In this document: positions 1 through 45,705 of the stretch, one piece after another | Position numbering within the stretch: position 1 is the first letter of the stretch | How the letters are laid out: each line of letters starts with the position of its first letter | Assembly (NCBI GenBank): GCA_018065035.1 | Contig: JAGHUC010000025.1 | Location: 1-45,705, forward strand | DNA: 45,705 bases | Origin: Candidatus Egerieousia equi | Lineage (GTDB): Bacteria; Bacteroidota; Bacteroidia; Bacteroidales; UBA932 | Reading direction: 5' to 3' | Notes under the pieces: generated by a model | What the model saw: the letters and a program-made list of their open reading frames with translations, nothing else | Database searches by the model: none | What the model was told of the DNA's origin: nothing | Program-made: the position numbers and the translations under genes

Positions 1-120
1 ACCTACAAGACCTGGGGAGCAGCCGAGTCATACGATATCTGCCTGAGTTCTTCTGTGTTCAGCACTGACAAGTGTGCCGAAATAATAGCCGAACTTGCAA
101 AGAGCAAATTCGGCCGGTAA
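1..120 (+). CDS. Cytidylate kinase-like family protein, C-terminal end (5' truncated)
   Basis: Frame 1 is open from the window edge to the TAA at 118-120, giving the last 39 residues. The segment W-G-x-A-x-S-Y-D-I-C-L-S-S-S-V-F resembles the C-terminal part of cytidylate-kinase-like proteins (Cytidylate_kin2 type), where a similar pattern (Y-D-L-C-I-N/D-[ST]) precedes the final helix. The closing helix IIAELAKSKFG fits that family. These proteins are P-loop NMP-kinase-fold enzymes of uncertain substrate in Bacteroidales. The P-loop and catalytic residues lie outside the window, so activity cannot be judged. The assignment rests on about 20 residues and is tentative. Confidence 0.6.
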   Translation, partial: TYKTWGAAESYDICLSSSVFSTDKCAEIIAELAKSKFGR

Positions 121-131
121 ATGTTCGTTCC

Positions 132-167
132 GGGTGCAGAACTGGCCTATTTGCACCCCGATTTTCT
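132..167 (+). terminator. Hairpin terminator candidate after the cytidylate-kinase-like gene
   Basis: A perfect 7-bp inverted repeat, GGGTGCA at 132-138 and TGCACCC at 152-158, is followed after CCGA by four T. It begins 12 bases after the stop codon at 120. The T-run is short, so termination may be partial. Confidence 0.45.
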
Positions 168-230
168 GGGATTGGGAATTAGCTGATCATCTTAAAAAAG
201 ACGAGCCGCTGAAAGCGGCCCCCCTTGAAT

Positions 231-344
231 GTTTTCACAACGGATGTTGCTTCACTTGAAAAAGGCGAAACTGATATGCAGCTTTCAACCTTCATCATGA
301 TATCTGAGGCCGTTGGATTGAAACTGGCTCTAACCCGTCAATGA
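231..344 (+). pseudogene. Remnant of an XRE-type HTH regulator/antitoxin C-terminus
   Basis: Positions 231-344 read without a stop as 37 codons ending in TGA. The translation contains L-E-K-G-E-T-D-M-Q-L-S-T and then a segment ending G-L-K-L-A-L-T-R-Q. That is the pattern of the end of a helix-turn-helix_3/XRE domain (S-x-x-E-x-G-x-x-x-x-x-L-S-T-L...-A-x-G-x-x-L-x-L), common in HigA/HipB-like antitoxins. The frame is closed just upstream by TGA at 210-212 and the N-terminal half of the HTH is missing, so this is a fossil and not a working gene. No toxin gene is adjacent. It could be a chance resemblance, because only about 30 residues support it. Confidence 0.4.
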
Positions 345-345
345 A

Positions 346-364
346 ACTGAAATTTTGATTCAGT
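346..364 (-). terminator. Weak hairpin over the HAD gene stop codon
   Basis: The inverted repeat ACTGAA (346-351) / TTCAGT (359-364) encloses a 7-base loop and overlaps the TGA of the leftward HAD gene (360-362). On the minus strand it is followed by a poor T-tract (TTTCATT). It is a possible but weak end for the leftward transcript. Confidence 0.25.
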
Positions 365-1199
365 CCTCCGCAAGTTTCAATAGATCCTCATCCGCCTTGA
401 TTTTGCGGATGAGGGTTTTTATTATGGTGTCGAGCTTGCTGCCGCTGCTGTAGTCGGCAGGGCACCAGAAGTTCACTCTGTTCTGTTTGAACAGTTTCCT
501 GGCAATCTTTTCCTTCTTCGCATTTTCAGGCTCGAAAACAGCCAGGGAAGTGCCTCCAAGCTGTTTCACCATTTTCATGCAAGGGACATCGGTCTCTCCA
601 TCTCCGAAATAAATCATGTTGCTGAACTTGACCCTCTTGTCCTCATCCGGCATGGACTCATTTATAAGTACGGAATCGCTTATACTGAAAATGCCTTTGT
701 TTATCTTGTAGAGAAACTGTGTCTTGTTCGTGTAATTGATTGCGGAAGCGGGCCAGATTGCATCACCCTCTTCATTGTAGTAGTAGCAGCTGGCGAATAT
801 TGCCTTGAACTTGCCGGCTATTGCCGTTCCGTCTATGATCTCCTTCATTCCGGAGGAGTTGATATAATGCTCAACAATAACGCCGTTCTCCCTGCCGTAT
901 TCACAGGTTCTGTCGAACCAGTCGAGCACCCCCTTGAAAAACTGCACGCTGCGCCCGTATTCGGTAAATGCCTCCCTTCTTATTGACAAACCCTTTTCCT
1001 TGGCTTTCTGAAGCATGTACAGCATGTAAATGAGCACATTGTCGGAATCCTGCTCCTCGGCCATCACCTGAGTGTGACCCCAGAAGTCAGACACTTCCTG
1101 GCCAACGTCAGGAATGAATGAGAACTCCTGCATGTTGCCGGGCGCCAGAGTTCCGTCAAAATCATATACCAGTGCAACAATAGGCAATTTTTCTTTCAT
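360..1199 (-). CDS. HAD-superfamily phosphatase (haloacid dehalogenase-like hydrolase)
   Basis: This is a soluble phosphohydrolase of unknown substrate, 279 residues from the chosen start. Motif I is D13-F-D15-G-T (nucleophile and acid/base Asp). Motif II Ser lies in INSSG near residue 115, a motif III Lys is plausible at about 159 (NYTNK), and motif IV is GDGETD at about 199-204. The long insert between motifs I and II fits a helical cap (C1-type) subfamily. I chose ATG at 1197-1199. The longer frame starts with TTG at 1223 and adds eight residues unlike the family before the first beta strand. It follows the dipeptidase gene after 32 bases and is probably co-transcribed with it. The final 20 codons overlap an opposing terminator hairpin. 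Confidence 0.85.
   Translation of the reverse strand: MKEKLPIVALVYDFDGTLAPGNMQEFSFIPDVGQEVSDFWGHTQVMAEEQDSDNVLIYMLYMLQKAKEKGLSIRREAFTEYGRSVQFFKGVLDWFDRTCEYGRENGVIVEHYINSSGMKEIIDGTAIAGKFKAIFASCYYYNEEGDAIWPASAINYTNKTQFLYKINKGIFSISDSVLINESMPDEDKRVKFSNMIYFGDGETDVPCMKMVKQLGGTSLAVFEPENAKKEKIARKLFKQNRVNFWCPADYSSGSKLDTIIKTLIRKIKADEDLLKLAED
386..420 (+). terminator. Strong rightward rho-independent terminator embedded in the 3' end of the opposing HAD gene
   Basis: A perfect 10-bp inverted repeat, CCTCATCCGC at 386-395 and GCGGATGAGG at 405-414, is followed by G and then TTTTT (416-420) and ATTAT. On the plus strand this is a textbook intrinsic terminator for transcripts arriving from the cytidylate-kinase-like gene. 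The same bases encode residues near the C-terminus of the HAD protein on the minus strand. On the minus strand the hairpin is not followed by a T-run, so it should act in one direction only. Confidence 0.6.
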
Positions 1200-1231
1200 G
1201 TTTCCGGAATTGGATTGTAACAATACACTTT

Positions 1232-2002
1232 CTAATAATCGGCCAGAACCTCAAGTTCCTCAAAGAAAATGTTCTTGAGCGTGTAGATTTCCTTGTTTGA
1301 ATAGTCAAAGTTATAATGCCACCACTCGTCTTCATATTTGCTGAACCCAACGCTTTCCATAAGGTCACCAAGCAGCTGTCTGTTCCTTATTGCCTCTTCC
1401 GGAAGATCCATACATTTCCATGAAGCTTTCTCCGAGAAAGTGTCGAACTCGCTTGGCATAAGGCAATATGTGCTGTCGGCCAGATTGTAAAGTGCCAGAT
1501 CAACTGCTGAACCTCTGTTATGATTGGAACCTGTGCGAGGAGATGCTACGAATGTTGTATCTGAATATACCTCCTTGAAATAAACGGTTGCGCTGTATGG
1601 CCTGTAGCCATCGTAAATGACTATGCCCAGGCCAAGTTTAGCCAGACTGTCAGCAACTATCTTCAAAGCTCTTGCCGCAGGTCTCACCAGATATGCACGT
1701 GGCATGGTATATACCTGGGTGCCTGTGAAATTATTATCGGTAGCGTAACGTATGTCAAGTATGACATTAGGTATGTATCCTTCAAGATTCACCAACCTGT
1801 TCAATGTGTCCTTTGCGGTTATTTCCAGATAATCCTCAACTGTGTTGAGAATATTCAGATTGTATGGATTCTCCTTGCTCTGCATTCTGGCAAGCAGTTC
1901 CGCCTTTAGAGCTGCGGTATGCTCTTCCTGCTTCTGCGCATTGCTCTTGCATGAAACCGCTGCAATTGCACACAGCGCCAATATCAAAATATATTTTTTC
2001 AT
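1232..2002 (-). CDS. VanX/DdpX-like D-alanyl-D-alanine dipeptidase, lipoprotein (peptidase M15D)
   Basis: This zinc dipeptidase is expected to cleave D-Ala-D-Ala or related peptides in the periplasm. The N-terminus is a lipoprotein signal with lipobox A-V-S-C (Cys18). Zinc ligands fit the M15D pattern: H161 and D168 in SNHNRGSAVD, and H229 in EWWHY, with catalytic Glu226 three residues before that His, as in VanX. R134 in YDGYRPYSA matches the substrate-stabilising Arg. The length of 256 residues is normal for a VanX-type domain plus a lipoprotein leader. It lies between an HTH protein upstream (31-base gap) and a HAD phosphatase downstream. No vanH or vanA homologue is nearby, so a role in peptidoglycan peptide turnover or D-Ala recovery is more likely than glycopeptide resistance. 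Confidence 0.88.
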   Translation of the reverse strand: MKKYILILALCAIAAVSCKSNAQKQEEHTAALKAELLARMQSKENPYNLNILNTVEDYLEITAKDTLNRLVNLEGYIPNVILDIRYATDNNFTGTQVYTMPRAYLVRPAARALKIVADSLAKLGLGIVIYDGYRPYSATVYFKEVYSDTTFVASPRTGSNHNRGSAVDLALYNLADSTYCLMPSEFDTFSEKASWKCMDLPEEAIRNRQLLGDLMESVGFSKYEDEWWHYNFDYSNKEIYTLKNIFFEELEVLADY

Positions 2003-2033
2003 GGAATTTGATTTGAATTATTATCACTGGTTA

Positions 2034-2696
2034 TTAGAACAGATCCGAGAAAAGGTCAGGCTCTGCTTCCTTTTTCTTTCTTCTGGAAGAATATTTTACA
2101 CCGCGATGGTTCATTGCATTCTCTGCGGCTTCTCTTGCTGCAGCTTCTCTTGCCGCATCTTCAGCAGCCTTTCTTTCAGCCGCCTCAGCCTCCCTTGCAG
2201 CCTGCTCTTCAGCGGCTTTCCTGGCAGCTTCCTCAGCAGCTATTCTGGCAGCTTCTTCCTCGGCCGCTCTGGCTACAGCCTCTTCATGGGCATTGTATTC
2301 TGATGTGAGCTTATTGAAAGCATCCTTCAGATACGAGAACTCATCAGTGGAAATGACAGCCTCGAGCTTGCTCAACAGATCATTCAGGCCTTCATTGCCT
2401 GCATCTTTCCTGATTGTGAGATTGCCAAGGGAGAAGTCCGGATTGGAATATCTGTAGTATTTCTTCTCGTAAACTTCTATTGGTGCGCCATAGCCGTTAA
2501 CAGGATCACGCATGAACTCAATGTCTGCCTGCATTGTCCTGAGTGAAATCCTTTCATTTGATTTCAAGGACTTGGACAAAGCCCTGGTACATTGCAGGAT
2601 AAGGTCGTTAAGGGAGTATTTCCTTGATTCGTTGCGAAGGCAGGCATCAATGGTCTTGTGCCTGAGCAAAGCCTTTGATTTAGAAATTGCGGACAT
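2034..2696 (-). CDS. WYL-regulator-type N-terminal HTH protein with long Ala/Glu/Arg-rich helical tail
   Basis: Residues 1-95 resemble the N-terminus of Bacteroidota WYL-domain transcription regulators: a helix with R-x-x-x-x-D-x-C-L-R-N, then an S-L-R-T-M-Q-x-D-I-x-F-M helix-turn-helix (about 50-62), then a wing with Y-x-K-K-Y-Y-R-Y. Residues 96-137 resemble the linker that normally leads into the WYL domain. The WYL domain itself is absent. Residues 138-193 are instead an almost pure Ala/Glu/Arg repeat (A-A-E-E-x-A-A-R type) expected to form a long charged helix or coiled coil, followed by a basic patch (SSRRKKKE) and an acidic/aromatic end (DLFSDLF). It may bind DNA, but the ligand-sensing part is missing. 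It is the first gene of a probable three-gene leftward operon with the dipeptidase and the HAD phosphatase. Confidence 0.7.
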   Translation of the reverse strand: MSAISKSKALLRHKTIDACLRNESRKYSLNDLILQCTRALSKSLKSNERISLRTMQADIEFMRDPVNGYGAPIEVYEKKYYRYSNPDFSLGNLTIRKDAGNEGLNDLLSKLEAVISTDEFSYLKDAFNKLTSEYNAHEEAVARAAEEEAARIAAEEAARKAAEEQAAREAEAAERKAAEDAAREAAAREAAENAMNHRGVKYSSRRKKKEAEPDLFSDLF

Positions 2697-2720
2697 AAAC
2701 TTTTGTTTATTAAATCACTA

Positions 2721-2728
2721 CAAATTTA
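2721..2728 (-). promoter_or_regulatory. -7 element for the HTH-tail protein operon
   Basis: The minus strand reads TAAATTTG, matching the Bacteroidota -7 consensus TAnnTTTG, 25 bases upstream of the ATG at 2696. No good -33 TTG is present at the usual 19-21 base spacing. Confidence 0.45.
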
Positions 2729-2744
2729 ATAAACAGTTTGCAAT

Positions 2745-2779
2745 AAAAAAAAGAGACTTCCCGTTGAAGGATGTCTCTT
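2745..2779 (-). terminator. Rho-independent terminator of the Cys-rich lipoprotein gene
   Basis: On the minus strand, AAGAGAC and GTCTCTT form a 7-bp stem (2773-2779 with 2751-2757), with a possible inner TCC/GGA pairing, followed by a run of eight T in total. It lies 35 bases after the stop of the small lipoprotein gene and just upstream of the next leftward promoter. Confidence 0.75.
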
Positions 2780-2813
2780 ATTAAAGATCTTTAATAAAAA
2801 AACCTTTCAGAAA

Positions 2814-3005
2814 TTACTGAGCAACTACAGTTGTGTCAGCCTGAGCGCATGTGCAAGAATCGCACTGTGTGCATGTGCTGTCACATGTGCACTCTGTAGC
2901 CTCAACTACTTCCTCAACGATTTCTTCTTCCTGAGCGGCGTTGTTACCGCAAGCAACTGCAGCAAAAGCGATAGCTGCGATTGCAAAAAGTTTCATAGCT
3001 TTCAT
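2814..3005 (-). CDS. Small Cys-rich lipoprotein (63 aa)
   Basis: I do not recognise a named family. From ATG 3005 the protein is 63 residues: a short positively charged start, a hydrophobic stretch, and a lipobox A-V-A-C (Cys19). An acidic linker (E-E-E-I-V-E-E-V-V-E) follows, then a compact cluster of six cysteines in 15 residues (C-x-C-x3-C-x2-C-x2-C-x-C), ending in TTVVAQ. Small acidic lipoproteins of this build are common in Bacteroidales, but the Cys cluster is unusual. It would suit metal binding or disulfide cross-linking at the envelope. The frame extends upstream to 3107, but a -7 element at 3034-3041 lies between, which supports the internal start at 3005. It has its own promoter and terminator, so it is monocistronic. 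Confidence 0.7.
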   Translation of the reverse strand: MKAMKLFAIAAIAFAAVACGNNAAQEEEIVEEVVEATECTCDSTCTQCDSCTCAQADTTVVAQ

Positions 3006-3033
3006 TGTCAAAAAATATTTTTTAAAACGTGTG

Positions 3034-3041
3034 CAAAGATA
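3034..3041 (-). promoter_or_regulatory. -7 element for the Cys-rich lipoprotein gene
   Basis: The minus strand reads TATCTTTG (TAnnTTTG consensus), 28 bases upstream of the ATG at 3005. It falls inside the longer open frame and so helps to fix the start. I saw no clear -33 TTG. Confidence 0.55.
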
Positions 3042-3086
3042 TGTTTTTTTCCCTATCGTTGTATAGGATATTAAAAAATATTTTAT

Positions 3087-3094
3087 TATATTTG
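3087..3094 (+). promoter_or_regulatory. -7 element for the LmbE/PIG-L deacetylase gene
   Basis: TATATTTG matches the Bacteroidota -7 consensus and lies 42 bases upstream of the ATG at 3137. The nearest TTG (3059-3061) is 25 bases upstream, longer than the usual 19-21. Confidence 0.4.
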
Positions 3095-3136
3095 AGAAAA
3101 TGTGCATAATTTACTCAATTAATTGTATTTCAACGT

Positions 3137-3916
3137 ATGAACAAACTATCAAGACGTGAAATGTTGAAGGCTGGAGGAGCATTGGCCGCTACCTTGGCAG
3201 TCACTGGTTCCCAGGCTTTTGCAGCTGATGCAACAGCTTCCGAACGGGTCAAGTCCGGCAAAAGGAAAATCATGATAATAGGTGCTCATCCCGATGACCC
3301 TGAAACAGGTTGCGGCGGAACAATGATAAGACTGGCAAAGGCCGGACATGAAGTGATTTCCGTCTATTTCACCAGGGGCGAACGCGGAATCCCAGGAACA
3401 GGTCTTGATGAATCGGCAAGAATAAGGACAGCTGAAGCAATTGAGGCCTGCAGGCTGCTTGGTGTGAAGCCGGTATTCATGACTCAGATAGACGGTGACT
3501 CCGAAATCACACAGGAGCGTTACAATGAAATGCATAAGCTCATTGAAGATTACAAGCCCGATATAGTTTTCGCCCACTGGCCGATAGACAGCCACAGGGA
3601 CCATGCGAATTGCTCAAACCTTGTATTTGACGCCTGGATAAAGATGGACAAGCCTTTTGAACTGTATTATTTCGAAGTTTGTTCAGGAATCCAGACAATG
3701 CAGTTCTATCCAACGGATTTCGTGGACATCACTTCAGTTGTTGAACTCAAACGCAAGGCTTGTTTCTGCCACGTGAGCCAGGGGCCTGAACGCTGGTATG
3801 AAAAGGAGCACGGCCGCATGGAGGAATTCCGCGGCATGCAGTCGGATGTTGAATATGCCGAGGCTTTCGTCAAGTTTCAGAAAAGTTCCTGCGATCTGCA
3901 GAAACTGCTCAATTGA
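3137..3916 (+). CDS. PIG-L/LmbE family deacetylase with Tat-type signal
   Basis: This is a zinc-dependent N-acetylglucosaminyl-type deacetylase, 259 residues. The N-terminus carries a twin-arginine motif (S-R-R-E-M-L-K) followed by a hydrophobic stretch ending near A-F-A-A (about residue 30), so export as a folded protein is predicted. The family motif A-H-P-D-D-P-E is at 50-56 (H51 and D54 as zinc ligand and base) and the second zinc motif H-R-D-H at 153-156. Substrates in this family include GlcNAc-inositol, bacillithiol precursors and chito-oligosaccharides; nothing here decides between them. It is flanked by its own -7 element and a terminator, so it appears monocistronic. Confidence 0.88.
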   Translation: MNKLSRREMLKAGGALAATLAVTGSQAFAADATASERVKSGKRKIMIIGAHPDDPETGCGGTMIRLAKAGHEVISVYFTRGERGIPGTGLDESARIRTAEAIEACRLLGVKPVFMTQIDGDSEITQERYNEMHKLIEDYKPDIVFAHWPIDSHRDHANCSNLVFDAWIKMDKPFELYYFEVCSGIQTMQFYPTDFVDITSVVELKRKACFCHVSQGPERWYEKEHGRMEEFRGMQSDVEYAEAFVKFQKSSCDLQKLLN

Positions 3917-3938
3917 TACGGAATGTTACAAATAAATA

Positions 3939-3975
3939 ATGCCGGCCATATCGTGACCGGCATATTTTATGTTTT
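3939..3975. terminator. Bidirectional terminator between convergent genes
   Basis: The stem ATGCCGG (3939-3945) / CCGGCAT (3957-3963) is followed on the plus strand by ATTTTATGTTTTATTTT and on the minus strand by TATTTATTTG. It sits between the ends of the deacetylase gene (3916) and the EF-hand membrane protein gene (3987) and can serve both. Confidence 0.7.
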
Positions 3976-3986
3976 ATTTTGATTCA

Positions 3987-5918
3987 TCAAGCGAACAGGC
4001 CGCTGATCCAGCAGCAGATGCTGCAGAACTTTCCTGTGAACCACAGCCATGCGAAAATTCCTGCGAGAATCAGGACAATTGCAAATATTGTCCAGAATAT
4101 ACGTTTTCTCCTGTTCCTGCGCATCTGCTTTGCCACTTCAGGATCAATGAGCTGAAGTTTAGGGAACTCGGCCTGGCTGGTAAGAGTGTTGCCGAATTTG
4201 ATCTTTATGAGAGCAGCGGCATTGACCGCCCAGTCGTTTGCATTGAGAATAGGAGCGAGGTTGCGTTTCCTCAGTTTCATCCAGGCAATGAACATGGATG
4301 GTCCTGAAATGATGATTATCAGTCCGAGAATGAAGAGGAGAGGTGCGAACCAAGGGGTCTTCAGGTAATTGAGCAGACCTGTAATGGCGGTCAGAATGAA
4401 TCCCAGAGCCAAGCCTATGGCTGCGAATATTCCTGCGAACTTTGCAATGTCAAACGGAGCCTTTGGAGCTGGAGCCTGACCTTCTGCGGCATTTGCAGTA
4501 GCGCCTTCGGTATTTGAGATAAGGGAAGCCGTTGATGCTTCCTCCTTGTCCTTGGCGGACTTGTTGAGCTTTTCTGTTATCCAGTTCCACAAACGCTTGT
4601 AAGGCATCCAGAAAGCCTGTCTGATGCTGATAGGATTGGTGATTACATTGGTTATGGTTGCATCCCAGTCATTGCCCTGCCTGTCATAGAACAGACCATG
4701 CTTGCCAGGAGTGAGGTATTCAATGTCTCCACGTGTTACGGCGGCTGCAATCATCATGCTCTCTCCTGTAATTCTGTTCACGCAGTTGCAATATACAAGG
4801 AACATTCCGCTCATATCTGCAGAATCAAGCTGCTTGCCCATGTCGCTGACCTTGATACAGAGATCGCAGCATCTCTGGTCTATGTAAAGTTCTCCGGCCT
4901 GGAACATTGATTTCTCATCTTCCTTGCGTGAATAGAAATCATTGAAAGTTATGTAGTTCCTGAGGAAATGGTAGAAATGTTCGTAGAGAACTACGAAATC
5001 CGCAAGTTTCCCGATAGCCTGGGCATCCGCCTGCTTTGCTTCATTGAATGAGTTTGCATTCTTTGCAACCTCCTCTTTCCAGGCGGCATATTCACCAACT
5101 TTGGCTTCAATTGCGTTCCACTGGGTCTTGTCAATTGTTACAGCACCCGGATAGTCAACGGCAACCGCCATTTCCTTCAAGGTCTTGAACTGAGCGGCCC
5201 AGGCAGGGTTCACAGGCTGGTTCATTGGAAGCAGACCGTCCTTAGAAAGCTGTGTCAAAGGATATGATGCTATCTCATCCCAGCAGGTGTTTGTGTCCTT
5301 CTCTGCCAGAAGGCCTATTCTCTCGGCGGATACATCGAGTTTCTCAAGACTGGCATTGTTGAATTCAACGAGTGAGCAGCGGATAAAATAATCGTCAACC
5401 TTTGCCTTGATTGCCTTAACGGCATCAAGAACGGCGTCGGAGTTTTCTCCGTATGGAAGCACGCCTTCACTCTTGGCTTCTTCTCCGGCCTTGTCTGCAA
5501 GAATCTTCAAGGCTGAATCAATTTCCTCCAAAGACACTGACTGTTTCTTTTCGCCCAGGAGTTCGAACACTTTATCAGCACTTGCCTTGAGCTCTGCACC
5601 GTTTGCATCCTTTTCGTTGAAAAGATCAAGTGCAATGCTGTTCTCGCCGCGCAGGATGCTGTTGGAATCCTTCAGAGCACCGGTGAGCAGTTTTGCAGCG
5701 GCTATGACCTCGTTGGCGTGAATCCTGCCGTCCTTGTCACAATCAAGAACCTCAAGCGCCCTGGCATTGAATTCGAGCCCCGTTGCAGGACAGCTCAATA
5801 CAGTCCACAGTTTCTGATCCAGTTCTCCAAGATGTGCAATGTCTTCTCCCTTGGCAATGTTAACGCGGCTCATTCCGCCAACATTGCAGAATGTCCATTT
5901 GTAAGTGCTTTTACCCAT
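3987..5918 (-). CDS. Uncharacterised EF-hand protein with C-terminal membrane segments (643 aa)
   Basis: I do not recognise a characterised family. Residues 59-70 (D-C-D-K-D-G-R-I-H-A-N-E) form a canonical 12-position EF-hand calcium loop with Asp at 1, 3 and 5, Gly at 6 and Glu at 12. The next 400 residues are mostly helical and soluble, with a Cys/Met-rich central part (about 340-390). Three hydrophobic segments follow at about 493-515, 523-549 and 612-640, after a low-complexity Ala/Glu/Pro linker. Between the second and third is a basic stretch containing K-L-R-K-R-N-L-A-P-I-L-N-A-N, which I remember (unverified) from other hypothetical membrane proteins. There is no signal peptide. A membrane-anchored protein with a large N-terminal calcium-responsive region is plausible. 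The gene is transcribed divergently from glgX. Confidence 0.75.
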   Translation of the reverse strand: MGKSTYKWTFCNVGGMSRVNIAKGEDIAHLGELDQKLWTVLSCPATGLEFNARALEVLDCDKDGRIHANEVIAAAKLLTGALKDSNSILRGENSIALDLFNEKDANGAELKASADKVFELLGEKKQSVSLEEIDSALKILADKAGEEAKSEGVLPYGENSDAVLDAVKAIKAKVDDYFIRCSLVEFNNASLEKLDVSAERIGLLAEKDTNTCWDEIASYPLTQLSKDGLLPMNQPVNPAWAAQFKTLKEMAVAVDYPGAVTIDKTQWNAIEAKVGEYAAWKEEVAKNANSFNEAKQADAQAIGKLADFVVLYEHFYHFLRNYITFNDFYSRKEDEKSMFQAGELYIDQRCCDLCIKVSDMGKQLDSADMSGMFLVYCNCVNRITGESMMIAAAVTRGDIEYLTPGKHGLFYDRQGNDWDATITNVITNPISIRQAFWMPYKRLWNWITEKLNKSAKDKEEASTASLISNTEGATANAAEGQAPAPKAPFDIAKFAGIFAAIGLALGFILTAITGLLNYLKTPWFAPLLFILGLIIIISGPSMFIAWMKLRKRNLAPILNANDWAVNAAALIKIKFGNTLTSQAEFPKLQLIDPEVAKQMRRNRRKRIFWTIFAIVLILAGIFAWLWFTGKFCSICCWISGLFA

Positions 5919-5946
5919 AACTTTTTTAGCTGAAAATTCTTTTATG

Positions 5947-5954
5947 CAAAAATA
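5947..5954 (-). promoter_or_regulatory. -7 element for the EF-hand membrane protein gene
   Basis: The minus strand reads TATTTTTG (TAnnTTTG), 28 bases upstream of the ATG at 5918. It lies only four bases from the oppositely oriented glgX -7 element, so the two promoters should compete. Confidence 0.5.
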
Positions 5955-5958
5955 GGAT

Positions 5959-5966
5959 TAATTTTG
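5959..5966 (+). promoter_or_regulatory. -7 element for the glgX-type gene, almost touching the start codon
   Basis: TAATTTTG matches TAnnTTTG and ends seven bases before the ATG at 5974, so transcription would begin only a few bases before the start codon. No -33 TTG occurs at the usual spacing, so an additional upstream promoter cannot be excluded. Confidence 0.45.
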
Positions 5967-5973
5967 CAATTAT

Positions 5974-8145
5974 ATGAAAACAAATGATATTCATAGTTTC
6001 AAGTTCCACGAGGGCAGGCCTGATTTCCTCGGCGCTACTGTGATGGACGGAGGAGTGAATTTTGCAATCCGCTCCAGAAACGCTTCATCCTGCACCTTGC
6101 ACCTGTTCGAACTTGCGCATATCAGTTCAATGGAATCCGGAGCCATAACTGCAGATAAGGCCGCCGCTTCCATAGTCTTTCCGCAGACTTGCCGCTTCAA
6201 CGACACCTTTGCCATTTTCATAGAAAATCTGGACTTCACAAAATATTTATATTCATACACTTTCGATGGTCCATTCTCCCCGCAGGAAGGACACTTGTTC
6301 AACAGCAGCAGGCTTCTGGCCGATCCATACGCCAGGATGTACAGCGGATTCGACAGATGGGCGGAACTATCGCAGGTGGATGAAAAGGGAAGGAGAGTGG
6401 TGCTTTCTGCAATTGTGGAGGGGAAATATGACTGGGGCGAAGAGAAGGCTCCTGGTCTCAGGGACTCCGAACTTGTGATTTATGAGTTGAACGTTCATAA
6501 TTTCAGCTATGGGGGAAGCAATGAGCCGTTGAAAGGTAAACTTGATGCAGTCCTGGAAAAGATACCTTATCTCAAGGACCTGGGTGTGAACTGCGTTGAG
6601 TTGCTCCCGATTTTTGAATTCGATGAACTTGACTGCAAATACAGGGCGCCTGATGGTGGCAGGCTGCACAATGTCTGGGGCTACAATTCCATAGGTTATT
6701 TTGCACCAAAGGCTTCCTATCTCAATGGTGGAACGGCTGAGGAGAAGATTGCTAAGTTCAAGGATTTCGTGAAGGAGATGCATGCCGCAGGCATCGAGGT
6801 GATTCTTGATGTGGTTTACAACCATAGTCCGGAATATGACAGAAGCGGGGAGTATATCAGTTACAGGGGGATAGATAACAAATCGTATTACATCCTTTCT
6901 CAGAATGGCGAATATGTGGATTATACAGGCTGTCACAATACAATAGACTGCAACGGCGAGCTCGCGCGAAGAATGATTATTGACAGCCTCTGCTATTGGG
7001 CCGCTGAGTTCCACATAGATGGTTTCAGATTCGATCTTGCATCGGTTTTCTACAGGCATTCAGACGGTTCCGCCATTGTGGACGAAATCTCAAGACATCC
7101 TGTCCTCTCGAAAGTCAAGCTCATAGCCGAACCTTGGGATGCGGCCGGACTGTATCAGCTCGGAGAATTCGGGGCCGAAAATGCCGGCAACAGGTGGAGC
7201 GAATGGAACGGCAGGTACAGGGATACCATACGCAGATTCGTGAAAGGGGACGGTAGCGTGCTGTGGAATCTCAAGGAGTCGCTTTGCGGATCGCCTGATC
7301 TTTACGCAGGGCAGGGCAGAGGCAGCAGGGCTTCCGTGAATTTCGTGACTGCTCACGATGGCTTCACACTCATGGACCTTGTAAGCTTCAATTCAAAGCA
7401 TACCCAGGCTAATGGCGAGGATGGCAGGGATGGCTCCGATGACAATTTCAGCTGGAACTGCGGTTATGAAGGCATCATAACTGATGAAATGCCCGCTGCA
7501 TGCGGAAATGGTATTGACCCTGAATCATTGATAGAAGTGAACATTCTGAGAATAAGGCAGATAAAGAACTTCATAACCCTTCTTATGGTGAGCAGGGGCA
7601 TACCAATGATTCTTGCTGGTGATGAATTCGGCAATTCGCAGAAAGGCAATAACAATGCATACTGCCAGGATAATGAACTATCGTGGGTGGAATGGGAGAA
7701 TCTGGAGAAGAATGCGCGGATTCACAGGTTTTTCAAAAGGATGATTGCTTTCAGGAAGGCTAATCCCGTGCTTTCAAGCCCGGATCATTATAAATACAAG
7801 GCTTGTGAATCAAATGCTTACCCGGATCTGTCCTGGCATGGTTGCAAGGCTTGGAATGAAGATGAAAATTACGGAGGGCTTTGCCTGGGAATGCTTGTAA
7901 ACTGCAATGATAATCCAAATGAAGCAGGTGCCGCGCAATTCATCTATGTCCTGATGAACATGCACTGGGAGGCGCACTCTTTCGAACTGCCTGAAATGCC
8001 AGGTGGAATGAAATGGCGTGTAGCTGTCAATACCTCCATGCCGGAGCCTGAAGACATATTCGAGACTGGCTGCGAACCCGTGATAGAAAACAAAATGGAG
8101 GTGCTGCTTGGTGCACGCTCCATTATGGTTCTGCTTTGCAGATAG
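5974..8145 (+). CDS. glgX: GlgX/isoamylase-type glycogen debranching enzyme (GH13)
   Basis: This enzyme hydrolyses alpha-1,6 branch points in glycogen or limit dextrins in the cytoplasm; there is no signal peptide. Residues 1-150 form the CBM48-like N-terminal beta domain (F-L-G-A-T-V-x-D-G-G-V-N-F-A-I). The GH13 barrel shows all four conserved regions: region I D279-V-V-Y-N-H, region II G-F-R-F-D354 (nucleophile), region III E386-P-W-D (acid/base), and region IV A-H-D462-G-F-T. The A-N-G-E-D-G-R-D-G stretch after region IV and G-D-E-F-G-N-S-Q-x-G-N-N-N-A-Y are typical of GlgX and isoamylase. The length of 723 residues is in the family range. It stands alone and converges with the large operon, with only three bases between the stop codons. 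An isoamylase-like preference is possible. Confidence 0.85.
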   Translation: MKTNDIHSFKFHEGRPDFLGATVMDGGVNFAIRSRNASSCTLHLFELAHISSMESGAITADKAAASIVFPQTCRFNDTFAIFIENLDFTKYLYSYTFDGPFSPQEGHLFNSSRLLADPYARMYSGFDRWAELSQVDEKGRRVVLSAIVEGKYDWGEEKAPGLRDSELVIYELNVHNFSYGGSNEPLKGKLDAVLEKIPYLKDLGVNCVELLPIFEFDELDCKYRAPDGGRLHNVWGYNSIGYFAPKASYLNGGTAEEKIAKFKDFVKEMHAAGIEVILDVVYNHSPEYDRSGEYISYRGIDNKSYYILSQNGEYVDYTGCHNTIDCNGELARRMIIDSLCYWAAEFHIDGFRFDLASVFYRHSDGSAIVDEISRHPVLSKVKLIAEPWDAAGLYQLGEFGAENAGNRWSEWNGRYRDTIRRFVKGDGSVLWNLKESLCGSPDLYAGQGRGSRASVNFVTAHDGFTLMDLVSFNSKHTQANGEDGRDGSDDNFSWNCGYEGIITDEMPAACGNGIDPESLIEVNILRIRQIKNFITLLMVSRGIPMILAGDEFGNSQKGNNNAYCQDNELSWVEWENLEKNARIHRFFKRMIAFRKANPVLSSPDHYKYKACESNAYPDLSWHGCKAWNEDENYGGLCLGMLVNCNDNPNEAGAAQFIYVLMNMHWEAHSFELPEMPGGMKWRVAVNTSMPEPEDIFETGCEPVIENKMEVLLGARSIMVLLCR

Positions 8146-8148
8146 CTA

Positions 8149-11100
8149 CTACCCTTTGTACACGACGTCCTCAATGCTTGCAGGGAATTTCTTGCTTTTG
8201 TCGATGAGTTCCCATTTCTTTGAGTAATGGACTTGCCAGACAATTTCATCCCTTGAGCGTTTCCTCTTATTGTAGTAAACCAGCCATATCAGGAATGACT
8301 TGAGTTCATTGAGCAGGCCCTTCTTGCAGAATGAATCAATGAGCGCGTCAATGCGGTCAATCTCAGCCTGCTCTTTCCTGACAGCCTGATATTTGTTACC
8401 AATCTTGTTTATGTCGTATCTTCCGTAAATCACGCCTTTGTCCTGAAGCAGATACGTATTGTTCAGATTCGAATATGTATTGAAAACGCTTGAACCATTA
8501 GTGATGTAACCACTGTCGTTAACGGTGTAGAGCTTGCCTTTTGAATCCTTTTCCCTTCTGATATCAAAACAGTCAGTCACAGGTTTTGGAGATGATGCAA
8601 AGTAATTGCCTGCGAAACCTGAACTCTTTGTTGAAATGAGTGAGAACAGTGATGGAAAATCAGAAAGGGAATAATAGTTGCTCTGAATCTTCTTGCCATC
8701 CTTGAAGAATTTTTCTTTCCAGAAGTTAGTCTGATACTGACAGAAATCCTTCTGAAGCATGGCAAGCAGCATTATGTCGTTGAACCAGAAGCCGGTGAGG
8801 TATTCCTTGGTGTCTATGCCGGCATTGCTGAAGAGCGTGTAAACCTTATTGTCATAATTGTCAATTGCTTTCTGATCAATATCAACTTTGTATGACTGGT
8901 TGTTAGCCTTCTTGAACTTGTTTGTGAACTTCTTGTGCATTTGTGAATAACTGAAGTTCTTGAAGTAGTCCAGGAGCTTGCTCTCAGTGCTGTTGGCGTT
9001 GTTCTTGCCGTCATTCAGTATGTTGTCCAGATCAAAATGGAAGTACTCTTCATTCAAATGAAGGAAATATTCCGTGAATTTAGCAGCACATTTACTGCCC
9101 GGAATACCTTTCATAAGGTTATCCAGAGTCCCTTTGGCATAGTTTCCACAGCCCATTGTAAGTGAATTGTCGAAATGAATGTCGTAGAAACATCGTTTTG
9201 AACCGGCAGAGTTGTTGAACATTATGAGTATGGTGGCAAGTTCATGCCCTTCAGTTGTGGAAAAATCCACGAAGCCGCAACATACAGGGGAAAGGTCACA
9301 GACATGGCCTGACGGTATTTTCCCAGTATATTTGTCAATGGAGAGTTCAGTAGCCGATGCACAGGTGTGGAACAGCCTTGAACTCAAGTCAATGACTTCA
9401 TATTTCCCATCAACCAGAGCAGGCTTTATTGCAATATTGTACTGCGATGGCAATTGAGCCAGTTCGTTTCCGCTTGAAGCGGGAGCGGCAGGAGCAGGTT
9501 TCGGTTTGGTTTCCGGTTCAGGTTCGGGCTCCGGCTGCTGTTGTGGTTGTGGTTGTGGCTGCGGCTTGGTTTCCGGTTTCGGCTGTGGCTTGGCAGTACC
9601 TTCAGCAGTGCCGGACCCCTTGTCAGGATCAGGACTGAGTTCGCCGCTTGGATTCGGCTGATTGTCGGCATTGTAGAATTCGGCGAATACCAGAGGTCTG
9701 ACAGGACCCTGGTAGTCCTTGAGCAGATCCTTTATTTCAGTTCCATCCTTTACATGATTGTATGCACTGAATTTTGGTCCTACCTGACCAACTGATGAAG
9801 ATTCGGCAATCTTGAGGTTTATTGTATTGTCATCTGGGTTGGATGTTACCTCAACTATTATCTTTATGTGAAAATGATCTCCCTTGCTTATGTAAATGAA
9901 GTCTCCTGGTTTCGCATCCTTCAATTTGAAGTGAATGGTATTGTTCAGTTTCTTTGGAGCAATGCTGGTGGCATTGGACTTTGTGCATCCAGTGTAAGTA
10001 TAGATTCTGTGAGTGTCGCTTTTCTTCTCACTGTCATAATATTCGTCCAATGTGGCAAGCTGGGCATCCCTTGCAGCAAACATTGATTCCATAATGAACG
10101 ATATGGCTCTTGTAACGAATCCTGAGCAGTCAACGCCAATTGCGTTGAGTCTGAGCATTTCCTTCATATTGGACGGATGAAGTGCCGTTTCAATGCTGTC
10201 AACAATCTTTCTGACAGATGCAGGCGAATTCTTGCCACCTGTGTATTCTCCTTTACGCAGCAGCTGGAAGTTATAATCACCCTCTCTGTCAATCTGAAGT
10301 TGCTCAACTATCTTTTTGATGGCATTCCAGTTACTGCTGTCACTTCTTTCCTTCGGTTTTCCTGTATCCTTCTCAATTCTATACTTGTCAGTTGCAAAAC
10401 CCCTGTATTTGCTGGTGTCCATGTAATAAGGAGGATATATGATTTTTGCAGGATCCTTTGAAATATTCCAGGCATTCATATATTCGCGTAGTCTTTCCGT
10501 AATGAATTCATGAATGCCATAATGGTTGAATACGAGCTTGCCTGACTCACTTTGGAAACAGAAACCTGCCCTGGTCCTTGTATCGGGAATGAATTTTGCC
10601 TTTGCCGCCATCCATAGACATAAGAGTTCCTTTTTCAGGTATTCATCATTGCTTCCGCTGCTGTTGGTGAATCTGCCAAGTTTGCTCCAGTCATAATGCT
10701 CAATGAACCATGCAAGCATAAGTTCAAGCGGTTTTCCATTTACAGGACAGTTGCCTTGAAAACCAAGGCAGACCGCCATTGGAAAAGTTGAGTCGAAGAA
10801 TTGAGCAGTATCATTTTCATCCTTGAAGAAATCCGGAACCAGAGAAATGACAAGGTTCATATTCATGAAAGTCTCCCCTTTAAGCCTCTGCTTCATCTCA
10901 TTGAGAAAGTCTGTATCAGGATATTTGTTTCCCGAACTGCAGATCAGAAGAACCTGTGTATCGGTGGATGGTTTTTCAAGTGGATTTGAAATGTCCTTGC
11001 ATTGAACATCGTATTCGGAGAGAATCTTCTTGATACTTGTCCTGGCTTCCTTGTGCCTTGGACCTTTGAGTTCCTCCCTGTCCATTGCCTTGTAAATTCC

Positions 11101-11205
11101 GTGGAATTCATCAGCGACTTCCGATGATTCTGTCCATACTGATTTCAAGGTCTTGCGCAACAATCCATTGCAATCAATCAATTCCATTTGAATTTTCTGA
11201 CTCAT
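8149..11205 (-). CDS. Large protein with NlpC/P60-like module, Pro-rich linker and possible lysozyme-like C-terminal domain (1018 aa)
   Basis: This is the last gene of the six-gene block. Residues 1-340 match nothing I know. Residues about 345-515 look like an NlpC/P60-type cysteine peptidase: C360 in V-D-C-S-G-F-V, a K-P-G-D-F-I-Y-I-S strand, and H444/H446 in G-D-H-F-H-I-K-I. Residues about 520-580 are a low-complexity Pro/Glu/Lys/Gln linker. The last 430 residues contain a pattern (I-L-I-M-F-N-N-S, then F-Y-D-I-H-F-D-N-S-L-T-M-G-C-G-N-Y) recalling the catalytic hairpin of GH46/lysozyme-superfamily enzymes, but with Asn where the catalytic Glu would be expected. There is no signal peptide or lipobox. 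I infer two potential peptidoglycan-acting modules in a protein made without a classical export signal. It follows the glycosyltransferase-like gene by 11 bases. Confidence 0.7.
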   Translation of the reverse strand: MSQKIQMELIDCNGLLRKTLKSVWTESSEVADEFHGIYKAMDREELKGPRHKEARTSIKKILSEYDVQCKDISNPLEKPSTDTQVLLICSSGNKYPDTDFLNEMKQRLKGETFMNMNLVISLVPDFFKDENDTAQFFDSTFPMAVCLGFQGNCPVNGKPLELMLAWFIEHYDWSKLGRFTNSSGSNDEYLKKELLCLWMAAKAKFIPDTRTRAGFCFQSESGKLVFNHYGIHEFITERLREYMNAWNISKDPAKIIYPPYYMDTSKYRGFATDKYRIEKDTGKPKERSDSSNWNAIKKIVEQLQIDREGDYNFQLLRKGEYTGGKNSPASVRKIVDSIETALHPSNMKEMLRLNAIGVDCSGFVTRAISFIMESMFAARDAQLATLDEYYDSEKKSDTHRIYTYTGCTKSNATSIAPKKLNNTIHFKLKDAKPGDFIYISKGDHFHIKIIVEVTSNPDDNTINLKIAESSSVGQVGPKFSAYNHVKDGTEIKDLLKDYQGPVRPLVFAEFYNADNQPNPSGELSPDPDKGSGTAEGTAKPQPKPETKPQPQPQPQQQPEPEPEPETKPKPAPAAPASSGNELAQLPSQYNIAIKPALVDGKYEVIDLSSRLFHTCASATELSIDKYTGKIPSGHVCDLSPVCCGFVDFSTTEGHELATILIMFNNSAGSKRCFYDIHFDNSLTMGCGNYAKGTLDNLMKGIPGSKCAAKFTEYFLHLNEEYFHFDLDNILNDGKNNANSTESKLLDYFKNFSYSQMHKKFTNKFKKANNQSYKVDIDQKAIDNYDNKVYTLFSNAGIDTKEYLTGFWFNDIMLLAMLQKDFCQYQTNFWKEKFFKDGKKIQSNYYSLSDFPSLFSLISTKSSGFAGNYFASSPKPVTDCFDIRREKDSKGKLYTVNDSGYITNGSSVFNTYSNLNNTYLLQDKGVIYGRYDINKIGNKYQAVRKEQAEIDRIDALIDSFCKKGLLNELKSFLIWLVYYNKRKRSRDEIVWQVHYSKKWELIDKSKKFPASIEDVVYKG

Positions 11206-11216
11206 ATTCTTGAAAT

Positions 11217-12071
11217 TTACAGAGTTAAGTTAAATTTGGATGCCAATGTGCGAGCAGTGTCCTCAGAGAGGCTGCGCAACTTGTTCATCATTGAATTAAC
11301 AAGCATTTCAGCTTGATGTGGGAATTCCCTGGCCATGTCCTTGGCACCCCATAAGTGAGTGAAAATATCATTCTCCTTTTGAAAAGGGTCATCCACCAGT
11401 GGAATTATTCCTATTCCCTTGCTTGCTGCATGCATTGCAAGAAGTCTTTGTTCCGCAAATACCATCTGCGATACATTCTCCATTGCAGGTTCATTGTTGC
11501 CGGTCATGAAGTCCATTGCATGAGCAATGTAATCCTGTTTGAAGTCCTGATTGTTGAAATATGCAAATGCTGTGTTGCATGGTTTTTCCTTCCAGTTCCA
11601 TTCAGGATTGAAACTGTAACCGGGACGTACTTTCAAGTCCTCCTTATTCACATAACATTCTATAAGTTCCTCCCTGTGAAGAACACTTATGCTGTCCTTT
11701 TCGAAAAAGTTGTCCAGATTCTTCCAGATAATCAGGTCCGTGTCAATCATTGCAACGGGAGCGCTTTCCTCCCTGAGGGCAAAAAGTTTGGATGCAGCCC
11801 AGAATATGCTGTGATTTATATCAGGCATATTCTCAAGAACCTCAGTGTTTATACCGGCATCCCATACATCAAGAATGCCAATGTCCCTGTAGTATTCATA
11901 TCCGTATGAGTCGGTAAACAGACCTACAGGTCCGTTCGTGTTTCTCCACATCAGGGCTGAAAGAGCGGTGCAGATAACTTCAAACGGCCTCGGACTGTAT
12001 TGGAAGTCATCTCCCTGCCGCATTCTGGCTCTTGCGGGAGCAGTGCTCAGGATATGAATGGCTTTTGTCAT
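11217..12071 (-). CDS. GT-A-like protein (possible DUF6734-type glycosyltransferase)
   Basis: This 284-residue soluble protein has an I-H-I-L-S-T-A-P start and a hydrophobic strand followed by M-I-D-T-D-L-I-I-W-K-N-L. That is the DxD-type metal/nucleotide-sugar signature of GT-A glycosyltransferases, preceded by F-W-A-A-S-K-L-F-A-L. A second element, N-T-A-F-A-Y-F-N-N, resembles the acceptor-site loop of LPS-type GT8/GT32 enzymes. I remember similar proteins as DUF6734, but cannot verify that here. Its ATG overlaps the TGA of the upstream 605-residue gene (ATGA), so the two are translationally coupled. The likely role is to glycosylate a product of the same operon or to make a sugar precursor; this is inference from position. 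Confidence 0.65.
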   Translation of the reverse strand: MTKAIHILSTAPARARMRQGDDFQYSPRPFEVICTALSALMWRNTNGPVGLFTDSYGYEYYRDIGILDVWDAGINTEVLENMPDINHSIFWAASKLFALREESAPVAMIDTDLIIWKNLDNFFEKDSISVLHREELIECYVNKEDLKVRPGYSFNPEWNWKEKPCNTAFAYFNNQDFKQDYIAHAMDFMTGNNEPAMENVSQMVFAEQRLLAMHAASKGIGIIPLVDDPFQKENDIFTHLWGAKDMAREFPHQAEMLVNSMMNKLRSLSEDTARTLASKFNLTL

Positions 12072-13885
12072 TTTTCCACTTTTATGAGTTCATCAAACAT
12101 AAGTCCGCTGTTTGCCTGATACCCTGAATTCTTCTTTGTGAAGCCGCTCCATCTGAATTTGCGGCCTTTAATCCAGCGCGTCATCTGTGCTGTTCTTGTG
12201 ACCTTGGTTCCATATCCGAGAACTTCCTCCTCGTTGAGGAATCTCGCTTTGATACGTTCACATTCCTTTCCATTGGAAATGAACTTTTCCTTGATGCAGG
12301 CCAGAATTTCTCCTGAAGGCCTTACGGAACAATATTTCCCGTTGTACCATAAAGGCATCCTTCCTCTTCTGAACACTGTCTCCCTTGTACTCCCTTTGAT
12401 ATGCTGCGGTATGAACGGAATCCAGTTGACTGGGACTCTGTTCTGGAACAGATAGGAATATTCAGCGCTTTCTTCAGGCTGGACATCATTTCCATTCTGT
12501 CTGTCAACGGCTTCGAGAATCTTTTCGGAGAACGAGTCTCCGTTGAATGTGCCGGAACATCCATCCGGAATAATACTCTCTATGCCCCAGATCATGTTTG
12601 TCATTTCATCTCTGAGGAAGTGTACTTCCTCAAGAGGCTGGCTCTCCTCTGTTCTGAGTACAGTAGGGGCGAAGAGGAGTCCTCTCGATGTTGAGAAGTC
12701 ATTGTTGGCTGCATCGGGGGAATATGCAGACAGCCTTGAGTTGGAGAAGAGGGCCCATCTGTTGCAGAAACCTGTGTCCTTTGACTGGCAATCAACTTCT
12801 TCCGGTGTCCTGTTCAAGAACAGATGTTCCCCGAAAGTGTCTTCAATCACTATTCCTTTTACATCCAGGATTGTACCAAGTTCGGCCTCAAGTGGAATTA
12901 CCATCCAGTCATTGCTGTACATTGATGTGTACTGCATAATAACCGCGCTGGCAAGTTGTGAGACGTCCTGGTTGGAGTAATTGCCGAACTGAACAGCCTG
13001 ATTCTCGAATTCCCACAATCTGCGCTTCGGCGCGCATGGGAAAGTTGCCGGAGAAGGCAGGTATGAAAGCAACTTGTCAAGCGCCTTGCTGTCCTTGCCT
13101 GTTGTCTGTCCTGCATGATCGAAATTGTACCATGAAAGTCTGCCGGAGCTGTAATCTTCAGCCTCATACCTGTCATTTCCTGCAGTTATTCCAAGTTCGT
13201 ATGCAAGCTTGTTCTCGTTCCAGAAATCAAAACTGTCCGGTTCAGCCGATACCGGGATATATTTTTCACGGTACCAGTTCCTGTATAGAGCGAGAATGCT
13301 GTTGGCTTCAGCCCCAATGGAGAGGTCCTTGTCCTCAAATACAGCCGCCCCATCAAAGCACCTTCTTCCATATACAGCCCATAGCTGTTTAAGACGGTCA
13401 TTCTCTGATACCTTGAGGTCTTCAATGCTATCGCCAGTGGAGAATGAGAAATCCTGCAGAGGATATCTGGTGCGCAGGAGTGCATTTATTTCTTCGGACT
13501 TTGATTTACCTAGTTTGGAAGAGAGCATTCTCTGCAAGTGCAGGGCCGATTCAATCCTGATGGCAGGGGTAATGGCATGATTGCGCTTTTCCACTTCATA
13601 TTCAAGCGGCTTCTCTGTGGAGAATGCCTTCACTTTTCCATCATGTGTTACTGAATCAATGCTTTTACGTGTGGAATGCACCTTTACCTTGACGGCAGTT
13701 CCACAGTCATTTGCCTCGAAACGTCCGTACTGCCATTGACGGCAGAGCATCCAAAGTGGGTCAAATACCTCAAGTGAAAGGGCTGTTGAGTAGTCCGCCA
13801 TCCTGGTTCTCGGTTCAATTCTATAATTCTCCGAGCCTTCCCAAATTCCGCGGGAGCGTATTTCTTCTATACTGATCTTGCTCAT
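12068..13885 (-). CDS. Conserved protein of the large operon with D-P-L-W-M-L-x-R-Q-W-Q motif (605 aa)
   Basis: No function is known to me. Residues 22-65 carry R-I-E-P-R-T-R, then F-D-P-L-W-M-L-C-R-Q-W-Q-Y-G-R-F-E-A-x-D and C-G-T-A-V. I remember this block, unverified, from uncharacterised proteins of actinobacteria, myxobacteria and cyanobacteria (D-P-L-W-L-L-A-R-Q-W-Q-x-G-E-F). Further matching blocks are D-W-M-V-I-P-L-E-x-x-x-G-T-I-L-D-V-K-G-I at about 325-345 and V-P-V-N-W-I-P-F-I-P-x-H near 485, followed by an R-E-T-V-F-R-R-G-R-M-P segment. There is no signal peptide or membrane segment. It starts three bases after the stop of the 1560-residue gene and overlaps the glycosyltransferase-like gene by four bases. 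A structural or scaffold role with the other large proteins is my inference. Confidence 0.75.
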   Translation of the reverse strand: MSKISIEEIRSRGIWEGSENYRIEPRTRMADYSTALSLEVFDPLWMLCRQWQYGRFEANDCGTAVKVKVHSTRKSIDSVTHDGKVKAFSTEKPLEYEVEKRNHAITPAIRIESALHLQRMLSSKLGKSKSEEINALLRTRYPLQDFSFSTGDSIEDLKVSENDRLKQLWAVYGRRCFDGAAVFEDKDLSIGAEANSILALYRNWYREKYIPVSAEPDSFDFWNENKLAYELGITAGNDRYEAEDYSSGRLSWYNFDHAGQTTGKDSKALDKLLSYLPSPATFPCAPKRRLWEFENQAVQFGNYSNQDVSQLASAVIMQYTSMYSNDWMVIPLEAELGTILDVKGIVIEDTFGEHLFLNRTPEEVDCQSKDTGFCNRWALFSNSRLSAYSPDAANNDFSTSRGLLFAPTVLRTEESQPLEEVHFLRDEMTNMIWGIESIIPDGCSGTFNGDSFSEKILEAVDRQNGNDVQPEESAEYSYLFQNRVPVNWIPFIPQHIKGSTRETVFRRGRMPLWYNGKYCSVRPSGEILACIKEKFISNGKECERIKARFLNEEEVLGYGTKVTRTAQMTRWIKGRKFRWSGFTKKNSGYQANSGLMFDELIKVEK

Positions 13886-13888
13886 GGC

Positions 13889-16800
13889 TTATTTCATATT
13901 AAGGAACTGTGCGAGGATTGATCCTCCTGGCATGTAATCGAAAATTGATGCGCTGAACGCATATTCAAAGGCTTTCTCCATCTGTGCCCTTGACATTGAG
14001 CTGGCATTGTATTCTTTTGATACAAGGTTTATTTTGCGGTCCGAGAGAAGAGGAAGAATCTTTGAAAGCTCCTTGTCTTCATATATTATGTCAGGATCAA
14101 CGGCTCTGTTCATAAGCATGAATCTGGTGGAGTCGAGAATATCGGTCACATGCTTGAAGTCCCAGTTACTGTTCTGCGGATTGATGCTGAAGTCAGGATA
14201 CGTTGCCAGAAGTATTGCCTGAGGTGCTTCTGCATCGGGTTGGTCCATACGGAACGCCATGCCTGCAGTATGCTTTGCGTATGGAATGTATTCCATCCAG
14301 GAATCAATGACAAGACCTCTCATAGCGCAATCTGCATGTTCGAAAGCCTTGCCATTGAGTACCAGCAATGAGTCGGCATCATCGAGTTCGGCTTCCTGCG
14401 ACACTTCTGCTCCGAGCCATTCTGAAGAAACTGAACCTGAAGCTTTTTCCTGATAAATGAATGGAACACCGTTGTTGTTCACACCTGCAATCTGCTCGAA
14501 CATTGAAAGTGTGTTCCATTGTTTGAGTCCAGACCTTACGGCTGCCGTTTCCTCAAGCCAGTCTGCTATATCCTTGATATTGCTGTAACGGCTTATGCCT
14601 TTTTTCATGCTCAGGCTTATGTCTTTCCTGTGCACTTCACTAACAATACCGCTGATTCTGAACTGTGGAAGAATACGGAATGAGTCAAGTGTGAGTTTCC
14701 TTATGGCATCACAATATGACTCGCTTCCATTCAAGGCAATGCCGGCTGACTCATCGAGCCTTGACTGTATCATTGCACTCAAATTACTGATTCTTTCAAT
14801 GAATGTTTTCTGAGCGGCAACGGCCTGGTCGTATTCAACGCGCTGACCGATTCTGTCGTACGAAGAAAGGAAGAGTGCAGGCTCATATTTTATGGAAGCG
14901 TTCAGCATTCCGGATTCCACGCATTGAACGGAAAGGGAGTAGAGTCTTCCAAGAATTTCATCGTCAAATTCCTTCATCTGAAGCGCTTCGTTCACCAGAT
15001 TATCAATTGACATTTTGAGTGATGAAAGGAAATCTTTTGCCAGTTTGAGCCTTGCAACAAGGTCCTCCATGTCAATGCTGCTTTCAACTTGCCCGTCGGA
15101 TTCAGTTCCAGGAGCAAAGTCGCTGGCCTTCATGGCCCTTGAATTGCAGACAAGGGCTCTTATGGCAGATATTCTGGTTCTGTCCTCATATAGGGTGAAA
15201 ATGTTTTCATCTTCAAGCGGAAGTATTTCTCCTGATTCAGTTTCTGCAGGATCTCCCGTAAGAATGCGCAGTTTCCCGGTATATATTCCTTTTTGGGATC
15301 TCCACTTTATTTCCAGCAGGTTCTTCAGGACATCGGTATGGTCGGAGATATACAGATATTCTTCAGGGTCAATGTCCATTTCCTTCAATGAACTGCGACA
15401 GATACCATTTTCACCATCAATGTAGAAGACAATGTTTTCAAGGGAGCCGAGCAAGGTTCCAACCCATTCGTTGACTCCCGGTTCTGCCATTGCCAGCAGG
15501 GCCAGAGGACTTGAAGAGGCTTGAGGGACAGCTACTGCAACTTTATGAGCTACTGCAACATATTCCATAGGAGTGCTGAGTATGGCAGGGTCCGGAACAT
15601 TGCCGCTTCCTTTGGACATGAAGTTCGATATTGCGCCGAATGATTCCTTGTCAGAGGCTACAAGCCGGAATACGCCTTCGCCAAGAAGAAGGTCGTTCAA
15701 GGCATCGTAGGAGTCCTGCATCCTTTCAATCATAAGGAAAAGGACTTTGAGTTTACGTTTGTCATTCAGCAGTTTGTCCTCCTTCAGTTCTTTCAGCCAT
15801 TCAAGTGAATCGGAGTTCTTTTCGAGCCATAAGGAGATGCGCCCGATTTTGTCATCATTATTACCATAGTTCCATCTGTCCATGAAGGAGTTCAGAAGAA
15901 CTTCTCCGTTTATCACTTCCATTGTGTGGTTGGAAGCACGTCTGTCAAGGGTCTCTATGTCAATTGACTGCGGGAAGAACTTTCGTAATGGATATATGTA
16001 GGCGTCCATCTCAACCCCGTATCTGCTCTGCGCTTCGTGCAGGTATCTTTCAAGATCCGATCCGAGTATAATTCCGGTGGACATTCCGTTCTTGACATTT
16101 TCAAGCATTCTCAAGGCCTGGCGGGCGCGTGCAGAGGAAAGATTAATGCACATATGGGAGTCTCCATTGTGGCTCATTGTGTTGGTGTATGCACTTCTGA
16201 GAACTGCAGCTGTAAGGGCATGCTGTATTGAAGGTGCCATTACATACTCACCTTTGTCCTTTCCGCTGTGTTCCAGAATCTCAGTTCCTGAAGGAAGTTT
16301 CATATCCTCAACTATTGTTGAGCTGTCTTTTATGACAGAGCGTGCGTTCCTGCTCAGATTGAATACCCAGCCGTATGCGCCAATGGCCGGGACAATGCTC
16401 TTTCTGGCCTTTCTCGTTTTGATGAGGCTGCATATCACTCCGGTATACCAGGCATCAAGCCTGTAGGAGAACAAGTCAATGAATTCACCAATCAGACTGT
16501 CTGCCTGTTCTTCGCTGAGCCATGGCATTTCCTTGCATAAAGCAGCTCTGATTGCGCTCTTTTCAGTCAAAGGTGTTACTGCATCGGAAATAAGGGTAGG
16601 GCGGAAGAAATCAGAATCATCCAGCATACCTATGATTTGCGGTCCTTCTGCACCTCTGTCCGCCAGTAACGGGCTGTCAATCATATATCTCTTTCTTGTT
16701 TCAAGAGAGCGTGCATTCTGTGAAACCATCTTGAGATAATTCTTCTGCGCATCGTCGCCTTTCATTTTCTGCGGGCTTATCACTTGTGAGTCCCTTACGG

Positions 16801-18571
16801 CCTTGAACTTGAGTCCCAATTCATAAATGGTGTCGTAAACCAGCATTAGATTGACCATGTCCTTGTCTTCGGCGCTGATTGTAGCCCTCAACTGGCTGTA
16901 GGCCGTGACTGGCAGTATTCCATAAGGCTGGTCACCTATCCTGAAGGCTGGCACCGTTCCTCTGGCTCTGACATATTCCGTTACGAATCCCTTTATGAAA
17001 TCAAGAAGTTCCAGAATCTTAGGGTCTTCTGTGGTAATGTTCGGTGCTATGAACTGGTCCCACAGTACTCCCATTGCCATTGATGCATCCCTTATGCTGA
17101 AGTTGTCATAATTGTCAACTCTGGCAAAACAATCATAGTAGTTCAGGCCGAGCAGATTCGATATCTGCAATCCGTCGGTGTCTGTTATCCCGGGGTCTTT
17201 TGCATAGCAGTGCTCCACCTCAATTTCATAGCGGCGCTTCATAAGGTCCTCAGGCTTCTTTTCTTCCGGTTCCGCTGCACCATCAACCAGGTTGGTGGGA
17301 GTGGCAGGCTTCAGGAAAGTGAGTCCGTCGTGTGAGTAGATATGTCCTTGGAACAGTTTTGACAGTGAGTCCGCATCAAGTGTTGATTTGCCCTTGACAC
17401 CAAGAACGTATATGTAGTTGAATTCCGTGTCAATGTTTTCAAGCGGTACAGTGATGGCCATTCCAGCTTCCAGAGCTTTGTCGTAATCAAGCATCCATGC
17501 AATGGAACCATTGCATTCCAGGTTCTTGTCCTTGTCCATTGTGAAGCCCGATGAGCCATCACCGGGTGCCAGGCCGAGCACCAGATTCCTTTTTACAGGA
17601 TTGCTGAAAGCATAAAGCACTTTCGATGGCTCGGATGCATTTCCCTTTGTTTCTCCAAAGAAAACAAACTGTTCAGGAAAGATTGATGCAGTCGGGAGTT
17701 TGGGCCTGCCGCTTTCATTTATCCTTATGGTAGGGAAGAACACCTTGTTCTTTTTGTCTTCAAGATACTTGCCGACCATTTCCTCAAGACTTATCCTTTT
17801 GCCTTCGAACTGGCGGCCTATCCTTTCAACTCTTACGGACATTGACTTGAGCTCCATGTAATCTGTGTCCCAGATGTCCATCACCCTCAGATTGCCTTCA
17901 TACAATGACTCGAACCTGGCATAGAACTGTCTGAAATAGTACAGTCTTGTGGAAAGGTATTCAATAACCATCATCACCTGGTCATAGAGATAATCCACAA
18001 TGAATTCGGCGTTTCTCAGTCCGTTCTCAATTACTGAAAGGTTGCTGTCAATCAATGAAAGATATTTCTCAACGTCCTCTTCATTCTTGAAACGTCCTTC
18101 TGCATTTATGCAGGAATTCTCATCGAGCAATGTTTTACCAAGACAGGATATGATGCTGTTGCAGGCTTTCTTTATGGCAGGCATTTTAGGGTAAGGCCTG
18201 CGTCCGAGATAGTCTTCAAGATTGTATGGCCTGCACATCCTGCAGATCCATGAAGCCTTTTCCAATGAATATTTCGAGCACAATACCTGCCATGCCTCGT
18301 ATTCCCGTTTGTGGTCAGCACTGGCAATGAACCATTGTATCCAGAAATATTTGCCATCAGCCACTTCCTGAGGAGTCAGCGCTTCGTTATAGTAATCGTG
18401 CATTATTTCATCAGGGAAAATGCGTATGCACAATTCCTTGCACCTGCGGCCCTTGTTCCTTTCCCTGTAATGAGTTTCCAGCCTGAGCGGGAACAGGAGC
18501 AGAGGAGTGTCTATTCCTATCCTTTCAAGAATTCTGTAGAAGTTTATGTCTTTTCCTGTATAGCTGCTCAT
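13889..18571 (-). CDS. Conserved giant protein of the large operon (1560 aa)
   Basis: No function is known to me. I chose ATG 18571, four bases after the stop of the upstream gene; the frame is open to 18679, but that start would overlap the upstream gene by 104 bases. The N-terminus has P-L-L-L-F-P-L-R-L-E-T-H-Y-R (23-36), I-R-I-F-P-D-E-I (49-56), G-K-Y-F-W-I-Q-W (73-80) and A-S-W-I-C-R. Later blocks are F-R-I-G-D-Q-P-Y-G-I-L-P-V-T (about 540-555) and I-N-L-S-S-A-R-A-R-Q-A-L (about 805-850). These match, from memory, uncharacterised giant proteins accompanying the D-P-L-W family in other phyla. The protein is mostly helical, with no signal peptide and no catalytic motif that I can name. Shared motifs across phyla argue for a conserved assembly role. 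Confidence 0.75.
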   Translation of the reverse strand: MSSYTGKDINFYRILERIGIDTPLLLFPLRLETHYRERNKGRRCKELCIRIFPDEIMHDYYNEALTPQEVADGKYFWIQWFIASADHKREYEAWQVLCSKYSLEKASWICRMCRPYNLEDYLGRRPYPKMPAIKKACNSIISCLGKTLLDENSCINAEGRFKNEEDVEKYLSLIDSNLSVIENGLRNAEFIVDYLYDQVMMVIEYLSTRLYYFRQFYARFESLYEGNLRVMDIWDTDYMELKSMSVRVERIGRQFEGKRISLEEMVGKYLEDKKNKVFFPTIRINESGRPKLPTASIFPEQFVFFGETKGNASEPSKVLYAFSNPVKRNLVLGLAPGDGSSGFTMDKDKNLECNGSIAWMLDYDKALEAGMAITVPLENIDTEFNYIYVLGVKGKSTLDADSLSKLFQGHIYSHDGLTFLKPATPTNLVDGAAEPEEKKPEDLMKRRYEIEVEHCYAKDPGITDTDGLQISNLLGLNYYDCFARVDNYDNFSIRDASMAMGVLWDQFIAPNITTEDPKILELLDFIKGFVTEYVRARGTVPAFRIGDQPYGILPVTAYSQLRATISAEDKDMVNLMLVYDTIYELGLKFKAVRDSQVISPQKMKGDDAQKNYLKMVSQNARSLETRKRYMIDSPLLADRGAEGPQIIGMLDDSDFFRPTLISDAVTPLTEKSAIRAALCKEMPWLSEEQADSLIGEFIDLFSYRLDAWYTGVICSLIKTRKARKSIVPAIGAYGWVFNLSRNARSVIKDSSTIVEDMKLPSGTEILEHSGKDKGEYVMAPSIQHALTAAVLRSAYTNTMSHNGDSHMCINLSSARARQALRMLENVKNGMSTGIILGSDLERYLHEAQSRYGVEMDAYIYPLRKFFPQSIDIETLDRRASNHTMEVINGEVLLNSFMDRWNYGNNDDKIGRISLWLEKNSDSLEWLKELKEDKLLNDKRKLKVLFLMIERMQDSYDALNDLLLGEGVFRLVASDKESFGAISNFMSKGSGNVPDPAILSTPMEYVAVAHKVAVAVPQASSSPLALLAMAEPGVNEWVGTLLGSLENIVFYIDGENGICRSSLKEMDIDPEEYLYISDHTDVLKNLLEIKWRSQKGIYTGKLRILTGDPAETESGEILPLEDENIFTLYEDRTRISAIRALVCNSRAMKASDFAPGTESDGQVESSIDMEDLVARLKLAKDFLSSLKMSIDNLVNEALQMKEFDDEILGRLYSLSVQCVESGMLNASIKYEPALFLSSYDRIGQRVEYDQAVAAQKTFIERISNLSAMIQSRLDESAGIALNGSESYCDAIRKLTLDSFRILPQFRISGIVSEVHRKDISLSMKKGISRYSNIKDIADWLEETAAVRSGLKQWNTLSMFEQIAGVNNNGVPFIYQEKASGSVSSEWLGAEVSQEAELDDADSLLVLNGKAFEHADCAMRGLVIDSWMEYIPYAKHTAGMAFRMDQPDAEAPQAILLATYPDFSINPQNSNWDFKHVTDILDSTRFMLMNRAVDPDIIYEDKELSKILPLLSDRKINLVSKEYNASSMSRAQMEKAFEYAFSASIFDYMPGGSILAQFLNMK

Positions 18572-18575
18572 GATT

Positions 18576-21500
18576 TCATCGATTTGAATTGGTAAGGAAC
18601 AATGATATGTGTTTGCCGTATCTGGTAGGAGCGTTGACAAGCGCTTTTGCAACAGCTGCCGCCTGATCCTGGCCTTCAAAATTCACCGAGGTGTCAAAGT
18701 TAAGGTCCTCCACGTGTTCTTCAAATGTGAGAAGGTAACCATAGTCGTTCTTTGCAGGATTGCCCATTGCCTGCTGCAGCGGGATGTCAAAACCTACAAG
18801 CATAATGTCTTCATTGAGGAAGGTAAGCATCGATGGTCTTATGATTCCGAGCCCTTTTTCAATATCCTTGCTGAACTTGACCTGATTCTTCCCTGCGGCC
18901 TCCGCCTTGCTCAGGTAAACATCAGTTGATGGATATTGCTTGAGAAGTTTGCCCTTGATGGCAAAAATCAGCAGTCCGGCCTTGGATTCCAGATGATTGG
19001 AACCAAGTTCCCCATCCCAGGCATGCACAGGCTTGATGTCAAAATACCGCCCGTTCGCAATGCTGTCTTCACCTGTGTCGGAATCCCAGAACTTCCTGAA
19101 GCAGGATCCTCGCTGGTCAGTTGGATATTCCCTCCATAGAAGCTCCCTTCCCATTTCGGTGTTCATTCCGCAAAGGAAGGCTTCCTCGAATGTTGCGTTG
19201 CTGAGGAAGAGTGCAACGGAATTGTCGCTCATTTCACTTACGGCCGGAAGAATGAACTTCTCGCTCATAAGCTTGAGATAGTAATAAGTTGGTTCAGGGA
19301 AAATAGGGTAGGCTATGATAGGATATCTGGTCAGCAGCAGTTCATCAAGGTATTCCTTACGCAGCTTCTCACCGATTTCACTGTCCTGGAAGAACAGTCT
19401 GTAATATCCTTCAGCCGCCTTGATCATCCGTTCATACGATTCCTTTGTGCTGTCGGATACAACGGCAGCCAGACTTGCCGCATCCTTCTGAGTCTGTTCC
19501 ACATTGTTCTGCGCCTTGTCTCCAGCCTTATTCCCACTTGCACTGTACCAGCCTGTATGTGTCTTTATGTATTCCAGATTGTTCTTGAACTGAACCCATA
19601 TCTGGAGACAAGGAAGTTCATACAGGCTTCTGCTTCTGCAAACCATATCCCTGGCAAGGCAGGCGATATCCAGAAGGATGTATTGAGGCCTGTTACAGGA
19701 ATATGGCTCTATCTTTTGCAGGAATATCTGAGGAGTCCCCACAAAGAATGATCCGCTTTCAACCTTGCAGCTGAGGTTATACCAGTTCACCGCATTTCTT
19801 ACAAAGCTGTTGTGGTTCAAGTATTCCTCCCGTATTCTGTCCCAGTTGGCAAAATAGATAGGACGTGTCTTTCCAACGGCAGTGACAAGTGTATATGGAC
19901 CGAAACAGTCTGTATATATTCTGTCGTAAAGAAATACAACATCGTAGATATCCTTCGGACTTCCTTCTGAAGAATAGGAACGGGAGAATTCAACACCTTC
20001 CATTGAAGAGAATCCAGCTGCTACGAATTTCTTGACCTTGGATTCACTGAGAAGCTGGCCGTCCAGTTCCTGATCCTGAATCGATTCATTTATGAGAGCT
20101 TCGTCAATTTCAAAGAATTGTCCCATAAGTTTCTTGAAATTGTCGGAAATCAGCAGCTTGAAACTTTCATTCTTCAAGTCTTCAAGCTCCTCCAGACTCA
20201 TGCTGCCCGGAATGTCATATCCGGCAAACCTGTAAGTCTGGTTCCTGACAATGTTCTCCATCAACGATGTGCTGTCAATATTGCAGCTCTTTTCCGCGAA
20301 CCTGGTTCCAAGTCTGAAAGATGGAGAGGCAAAGCCGGCCGGAATATCATTGTCCTTAAGCACAGACTGCAATGAAACACCATCATTGGCTGCATTTTTC
20401 ATGGTGCTCAGATATTGCATCATGTTTGCAATGAATTTCTCATCCTTGCCGAATGCATTCATTGTCTTTCCAACAAGTGAACTGTTGGCTCTCAGACTCA
20501 GCAGTCTTTTATACAGCTCGGCATTCAGGGCATTTACAGCTTCAACCTGCTTCCATGCCCTGTTGACAAACTCCTCCTGATGATTCTGAACAACCTTCCT
20601 GCCCAAACCGGCAACAGCGCGGTTGTTGATGTCCAGGTTAAGGCTGTCGAGCCATTCCTTGTCTTTTTCACCAAAGCCGGTGCTCATAGCGTGTCTTGCT
20701 CCGTAAACCGGAGGCACAATCATTGGATCATCGCTGTCCTCCATTGGATCCACCGCATTTCCCGAAGAACTTATTTCAGCTCTATTATCTTGGAAAACAG
20801 GATTTTGAGAAAGAAGCGACTTTATGTTGTCATACAGAACCTTTTCATTTTTCTCCACTGGCGATGGGAATGCTTCCGGCTCTTTCCAGTCTAAAGTCCT
20901 TGTGGCTGCAGGAAGGAGAATGCTCTTTCTTGAAGGCTTGTTTTCAAACAATTTGTAGTCAAGACCTTCGCCCATATGAGCAACATCAACATCTATCCCG
21001 GCCTTCTTGCATTCAATGGCGCTGAGCTTCTCAACCATAATGTCAAAGGTGTCCTCACCGCTTACAAAGTCCCAGTTGTAATATACCGGGAAATCGAATG
21101 GTCTGTAACCGTGCTTTGCCTTCTGGCTGGCATAGTCTTCCTCCCAGGCAGGCATCTGCGCCAGTATTTCCGTATGGTTGTCATTGTCAAGCCCTCTTAA
21201 TCTTCCTGTTTCAAAGGTGGGAACAAGCATCGCAGTATAGGATGTGGACGGTTCCAGTGAGGCCGAACCATTCCTCAGGGATATGATTCGTGAAAGCAGC
21301 GGTTTCGTTGCACTGTCTCCCTGCGCATGAGCTGTTTTATAAATTTCGTATGGATTCAGGAAGAGCTCCTTGTAGTCATTTTCACTGCCATCGAAAGTGA
21401 AGAATTTCTTACCATGAGAGTCACGCTTGATTGAAATGCTGCTGCTTTTTGCTACAAGCATAGCTATCCATGGACGCAATGCCTTGCCGTTGGGAGCAGC

Positions 21501-21851
21501 CGGTGAGTATCTCCATGGAAAATCAGGCTCCCAGAATTCAATGTAGGGATAGAATTGAACCGGGAACGTGTCACTCGCGGGGGCAGGCACAACTTTGCTG
21601 ATAGCTGCACCGTTTATGCCAAGAATATCTCCGGCTCCAACGAACTTCACGGGCTTTTCGTGAGTCATCTTCACGGGCTCATCCGACTCCTCATCAACTC
21701 CGAAAGCGTTGTATTCGGCAATGATATTTATTTCAGGACGTTCCAGCACAGAGGCACTGCATTCGCCAAATGTCCAGGCGTCCTTTTCAGCAATGCTGTT
21801 TCCAAGTCCTTTCCTTACCCACGAAAAGAAATATGTCTTTTTGTCTTGCAT
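18576..21851 (-). CDS. Conserved large protein of the operon with E-F-x-x-P-D-F-P-W motif (1091 aa)
   Basis: No function is known to me. The N-terminal 140 residues appear beta-rich and contain V-G-A-G-D-I-L-G-I (71-79), I-E-F-W-E-P-D-F-P-W-R-Y-S-P-A-A-P (104-120) and L-R-P-W-I-A-M-L-V (125-133). A central block near 379-425 reads P-P-V-Y-G-A-R-H-A, then L-N-L-D-I-N-N-R-A-V-A-G-L-G and V-V-Q-N-H-Q-E-E-F. I remember the same order (P-x-Y-G-R-W-H-A, L-N-L-D-P-R-x-R-x-A-A-G-L-G, V-V-Q-x-x-Q-E) in uncharacterised proteins from other phyla, unverified. The rest is mainly helical. There is no signal peptide. It starts eight bases after the 1707-residue gene and is followed after four bases by the 1560-residue gene. 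Confidence 0.75.
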   Translation of the reverse strand: MQDKKTYFFSWVRKGLGNSIAEKDAWTFGECSASVLERPEINIIAEYNAFGVDEESDEPVKMTHEKPVKFVGAGDILGINGAAISKVVPAPASDTFPVQFYPYIEFWEPDFPWRYSPAAPNGKALRPWIAMLVAKSSSISIKRDSHGKKFFTFDGSENDYKELFLNPYEIYKTAHAQGDSATKPLLSRIISLRNGSASLEPSTSYTAMLVPTFETGRLRGLDNDNHTEILAQMPAWEEDYASQKAKHGYRPFDFPVYYNWDFVSGEDTFDIMVEKLSAIECKKAGIDVDVAHMGEGLDYKLFENKPSRKSILLPAATRTLDWKEPEAFPSPVEKNEKVLYDNIKSLLSQNPVFQDNRAEISSSGNAVDPMEDSDDPMIVPPVYGARHAMSTGFGEKDKEWLDSLNLDINNRAVAGLGRKVVQNHQEEFVNRAWKQVEAVNALNAELYKRLLSLRANSSLVGKTMNAFGKDEKFIANMMQYLSTMKNAANDGVSLQSVLKDNDIPAGFASPSFRLGTRFAEKSCNIDSTSLMENIVRNQTYRFAGYDIPGSMSLEELEDLKNESFKLLISDNFKKLMGQFFEIDEALINESIQDQELDGQLLSESKVKKFVAAGFSSMEGVEFSRSYSSEGSPKDIYDVVFLYDRIYTDCFGPYTLVTAVGKTRPIYFANWDRIREEYLNHNSFVRNAVNWYNLSCKVESGSFFVGTPQIFLQKIEPYSCNRPQYILLDIACLARDMVCRSRSLYELPCLQIWVQFKNNLEYIKTHTGWYSASGNKAGDKAQNNVEQTQKDAASLAAVVSDSTKESYERMIKAAEGYYRLFFQDSEIGEKLRKEYLDELLLTRYPIIAYPIFPEPTYYYLKLMSEKFILPAVSEMSDNSVALFLSNATFEEAFLCGMNTEMGRELLWREYPTDQRGSCFRKFWDSDTGEDSIANGRYFDIKPVHAWDGELGSNHLESKAGLLIFAIKGKLLKQYPSTDVYLSKAEAAGKNQVKFSKDIEKGLGIIRPSMLTFLNEDIMLVGFDIPLQQAMGNPAKNDYGYLLTFEEHVEDLNFDTSVNFEGQDQAAAVAKALVNAPTRYGKHISLFLTNSNR

Positions 21852-21859
21852 AGTAGTCC

Positions 21860-24800
21860 CTATTTGTTTAGATTCGATATCAGGTCAGAAAGGTCGGCAT
21901 TCATATTCCTGTCAATTTCATTGATATATCTAGTGTAACCGTCCGGTGTACGTCTTGAAGAAGGCCTTCTTGAACTGCTTGTGGAAATGTTCCTTGGAAC
22001 AGCGCTTTCCGTGGCTGTCTTCTTGCTCTTCTTCTGACTGACTGCAGGTGTCGATGCATCATTCATCCACTTGCTCCAATGCAGGGCATCAATCTCCTGC
22101 ACCTTGAAGTCAGGCTGGGCCAGCTCGGATTCCACAGCATTCAGGTATTTCAGGTCCTCACCTGCATTCCTTACGCTGAAACCGGATTCCATAGCAACGT
22201 ACGATGGAGAACTGAGCTTTTCCTCCTTGCTCATTTCATGTATGAGAGATGGAGCGAACGATGAGTGAACAGGAGTATGTGAAGCCTCAATATCGCCGCC
22301 TCCGAATCTGACATCCTTGAGTTCTATCCTTGTAATGTCTCCTGGAATCGATTCACCATACTTCTCAATGTCTTCAGATACAGGAACTGCATTCTGGGCG
22401 AATGAGATATTGTCGAACGGATTCATTACAATCTCCTTTCCGTTATATGCTGCAATGCTTACGAGATTGTCCACCAGATCGCTTCTTATGATGCTCCAGT
22501 TCTCATTGTTGTAGAATTCATCCTTGAGCATTGTCTGCAAGGATACGTACTTCTTGTCTGAAATGCTCTGGCTCTTGCCCCAGGTTTCGGAGAAGTCAAT
22601 GGATATCTTCACAAGGATGAACCAGAACGAAGCGGAACCCTTGATATGCCATTTGGCCGGGCCTTCAACATCAAGTGCGAGAGAAACTGAAAGCAAGGTC
22701 CAGTCTCCGCACTTGACAGCAACACCTACTCCAACGTCGAACATGAATGCGAACGGATTGAACTGGAACAGGGTGTTGAAGTACATATAACCTGACAGGC
22801 CGAATTCATCCCATCCGATCTGCAGTCTGGCATCCGCACCGAACTGAACAGTGTTGGATGTAACTGCAAAATATGCCTCCAGACCTATTTTCAGGATGGA
22901 ATAGTCGAGCTTCATTCCTATTCGTTTCATCTGGCCCACGTTGAAGCCGGCTTCAGGAACGTATTTAGGATGGAAACCACCGGCTGAGAGCAGGAAGCCC
23001 TTTGTGCTGCCTCCCCAGTATATCCTTAATGCAAGGCTGCCATAGAAATCGATTCCAACAAGTTTGGTGTCAACAAGTTCGGCATCAAAGTCAAAGCCTT
23101 TTGAAGGATCAAGATTGGCCATGAAGTATGCGTTCATGGACAGCAGTTTCTCTGCTGCATCGGCAAGCTTCATGTGAAGTCCGCCGAACAGGGTGATAGT
23201 TACAGGATTTGGAGCCTGAACAAAGAGTCCGAGGTCTATGACAAATATTTCAGCCCAGGTGAGCTGTGCCATCACTCCAAGGAAGAACTGGTCTTTCTTT
23301 ACAGGATAATAAATGGAGAGGTTTGAAAGTATTTCGTCCAGATGGTCCTTGACATCCGTGACAAATACAATCGAACCAAGGGAACCATCCCTGACAGCAA
23401 GCTGGAGTTTGTCGGTATCTATCCTTCTGTTCAGACCGAGGGAACCGCCAACTGCTGTAAGACTGAATCCCAGGCCAATCTGCAATCCCGGATGGAATCC
23501 TACGTAAAGCGCACCGAGGAATGAGAATGGAGCTCCATCCTTTTCCTTTGTTATCAGTTGGAAGAAAGCGTCGGCACTGCATATTCCAAGTATGCTTATG
23601 CCGGCCATGCCGGTAATCTCTCCTGTTTCACGGTTCCATTTGAGAGCTCCGGTTCCGGTGACTACATCGGGGACCTCAATGCTTATTCCAATACCGTCGG
23701 GGTAGGTTATGGCAGGAGTGAAATCAAAGTCTCCCATGCCTCCGTCCTTGCCAAGAATGTTGCAGCTCAGGCCTACGCCCATGTCGGCGAATGAGAAAGC
23801 AACACACTTTAGGTCGGCGTTGAACGATGTCTTTATATTGGTGAGGAAGTCACCGTCCTTGATGCCGAATTCAAAGAAATTGTTCTTGAACTTGACAGCA
23901 CCAAGATCTATGTTCTTTGTGATAGGTATGCTTACATACAGTCCTCCGCCTATATCGAGTCCTTTCTGCAGAGAATAGCCAATATGGAAGTCAACAGGGA
24001 TTACAATGTCGCCATCGAGTATTTTATTGAAGAGTCCGTTGAGCTCCTTGAGTTTCAGCTTTATTATGAAGTCCTTTATTTCACATAGATAGCCTATGTC
24101 AAACTTCTTCTCCTTATATGAGAGTTTGAATGTCTGAGGGTAATTGGTTATTCCCAGATCAACGATTTCGGAACTGAAAATCTCCTCTTCATTATCATTG
24201 TCCTTACCATCTCTTCCGCGGGCGAATTTCAGGCTTGCATCAAGCTCGATGGAAGACAGATCGGCCATTGGAATGACTTCAAGCTTGAAAGGAGAGGATC
24301 CCTTTGTAAAGAACAGCCCTATCTTGCCATTCAGATTGTCCGCCTTCTGTTCTCCACCATTCAAGGCTGCGCCTCCGCTGATATTCAGGTAGTGCTTTTC
24401 GCCTATGTTAATGTTCTTGAGCAGATTGCATTTGATTACAGGAATGATGTACAGACCTGCCTTCATTCCATCCTTGGTCGGTTTCTCACCTGCGTATGCA
24501 ACAATCTGCAAGTCAAAGTTCTTTTCCTTGTCCTTATGGTTGACAAGCGTTACTGCCAGGAAACGGTTCTTTGTGTCAAGTGTGTATTCAGGAAGTTTTA
24601 TGCTGTCAAAATCAAAGTCAGGAAGTTCAATCAGACCATTAAGCCTTTCTATTATGCCTGCTGGAATTGATTTGTAGAGACTTGCCGCAAACTTCATTCC
24701 ATCTTTCCAGAGTTCCGGATTCTCCAGTATTTCGGCGGCATCCTTTATTTTGAGTACATCGCTTACCAGTGTTTTTGCAGAAGGCAGAAGATCGTTGATG

Positions 24801-26983
24801 ACAGGTGCACTCCATTTCCTGATGTCGGAATCAATCAAGTTGGCAAAAGGCTGGATGACAATTTCCTTCAACGATTCCTGCATGCTTTCCCACCAGGCTT
24901 GTGATATTTCGTGGGCGAATGCTTCAATCCTTGCGGCATCAATGTCATTGCCTGTATATGTCACAGCGTCCGTGATAATTGCTGTTGACCGTTTAATTAC
25001 ATTGTCATGGAATTTACCCGTGTTGAAAGGCAGGATGTCTTTCAGGTCTGAAGAAATCGTTTGCAGGAATGAATCGGTACTGAAGCCCGAAGGACTTGTG
25101 AACTTGAAGTCGGTTGTATCAGGAACGTTCCTTGTGAGGAATGCAAGTTTCTCTTCAAGCATTTCCATTGCATTGCAGAAATGTGCATCAAAATCCTTTC
25201 CAACGGCATTTTCCAGGCTGCTGCACAATTCTTCAAGAATCTCAGCAATGAAATCATACGATTTGCCGCTTCTGCCCTGCAATATATATTCTTTAATCTT
25301 TTCAGATGTTTCTTTTCCGAAATATTCCAAAGCCTTGTCGGCGCCAATCATTGCCAGAGGTTCCACTATTCTTTGGCTGATCTGCTCGGAAAGGCCGGAA
25401 ACGGCCATTTTCTTCAGCTCCTCGATTTCAGGAAGCAGTTCCTTGATATGTCCGTCAAGCTGGTCTTTGAGCAGACCTAGTATTCCGGAATCCTCAGCTC
25501 CTTCCTCATATATCATGCCTTCATCATCCTCAGTAATCAGGTGGTCGCTGTGGTTGAAGTCATTGAATGCTCCGCTCATCACTCCCTTGAAGACAGAAGC
25601 CGTGCTCTCGAATATCTTGAACCTGTCGTCAAGCAGAGAAAGCATATCATTCATGTCGGAGATATCAGCCGCGGCGAGAGGATTGCTGTGATCCTCCATG
25701 CGGCTCCTGATTCTTGCATCAAGTTCTGTGAGGAACTGAAGAGGTGAATCTATGCCTGGTGCTTCATCGTTGAAAGCCTTGGCTATTGCAAGAATCTTGT
25801 TGAGGATAATCTGGGCGTCACCAATGTTCCTGATTCTGAATGTTGATTGCAGGTAATCCAAAGGCTCAGTGAACAGCTGTTTCACCACGTGCCACTTGAA
25901 AGTGAGAATCTTGACCTGTGATGTGCTGAGGACATTGCTGTCCGCAATAGCTGCCGGTACAAATTTCATGAGGTCAATCTTCCTCTCCTCAATTATGCCC
26001 AGCAGATCCAGAATGGAATAAACCTTGTTGAAAACCCTTGCAATGGAGTTGAAATCCATTGAAGAGGAGAATGAAGCCAGCCTGGCTCTGGCCACTGCAA
26101 GTTGCGATTCCAGGATAGGAGGGATGTTGTCCTGTACCTGGCAGAAATACATTGCTGCCTCAGCTCTTGCCTTGGTACGTGCCTCGTTGATTTTTCCCTC
26201 AATCTCGGATATTTCCTTCTGGATGCGCTGCATGTCTTCCATTGCCTGACCTCCAACAGCCTGTTCCAGAACATTTGCACCCTGTTCTATCAGCCCCTTG
26301 ATATCGTCCATGAACACATCCTTGGAACTCTTGAGAACGAGTATGAGAATGTAGTCCAGAATCCTCTTTCCAAAGGCCTCGGTCATATAGGACTTCTGAA
26401 TGAACTCTCCAAAGTTCCTGAAATCCCTGGCAATGCTGTCCCATTCGATCTGGGAGAACTTCTTTACAAGTGTGATTATCTCCTGGACCAGATCCAGAAC
26501 AGCTTTGATCTTGCCGGCGTTGCCTGGCAGTGCCAGTTCAACTTTCAAGCTGCCGCCTTTGAATTCCTTGTCCAGGACCTTTTTGAATTCACCCTCGTCA
26601 AACAGTTCTCTGGCTGCTTCCAGGCCTTTTCCTGACAAGTCAAGGCCTTCAGCATCAGAAACGAGTTCCTGTACGCAGTTTCCCAGTTTTATGGAAGAGG
26701 CAACCAGGGATTTTACAAGGTCGAGCAACTCCCCTGATTCAGATGAGGAAATATCGTATCCGAGTTTGGATATGATTCTGTTGATGAATTTGTCAATCAG
26801 CTCAAAGTTCTCCTTAGCTCCGGCTGACTTGAAACTTTCCCATGACAGGCCGTCGGCATCCAGCCCGTCCAGGAAGTCCTTGACCATAGTATCTTTCACT
26901 TTTGAAAGTACCAGGCCGAATTTAGCTATGAAACTCCCGACAGCTCCGTCAAGAATGTTGTCCTGGCTTTTGTTGTCTCCCAT
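21860..26983 (-). CDS. DUF6603-like giant protein, helical N-terminal half and beta-rich C-terminal half (1707 aa)
   Basis: This is the first gene of the six-gene block and has no signal peptide. Residues 1 to about 800 are long amphipathic helices with many L/I/K/E heptad-like stretches. From about 820 to 1500 the sequence alternates short hydrophobic/polar strands with turns. Its core carries P-G-L-Q-I-G-L-G-F-S-L-T-A-V-G-G-S-L-G-L-N-R-R (about 1165-1187) and G-G-F-H-P-K-Y-V-P-E-A-G-F (about 1332). These match my memory of DUF6603, where G-F-x-L-T-G-V-G-G-L-x-G-x-N-R and G-G-F-H-P-R-F are diagnostic. The last 200 residues are polar and end with a Ser/Arg/Lys-rich segment. Repetitive strand patterns would suit an extended beta-solenoid, groove or fibre. 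RidA ends only 29 bases upstream and I see no promoter in that gap. Confidence 0.78.
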   Translation of the reverse strand: MGDNKSQDNILDGAVGSFIAKFGLVLSKVKDTMVKDFLDGLDADGLSWESFKSAGAKENFELIDKFINRIISKLGYDISSSESGELLDLVKSLVASSIKLGNCVQELVSDAEGLDLSGKGLEAARELFDEGEFKKVLDKEFKGGSLKVELALPGNAGKIKAVLDLVQEIITLVKKFSQIEWDSIARDFRNFGEFIQKSYMTEAFGKRILDYILILVLKSSKDVFMDDIKGLIEQGANVLEQAVGGQAMEDMQRIQKEISEIEGKINEARTKARAEAAMYFCQVQDNIPPILESQLAVARARLASFSSSMDFNSIARVFNKVYSILDLLGIIEERKIDLMKFVPAAIADSNVLSTSQVKILTFKWHVVKQLFTEPLDYLQSTFRIRNIGDAQIILNKILAIAKAFNDEAPGIDSPLQFLTELDARIRSRMEDHSNPLAAADISDMNDMLSLLDDRFKIFESTASVFKGVMSGAFNDFNHSDHLITEDDEGMIYEEGAEDSGILGLLKDQLDGHIKELLPEIEELKKMAVSGLSEQISQRIVEPLAMIGADKALEYFGKETSEKIKEYILQGRSGKSYDFIAEILEELCSSLENAVGKDFDAHFCNAMEMLEEKLAFLTRNVPDTTDFKFTSPSGFSTDSFLQTISSDLKDILPFNTGKFHDNVIKRSTAIITDAVTYTGNDIDAARIEAFAHEISQAWWESMQESLKEIVIQPFANLIDSDIRKWSAPVINDLLPSAKTLVSDVLKIKDAAEILENPELWKDGMKFAASLYKSIPAGIIERLNGLIELPDFDFDSIKLPEYTLDTKNRFLAVTLVNHKDKEKNFDLQIVAYAGEKPTKDGMKAGLYIIPVIKCNLLKNINIGEKHYLNISGGAALNGGEQKADNLNGKIGLFFTKGSSPFKLEVIPMADLSSIELDASLKFARGRDGKDNDNEEEIFSSEIVDLGITNYPQTFKLSYKEKKFDIGYLCEIKDFIIKLKLKELNGLFNKILDGDIVIPVDFHIGYSLQKGLDIGGGLYVSIPITKNIDLGAVKFKNNFFEFGIKDGDFLTNIKTSFNADLKCVAFSFADMGVGLSCNILGKDGGMGDFDFTPAITYPDGIGISIEVPDVVTGTGALKWNRETGEITGMAGISILGICSADAFFQLITKEKDGAPFSFLGALYVGFHPGLQIGLGFSLTAVGGSLGLNRRIDTDKLQLAVRDGSLGSIVFVTDVKDHLDEILSNLSIYYPVKKDQFFLGVMAQLTWAEIFVIDLGLFVQAPNPVTITLFGGLHMKLADAAEKLLSMNAYFMANLDPSKGFDFDAELVDTKLVGIDFYGSLALRIYWGGSTKGFLLSAGGFHPKYVPEAGFNVGQMKRIGMKLDYSILKIGLEAYFAVTSNTVQFGADARLQIGWDEFGLSGYMYFNTLFQFNPFAFMFDVGVGVAVKCGDWTLLSVSLALDVEGPAKWHIKGSASFWFILVKISIDFSETWGKSQSISDKKYVSLQTMLKDEFYNNENWSIIRSDLVDNLVSIAAYNGKEIVMNPFDNISFAQNAVPVSEDIEKYGESIPGDITRIELKDVRFGGGDIEASHTPVHSSFAPSLIHEMSKEEKLSSPSYVAMESGFSVRNAGEDLKYLNAVESELAQPDFKVQEIDALHWSKWMNDASTPAVSQKKSKKTATESAVPRNISTSSSRRPSSRRTPDGYTRYINEIDRNMNADLSDLISNLNK

Positions 26984-27012
26984 AAAATATAATTGTTTCA
27001 GCTTGTATCTTT

Positions 27013-27384
27013 CTATCCGGCAATGGCGTCAATCTCCACCAGTGCACCTTTAGGAAGGGCTGAAACCTGGTAGCATACGCGTGCGGGTGCTGCTTCAGGG
27101 AAATATTTTGCATATACGGCATTCATGGCACCGAAATTGTTGATGTCGTTGAGCAGAACGCAGGTCTTTGCAACATTTGAATAGTCCAGGCCGGCTGCCT
27201 TGAGTATTGCACCTATATTGTCCAATGACTGCTTTGTCTGGGCCTCGATTCCTTCAGGCATTTCACCTGTTGCAGGATTTACCGGAAGCTGACCTGAAAC
27301 ATATACAGTTCCGTTGAGTTCTATTGCCTGTGAATACGGGCCTATGGCCTTTGGTGCATTTTCTGTTGCTATTACTTTTTTCAT
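27013..27384 (-). CDS. ridA: RidA-family reactive enamine/imine deaminase
   Basis: This 123-residue cytosolic protein hydrolyses 2-aminoacrylate-type enamines and imines released by PLP enzymes, working as a trimer. It has the full family pattern: G-P-Y-S-Q-A (about 16-21), V-S-G-Q-L-P (about 29-34), Q-T-K-Q-S-L-D-N-I near 53-61, and A-P-A-R-V-C-Y-Q-V, whose Arg binds the substrate carboxylate, then L-P-K-G-A-L-V-E-I-D-A-I-A at the end. It lies between the DUF4421-like gene (33-base gap) and the large operon (29-base gap), all leftward, so it may be transcribed together with the six-gene block. The functional link to that block is unknown and may be only positional. Confidence 0.93.
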   Translation of the reverse strand: MKKVIATENAPKAIGPYSQAIELNGTVYVSGQLPVNPATGEMPEGIEAQTKQSLDNIGAILKAAGLDYSNVAKTCVLLNDINNFGAMNAVYAKYFPEAAPARVCYQVSALPKGALVEIDAIAG

Positions 27385-27417
27385 ATCTGTTGTATTTTAG
27401 AAATTATCGTTTACTGT

Positions 27418-28599
27418 TCAGAACCTTATTCCGAATGTTGCCATTACATTCGTGCTCTGTGTGGAAGCTTTGAACATTGAAGTATTTCCGGTCTCGAAAT
27501 CGTTGACAACAACATTAGCACCGAGAACGATGCGTTCGCTTACATTGTAAACCAGACCTGCTCTGTACTGAAGGCTGAAGGTGAAGTCCGCCTTGTCATC
27601 GTATTTGTCCTTGAGCAGCTGCATCCATTCATTCAGCTTTTTAGTATACTCTTCGCTTGGGCTGAATGAATTTCCTCCTTCATATTTCAGAGTACCGTGG
27701 AATGAGGTCAGCAGTGTTGGAGTGACAGCGGCATGCAGACAAATCTTCCACCCCGATGGAACAATGTTTATTCCGTATCCTGCACCGAGAGCCAGCTGAT
27801 TGCTTTTGATTGTAAATCTGTTGGCATTGTAGACAATCTGATACGGTATTGCCTTGGAAGCATCCGTGCTGCAATGGAAATATGTAGCTGAAACAAAGAA
27901 GCCTCCAGCAGTTTTCTTCTGTATTGTGCTGAATTTCAGAACTGCAGGGTAGGAGAATCTTTTTGGATTGATTACAAAGAATCCTCCTATCTTAAGACTT
28001 TGCACATCAACACCCTCACCATCACGGGTGCCAACCTTATATGGATCCTCATCACCGTACACAAACTCACCTGGACTTCCATTTATCCTTTGATGTGATA
28101 TTTCAAGACCGAAACGTCTTGCGTAAAATGAAAAGTCAATATTCCTCCTGGTCTTGTTCCCAAGGGCGAAACCGAAGTTCATGCCCAGCCCCCTGTAGAA
28201 AAAGCCCAGGTTTATGCGGTGGGTCATATTGTTTGTAAGCCGCAGTGAACTGCTTTCAAGTTCCGGATGGTCAAGACTAGGCGCATACATTGTATGTCTG
28301 AAATTCAGACCGAGATACGATACATTTATCAGGAACGGATGCTTGGGCAGAGCCACGTAGTTTGTATCATATCCTTTATAATTCATTACATATATGGTCC
28401 TGCTTATTTTCTGAACATTGGTGCCGAATTTGGTTTCGCGTTCAACGCTGCCGTACATCCTTTCTTTCTCGAGTACCTTCCTCTGCTTTCTGGAAAGTAT
28501 GGTGGAGTCCTGAATGTCCTGCGCAAATGAATTGGTATCAATGCCAAGAATTATCAGCAATGATAGCAGAAAGTGAAATATGTAATGACAAGTTTTCAA
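27418..28599 (-). CDS. DUF4421-like outer-membrane-type protein
   Basis: This 393-residue protein has an N-terminal signal peptide (M-K-T-C-H followed by a Leu/Ile-rich core ending near S-F-A-Q). A charged linker (R-K-Q-R-K-V-L-E-K-E-R) follows, then alternating aromatic beta strands to a C-terminal F-G-I-R-F, an end typical of outer-membrane barrels. The Y-D-T-N-Y-V segment and the overall layout resemble DUF4421 proteins of Bacteroidota; I cannot check this. The role is unknown. It is separated by 60 bases from the YfcC-like gene upstream and by 33 bases from ridA downstream. No clean -7 element is visible upstream (the best candidate, TTATTTTG at 28642-28649, has one mismatch). Confidence 0.7.
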   Translation of the reverse strand: MKTCHYIFHFLLSLLIILGIDTNSFAQDIQDSTILSRKQRKVLEKERMYGSVERETKFGTNVQKISRTIYVMNYKGYDTNYVALPKHPFLINVSYLGLNFRHTMYAPSLDHPELESSSLRLTNNMTHRINLGFFYRGLGMNFGFALGNKTRRNIDFSFYARRFGLEISHQRINGSPGEFVYGDEDPYKVGTRDGEGVDVQSLKIGGFFVINPKRFSYPAVLKFSTIQKKTAGGFFVSATYFHCSTDASKAIPYQIVYNANRFTIKSNQLALGAGYGINIVPSGWKICLHAAVTPTLLTSFHGTLKYEGGNSFSPSEEYTKKLNEWMQLLKDKYDDKADFTFSLQYRAGLVYNVSERIVLGANVVVNDFETGNTSMFKASTQSTNVMATFGIRF

Positions 28600-28659
28600 A
28601 AGAATTAAAAATTATCTAAGAATTTCCCTACTGCGAAATTACAAAATAATGACTTAAAA

Positions 28660-30234
28660 TTAAAATCCCGGCAGTGACATGCAGATTGTAGGAAGAAGAA
28701 GAAGGAAGCCAAGGACAATGAGCAGAAGGATGAATTTCCAGACCCATTTAACCCATACGGCGTAAGGAATCTTTGCCATTGCCAGAGCGGCAATCAGAAC
28801 GCCTGAAGTAGGGGTTATCATATTGGTGAATCCGTCTCCGAACTGGAAGGCAAGCACCGTGGCCTGTCTGGAAAGACCTATAAGGTCTGCAAAAGGAGCC
28901 ATTACAGGTATGGTTATGGCAGCCTTGGCAGTGGCTGAAGGTATTGCCAGATTTATCAAAGTCTGCAATCCGTACATCATTGAAAGCGCTCCTCCCTTCC
29001 CGCTGTCTGCCAGTGACAGTTCAAGTGTGTGAAGTATGCTGTCCATTATCCTGCCGTCACGGAGAATTATCACAATGCCGGCGGCAAGTCCAATCACAAG
29101 TGCGGTTGACATTATATCCTTTGCACCCTCAAGGAATGATTTCACAATATCGTTGCCGCTCAGTCCTGTGGCAATGCCTATTGTAATGGCCATTGCAAGG
29201 AAAAGAGCTGAGATTTCAGGCAGATACCATTGGAAGGCAAGAACTCCTATGATAAGATATACCATTGTGAAACACAATAGGTTAAGTACGTAGAGATGTA
29301 CGCTTTTCCTCAAACTCACAACGGAAAGCCAGACAAAGAGCAGCTCTGCGGCAGGCAGCAGCCATACAGCCCTGAAACTGCTGTTGCCAATTGAAATCCT
29401 GCATCCGGCCGAGTAAGCGCAGGTGAAAATGCTTATTGCCAACATGGCGATAGCGAATGACATCCACGAACTTCTGTTGGTATATGAAGCCGTGCCTTCG
29501 TCGGATGAGTTCAGATTCTCCCTCCAGTACGAATCATAACTGTACATTATTGAAGATTCAGGATTGCGTCTGACCCTGGCGGCATAGCAGAGGACAACTG
29601 CAATGAGAATGGCGGTGAGCACCAGCCAGCAGAAGAATCTGTATTCCATACCTGAGAACATTGGTATATTGGCCAGATCCTGTGCAATTCCTATTGTGAA
29701 AGGATTGAGGAAGGCCCCGCTGAAACCTACGTGTGCCGCAACATAAACCAGGCACAGACCCGTGATGGAATCATAACCCATTGATATTGCAAGTGGCACA
29801 AGTATTGTCACAAAGGCAATACATTCCTCACTCATTCCGAAAACTGCGCCGAAAAGGGAGAATACAATCATTATCAAACTCATTATGAGATTGTGGACGC
29901 CAATTTTTGCAAGCAGTGCGTTGCGCTCAAGCTTCCGTGTCCAGACAAGAAAGGATTTGATTCCAACCTCCACCGCGCGGCTCTGGTTCACCATCCAGAA
30001 ACTGCCGCCTATGATAAGAACAAATATTATGATAGGCGCCTGTTTTGTGAATCCGTTAAGGAAAGCCGTGAAAATCTGCCAGGTCTGCGCCTGGGCGGGC
30101 TGCTCAACGAACGAGGTGCTGCCATCAGCGTTATGGATGTATTCACCTCCGGGAACAAACCAGGTGGCAATTGCGCACAATGCAATGATGGCAAAGATAA
30201 TGATGTATGTGTTGGGGAATCTCTTTGGGTTCAT
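28660..30234 (-). CDS. YfcC/DcuC-superfamily membrane transporter
   Basis: This is a polytopic inner-membrane permease, 524 residues with about twelve hydrophobic segments. The start (P-N-T-Y-I-I-I-F, then W-F-V-P-G-G-E-Y) and the conserved block I-N-L-A-I-P-S-A-T-A-K-A-A near the end, followed by G-F-T-N-M-I-T-P-T-S-G, are hallmarks of the YfcC family within the DcuC/ion-transporter superfamily. Relatives carry C4-dicarboxylates or amino acids; the substrate here is unknown. It is the last gene of a leftward operon, six bases after the EamA-type gene. Confidence 0.87.
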   Translation of the reverse strand: MNPKRFPNTYIIIFAIIALCAIATWFVPGGEYIHNADGSTSFVEQPAQAQTWQIFTAFLNGFTKQAPIIIFVLIIGGSFWMVNQSRAVEVGIKSFLVWTRKLERNALLAKIGVHNLIMSLIMIVFSLFGAVFGMSEECIAFVTILVPLAISMGYDSITGLCLVYVAAHVGFSGAFLNPFTIGIAQDLANIPMFSGMEYRFFCWLVLTAILIAVVLCYAARVRRNPESSIMYSYDSYWRENLNSSDEGTASYTNRSSWMSFAIAMLAISIFTCAYSAGCRISIGNSSFRAVWLLPAAELLFVWLSVVSLRKSVHLYVLNLLCFTMVYLIIGVLAFQWYLPEISALFLAMAITIGIATGLSGNDIVKSFLEGAKDIMSTALVIGLAAGIVIILRDGRIMDSILHTLELSLADSGKGGALSMMYGLQTLINLAIPSATAKAAITIPVMAPFADLIGLSRQATVLAFQFGDGFTNMITPTSGVLIAALAMAKIPYAVWVKWVWKFILLLIVLGFLLLLPTICMSLPGF

Positions 30235-30240
30235 ATTGAT

Positions 30241-31179
30241 TTAAAGCAGGAAGAACATTGCAACACCGGTGAGTGTAACCAGCGTGCCTGTCACTTCCTT
30301 CAAGGATATCTTCTGTTTGTTGATTATTGCGTACGGTACGATTATGAGCACGGGGGTGAGTGCCATGAGAGTGGATGCTATTCCGGCCTTTGCATATTGA
30401 ACAGCCATCAATGAGAGGGAGACACCTATGAACGGGCCGAATATGGTGGTGAGGGATGCGAATGTCATTCCTTTCCTGTCGCGCAGTGCGGCAACAACCT
30501 TGCTGTTGGAGTGCATCAATGATATGATGGCGAAAAAGCCTATGAATCCGAAAATGGCTCTTATCATAGTGCCTGCGAAAGGTACTGCGAACAGCAGTTC
30601 CGATGAAGCATCTGCAGGAAGGACGCTGGCATAGTGGTCAAGACCTATCTTGCTGAGAACCAGTCCAATGCCCTGTCCTATGCCTGCTCCAATCCCTAAT
30701 AATACACCCCTGACAGGCAATTTCAGTTTAACCTTTTTCGAGCCCTTGTCCTTGGCCAGAATGGAAATTGCTATACCGCAGAGAGTTACAGCCATTGCCA
30801 GCCATGACACTCCTTTCATCTGCTGGCCGAGCATTATCCAGCCTGCTATTCCAGCAACCGGCGGTGCAAGAGTCATGAACAACTGTCCGAATTTGGAGCC
30901 TATGATCACGTAGCAGTTGAAAAGGCAGTAGTCACCGAAAATGTAACCCACAACTCCCGAAAGTCCGAGCCAGAACCAGGTCTGATTGTTTGCGTAAAGA
31001 GGGTAGGGAGCACCTGTGAGGACGAAAAGGAATATTGCCAGCAATATTATTGATAATCCCATTCGGATGATATTCAACGGCATTGCACCAATGCGGTGGC
31101 TGGCAATGTCCGCGAACAATGCGGTTGCTGTCCAGGAAACGGCAACTGTAAGTGATATTATTTCACCAAGGTATTCCAT
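30241..31179 (-). CDS. EamA/DMT-superfamily transporter
   Basis: This 312-residue inner-membrane protein has ten predicted hydrophobic helices arranged as two EamA repeats; the second contains a G-P-F-I-G-V-S-L-S-L-M-A-V-Q-Y motif and closes with V-T-L-T-G-V. The family exports or imports amino acids, nucleosides and similar metabolites; the substrate is unknown. Its ATG follows the TAA of the upstream YdcZ-type gene with no gap (TAAATG), so translation is probably coupled. Two different DMT-superfamily members side by side suggest either related substrates or a two-component carrier. Confidence 0.87.
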   Translation of the reverse strand: MEYLGEIISLTVAVSWTATALFADIASHRIGAMPLNIIRMGLSIILLAIFLFVLTGAPYPLYANNQTWFWLGLSGVVGYIFGDYCLFNCYVIIGSKFGQLFMTLAPPVAGIAGWIMLGQQMKGVSWLAMAVTLCGIAISILAKDKGSKKVKLKLPVRGVLLGIGAGIGQGIGLVLSKIGLDHYASVLPADASSELLFAVPFAGTMIRAIFGFIGFFAIISLMHSNSKVVAALRDRKGMTFASLTTIFGPFIGVSLSLMAVQYAKAGIASTLMALTPVLIIVPYAIINKQKISLKEVTGTLVTLTGVAMFFLL

Positions 31180-32157
31180 TTACAGATTTATGTTTGAAAG
31201 GAACTTAACAATGCCGCTCACAGGCACACTGAAAAGATTCATGATCATTGTACCGGCAAGGGCAAGGACAAGCGCCAGGTACTGTCTTGCTGCAATCGGC
31301 TTCCTGCTTGAATGGAAAAGTCCGTATTTGTCAATCATGGTTCCTCCCGCCAGCTGTCCTATCACACCAACAATGGTTACAAGTTGCACACCTATTCTTG
31401 CAGTGAAGAAAGTGAGGCTTATAACATATATTGCTCCGCAGACTCCGGCAGTCCATACCCACCAGGGGCGATGCTCCGAATTGCTTGAATGGGAGAGAAG
31501 AATATATTTGAAATTATGCCTGCATACTGGCAGGATAACTATCAGCAGTATAAAAAGAATGTCAGATATCAGGAATGACAGCCAGGAGGCGAAAGTTGAT
31601 GATTGGTACCATACTGCAAGCTGGCTGTTCATAACGGGCTGGAGCGCGAATGCCACACCAACAACCAGGCCCAGGAAACGGTAGAGCCAGGCGTGGCTCA
31701 CAGCTTTGCCTGTGTCTGTGGCGTAAAGCCAGAGGGCTGCAACAATGCAGACAAAACCTATGAAATCATCGGCTTCGATTATCTTGTGCGCATAACCGAA
31801 GAAGCCGAACATCTCAATGATAAAGCTGGTGAGGAGCATTCCCAGCATTGGTATGAGCACTGTCTGAACTCCTCCGAGTTTCGGGAATATCACCACAAGC
31901 AAGGTTACTCCAACAAGTCCCATCACACCGCCAAGCCACTGCCAGAACGGAATCCTGCCAATGAATTCAGTAAACGGAGAAAGTGACTGTCCGTTAAAGG
32001 CAATGATACAGGCAATGAGCACCGTACTAACGAAAAACGACACGAATGCAGCCAGCAGAGGGCTTTGTACATATTGAGTCATCTTGTTGTTGATTGCAGT
32101 CTGTACGGGACTGCAGACGGAGGCAAGAAAGACTATGAGGACAAATATGATCAACAT
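31180..32157 (-). CDS. YdcZ (DUF606)-type DMT transporter, tandem-repeat form
   Basis: This 325-residue membrane protein has about ten hydrophobic segments and is made of two DUF606/YdcZ-like halves. The first half opens with S-P-V-Q-T-A-I-N-N-K-M and has F-W-Q-W-L-G-G-V-M-G-L-V-G-V-T. The second half repeats the pattern (L-Q-P-V-M-N-S-Q-L, then W-W-V-W-T-A-G-V-C-G) and has G-Q-L-A-G-G-T-M-I-D, which also occurs in single-domain members. Single-domain homologues often act as pairs; here the pair is fused. The substrate is unknown. It sits 13 bases after the acyltransferase-like gene and abuts the EamA gene. Confidence 0.85.
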   Translation of the reverse strand: MLIIFVLIVFLASVCSPVQTAINNKMTQYVQSPLLAAFVSFFVSTVLIACIIAFNGQSLSPFTEFIGRIPFWQWLGGVMGLVGVTLLVVIFPKLGGVQTVLIPMLGMLLTSFIIEMFGFFGYAHKIIEADDFIGFVCIVAALWLYATDTGKAVSHAWLYRFLGLVVGVAFALQPVMNSQLAVWYQSSTFASWLSFLISDILFILLIVILPVCRHNFKYILLSHSSNSEHRPWWVWTAGVCGAIYVISLTFFTARIGVQLVTIVGVIGQLAGGTMIDKYGLFHSSRKPIAARQYLALVLALAGTMIMNLFSVPVSGIVKFLSNINL

Positions 32158-32170
32158 GATTCTTCAAAAG

Positions 32171-33349
32171 TTACAGTTTGAGCTTGATGTGGAGCTTGCC
32201 GAGGCACCAGGTTATGCCTATGATTGCAAGGCCGAAGACAAAGGAGCGGAGCAGGCCGGGTCCTCCGTAGCTGAATGTGTGAGGGTAGTGAAGTTCGAAT
32301 GCGCTCATCACCGCGTACCATATTGATGGAAGCATGTATGCAGTAAGGGTTGCAGTGCCGGCAGGTTTCATGAAATCAGCCCAGGAAGTCTTTCCTTTTA
32401 TGTCACAGATCCAGTACAGGAAGGCAAGGACAGGGAAGAAGATTGCCAGTGAATAGAACAGCCATGACGGGGTTGCCTGCATCTTGGAGATGATCCATAT
32501 CTGATGGCTTGCAATCGCAAGGCAGAGCATGATGGCGGCAAGGAATACCATCGTAAGTGGAAAAGCATGCTTCTTGTAGGATGGCGCGCTGTATTTCATA
32601 AGTGCAACCGAAGCTGCTGTTCCGGCCATTACAAATGCTGGATGTGTCCATCCGCCTGGATAGAAGTTCAGGAAAAGTGCATTGATTGACCAGTCCTTTG
32701 GTATGCATGGCAGTGTGTTGAGTATGCACAGCAGAGTAACGCCTCCCCATGCGAAAAGGGTATTTTTCAGACTGCCCTGAATGAAGATGTATATTATTGA
32801 GCAGATGCCGTACGCCCAGCCTATAAGGCCGAGAATGCCCCACCATCCGTGTGAAAAATGAATTCCGTTGAAATCCTTGTAAAGAACTATCGCCACGAGT
32901 GTGGCAGCTCCAATGAACTTGAGAGCCCGGTAAAGCCACTTCCTGCCGCCCTGAGCCTTTGGATAGGAGTTCCAGAGAAGGAAGTATGAGACCACAACCG
33001 CTATGGAAAGCAGATAGCGCGGAATGCCGCCTTCAGGAGCCTTGCCGTTCATAGAGAACAGACCCATTACTATCAGGAAGGCAGAGCGTTCTATCACGTG
33101 GAGAATGACCTTGGCATCGGTATCGCCTTTTTTCTTTCTGGCCGCAACCGAGAACGGGATTGACAGACCTACGCAGAAAAGGAAAGCGGGGAATACGAGG
33201 TCGGAGAATCCAAGCATGTCCTCAGTCATTGCCGCATGGTGCATCCAGTGAGGAATGCCTTCCATGCCTGCAAAATCGTTTACAAAGAGCATCATGAGCA
33301 TTGTGAATGCGCGGAAGATGTCAATAGTTTCTATTCTCGATGATTTCAT
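32171..33349 (-). CDS. DUF5009-like membrane acyltransferase family protein
   Basis: This is an inner-membrane protein with about ten to eleven hydrophobic helices, 392 residues from ATG 33349. The N-terminus R-I-E-T-I-D-I-F-R-A-F-T-M-L-M-M-L-F-V-N-D matches the start of the heparan-alpha-glucosaminide N-acetyltransferase/DUF5009 group, in which an R-x-x-S/T-x-D-x-x-R-G/A start precedes the first helix. The group moves acetyl groups across the membrane to sugars; the acceptor here is unknown. The frame is open to 33418, but those 23 extra residues are polar and unlike the family, so I use the internal ATG. It heads a leftward operon with the three transporters and is divergent from the CAT-like gene. 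Confidence 0.8.
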   Translation of the reverse strand: MKSSRIETIDIFRAFTMLMMLFVNDFAGMEGIPHWMHHAAMTEDMLGFSDLVFPAFLFCVGLSIPFSVAARKKKGDTDAKVILHVIERSAFLIVMGLFSMNGKAPEGGIPRYLLSIAVVVSYFLLWNSYPKAQGGRKWLYRALKFIGAATLVAIVLYKDFNGIHFSHGWWGILGLIGWAYGICSIIYIFIQGSLKNTLFAWGGVTLLCILNTLPCIPKDWSINALFLNFYPGGWTHPAFVMAGTAASVALMKYSAPSYKKHAFPLTMVFLAAIMLCLAIASHQIWIISKMQATPSWLFYSLAIFFPVLAFLYWICDIKGKTSWADFMKPAGTATLTAYMLPSIWYAVMSAFELHYPHTFSYGGPGLLRSFVFGLAIIGITWCLGKLHIKLKL

Positions 33350-33396
33350 TAAGCAGGCTTTTTGTTTATTCTCTACAAAATTGCGAAAATTATTGG

Positions 33397-33404
33397 TATT
33401 TTTG
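33397..33404 (+). promoter_or_regulatory. -7 element for the CAT-like acyltransferase gene
   Basis: TATTTTTG matches TAnnTTTG and lies 29 bases before the ATG at 33434. This supports that start over the longer open frame from 33362, which would begin upstream of the promoter. No -33 TTG is seen at 19-21 bases. Confidence 0.5.
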
Positions 33405-33433
33405 TGCTCGCATGTCAAAAATCATTGCTTCAA

Positions 33434-34060
33434 ATGTACGTTGATATCAAAGCGGAAGATAGCATTAGGGCCGATGCCTGCAAGTGGATGAACTCACCGG
33501 TTCCAATGGTAACGGTGTTCAAACGCTACAATGTAAGCCGTCCTGTACGCTACGCCCGCAGGAACGGTTACAGTTTCACGATGCTTATGTGCCACTGCAT
33601 TGGAAAAGCCGCGCAGGGCATTGAGGAGTTCTATCTGCTGCCCGTCAAAGGCGGAATCATGCGCAAGTATGACTCTTTGGCAATCAACATTGTGGTTGAG
33701 AACAGGAAAGGAGGGCTGAACCTCTGCGATATTCCTTACTCCAGCAACCTGGAGCAGTTCAACAACGATTATTGCAGGATTACCAGGCAGTGTGAGCAGG
33801 ATTGCATTGACCTGCTGTTGCCGGACAGAATGATAATCGGAACTTCAACAGTTCTTGGAACTGAGCTCGACGGTGTAGTTAATCAATATTCCGGTATCTG
33901 GAACAATCCGTTCATTTCCTGGAGCAGATACCACAAGGGATGGTTCAGGAAGACATTGATGATAAGCATGCAGTTCCATCACAGTCAGATGGACGGAAAA
34001 CAGGTCTGCAATTTCCTTGAAACCCTGAAAGGAATTCTTGACAGCCTACCAGGCCGATAG
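33434..34060 (+). CDS. CatA-like (chloramphenicol acetyltransferase-fold) acyltransferase
   Basis: This 208-residue protein is the usual size for type A chloramphenicol acetyltransferases. The catalytic motif is H183-S-Q-M-D187-G inside M-Q-F-H-H-S-Q-M-D-G, the CAT H-x-x-x-D-G signature. Other family features are Y-S-F-T-M-L-M-C-H-C-I-G-K-A-A near the N-terminal third and N-P-F-I-S-W-S-R-Y before the active site. Bacteroidales often carry such housekeeping homologues with unknown acceptors, so this is not evidence of chloramphenicol resistance. The start at 33434 agrees with the promoter position. Its stop lies 44 bases before the next gene, separated by a short tandem repeat. Confidence 0.82.
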   Translation: MYVDIKAEDSIRADACKWMNSPVPMVTVFKRYNVSRPVRYARRNGYSFTMLMCHCIGKAAQGIEEFYLLPVKGGIMRKYDSLAINIVVENRKGGLNLCDIPYSSNLEQFNNDYCRITRQCEQDCIDLLLPDRMIIGTSTVLGTELDGVVNQYSGIWNNPFISWSRYHKGWFRKTLMISMQFHHSQMDGKQVCNFLETLKGILDSLPGR

Positions 34061-34098
34061 TAACGAATAATAAAGAAAATAACGAATAATAAAGAATA
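34061..34098. repeat. Two-copy 19-bp tandem repeat between the CAT-like and ypfJ genes
   Basis: The unit TAACGAATAATAAAGAAAA (34061-34079) is repeated at 34080-34098 with one change near its end (A to T). It starts directly after the TAG of the CAT-like gene and supplies in-frame TAA stops. It ends six bases before the ypfJ ATG, so it forms the A-rich translation-initiation region of that gene. Confidence 0.85.
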
Positions 34099-34104
34099 AT
34101 CAGT

Positions 34105-34980
34105 ATGAGACTTGACGGAAGACGTGAAAGTACAAATGTTGATGACCGCAGAGGCCGTTCATCAATGAAGAAAGCCGGTGGACTGGGACTCGGCGGACTT
34201 ATCCTTGTTGGAATCATAAGCCTGATAATGGGCGGTAATCCTCTTGATGTAATACAGCAGGTAGGAACCATGGACCAGAGTTCAGCCTACACAACGGAGG
34301 AGAATGTGGATTATACACCATCGGCTGAGGAAGAGGAACTGGCTCTGTTTGCAAAAAGGATTCTTGCAGGCACCGAGGATGTATGGACTGCAATCTTTGC
34401 AAAATACGGCAAGACATACCAGCCACCGAAACTCGTCCTTTTCACAGACGCTGTGCAGTCAGGATGTGGCGGTGCCACTTCACAGAGCGGTCCTTTCTAC
34501 TGCAGCGCCGACCAGTGCGTTTATCTTGACCTTTCATTCTTCTCTTCAATGAAGCAGCAGATTGGTGCCGACGGAGATTTCGCATACGCATACGTGATTG
34601 CACATGAGGTTGGCCATCACGTTCAGTATCTGCTTGGAATCCTTGATCAGGCACATCAGCAGATGAGGCAGGTGAGCCAGACTGAAAGCAACAAAATCAG
34701 CGTGAGACTCGAACTTCAGGCGGACTTCTTTGCAGGAGTATGGGCGCATCACGATAATGCAATGTTCGGTTCCCTTGAGGAAGGTGACATTGATGAGGGC
34801 ATGGCGGTTGCTTCAAAGATAGGTGACGATTATCTTCAGAAGAAAGCTTACGGACGTACGGTCCCTGATTCTTTCAACCACGGAACTTCCGAGCAGCGCG
34901 CACGCTGGCTCAAGAAAGGAATCGCAAGTGGCGACATAAATGATGGAGATACATTCTCTATCAATTATAACAGACTTTGA
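34105..34980 (+). CDS. ypfJ: YpfJ-family neutral zinc metallopeptidase
   Basis: This is a membrane-anchored putative zinc peptidase, 291 residues. The N-terminus is basic and polar (M-R-L-D-G-R-R-E-S, then D-R-R-G), followed by a Gly-rich single membrane segment (G-G-L-G-L-G-G-L-I-L-V-G-I), the standard YpfJ arrangement. The zincin motif is H167-E-V-G-H-H172, with a third ligand expected in L-E-L-Q-A-D-F-F-A-G-V-W downstream. C-A-G-type family features such as G-C-G-G-A-T-S-Q-S-G-P-F-Y-C are present before it. Physiological substrates are unknown. It may be co-transcribed with the CAT-like gene; the two are 44 bases apart in the same direction. Confidence 0.92.
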   Translation: MRLDGRRESTNVDDRRGRSSMKKAGGLGLGGLILVGIISLIMGGNPLDVIQQVGTMDQSSAYTTEENVDYTPSAEEEELALFAKRILAGTEDVWTAIFAKYGKTYQPPKLVLFTDAVQSGCGGATSQSGPFYCSADQCVYLDLSFFSSMKQQIGADGDFAYAYVIAHEVGHHVQYLLGILDQAHQQMRQVSQTESNKISVRLELQADFFAGVWAHHDNAMFGSLEEGDIDEGMAVASKIGDDYLQKKAYGRTVPDSFNHGTSEQRARWLKKGIASGDINDGDTFSINYNRL

Positions 34981-34981
34981 T

Positions 34982-35965
34982 TCAATTCTCCATATGAACG
35001 GATAACTGAGGGAATGGGAACTTCACACCGTTTCTTGGCAGTTCCTCATATATCTTCTCGTTAAGAACATAGAAAACATCCCAGTAATCCTTTGTGTTCA
35101 CCCAGAGACGTAGTATGAAATTCACGCTGCTGGGCCCAAGTGAAGCAATTGATACGAATGGGTTGGCAACAGGTGCGGCCTTTGGCGCATCTTCAGTGCT
35201 TTTCAGAATCCTGTCATCGGAAGCGGCAATGCCGTATAACAGTGACTTCACCAGTTCTGCATCGTTCCCATATTCCACTGCTACTGTCATGTCAATTCTT
35301 CTGAAGGGCATTGCGGAATAATTGTTCACGGTTCCGTTCTGCAGAGGTCCGTTCGGAAGAATGATCACACGGTTGTCGATTGTAACTATCTTGGTGGAGG
35401 AAATGTTCATTTCAAGCACGCTTCCTTCATAATTCATGGCCTCAATGTAATCACCTACCTTGAAGGGCTTGAAAATCAGAATTATGAGTCCGCCAGCAAA
35501 ATTTTGCATTGTGCCGCTCATTGCCATACCTATAGCCACGCCGCCACCTGCAAGCAGTGCTGCCAGAGACGTTGTTTCCACACCAAGGGTTCCAATGGCA
35601 ATTATGATTACAATTATCCATAGCATTGCGGTAACAACGCTGGTTACAAAGGATATCACAGCAGGCTCGGCCTTCTTCCTGGAAAGAAATTTCCTGATGA
35701 AACCTTTAATGACACGTATGAGCCATGCGCCGATGAAATATATGACAATTGCAGCCAGCAGTTTGATTCCGAACTGGATGAATTTGTCCAGAATTGACAT
35801 TACAAGCTGGTCAGCAGGAGTGCTGGAAACCGAATTTATTGAAGAAATCAAATGTTTTTCAATATCGGTTTTGCCGGTAGTGTCCAGAAAAATTGTTTTC
35901 AATGAATCAGCCGCCACAAGCTTTCCATTGTTGGCAGCCAGTATGATATTTGCGAATCCTGACAT
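34982..35965 (-). CDS. MscS-family mechanosensitive ion channel
   Basis: This is a small-conductance mechanosensitive channel subunit, 327 residues. After a polar N-terminal region come two membrane helices (about 70-92 and 104-130). The pore-lining helix is rich in Gly and Ala (A-A-L-L-A-G-G-G-V-A-I-G-M-A), followed by the conserved Q-N-F-A-G-G-L-I-I-L, K-P-F-K-V-G-D-Y-I and the cytosolic beta domain (I-L-P-N-G-P-L). It probably releases solutes on osmotic downshock. It converges with ypfJ (stops two bases apart) and is divergent from the second HAD gene. Confidence 0.92.
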   Translation of the reverse strand: MSGFANIILAANNGKLVAADSLKTIFLDTTGKTDIEKHLISSINSVSSTPADQLVMSILDKFIQFGIKLLAAIVIYFIGAWLIRVIKGFIRKFLSRKKAEPAVISFVTSVVTAMLWIIVIIIAIGTLGVETTSLAALLAGGGVAIGMAMSGTMQNFAGGLIILIFKPFKVGDYIEAMNYEGSVLEMNISSTKIVTIDNRVIILPNGPLQNGTVNNYSAMPFRRIDMTVAVEYGNDAELVKSLLYGIAASDDRILKSTEDAPKAAPVANPFVSIASLGPSSVNFILRLWVNTKDYWDVFYVLNEKIYEELPRNGVKFPFPQLSVHMEN

Positions 35966-36003
35966 ACAGATATTAGTACTGTTTTCATTAGCACAGCACG
36001 ATA

Positions 36004-36011
36004 CAAAAATA
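36004..36011 (-). promoter_or_regulatory. -7 element for the MscS gene
   Basis: The minus strand reads TATTTTTG (TAnnTTTG), 38 bases upstream of the ATG at 35965. No -33 TTG is visible at normal spacing. Confidence 0.45.
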
Positions 36012-36019
36012 GTGAATTG

Positions 36020-36049
36020 TTGCGAATATTTTTAAAGATAGTAATTTTG
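36020..36049 (+). promoter_or_regulatory. Complete Bacteroidota-type promoter for the second HAD gene
   Basis: TTG at 36020-36022 and TAATTTTG at 36042-36049 are separated by 19 bases, matching the phylum consensus of -33 TTG and -7 TAnnTTTG. The predicted start of transcription is about 15 bases before the ATG at 36071, which excludes the longer frame that opens at 36017. Confidence 0.7.
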
Positions 36050-36070
36050 CAGTCCGAAAACTCAGAGATA

Positions 36071-36676
36071 ATGATAAAGACTATTGTATTCGACTTTGGC
36101 AAAGTGCTCGTAGATTACGAATTCGACCATTTCCTTGTTCCTTTGTTCAAGGGGGATGTCCAGGAGGTGGAGAAATTCAAGGCTGTGATGTGCAACGAGG
36201 AGTTCGTTCTGAGAATGGACAAGGGTGAGACTTCCTTTGAGGATCTCATTGCAGAGAAGCAGACGGAATATCCGCAATGGAACTATGAACTGCAGGAATT
36301 CCGCGACAGGCAGATAGAGATCATCACAGAGGAGATACCTGGAATGCGTTCACTTATTCACAGACTCAGGGCCGCAGGCTACGGAATCTACGGCCTTACA
36401 AACTGGTGCAACAACGTTTATGAAGTCATAGAGAAGTTCGATATCCTCCAGCTTATGGATGACAGACTCATATCTTCTGAAGAAAAACTGATAAAGCCTC
36501 ACGTGGACATTTACCGGCGTTTCTGTGATAAATTCGGATTCAAGGCCGAGGAATGCGTGTTCACTGATGATAAGCTCAGCAACATTCTTGGAGCACGTCA
36601 GGCAGGAATGCACGCCATACAGTTCTTCAACGCCGCTCAGTTCGAGCAGGAATTGAAACAGTTGATCAGCTTTTAA
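36071..36676 (+). CDS. HAD-IA phosphatase, YihX-like
   Basis: This is a soluble sugar-phosphate-type phosphatase of 201 residues. Motif I is D8-F-G-K-V-L: the nucleophile is present, and the second Asp of the usual DxD is Gly, as in the YihX/epoxide-hydrolase-N-like D-[FL]-G-[GN]-V subgroup. G-L-T-N-W is motif II, E-K-L-I-K-P-H gives the motif III Lys, and F-T-D-D-K-L-S-N is motif IV. YihX of E. coli acts on glucose-1-phosphate; the substrate here is not known. The start is fixed by the promoter at 36020-36049. Its stop overlaps the stop of the convergent transglutaminase-like gene by four bases. Confidence 0.87.
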   Translation: MIKTIVFDFGKVLVDYEFDHFLVPLFKGDVQEVEKFKAVMCNEEFVLRMDKGETSFEDLIAEKQTEYPQWNYELQEFRDRQIEIITEEIPGMRSLIHRLRAAGYGIYGLTNWCNNVYEVIEKFDILQLMDDRLISSEEKLIKPHVDIYRRFCDKFGFKAEECVFTDDKLSNILGARQAGMHAIQFFNAAQFEQELKQLISF

Positions 36677-39543
36677 TTTCCTGCCTGCGCCAGAACTTTG
36701 AGCAATTGTGACTCAAGCGAGGTGTTATATCCCTGTGAGAAATAAATTATTCGTCCGAAACTGTCCGCAACAACAATGAGCGGAAGATTCGCGCTGTTGC
36801 TGTGCATTCCGTATTTTATCATTGATGCAATCCTGCCATCAATGTCTGTTCCGAACACAACATTTTCAAGACCTTGCGGCCTGGATTTTTCAGGAAGAAT
36901 TCCATTTTCACCCTTTGCGCTGCTGCCCAGAACAATCACCTTCCTGCCCCAATCATTGATGGCCTGAGCCATTGCGCTCATCTGCTGCGCCGCATGAATG
37001 CTTGGCTCATTGTGTGAGGCGAATACACAAAGCATGAAATAACCGCGGCCTGTAGCGGAAAGAATGCTGCATTCCTGAGCATTTTCGGGCAGGAAGCGCT
37101 GCTCCGCATCCAGACTGCCTATCACCGCAAGCTTGGAATTATTGCTGCGCAGGACAACAGGAATCTTTATGCTTGAACCAGCATTTATGTTGAAGAATTC
37201 AAGATGAGCAAGCACGCTTCCATCGGCCATCCTGTTTCCGCTGGTCATCAGATAATAGCCTTCATTCAAATCATTTACAGGGACAACTGTCTCATTCTCA
37301 TTGAACTCACACAAATGAGCCGTTCCATCATATATTTGCGACAGAGTGTAGTGCTTGTAATACTCAGCCATCTTCAAAGGACTGCCGCCGGCATTGTATG
37401 AAGTTTGAAGGCGGCCTTTCGCTGAAACCTCCTGTGTGCCTGAATCAAAATCCACATCAACCCAGGACCCGTCCTCAAGCCTGTACTGTGCAGAGGAAGT
37501 GACCTCATCAATCCTTGCTGCAAAGCCCAGAGTCCTGCACATTGCAACAAAGAAGATTCTGCGTGAAGGCCTGTCGGACATTCTGCTTTCCCACACGGCG
37601 ATAGGTGGAATTCTCAGTTCCTGAGGATTCCTTGAATCAACAATCCTAATGCTGTCCTTCACCCACCTGACAACCTGAGCAGGGGAGCGGAGGCTGTCAA
37701 CCAGACCTGAATTGAGTATGGCGCATCTATAAGGAAGAAGCATCTCCAGTTCAACACGTGGTGATACGATGTACTTATCTTCCATTACATTGTGTATTCT
37801 TGTAATGATTCTCTTTGCTCTCGGAGGCAGTGAATCGTTCTTTGAATCCCTGCCTTTGAAGACTCTTCCTGTATTCTCAACAGCCTTGTCCACCAGCCAG
37901 TCCTCCTTTGCCTGAATAGTGTCCATAAGCCTGTCGTACTGATGCTTGAGTTTGCCCACCCTGCTGTCCGGAGGTATTATTGTATTCTTGGCCTTTGAAA
38001 CGAACGATTTCACTTTCCTGGCCTGTTTCCCAGCCCAGTTCGTTATTTTCCTGCCAGAGCTCTGCTTTGTGGTATCAACATTGTCGTCCAGTTCATCGGC
38101 TGCAAGATCGGTCCTTGACATTACACTGCCGGAGGTGATGGTTATGACTTTGGACGCGATTTTTCTTGTTATGTGAGCATATTTCTTTACAGTGTCAATC
38201 CTGTTATGGAACCTGTCCTCCCTGGATACAACGCTGTCTTCAAGAACAGTGATCCTTGAAGTGTCATACTGTCTGATTCTCGTCCTGAAAAGAATTGCCA
38301 GACCTTCCTCGGTGTCCTCAAGCACTTCAGGGCTTACGTCAATTTCATCTTTCTTTGTCAGGAAATATGCAGAGACATCGGTCTTCGGATGTTCCCTTGC
38401 CTCACGTATTGCGTTACCTTCTTCAAGACGCTTTGCGTTCAGCGCAATCTGTTCCTCGCTTGCCTTGCTTGGAAGCGGCTTCTCCACAGGCGGCACAATG
38501 TCAAGGTCCATGCTGTACTTCTTGCCGAAAGTCTTGTCAAGAACCAGTTCTGCAGAGTCAGCGGATGCCACAGCAATGCCGAATCTGTCATCCTTGGAAG
38601 CCCAGACTTCTATGTCTCCCAGCCCTGTTTCAAGAGAAGCCTGGCCCTTTTCGTCGGTCCTGTACTTTGCAACAGTGTAGAATTCAGCGTAATTGTAAAT
38701 CTTGAATTCAAGATTCGCATCAGGAACTGCATTGCCTGTGCTGTCCTTCACCGTAACGGTCACTCTTCTGGTAGGAACATAGTTCCTTATAACGTTTATT
38801 TCAGTATAAACGGGAGTTCTGGAAATGACATCCTCAGGTCCGTCATAATTTCCGAAGGCCTTTGTGTGCAGCAGCATTGCCCTTGAAACCGATGAATTGA
38901 ACCATCCCATGTCAAGCACCGGTTCAGGCTCGCAGGCTCCCATGAAATGCCATGCGCCGTTCACATATACTTCAACCCAGGCGTGGTTGTCATCGGTGTG
39001 AGCCCATCGCGGTGTATAAACCTGACGGGCCGGAAGACCTGCCGCCCTCAGGGCTGAGACTGCCAGAACCGATTCCTCTCCGCAACGGCCAAGACCTGAT
39101 CTGATGGAAGCCATTGGCCCCAGAGTCCTGCCGTCGGACGGTATGTATGTCATCCTCTCCTGGCACCAGTGGTTTATTTCCAGGGCGGCCTGCTCCATTG
39201 TCATGCCTTTCACACGCTCGCACAGACTGTCTGCATATACCAGCCTGAAATCATCAAGATTCTCATTGTTCACCCTTACCGGCAGTACGAAATGCCTGAA
39301 CTCCCTCTCTGGAATGTCCCATTTCATCCTTTTCCTGACTTCGAGAGTCTTGGCAACATTCTGCTCCCAGTACGCGCGTGGATACACCAGACTGTCAGGC
39401 AGAGGCATAGACCCGTACAGGAACTGCACATAATCAGCCTCCCTTTCCTTTTCATTCCTGCACCCCGATAGTGCTGTAAATAAAGTTGCCAGTGCAACCA
39501 GTATCAGGATTATCTTTGACTTGCTGCTATTCATTCCTTTCAT
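36673..39543 (-). CDS. Lipoprotein with transglutaminase-like domain and CXXC-less thioredoxin-like C-terminus (956 aa)
   Basis: The N-terminus is a lipoprotein signal with lipobox L-S-G-C (Cys28). The transglutaminase-core domain (about 90-215) has the catalytic Cys154 in L-G-R-C-G-E-E-S, His187 in D-D-N-H-A-W-V-E-V and an acidic residue in G-A-C-E-P-E-P (about 205). An Ig-like beta segment follows (V-T-V-T-V-K-D-S-T-G-N-A-V-P), then a long mixed region, a second W-V-D-V-D-F-D-S-G segment, and a final 130 residues resembling a thioredoxin/TlpA fold (F-M-L-C-V-F-A-S-H-N-E-P-S). The CXXC redox pair is replaced there by H-N-E-P. It probably acts at the cell surface or in the periplasm as a peptidase or cross-linking enzyme. 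Its ATG overlaps the cutC stop (TAATG). Confidence 0.8.
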   Translation of the reverse strand: MKGMNSSKSKIILILVALATLFTALSGCRNEKEREADYVQFLYGSMPLPDSLVYPRAYWEQNVAKTLEVRKRMKWDIPEREFRHFVLPVRVNNENLDDFRLVYADSLCERVKGMTMEQAALEINHWCQERMTYIPSDGRTLGPMASIRSGLGRCGEESVLAVSALRAAGLPARQVYTPRWAHTDDNHAWVEVYVNGAWHFMGACEPEPVLDMGWFNSSVSRAMLLHTKAFGNYDGPEDVISRTPVYTEINVIRNYVPTRRVTVTVKDSTGNAVPDANLEFKIYNYAEFYTVAKYRTDEKGQASLETGLGDIEVWASKDDRFGIAVASADSAELVLDKTFGKKYSMDLDIVPPVEKPLPSKASEEQIALNAKRLEEGNAIREAREHPKTDVSAYFLTKKDEIDVSPEVLEDTEEGLAILFRTRIRQYDTSRITVLEDSVVSREDRFHNRIDTVKKYAHITRKIASKVITITSGSVMSRTDLAADELDDNVDTTKQSSGRKITNWAGKQARKVKSFVSKAKNTIIPPDSRVGKLKHQYDRLMDTIQAKEDWLVDKAVENTGRVFKGRDSKNDSLPPRAKRIITRIHNVMEDKYIVSPRVELEMLLPYRCAILNSGLVDSLRSPAQVVRWVKDSIRIVDSRNPQELRIPPIAVWESRMSDRPSRRIFFVAMCRTLGFAARIDEVTSSAQYRLEDGSWVDVDFDSGTQEVSAKGRLQTSYNAGGSPLKMAEYYKHYTLSQIYDGTAHLCEFNENETVVPVNDLNEGYYLMTSGNRMADGSVLAHLEFFNINAGSSIKIPVVLRSNNSKLAVIGSLDAEQRFLPENAQECSILSATGRGYFMLCVFASHNEPSIHAAQQMSAMAQAINDWGRKVIVLGSSAKGENGILPEKSRPQGLENVVFGTDIDGRIASMIKYGMHSNSANLPLIVVADSFGRIIYFSQGYNTSLESQLLKVLAQAGN

Positions 39544-40169
39544 TATTTTTTGTTGGCGGCAAGGCGGGTGCCGTGGAATTCGCGGGCACCGGTGGCTGCG
39601 GCCAGACTGTTTATGTTTTCAGGGGTTACGCCCGAACCGGGCATTATGATTATACGGCCTGCGGCCTGTTTTACAAGTTCTGCAATCAGAGCCTGACCTT
39701 GTGGTGCCGTGTCCTGCAGACCGGAGGTGAGAAGCCTGTTGCATCCGAGTGAAATAATGTCCTCCAGTGCCTGCTGCGGATTGGAGCAGCGGTCAAAGGC
39801 TCTGTGGAAGGTGATGCTCATGCCTTGTGCTGCGGCAATCAGAAGCCGCATGGCTTCAAGATTGACCGAACCATCGGGGTGAAGTATGCCTATGACAACT
39901 CCGTTGACTCCCGCACTGCGGCAGAATTCTATATCTGATACCATCTGCTGTATTTCTTCGGCTGAATATACGAAGTTGCCACCACGAGGTCTTATGAGAA
40001 CATTCACAGGTATGCCGGTCTGGACTGCGGCAAGAATCAGGTTGTGCTCAGGCGTGACTCCGCCAATGGAAAGATCATGGCAGAGTTCTACTCTTGCGGC
40101 TCCGTTTTGCAGAGCCTCAAGAGCCTGTTCAGCACTCGTGCAGCATCTTTCCAGCACAAATTCATTCAT
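39543..40169 (-). CDS. cutC: CutC-family protein, short C-terminus
   Basis: This is a TIM-barrel protein historically linked to copper homeostasis, 208 residues. Matches are C-C-T-S-A-E-Q-A, G-A-A-R-V-E-L-C, G-G-V-T-P (about 36-40), V-L-I-R-P-R-G-G-N-F-V-Y-S, G-V-V-I-G-I-L, F-H-R-A-F-D and L-L-T-S-G. The usual closing region after A-R-E-F-H is cut to about ten residues, so it lacks roughly 30-40 residues compared with E. coli CutC, including the terminal helix. It lies five bases after glsA and overlaps the next gene by one base (TAATG). Copper as ligand is not established for the family. Confidence 0.85.
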   Translation of the reverse strand: MNEFVLERCCTSAEQALEALQNGAARVELCHDLSIGGVTPEHNLILAAVQTGIPVNVLIRPRGGNFVYSAEEIQQMVSDIEFCRSAGVNGVVIGILHPDGSVNLEAMRLLIAAAQGMSITFHRAFDRCSNPQQALEDIISLGCNRLLTSGLQDTAPQGQALIAELVKQAAGRIIIMPGSGVTPENINSLAAATGAREFHGTRLAANKK

Positions 40170-40174
40170 AATAG

Positions 40175-41128
40175 CTAGAATATTGATTCGCTGGTTTCGG
40201 TTGTGAATAGTTCCAGAGCCTTCATTCCCATGATGCTATTCCCTTTTGCGTTAAGCCTTGGACTCCATACGGCAATAGAGTACTTTGATGGGTAAATTGC
40301 AGCAATACCTCCGCCAACGCCGCTCTTGCCCGGAAGACCTACAAGGAATGAGAACTCACCCGCTTCATCGTAGAAACCGCAGGTCTGCATTATGGCGTTC
40401 AGACGTTTTACCTGGGATTTGGTAAGTTCAATTCCAGCATGACTGAAAGGGCGGTCACTGTGAGCGAAATTCAGGAAGGCGGCTGAAAGTTCACAGCAGT
40501 TCATTTCAAGTGAGCAAAGTGTGCAATATAAATGAAGAACGTCATTTATACCGTTGTTCAGATTGTGATGATATTTAAGCAGATTGGCTATTGCCGCATT
40601 CATGTAGCAGGTCTCGAATTCGGATTCGGCAACCTTTCTGTTGTAATCGAACTTGAAATCATTGATGCAGTTCCTGCCGTATGCCTCGGCACAGAGCGTG
40701 CGGACAAAGTTCAGAAAGAATTCCTCGGGCTTTTCCAGATGGCTCAGCAGAATGTCTGTGAGCACAAGTGCACCTGCGTTTATGAAAGGATTGCGGGGAA
40801 TTCCATGCTCGTATTCCAACTGAACCAGAGAGTTGAAGGAGGTTCCGGAAGGTTCCTTTCCCATTCGCTTCCAAAGATTCTCTCCCTCGAAATTCAGTGC
40901 TATCGCCAGTGAGAAAACTTTGGAAATACTTTGGATGGTGAAGCGCTCGCAGCTTTGGCCAAGTTCAAAGGTTCTGCCGTTGCACAGGCTGAGGCAGATT
41001 CCGAACTGATCCGGGTTCACCTCCGCCAGGGCAGGTATGTAGTCGGCCTGCCTTCCTTCCTTTGCAAGCGGCTGGATTTCATTGTATATGTTTTCAAGAA
41101 TCTGCTGATAATTATTTGTCTTGCTCAT
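40175..41128 (-). CDS. glsA: Glutaminase A
   Basis: This 317-residue cytosolic enzyme converts glutamine to glutamate and ammonia with a serine beta-lactamase-like fold. The S-x-x-K catalytic pair is S67-I-S-K70 in F-T-I-Q-S-I-S-K-V-F. The blocks N-P-F-I-N-A-G-A-L (about 135-143), S-E-F-E-T-C-Y-M-N-A-A-I-A and G-L-P-G-K-S-G-V-G-G-G-I define the family. The length is normal. It overlaps the end of the upstream permease gene by 17 bases, implying co-transcription. Glutaminase next to a nucleobase permease suggests a nitrogen-salvage operon; that is inference. Confidence 0.95.
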   Translation of the reverse strand: MSKTNNYQQILENIYNEIQPLAKEGRQADYIPALAEVNPDQFGICLSLCNGRTFELGQSCERFTIQSISKVFSLAIALNFEGENLWKRMGKEPSGTSFNSLVQLEYEHGIPRNPFINAGALVLTDILLSHLEKPEEFFLNFVRTLCAEAYGRNCINDFKFDYNRKVAESEFETCYMNAAIANLLKYHHNLNNGINDVLHLYCTLCSLEMNCCELSAAFLNFAHSDRPFSHAGIELTKSQVKRLNAIMQTCGFYDEAGEFSFLVGLPGKSGVGGGIAAIYPSKYSIAVWSPRLNAKGNSIMGMKALELFTTETSESIF

Positions 41129-42419
41129 CTTCCGGTACTATCAGGTTTAGTAATACAGCCAATATGAATACAATGGCAACGCAGTTTTCTGCGAAAACCA
41201 TTCTGAATACTTCAGGGAAAATATTGAATATTGCAGGAATTCTGGTGAATCCGAAACCGATGCACAGAGGTATGCCCGTGATTATCAGATTCCTTTTTGT
41301 GAATCCGCTTTTTGAAATCATTTCAAAGCCGGCGTAGAGAATGCTTCCGAACATGAGTATTGTGCATCCGCCGAGCACGGCATTCGGAATGGTGTTAAGT
41401 ACAATGCCGAAAACAGGGAAGAGGCCGCCCAGTATCATCAAAGTTGCTCCAACGGCAATGGTGAAGCGGTTGACTATCCTTGAAATGGCAATCAGACCTA
41501 TGTTCTGTGAGAATGTGGTTATTGGTGTGCAGCCCAGCATTCCGGCAACGGAACTTATGAAACCGTCACAGGAGATGGAACCGCCCAGTTCCTTGTCTGT
41601 TATCTCACGCTTGAGAGCACTGTAGCATAGCGCGGAACTGTCGCCGATTGTTTCGGTGGCGGAAACAAAGAATATGCTGAGCATTGCAAGAATGTCGGAA
41701 ATGTGGAATTCCGGCTTGAAAGGCAGGATTCTTGGCATTGATATAAGTTTCACATTGTGTACTGGAGAGAAATCCACCGCACCTATGCAGAGTGCCAGAA
41801 TGTATCCAGCGGCAAGTCCTGCGAGTATGGAAAGGGCACGTAATGTGCCTTTTGCCTTGGCGTGCAGTATTACGCATACAATCAGTGATACAGAGCCGAG
41901 AATCCAGTTCCTTGCGCTGCCGAAATCCGCTGCGCCCGTTCCTCCGGCAAAATCATTGGCACCTATTGGAACGAGGGTGAGGCCGATTGCCGTAACAACG
42001 GTAGCTGAAACAACTTTTGGCACGAATTTTATCCAATATTTGTGGAAGAGTCCGAAGCATCCTTCGATTATGCCGCCAACAATAACGGCACCAATGAGCG
42101 AACCCATTCCGTGCCTTGCAACTATTGCAATGGCAACTGAAAGGAATGTGAAACTTATACCCATAACAATTGGCAGTCTTGCACCGATGCGCCAAACGGG
42201 GTACAGCTGTATGAGTGTACCGATTCCTGCTATGATCATGCAATTCTGCAAGAGCATTGCGCTGGTTTCCTTGTCGAGGCCGGCTGCGTTTGACAGAATT
42301 ATTATTGGTGTGATGTTTGCAACGAACATGGCCAGAATGTGCTGCAGGCCAAAGGGAATGGCTCTGAGCAACGGTACACGGCCGTCAAGCTGATATAAGT
42401 TTCTTGTGCTTCCTTTCAT
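41112..42419 (-). CDS. NCS2-family nucleobase (xanthine/uracil) permease
   Basis: This 435-residue inner-membrane symporter has about fourteen hydrophobic helices. Family marks are the start (Y-Q-L-D-G-R-V-P, then P-F-G-L-Q-H-I-L-A-M-F-V-A-N), a T-E-T-I-G-D motif in the middle and N-x-G-x-x-x-I-S-R (Q-N-I-G-L-I-A-I-S-R) near helix 9-10. Members bring in uracil, xanthine or uric acid with protons or sodium; the exact base cannot be assigned. It is the first gene of a four-gene leftward operon with glsA, cutC and the transglutaminase-like lipoprotein. Confidence 0.9.
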   Translation of the reverse strand: MKGSTRNLYQLDGRVPLLRAIPFGLQHILAMFVANITPIIILSNAAGLDKETSAMLLQNCMIIAGIGTLIQLYPVWRIGARLPIVMGISFTFLSVAIAIVARHGMGSLIGAVIVGGIIEGCFGLFHKYWIKFVPKVVSATVVTAIGLTLVPIGANDFAGGTGAADFGSARNWILGSVSLIVCVILHAKAKGTLRALSILAGLAAGYILALCIGAVDFSPVHNVKLISMPRILPFKPEFHISDILAMLSIFFVSATETIGDSSALCYSALKREITDKELGGSISCDGFISSVAGMLGCTPITTFSQNIGLIAISRIVNRFTIAVGATLMILGGLFPVFGIVLNTIPNAVLGGCTILMFGSILYAGFEMISKSGFTKRNLIITGIPLCIGFGFTRIPAIFNIFPEVFRMVFAENCVAIVFILAVLLNLIVPEDEQDK

Positions 42420-42459
42420 TGTATAATATTCGGAGCGTTCGATTTCGTTATGATTGATG

Positions 42460-42467
42460 CAAATTTA
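42460..42467 (-). promoter_or_regulatory. -7 element for the permease-glsA-cutC operon
   Basis: The minus strand reads TAAATTTG (TAnnTTTG), 40 bases upstream of the ATG at 42419. No -33 TTG is seen at 19-21 bases. Confidence 0.45.
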
Positions 42468-42495
42468 TAAAATTATAGGCAAAATAGCCGCTGTA

Positions 42496-44310
42496 TCAGT
42501 TGAACAGGATTCCGTCGCCGTCAGGATCAAGGGTGTGCGTGAGTTTCTCAATGTTCAGCGAACGTGCGGATGCATCCACGATATCCTTGTAGATGCCGCC
42601 CTGCCTGTAAACCTCGTCAGGATTGCCGCTCTGCTCAACACGTCCCGCTTTCAGTGCGTATATCACATCGCTGTCAATTATCTGCGAGATTGAGTGCGAT
42701 ATAATGATAACAGTCCTTCCACGTTTGATTTCATCAATGCTGGCCTTGATCTGCTCTGTTGCAATGGCATCAAGTGATGCTGTAGGCTCGTCGAGGAATA
42801 TCACAGGAGGATTCTTGAGGAACATCCTGGCTATTGCAATTCTCTGCTGCTGGCCACCTGAAAGTTCCGTTGCCTGTGAATCAAAGCCCTTTGGAAGGGA
42901 AACTATCTGGTCGTAGATGTATGCCTTGCGAGCAGCTTCCTCTACTTCCTCATCAGTGGCATCAGGCCTTCCATATCTGATATTCTCAATGATAGTTCCG
43001 TCAAAGATATGGTTCTTCTGAAGGACAAGACCAATGTTGTCCCTCAGGAAATGTGTGTCATAATCCCTCAGATCAACTCCGTCAAGCTTTATTGAACCGC
43101 AGTCAGGCTCGTAGAATTTGTCAAGCAGATTCACGATTGTTGACTTGCCTGCTCCTGAGAGACCAACGAACGCCGTGATCTTTCCGCTCTCAATCTTCAT
43201 GTTAATGTTGTGCAGGGCCTTGTTTCCGTTAGGGTAGGTGAAATCAACTCCCTCAATCTCAAAATTACCTGTAATGCTTTCAGGCCTGTACTTGCCGCTG
43301 AGTTCCTCGTCCTTGTCTGAATTAAGGATGTCAAAGAAACCTTCCGCATAAATCAGAGCATCATTCATATCATCGAAGATACGCTGCAGCTGCGTGATAG
43401 GGGCCGTGACATTTGCAAAGAGCATCACGTGATACATTATCTTGCCTATGGTCATTCCCGGATAGTGGCTCAGCACCAGATAGGCTGTAAGGATGATTAT
43501 CAGAACCGTACCGAGCTGGCGTACGGAACTTTTCACGGCATCGTAGTAGAATGAAGTCTTTCTCACCGCCATCTGGTTGTCGGTGAACTTGGTCTGCAGG
43601 TCCCATTGTTTTCCACTTTCGATGGATTCCCTGTTGAAGCTTTTGATGACATTGATGCTCTCGATGATATTCATTATTCCGTGGCTCTTCTGTTCCCTGT
43701 AGGTTCGCATGTTGCGGCGCCATCCTTTGAGCTTCCTGGCCTGACGCACCGTAATCCAGAAATATATTGGAACTATGAACAAAGCGGTGAGTCCAACCCA
43801 GAAATTGGCAACGAACATAAGTATGAGAGCCAGCACGGCGCTTGTGAACAGAGGCAGCAGATCAATGAAGAAGTTCTGCACTGTCCTGCTCAAACTGCTT
43901 ACACCCTGGTCTATCCTGGTCTGCAGCTGACCGGTGGCATTGTCTTGACGTGAGAAGAACGCCATCTTGAAAGTAAGTATCTTGTCAATCACAGCCTGGC
44001 TCATGTCCTTGCTCACAAAAATCCTCATGCGCTCGCCGAAATAATTCTGGGCAAAGGTCACGAAGGCGGATATGATTTCCTTGGAAAGCAGGATTATGCT
44101 TATGATGGTAAGGATTCTGGCCGCCTTTGACCAGGAGAAATCCTCAACGCCGAGCAGGGCGTTTATGGCATCAACCGTACGGTCAAGCACCACGGCGTTT
44201 ATCTGTGCAATGAAGGATCCTATGAGGGTGAGAATCAATGTTATGATAACGAGCCATTTATATGGTTTTACAAACGGCCTGATATTCCTGAAGAGCTGGA
44301 TTAGGTTCAT
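42496..44310 (-). CDS. ABC exporter half-transporter (fused membrane and ATPase domains)
   Basis: This is a type IV ABC exporter subunit of 604 residues from ATG 44310, expected to work as a homodimer because no partner gene is adjacent. Six membrane helices occupy about 15-310. The ATPase domain has Walker A G-L-S-G-A-G-K-S-T, a Q-loop in G-L-V-L-Q-K-N, signature L-S-G-G-Q-Q-Q-R, Walker B V-I-F-L-D-E-P and H-loop I-I-S-H-S. All catalytic residues are intact. The substrate (lipid, drug or peptide) cannot be told. The frame extends eight codons to a TTG at 44334, but a well-spaced promoter at 44332-44362 makes ATG 44310 the start. Confidence 0.92.
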   Translation of the reverse strand: MNLIQLFRNIRPFVKPYKWLVIITLILTLIGSFIAQINAVVLDRTVDAINALLGVEDFSWSKAARILTIISIILLSKEIISAFVTFAQNYFGERMRIFVSKDMSQAVIDKILTFKMAFFSRQDNATGQLQTRIDQGVSSLSRTVQNFFIDLLPLFTSAVLALILMFVANFWVGLTALFIVPIYFWITVRQARKLKGWRRNMRTYREQKSHGIMNIIESINVIKSFNRESIESGKQWDLQTKFTDNQMAVRKTSFYYDAVKSSVRQLGTVLIIILTAYLVLSHYPGMTIGKIMYHVMLFANVTAPITQLQRIFDDMNDALIYAEGFFDILNSDKDEELSGKYRPESITGNFEIEGVDFTYPNGNKALHNINMKIESGKITAFVGLSGAGKSTIVNLLDKFYEPDCGSIKLDGVDLRDYDTHFLRDNIGLVLQKNHIFDGTIIENIRYGRPDATDEEVEEAARKAYIYDQIVSLPKGFDSQATELSGGQQQRIAIARMFLKNPPVIFLDEPTASLDAIATEQIKASIDEIKRGRTVIIISHSISQIIDSDVIYALKAGRVEQSGNPDEVYRQGGIYKDIVDASARSLNIEKLTHTLDPDGDGILFN

Positions 44311-44331
44311 ATTGTTCTTTGTTTCTTTGAA

Positions 44332-44362
44332 CAAAATTATCGGTAATGCCGCAATTATGCAA
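44332..44362 (-). promoter_or_regulatory. Complete Bacteroidota-type promoter for the ABC exporter gene
   Basis: On the minus strand, TTG (44362-44360) and TAATTTTG (44339-44332) are 20 bases apart, fitting the -33/-7 consensus. Transcription would start about 15-20 bases before ATG 44310. Confidence 0.65.
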
Positions 44363-44381
44363 ATAGCACAGGTTTTCTTCG

Positions 44382-44389
44382 TATATTTG
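44382..44389 (+). promoter_or_regulatory. -7 element for the pyrophosphatase gene
   Basis: TATATTTG (TAnnTTTG) lies 19 bases before the ATG at 44409. No -33 TTG is visible at normal spacing. Confidence 0.5.
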
Positions 44390-44408
44390 AAGGACTTAAC
44401 GATAGTTT

Positions 44409-44894
44409 ATGAAAGACATTGTAATAGATGCGCTTATTGAGATACCTTACGGCTCAATGAACAAATACGAACGTAATCCTGAAACAGGCAGGATACGTCT
44501 TGACCGAGTGCTGTATGCAGCCATGAGCTATCCGGCTGAATACGGTATCATTGAGAACACTCTGGCCCCTGATGGTGATCCACTTGATATACTGGTGATA
44601 GGCACGCAGCCTACATTCCCCGGCTGCATAGTTCCTGCAAGGGTGCTCGGCTATCTGGAAATGACCGACAACGGCAGCAAGGACTACAAGCTCATTGCCG
44701 TTACCGATTGCGATCCACGCTATGACGGCATCCATTCGCTTGAGGATCTGCCGGATTTCAAGCTCAAGGAGATCTCTAATTTCTTTGACAATTACAAGGT
44801 CCTGCAGGGCATAGATGTACATACCGGTGTATATCACGGAAAAGAGGATGCCATGAAAGTGATTGAGGAGTGCTTCAGAAATTTCAAGAAATGA
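44409..44894 (+). CDS. ppa: Inorganic pyrophosphatase (family I)
   Basis: This 161-residue soluble enzyme hydrolyses pyrophosphate to phosphate, pulling biosynthetic reactions forward. Family I motifs are complete: I-E-I-P-Y-G-S-M-N-K-Y-E, R-V-L-Y-A-A-M-S-Y-P-A-E-Y-G and the metal-binding D-G-D-P-L-D-I-L-V. It is slightly shorter than E. coli Ppa. In the first motif the usual K-G-S-R is Y-G-S-M, so one commonly conserved Lys/Arg of the start region differs. Its stop overlaps the ATG of the next gene (ATGA), so the two are translationally coupled. Confidence 0.95.
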   Translation: MKDIVIDALIEIPYGSMNKYERNPETGRIRLDRVLYAAMSYPAEYGIIENTLAPDGDPLDILVIGTQPTFPGCIVPARVLGYLEMTDNGSKDYKLIAVTDCDPRYDGIHSLEDLPDFKLKEISNFFDNYKVLQGIDVHTGVYHGKEDAMKVIEECFRNFKK

Positions 44895-45705
44895 ACAGAT
44901 TCAGAAGTTTCGTTCTCCCCATTGCAATAGTGCTGGGCTTTCTGTTCCACGATTACTGTGCTTTTGCAAAAGGACTCCTGCCATATCTGATTTTCATGAT
45001 ACTGCTTTCCAACTATGCAGCAGTTGACATGCGCAAGTTAAGGCCCGGACGCCTTGACCTCTGGCTGATGCTCATACAGGTCTCAGGCAGTATTCTTCCT
45101 TATCTTCTACTGCGATGGGCGGGCGTTGACCCTATAATCTGCGAGGGTGTGATGATGGTGGTCCTATGTCCTGTAGCGGCTTCTGTAATTGTGATTTCCT
45201 GCATTCTTGGCGCAAACCGCGAACGAGTCACCACTTATACCATCCTTGGTAATCTCATGGTTGCAGTGGTTGCTCCGGCAATTTTCTCCTTTATTGGTAA
45301 TCAGCAGGATATGCGCTTCATTGACGCCTTCCTGATGATATTGCGCCGAACAGCGCTCATTATTGCATTGCCATTCTTTCTTGCACTCATAGGACAGAAA
45401 CTCACACCACATATCAATAAGGCCGTGAGCCGCATGAAAGGCTTTTCATTCTATCTCTGGGCTCTTACCCTCACAATCACCCTCGGACAGACCATCGACT
45501 TCATTTTCCTGCATGGCGATGGTAACTGGAACAGCATTTTCATTCTGGGACTCGCTTCCGTTCTGATTTGCGCTTTTCAGTTCGCATTCGGGAAATGGCT
45601 TGGGCAGCGATGCTGCTCTGACAGAATGGCCGGAGGCCAGCTTCTAGCGCAGAAGAACGTTGCAATGGGCGTGTGGATGGCAAATACCTTCCTTACGCCT
45701 CTGGC
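44891..45705 (+). CDS. Bile acid:sodium symporter-like (BASS family) transporter, 3' truncated
   Basis: The frame from ATG 44891 stays open to the window end (271 codons). It encodes a polytopic membrane protein beginning M-N-R-F-R-S-F-V-L-P-I-A-I-V, with seven to eight hydrophobic helices. V-L-C-P-V-A-A-S-V followed by L-G-A-N-R-E-R-V-T and, near the edge, Q-K-N-V-A-M-G-V-W are the patterns of the SBF/BASS family (the usual E-x-x-x-Q-N). Substrates in bacteria include organic acids and pantoate as well as bile acids, so bile acid transport is not implied. The last residues and helix are outside the window. It is coupled to ppa by a four-base overlap. Confidence 0.8.
   Translation, partial: MNRFRSFVLPIAIVLGFLFHDYCAFAKGLLPYLIFMILLSNYAAVDMRKLRPGRLDLWLMLIQVSGSILPYLLLRWAGVDPIICEGVMMVVLCPVAASVIVISCILGANRERVTTYTILGNLMVAVVAPAIFSFIGNQQDMRFIDAFLMILRRTALIIALPFFLALIGQKLTPHINKAVSRMKGFSFYLWALTLTITLGQTIDFIFLHGDGNWNSIFILGLASVLICAFQFAFGKWLGQRCCSDRMAGGQLLAQKNVAMGVWMANTFLTPL

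Follow-up and report, generated by a model that had tools for sequence, protein, structure and literature searches.

The operons of extracellular contractile injection systems (eCIS) are described as comprising 15-28 genes (PMC8213781). In the NTP-dependent conflict systems described in PMC7159879, the effectors that go with a fixed core vary between trypsin-like, subtilisin, caspase-like and phosphoesterase types, and adaptor domains are present as well. Caspase-like and trypsin-like proteases are described beside bacterial gasdermins (PMC9079055), and members of the metallo-beta-lactamase superfamily are described as partners of trypsin-like proteases in antiviral systems (PMC12799240). In this work, we analysed a stretch of 45,705 nucleotides from Candidatus Egerieousia equi, hereafter the window, which contains an operon of giant proteins. 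The DUF6603 protein is named D and the products of the next three genes A, B and C. The D-A-B-C cassette, as defined in the present analysis, consists of these four families encoded on one strand, in this order and with short gaps, as they are in the window.

Like eCIS, these loci are sizeable gene clusters that occur here and there among environmental bacteria and archaea and have variable enzymes close by. However, there are four giant proteins here as opposed to the 15-28 genes of an eCIS operon. Identity with eCIS was rejected, since Phage_sheath_1 had 0 matches in the genome of the window (1.92 Mb, 95.7% complete), the same profile being positive in 3 of 14 known genomes used as control. 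Tube, baseplate, spike and tail-terminator families were absent from the Pfam matches of the six window proteins. A phage or prophage origin was also rejected: viral contigs scanned with A gave 43 pattern matches and no relative, and phages gave 1 partial match, a piece of A on an unverified 'Bacteriophage sp.' faecal scaffold (MT835531.1, 36268-36888), which could be bacterial contamination.

The bacterial gasdermin operons are similar in coupling a protease to a membrane-engaging protein, a role that is here proposed for D. A protease-like gene lies beside D in many relatives, the window having just a stretch with a sub-threshold NlpC/P60 match. In contrast to those operons, D is predicted to form a giant beta-sheet and its partners include non-proteases; gasdermin was absent from the 50 PDB fold matches listed for D. 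With the NTP-dependent conflict systems the locus shares a fixed core with exchangeable effectors, but the Pfam matches of the six window proteins, considered up to E 1, included no NTPase core family (MoxR, STAND, GTPase), and a weak LeoA match (PADLOC, E 0.01) was the only one of this kind. The very long amphipathic beta-sheet predicted for D recalls ApoB100 and LptD; however, the TM score is at most 0.22, no common fold is claimed, and no export signal was seen in D. The domain carried by D, DUF6603 (PF20248), is itself a family of unknown function. The literature search, whose scope left aside preprints and most subscription journals and in which the families could appear under other names, found no mention of DUF6603, DUF6734, PF20248 or PF20508. 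Among the described systems that could be compared, none was found whose defining features the core shows, and the literature searched gave no function for it.

Results

The operon and its products

The preliminary description had reported six leftward genes with their lengths and gaps, and the ORF coordinates bear it out: positions, lengths and gaps were confirmed in the ORF listing, and the genes, all on the minus strand (Table 1), follow each other at distances of 8, 4, 3, -4 and 11 bases within 18.8 kb. For B, a TTG at 18679 is an alternative start that would give 1596 aa. Promoter-like and terminator-like sites were no commoner in the window (23 and 18, respectively) than in shuffles (28.3 and 18.2), and thus the operon status rests on packing and conservation. 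The GC content of the operon (46.3%) is close to that of its flanks (46.4 and 47.2%), giving no hint of recent import.

Table 1. Genes of the operon and their products, in order of transcription
Gene	Position in the window	Strand	Product
D	21860-26983	(-)	1707 aa; N-terminal region helical, followed by a beta-rich part that contains DUF6603 (PF20248, residues 1027-1587)
A	18576-21851	(-)	1091 aa; variable middle between two conserved halves
B	13889-18571	(-)	1560 aa from ATG; unnamed family
C	12068-13885	(-)	605 aa; unnamed family, mixed alpha/beta
DUF6734 glycosyltransferase-like protein	11217-12071	(-)	284 aa; D-x-D motif (DTD)
NlpC-like protein	8149-11205	(-)	1018 aa; sub-threshold NlpC/P60-like stretch at residues 357-451

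None of the six proteins has a 19-residue stretch whose Kyte-Doolittle hydropathy averages at least 1.8, so the earlier statement that no signal or membrane helix is present holds for the window copy. Some relatives do pass this threshold, namely 13 of 78 for A, 40 of 74 for D, 5 of 79 for B and 0 of 71 for C. The segment of the 13 A proteins is strongly hydrophobic and located in the variable middle, six of them having a second one and the window's A none, and the segments of D are mostly inside the beta domain. In 17 haloarchaeal and Streptomyces proteins there was no evident signal; over their first 50 residues, the mean hydropathy of 15-residue stretches reached 1.83 at most.

Two Pfam families were over the cut-off among the six proteins: DUF6603 in the first (291.9 bits to PF20248, E 1.1e-86; curated cut-off 27 bits) and DUF6734 in the fifth. 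Searches with NCBIfam, PADLOC and PHROGs yielded nothing of weight, since the matches either fell in the low-complexity linker of the sixth protein or were weak; the best PADLOC match was the one to LeoA, over a short stretch of D. A was without any listed Pfam, NCBIfam or PADLOC family, and no family of weight was found for B in these three collections or in PHROGs.

A conserved four-gene cassette

An alignment of A was scanned against 84,980 species genomes, giving 402 relatives. The best 80 of these 402 loci were kept and two plasmid loci were added, and in the resulting 82 loci the families were found by profile searches of stop-to-stop frames. The complete cassette is present in 70 of the 82, with 11 cut by contig ends. 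A single locus (L093) contains A-B-C without D, although 5 kb of upstream sequence is present. No gene order other than D-A-B-C was found in any of the 82, which excludes chance for the first four genes. A and B are neighbours in 81 pairs, and the median gaps are 5 (D-A), 12 (A-B) and 6 bases (B-C), with 68/77, 70/81 and 65/73 of them, respectively, between -150 and 50 bases. In L090 and L112, D and A are separated by 1.2 and 2.0 kb. Among plasmids, A and D each match 13 of 72,556 records, and these are the identical 13, four of them haloarchaeal. A genome scan with B alone gave 11 pattern matches and zero relatives. D-A-B-C is a genuine conserved unit.

It had been stated before that the idea of a single system would fail if the large proteins did not occur together elsewhere, and with the 82 loci of one order and the shared 13 plasmids that idea came through this test. 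The cassette ranges over several bacterial phyla and haloarchaea, judging by record titles, in which bins can be impure and single odd labels (a 'Crenarchaeota' MAG) are not trustworthy. The recurrence across phyla stated in the preliminary description was confirmed for actinobacteria and myxobacteria; for cyanobacteria, also named there, no locus was found among the best 80 of 402. The distance matrices of D, A, B and C correlate at 0.88-0.96 over 34 shared loci, against a maximum of 0.235 in 500 permutations (A-C only). This is as expected for genes inherited together, and shared descent alone raises such values. The multi-subunit assembly put forward in the preliminary description is putative.

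In the tree of A the phyla are intermixed, and A was found in 2 of 39 same-genus genomes, the window's own included, by a protein search in which highly diverged copies could go unnoticed. Therefore, the cassette is patchy and it probably moves horizontally, though its base composition here equals that of the flanks. A comparison with empty sites in the genus was uninformative, since the flanking genes were too divergent.

Some loci are peculiar in their organization. Contig JAGCYZ010000107.1 has two D-A-B-C cassettes (L046 and L083), 1.8 kb apart and from different clades of the A tree. Two adjacent genes, 1074 and 2196 bases long, cover the A region of L152 (13896-17161), on the Rhizobium lusitanum plasmid p_3, which gives the impression that each half of A has a gene of its own. 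In L153, on a Streptomyces plasmid, tyrosine recombinase/integrase genes flank the D-A-B-C locus (3759-7381 and 25181-28802).

An exchangeable enzyme upstream of D

The main clue to the system, absent from the preliminary description, is the gene upstream of D in the relatives, which encodes a swappable enzyme. The start of D is visible in 71 loci (of the 82, 6 are cut and 5 have no D in view), with 40 short D (about 820-1270 codons) and 31 long D (1496-2259). An enzyme-like gene is directly upstream in 30 of the 40 loci with short D and in 0 of the 31 with long D, which are not 71 independent cases, given that D changed between short and long few times and that near-duplicate loci were counted. 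The origins of long D are few and lie chiefly in two clades, one of Algoriphagus and one made up predominantly of gut Bacteroidales. In the other 10 of the 40 loci with short D, no enzyme was recognised at this position; L050, which belongs to these 10, carries a dock protease (see below) downstream. The possibility that long D is a fusion of D with the upstream enzyme was rejected, since in profile comparison its long N-terminal regions matched the enzyme clusters at nothing above 15% probability. In the clade of the window, hhalign (89.7%, E 1.8e-6) pairs part of this region with the N-terminal portion of short D, and the Algoriphagus-type region matched nothing in profile comparison.

The upstream enzymes comprise trypsin-like, subtilase, PhoD, M64 and suspected cysteine peptidase classes, and on a quick tree of A (25 rows, 6 classes) the class changes at least 10 times, the minimum possible being 5. 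For the trypsin-like proteins, Pfam mostly stayed below the cut-off, with sub-threshold trypsin matches in L048, L100, L102 and a tandem copy of L057, the last of which also has Nal1_C over its cut-off. Pfam is over the cut-off on some members of the subtilase cluster. For the PhoD-like cluster (8 loci), Pfam support was found in 3 of the 8 tested, 2 of them over the cut-off, and the M64 peptidase is over it in L071 and below it in L093. The serine motifs are kept in 9/9 trypsin-like (GDSG) and 3/3 subtilase proteins (GTSMA), and DDHE in 8/8 PhoD-like proteins. By simple patterns ([TS]A-x-H for trypsin-like), a catalytic His in a plausible place was seen in 1/9 trypsin-like and 2/3 subtilase proteins. 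Two further upstream families (alignments A10 and A11), which match each other (hhalign 85.3%, E 6e-6), have conserved His and Arg-Gly-Cys positions that presumably recall clan-CD cysteine peptidases, a reading that found no confirmation in Pfam, PADLOC and solved-structure searches. In PADLOC, run on nine accessory proteins, the subtilase matched subtilase and IetS, and one trypsin-like protein had weak matches to PDC-S45, LmuA and RT-protease.

The trypsin-like and subtilase proteins have in common a C-terminal module, here called the dock, which is about 100-110 residues long and bears the motif W-x-R-x-x-G-P. The docks of the two classes match each other (hhalign 98.2%, E 3.3e-14), with the catalytic parts unrelated; L108 is an example of a subtilase with dock upstream of D. 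A stand-alone dock is encoded as a protein of 136-148 aa just upstream in L065, L075 and L096. Among 395 Bacteroidota genomes the dock was found in four, three times directly upstream of D-A-B-C; in the fourth (G029), no core gene was found within the 19 kb examined and the dock frame is interrupted by a stop. The dock was absent from the PhoD-like, M64 and two suspected peptidase families, and a structure profile search gave it no solved relative (best E 0.27). From its sequence distribution, the dock looks as expected of a tether to the proposed chassis, and the enzymes may dock through it. Tandem dock proteins are encoded upstream of D in two loci, three in L057 (1854-6565) and two in L102 (3518-6595).

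A second type of DUF6603 locus

Among 296 Bacteroidota genomes, 13 matched DUF6603, 12 of them over the cut-off and one with two loci, which makes 13 loci over the cut-off, window included. These are of two types, six having A, B and C behind D and seven a different set that starts with the family T2a. T2a is related to the N half of A (hhalign 96.9%, E 1.4e-10), and one A relative matches the T2a profile at 1.6e-7. Thus, in 13/13 of these loci the gene next to DUF6603 is A or its N-half relative. As the partnership is kept in both types of DUF6603 locus, A would bind D through its N half.

In the second-type loci (L025-L031; G157, G039, G166, G099, G065, G048) another large family, T2b, is nearby in 6 of 7. 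Among the genes around them are one for a DUF4135 protein and others for Peptidase_S74 and metallo-beta-lactamase-like proteins, and in two of these loci (G166 and G065) the metallo-beta-lactamase-like gene is directly before DUF6603.

Predicted structures

For residues 540-1690 of D, AlphaFold (pLDDT 77, pTM 0.51) predicts helices followed by 39 strands between residues 800 and 1468. Of the strands with at least 8 residues, 19/31 alternate hydrophobic and polar residues at p<0.05 by permutation. Foldseek against the PDB gave LptD (E 3.6e-5) and ApoB100, followed further down the list by ushers; TM scores were 0.05-0.32 among the 50 matches listed. These matches are read as the class 'very large amphipathic beta-sheet' and are not taken as homology or a shared fold. 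Against viral models, a putative phage tail-fibre protein came first (E 4.7e-7), a resemblance which at a TM of 0.11 was taken as shared beta-richness. Pfam had no chorein match to D, and VPS13 was absent from the 50 listed PDB fold matches. Profile matches of D to solved structures were mostly helical bundles and coiled coils, in the N-terminal part.

The predicted fold of C (pLDDT 83, pTM 0.78) found no match in the PDB with Foldseek: of 271 matches at E <=10, none was at 0.001, the best having E 0.043 and TM 0.08. Profiles of C, A, B and T2b against solved structures gave nothing below E 0.09. An FG-GAP repeat lies in the variable middle of A from a Streptomyces plasmid and one haloarchaeal C ends in a lamin-tail domain, indicating that those places accept foreign modules.

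DUF6734 and the NlpC-like gene

The window's A groups with 12 other rows, several of them from rumen, horse faeces and, apparently, termite guts according to bin names; this clade includes Fibrobacter and a Myxococcota MAG, and its D is long. A DUF6734 gene lies behind C in the window and in 9/10 other clade loci that show this place, the exception being L037; in L038 and L042 the sequence ends before it. The match of the window protein to DUF6734 (PF20508) is clear (52.3 bits, E 7.2e-14; cut-off 27 bits), and D-x-D, which marks GT-A enzymes, is kept in 10/10 aligned rows, window included. We take DUF6734 to be a GT-A-type glycosyltransferase. The preliminary description, which mentioned a GT-A-like protein as joined to the large proteins in this copy, was right as to its presence, and the gene turned out to be a feature of the clade and nothing special to the window.

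The other addition noted there, an NlpC/P60-like module, is partly borne out. The Cys and His motifs are present in the 1018-aa protein (DCSGF at 359 and GDHFH at 442), but the Pfam match is below the cut-off (14.3 vs 23 bits, E 0.041) and the gene was found nowhere else searched. The protein has a Pro/Lys/Gln-rich linker at about residues 513-580 and a C-terminal part without match. Among 295 genomes of the order, 4 match besides its own, all within residues 519-624 around the linker, and no relative was found among the cassette-adjacent genes of the best 80 of 402 loci. The 1018-aa gene is outside the conserved set.

Discussion

According to these data, we propose that D-A-B-C is the membrane-engaging chassis of one multi-protein system with a swappable enzyme, acting in biological conflict, a reading to which we give a probability of roughly 0.4. 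D would lay down a giant amphipathic beta-sheet behind its helical region and, as we infer, engage membrane or lipid. A would hold on to D by its N half, and B and C would complete the assembly. The enzyme would be attached by the C-terminal dock (trypsin-like, subtilase) or otherwise (PhoD, M64, suspected cysteine peptidases). In clades with long D no enzyme would be mounted upstream; in the clade of the window, the DUF6734 glycosyltransferase-like gene behind C may take part instead, with the NlpC-like protein as an addition of the window copy. The armed complex would be made in the cytosol without visible export signal, and be set free through lysis or let loose within a doomed cell, the enzyme being the payload.

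Signal-less proteins, a constant chassis, the dock, interchangeable enzymes and a patchy distribution make a conflict machine fit better than a housekeeping function. The partner pool of other conflict systems, in the form described in PMC7159879 and PMC12799240, would also speak for conflict in general. On the other hand, the PhoD-like and glycosyltransferase-like partners also suit envelope or polymer metabolism, which speaks against the chassis and conflict reading. The weak PADLOC matches of the window proteins, the pTM of 0.51 of the D model, the hydrophobic segment limited to 13/78 A proteins, the 10 short-D loci lacking a recognised enzyme directly upstream, the mostly sub-threshold Pfam matches of the trypsin-like proteins with a catalytic His in 1/9, and the GC content equal to that of the flanks count against it as well.

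A different role of the enzyme, as trigger, would make the system a device of protease-gated intracellular self-killing comparable to bacterial gasdermin systems: infection would activate the protease, which would unleash the membrane-engaging parts of D and A and lead to cell death. The protease classes upstream of D do resemble those described beside bacterial gasdermins (PMC9079055) and in conflict systems (PMC7159879), the metallo-beta-lactamase-like gene before DUF6603 in G166 and G065 belongs to the superfamily described as pairing with trypsin-like proteases in antiviral systems (PMC12799240), and the hydrophobic segment in the middle of 13/78 A proteins also speaks for it. However, the PhoD-like proteins of 8 loci and DUF6734 in the clade of the window are not proteases, the Pfam matches of the six window proteins include no NTPase sensor, PADLOC matches of the core are only weak, and four giant proteins would be a costly suicide device. 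Since PhoD-like phosphatases and a glycosyltransferase-like protein stand in for proteases, the enzyme as payload is favoured over the enzyme as trigger, and we regard self-killing of this kind as unlikely, albeit as a main rival.

Equally unlikely, in our estimate, is a role in envelope or lipid handling, where D would be a lipid-binding bridge or sheath and the enzymes would remodel the lipids, glycans or envelope proteins of the producer. The amphipathic strands of D, its Foldseek resemblance to LptD and ApoB100, and the PhoD-like and DUF6734 partners would agree with it. It is at odds with the absence of a signal-like segment in the six window proteins and of an evident one in the 17 haloarchaeal and Streptomyces proteins, with the presence in 2/39 same-genus genomes, which is unlike housekeeping, and with the very different envelopes of the carriers. 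Less likely still is an enzyme compartment, a cage or filament of D-A-B-C that would house the docked enzyme and restrict its substrates with no conflict role, since, although a constant chassis with varied enzyme and a dock module common to unrelated proteases would suit it, the core proteins are large and of four kinds, in contrast to the known shells built from one protein, and no shell fold was among the fold matches of C.

If the reading as a conflict chassis is correct, it would tentatively describe a prokaryotic nanomachine of a new kind, present in bacteria and haloarchaea, in which four giant cytosolic proteins with a membrane-engaging beta-sheet would carry exchangeable mounted enzymes, partly via the dock, as a weapon or for programmed cell death. 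An 18.8-kb operon of giant proteins, with a fixed order across phyla and archaea and no described function found, leaves a considerable gap in our picture of prokaryotes. Enzyme swapping and the dock make it accessible to experiment, the questions being which enzyme is docked on what and acts on whom, and if D engages membranes it would represent a novel means by which enzymes are anchored or moved. There are about 400 candidate loci in the 84,980 species genomes, several of them in genera with cultured strains (Chitinophaga, Algoriphagus and Pedobacter).

Outside the operon, the window encodes a 643-aa protein (3987-5918) with an EF-hand-like stretch near its start, below the cut-off, no family over the cut-off and three hydrophobic segments near its C end. 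On the other side, at 27418-28599, lies a gene for a DUF4421 protein, which has two paralogues of 41-42% identity in the same genome.
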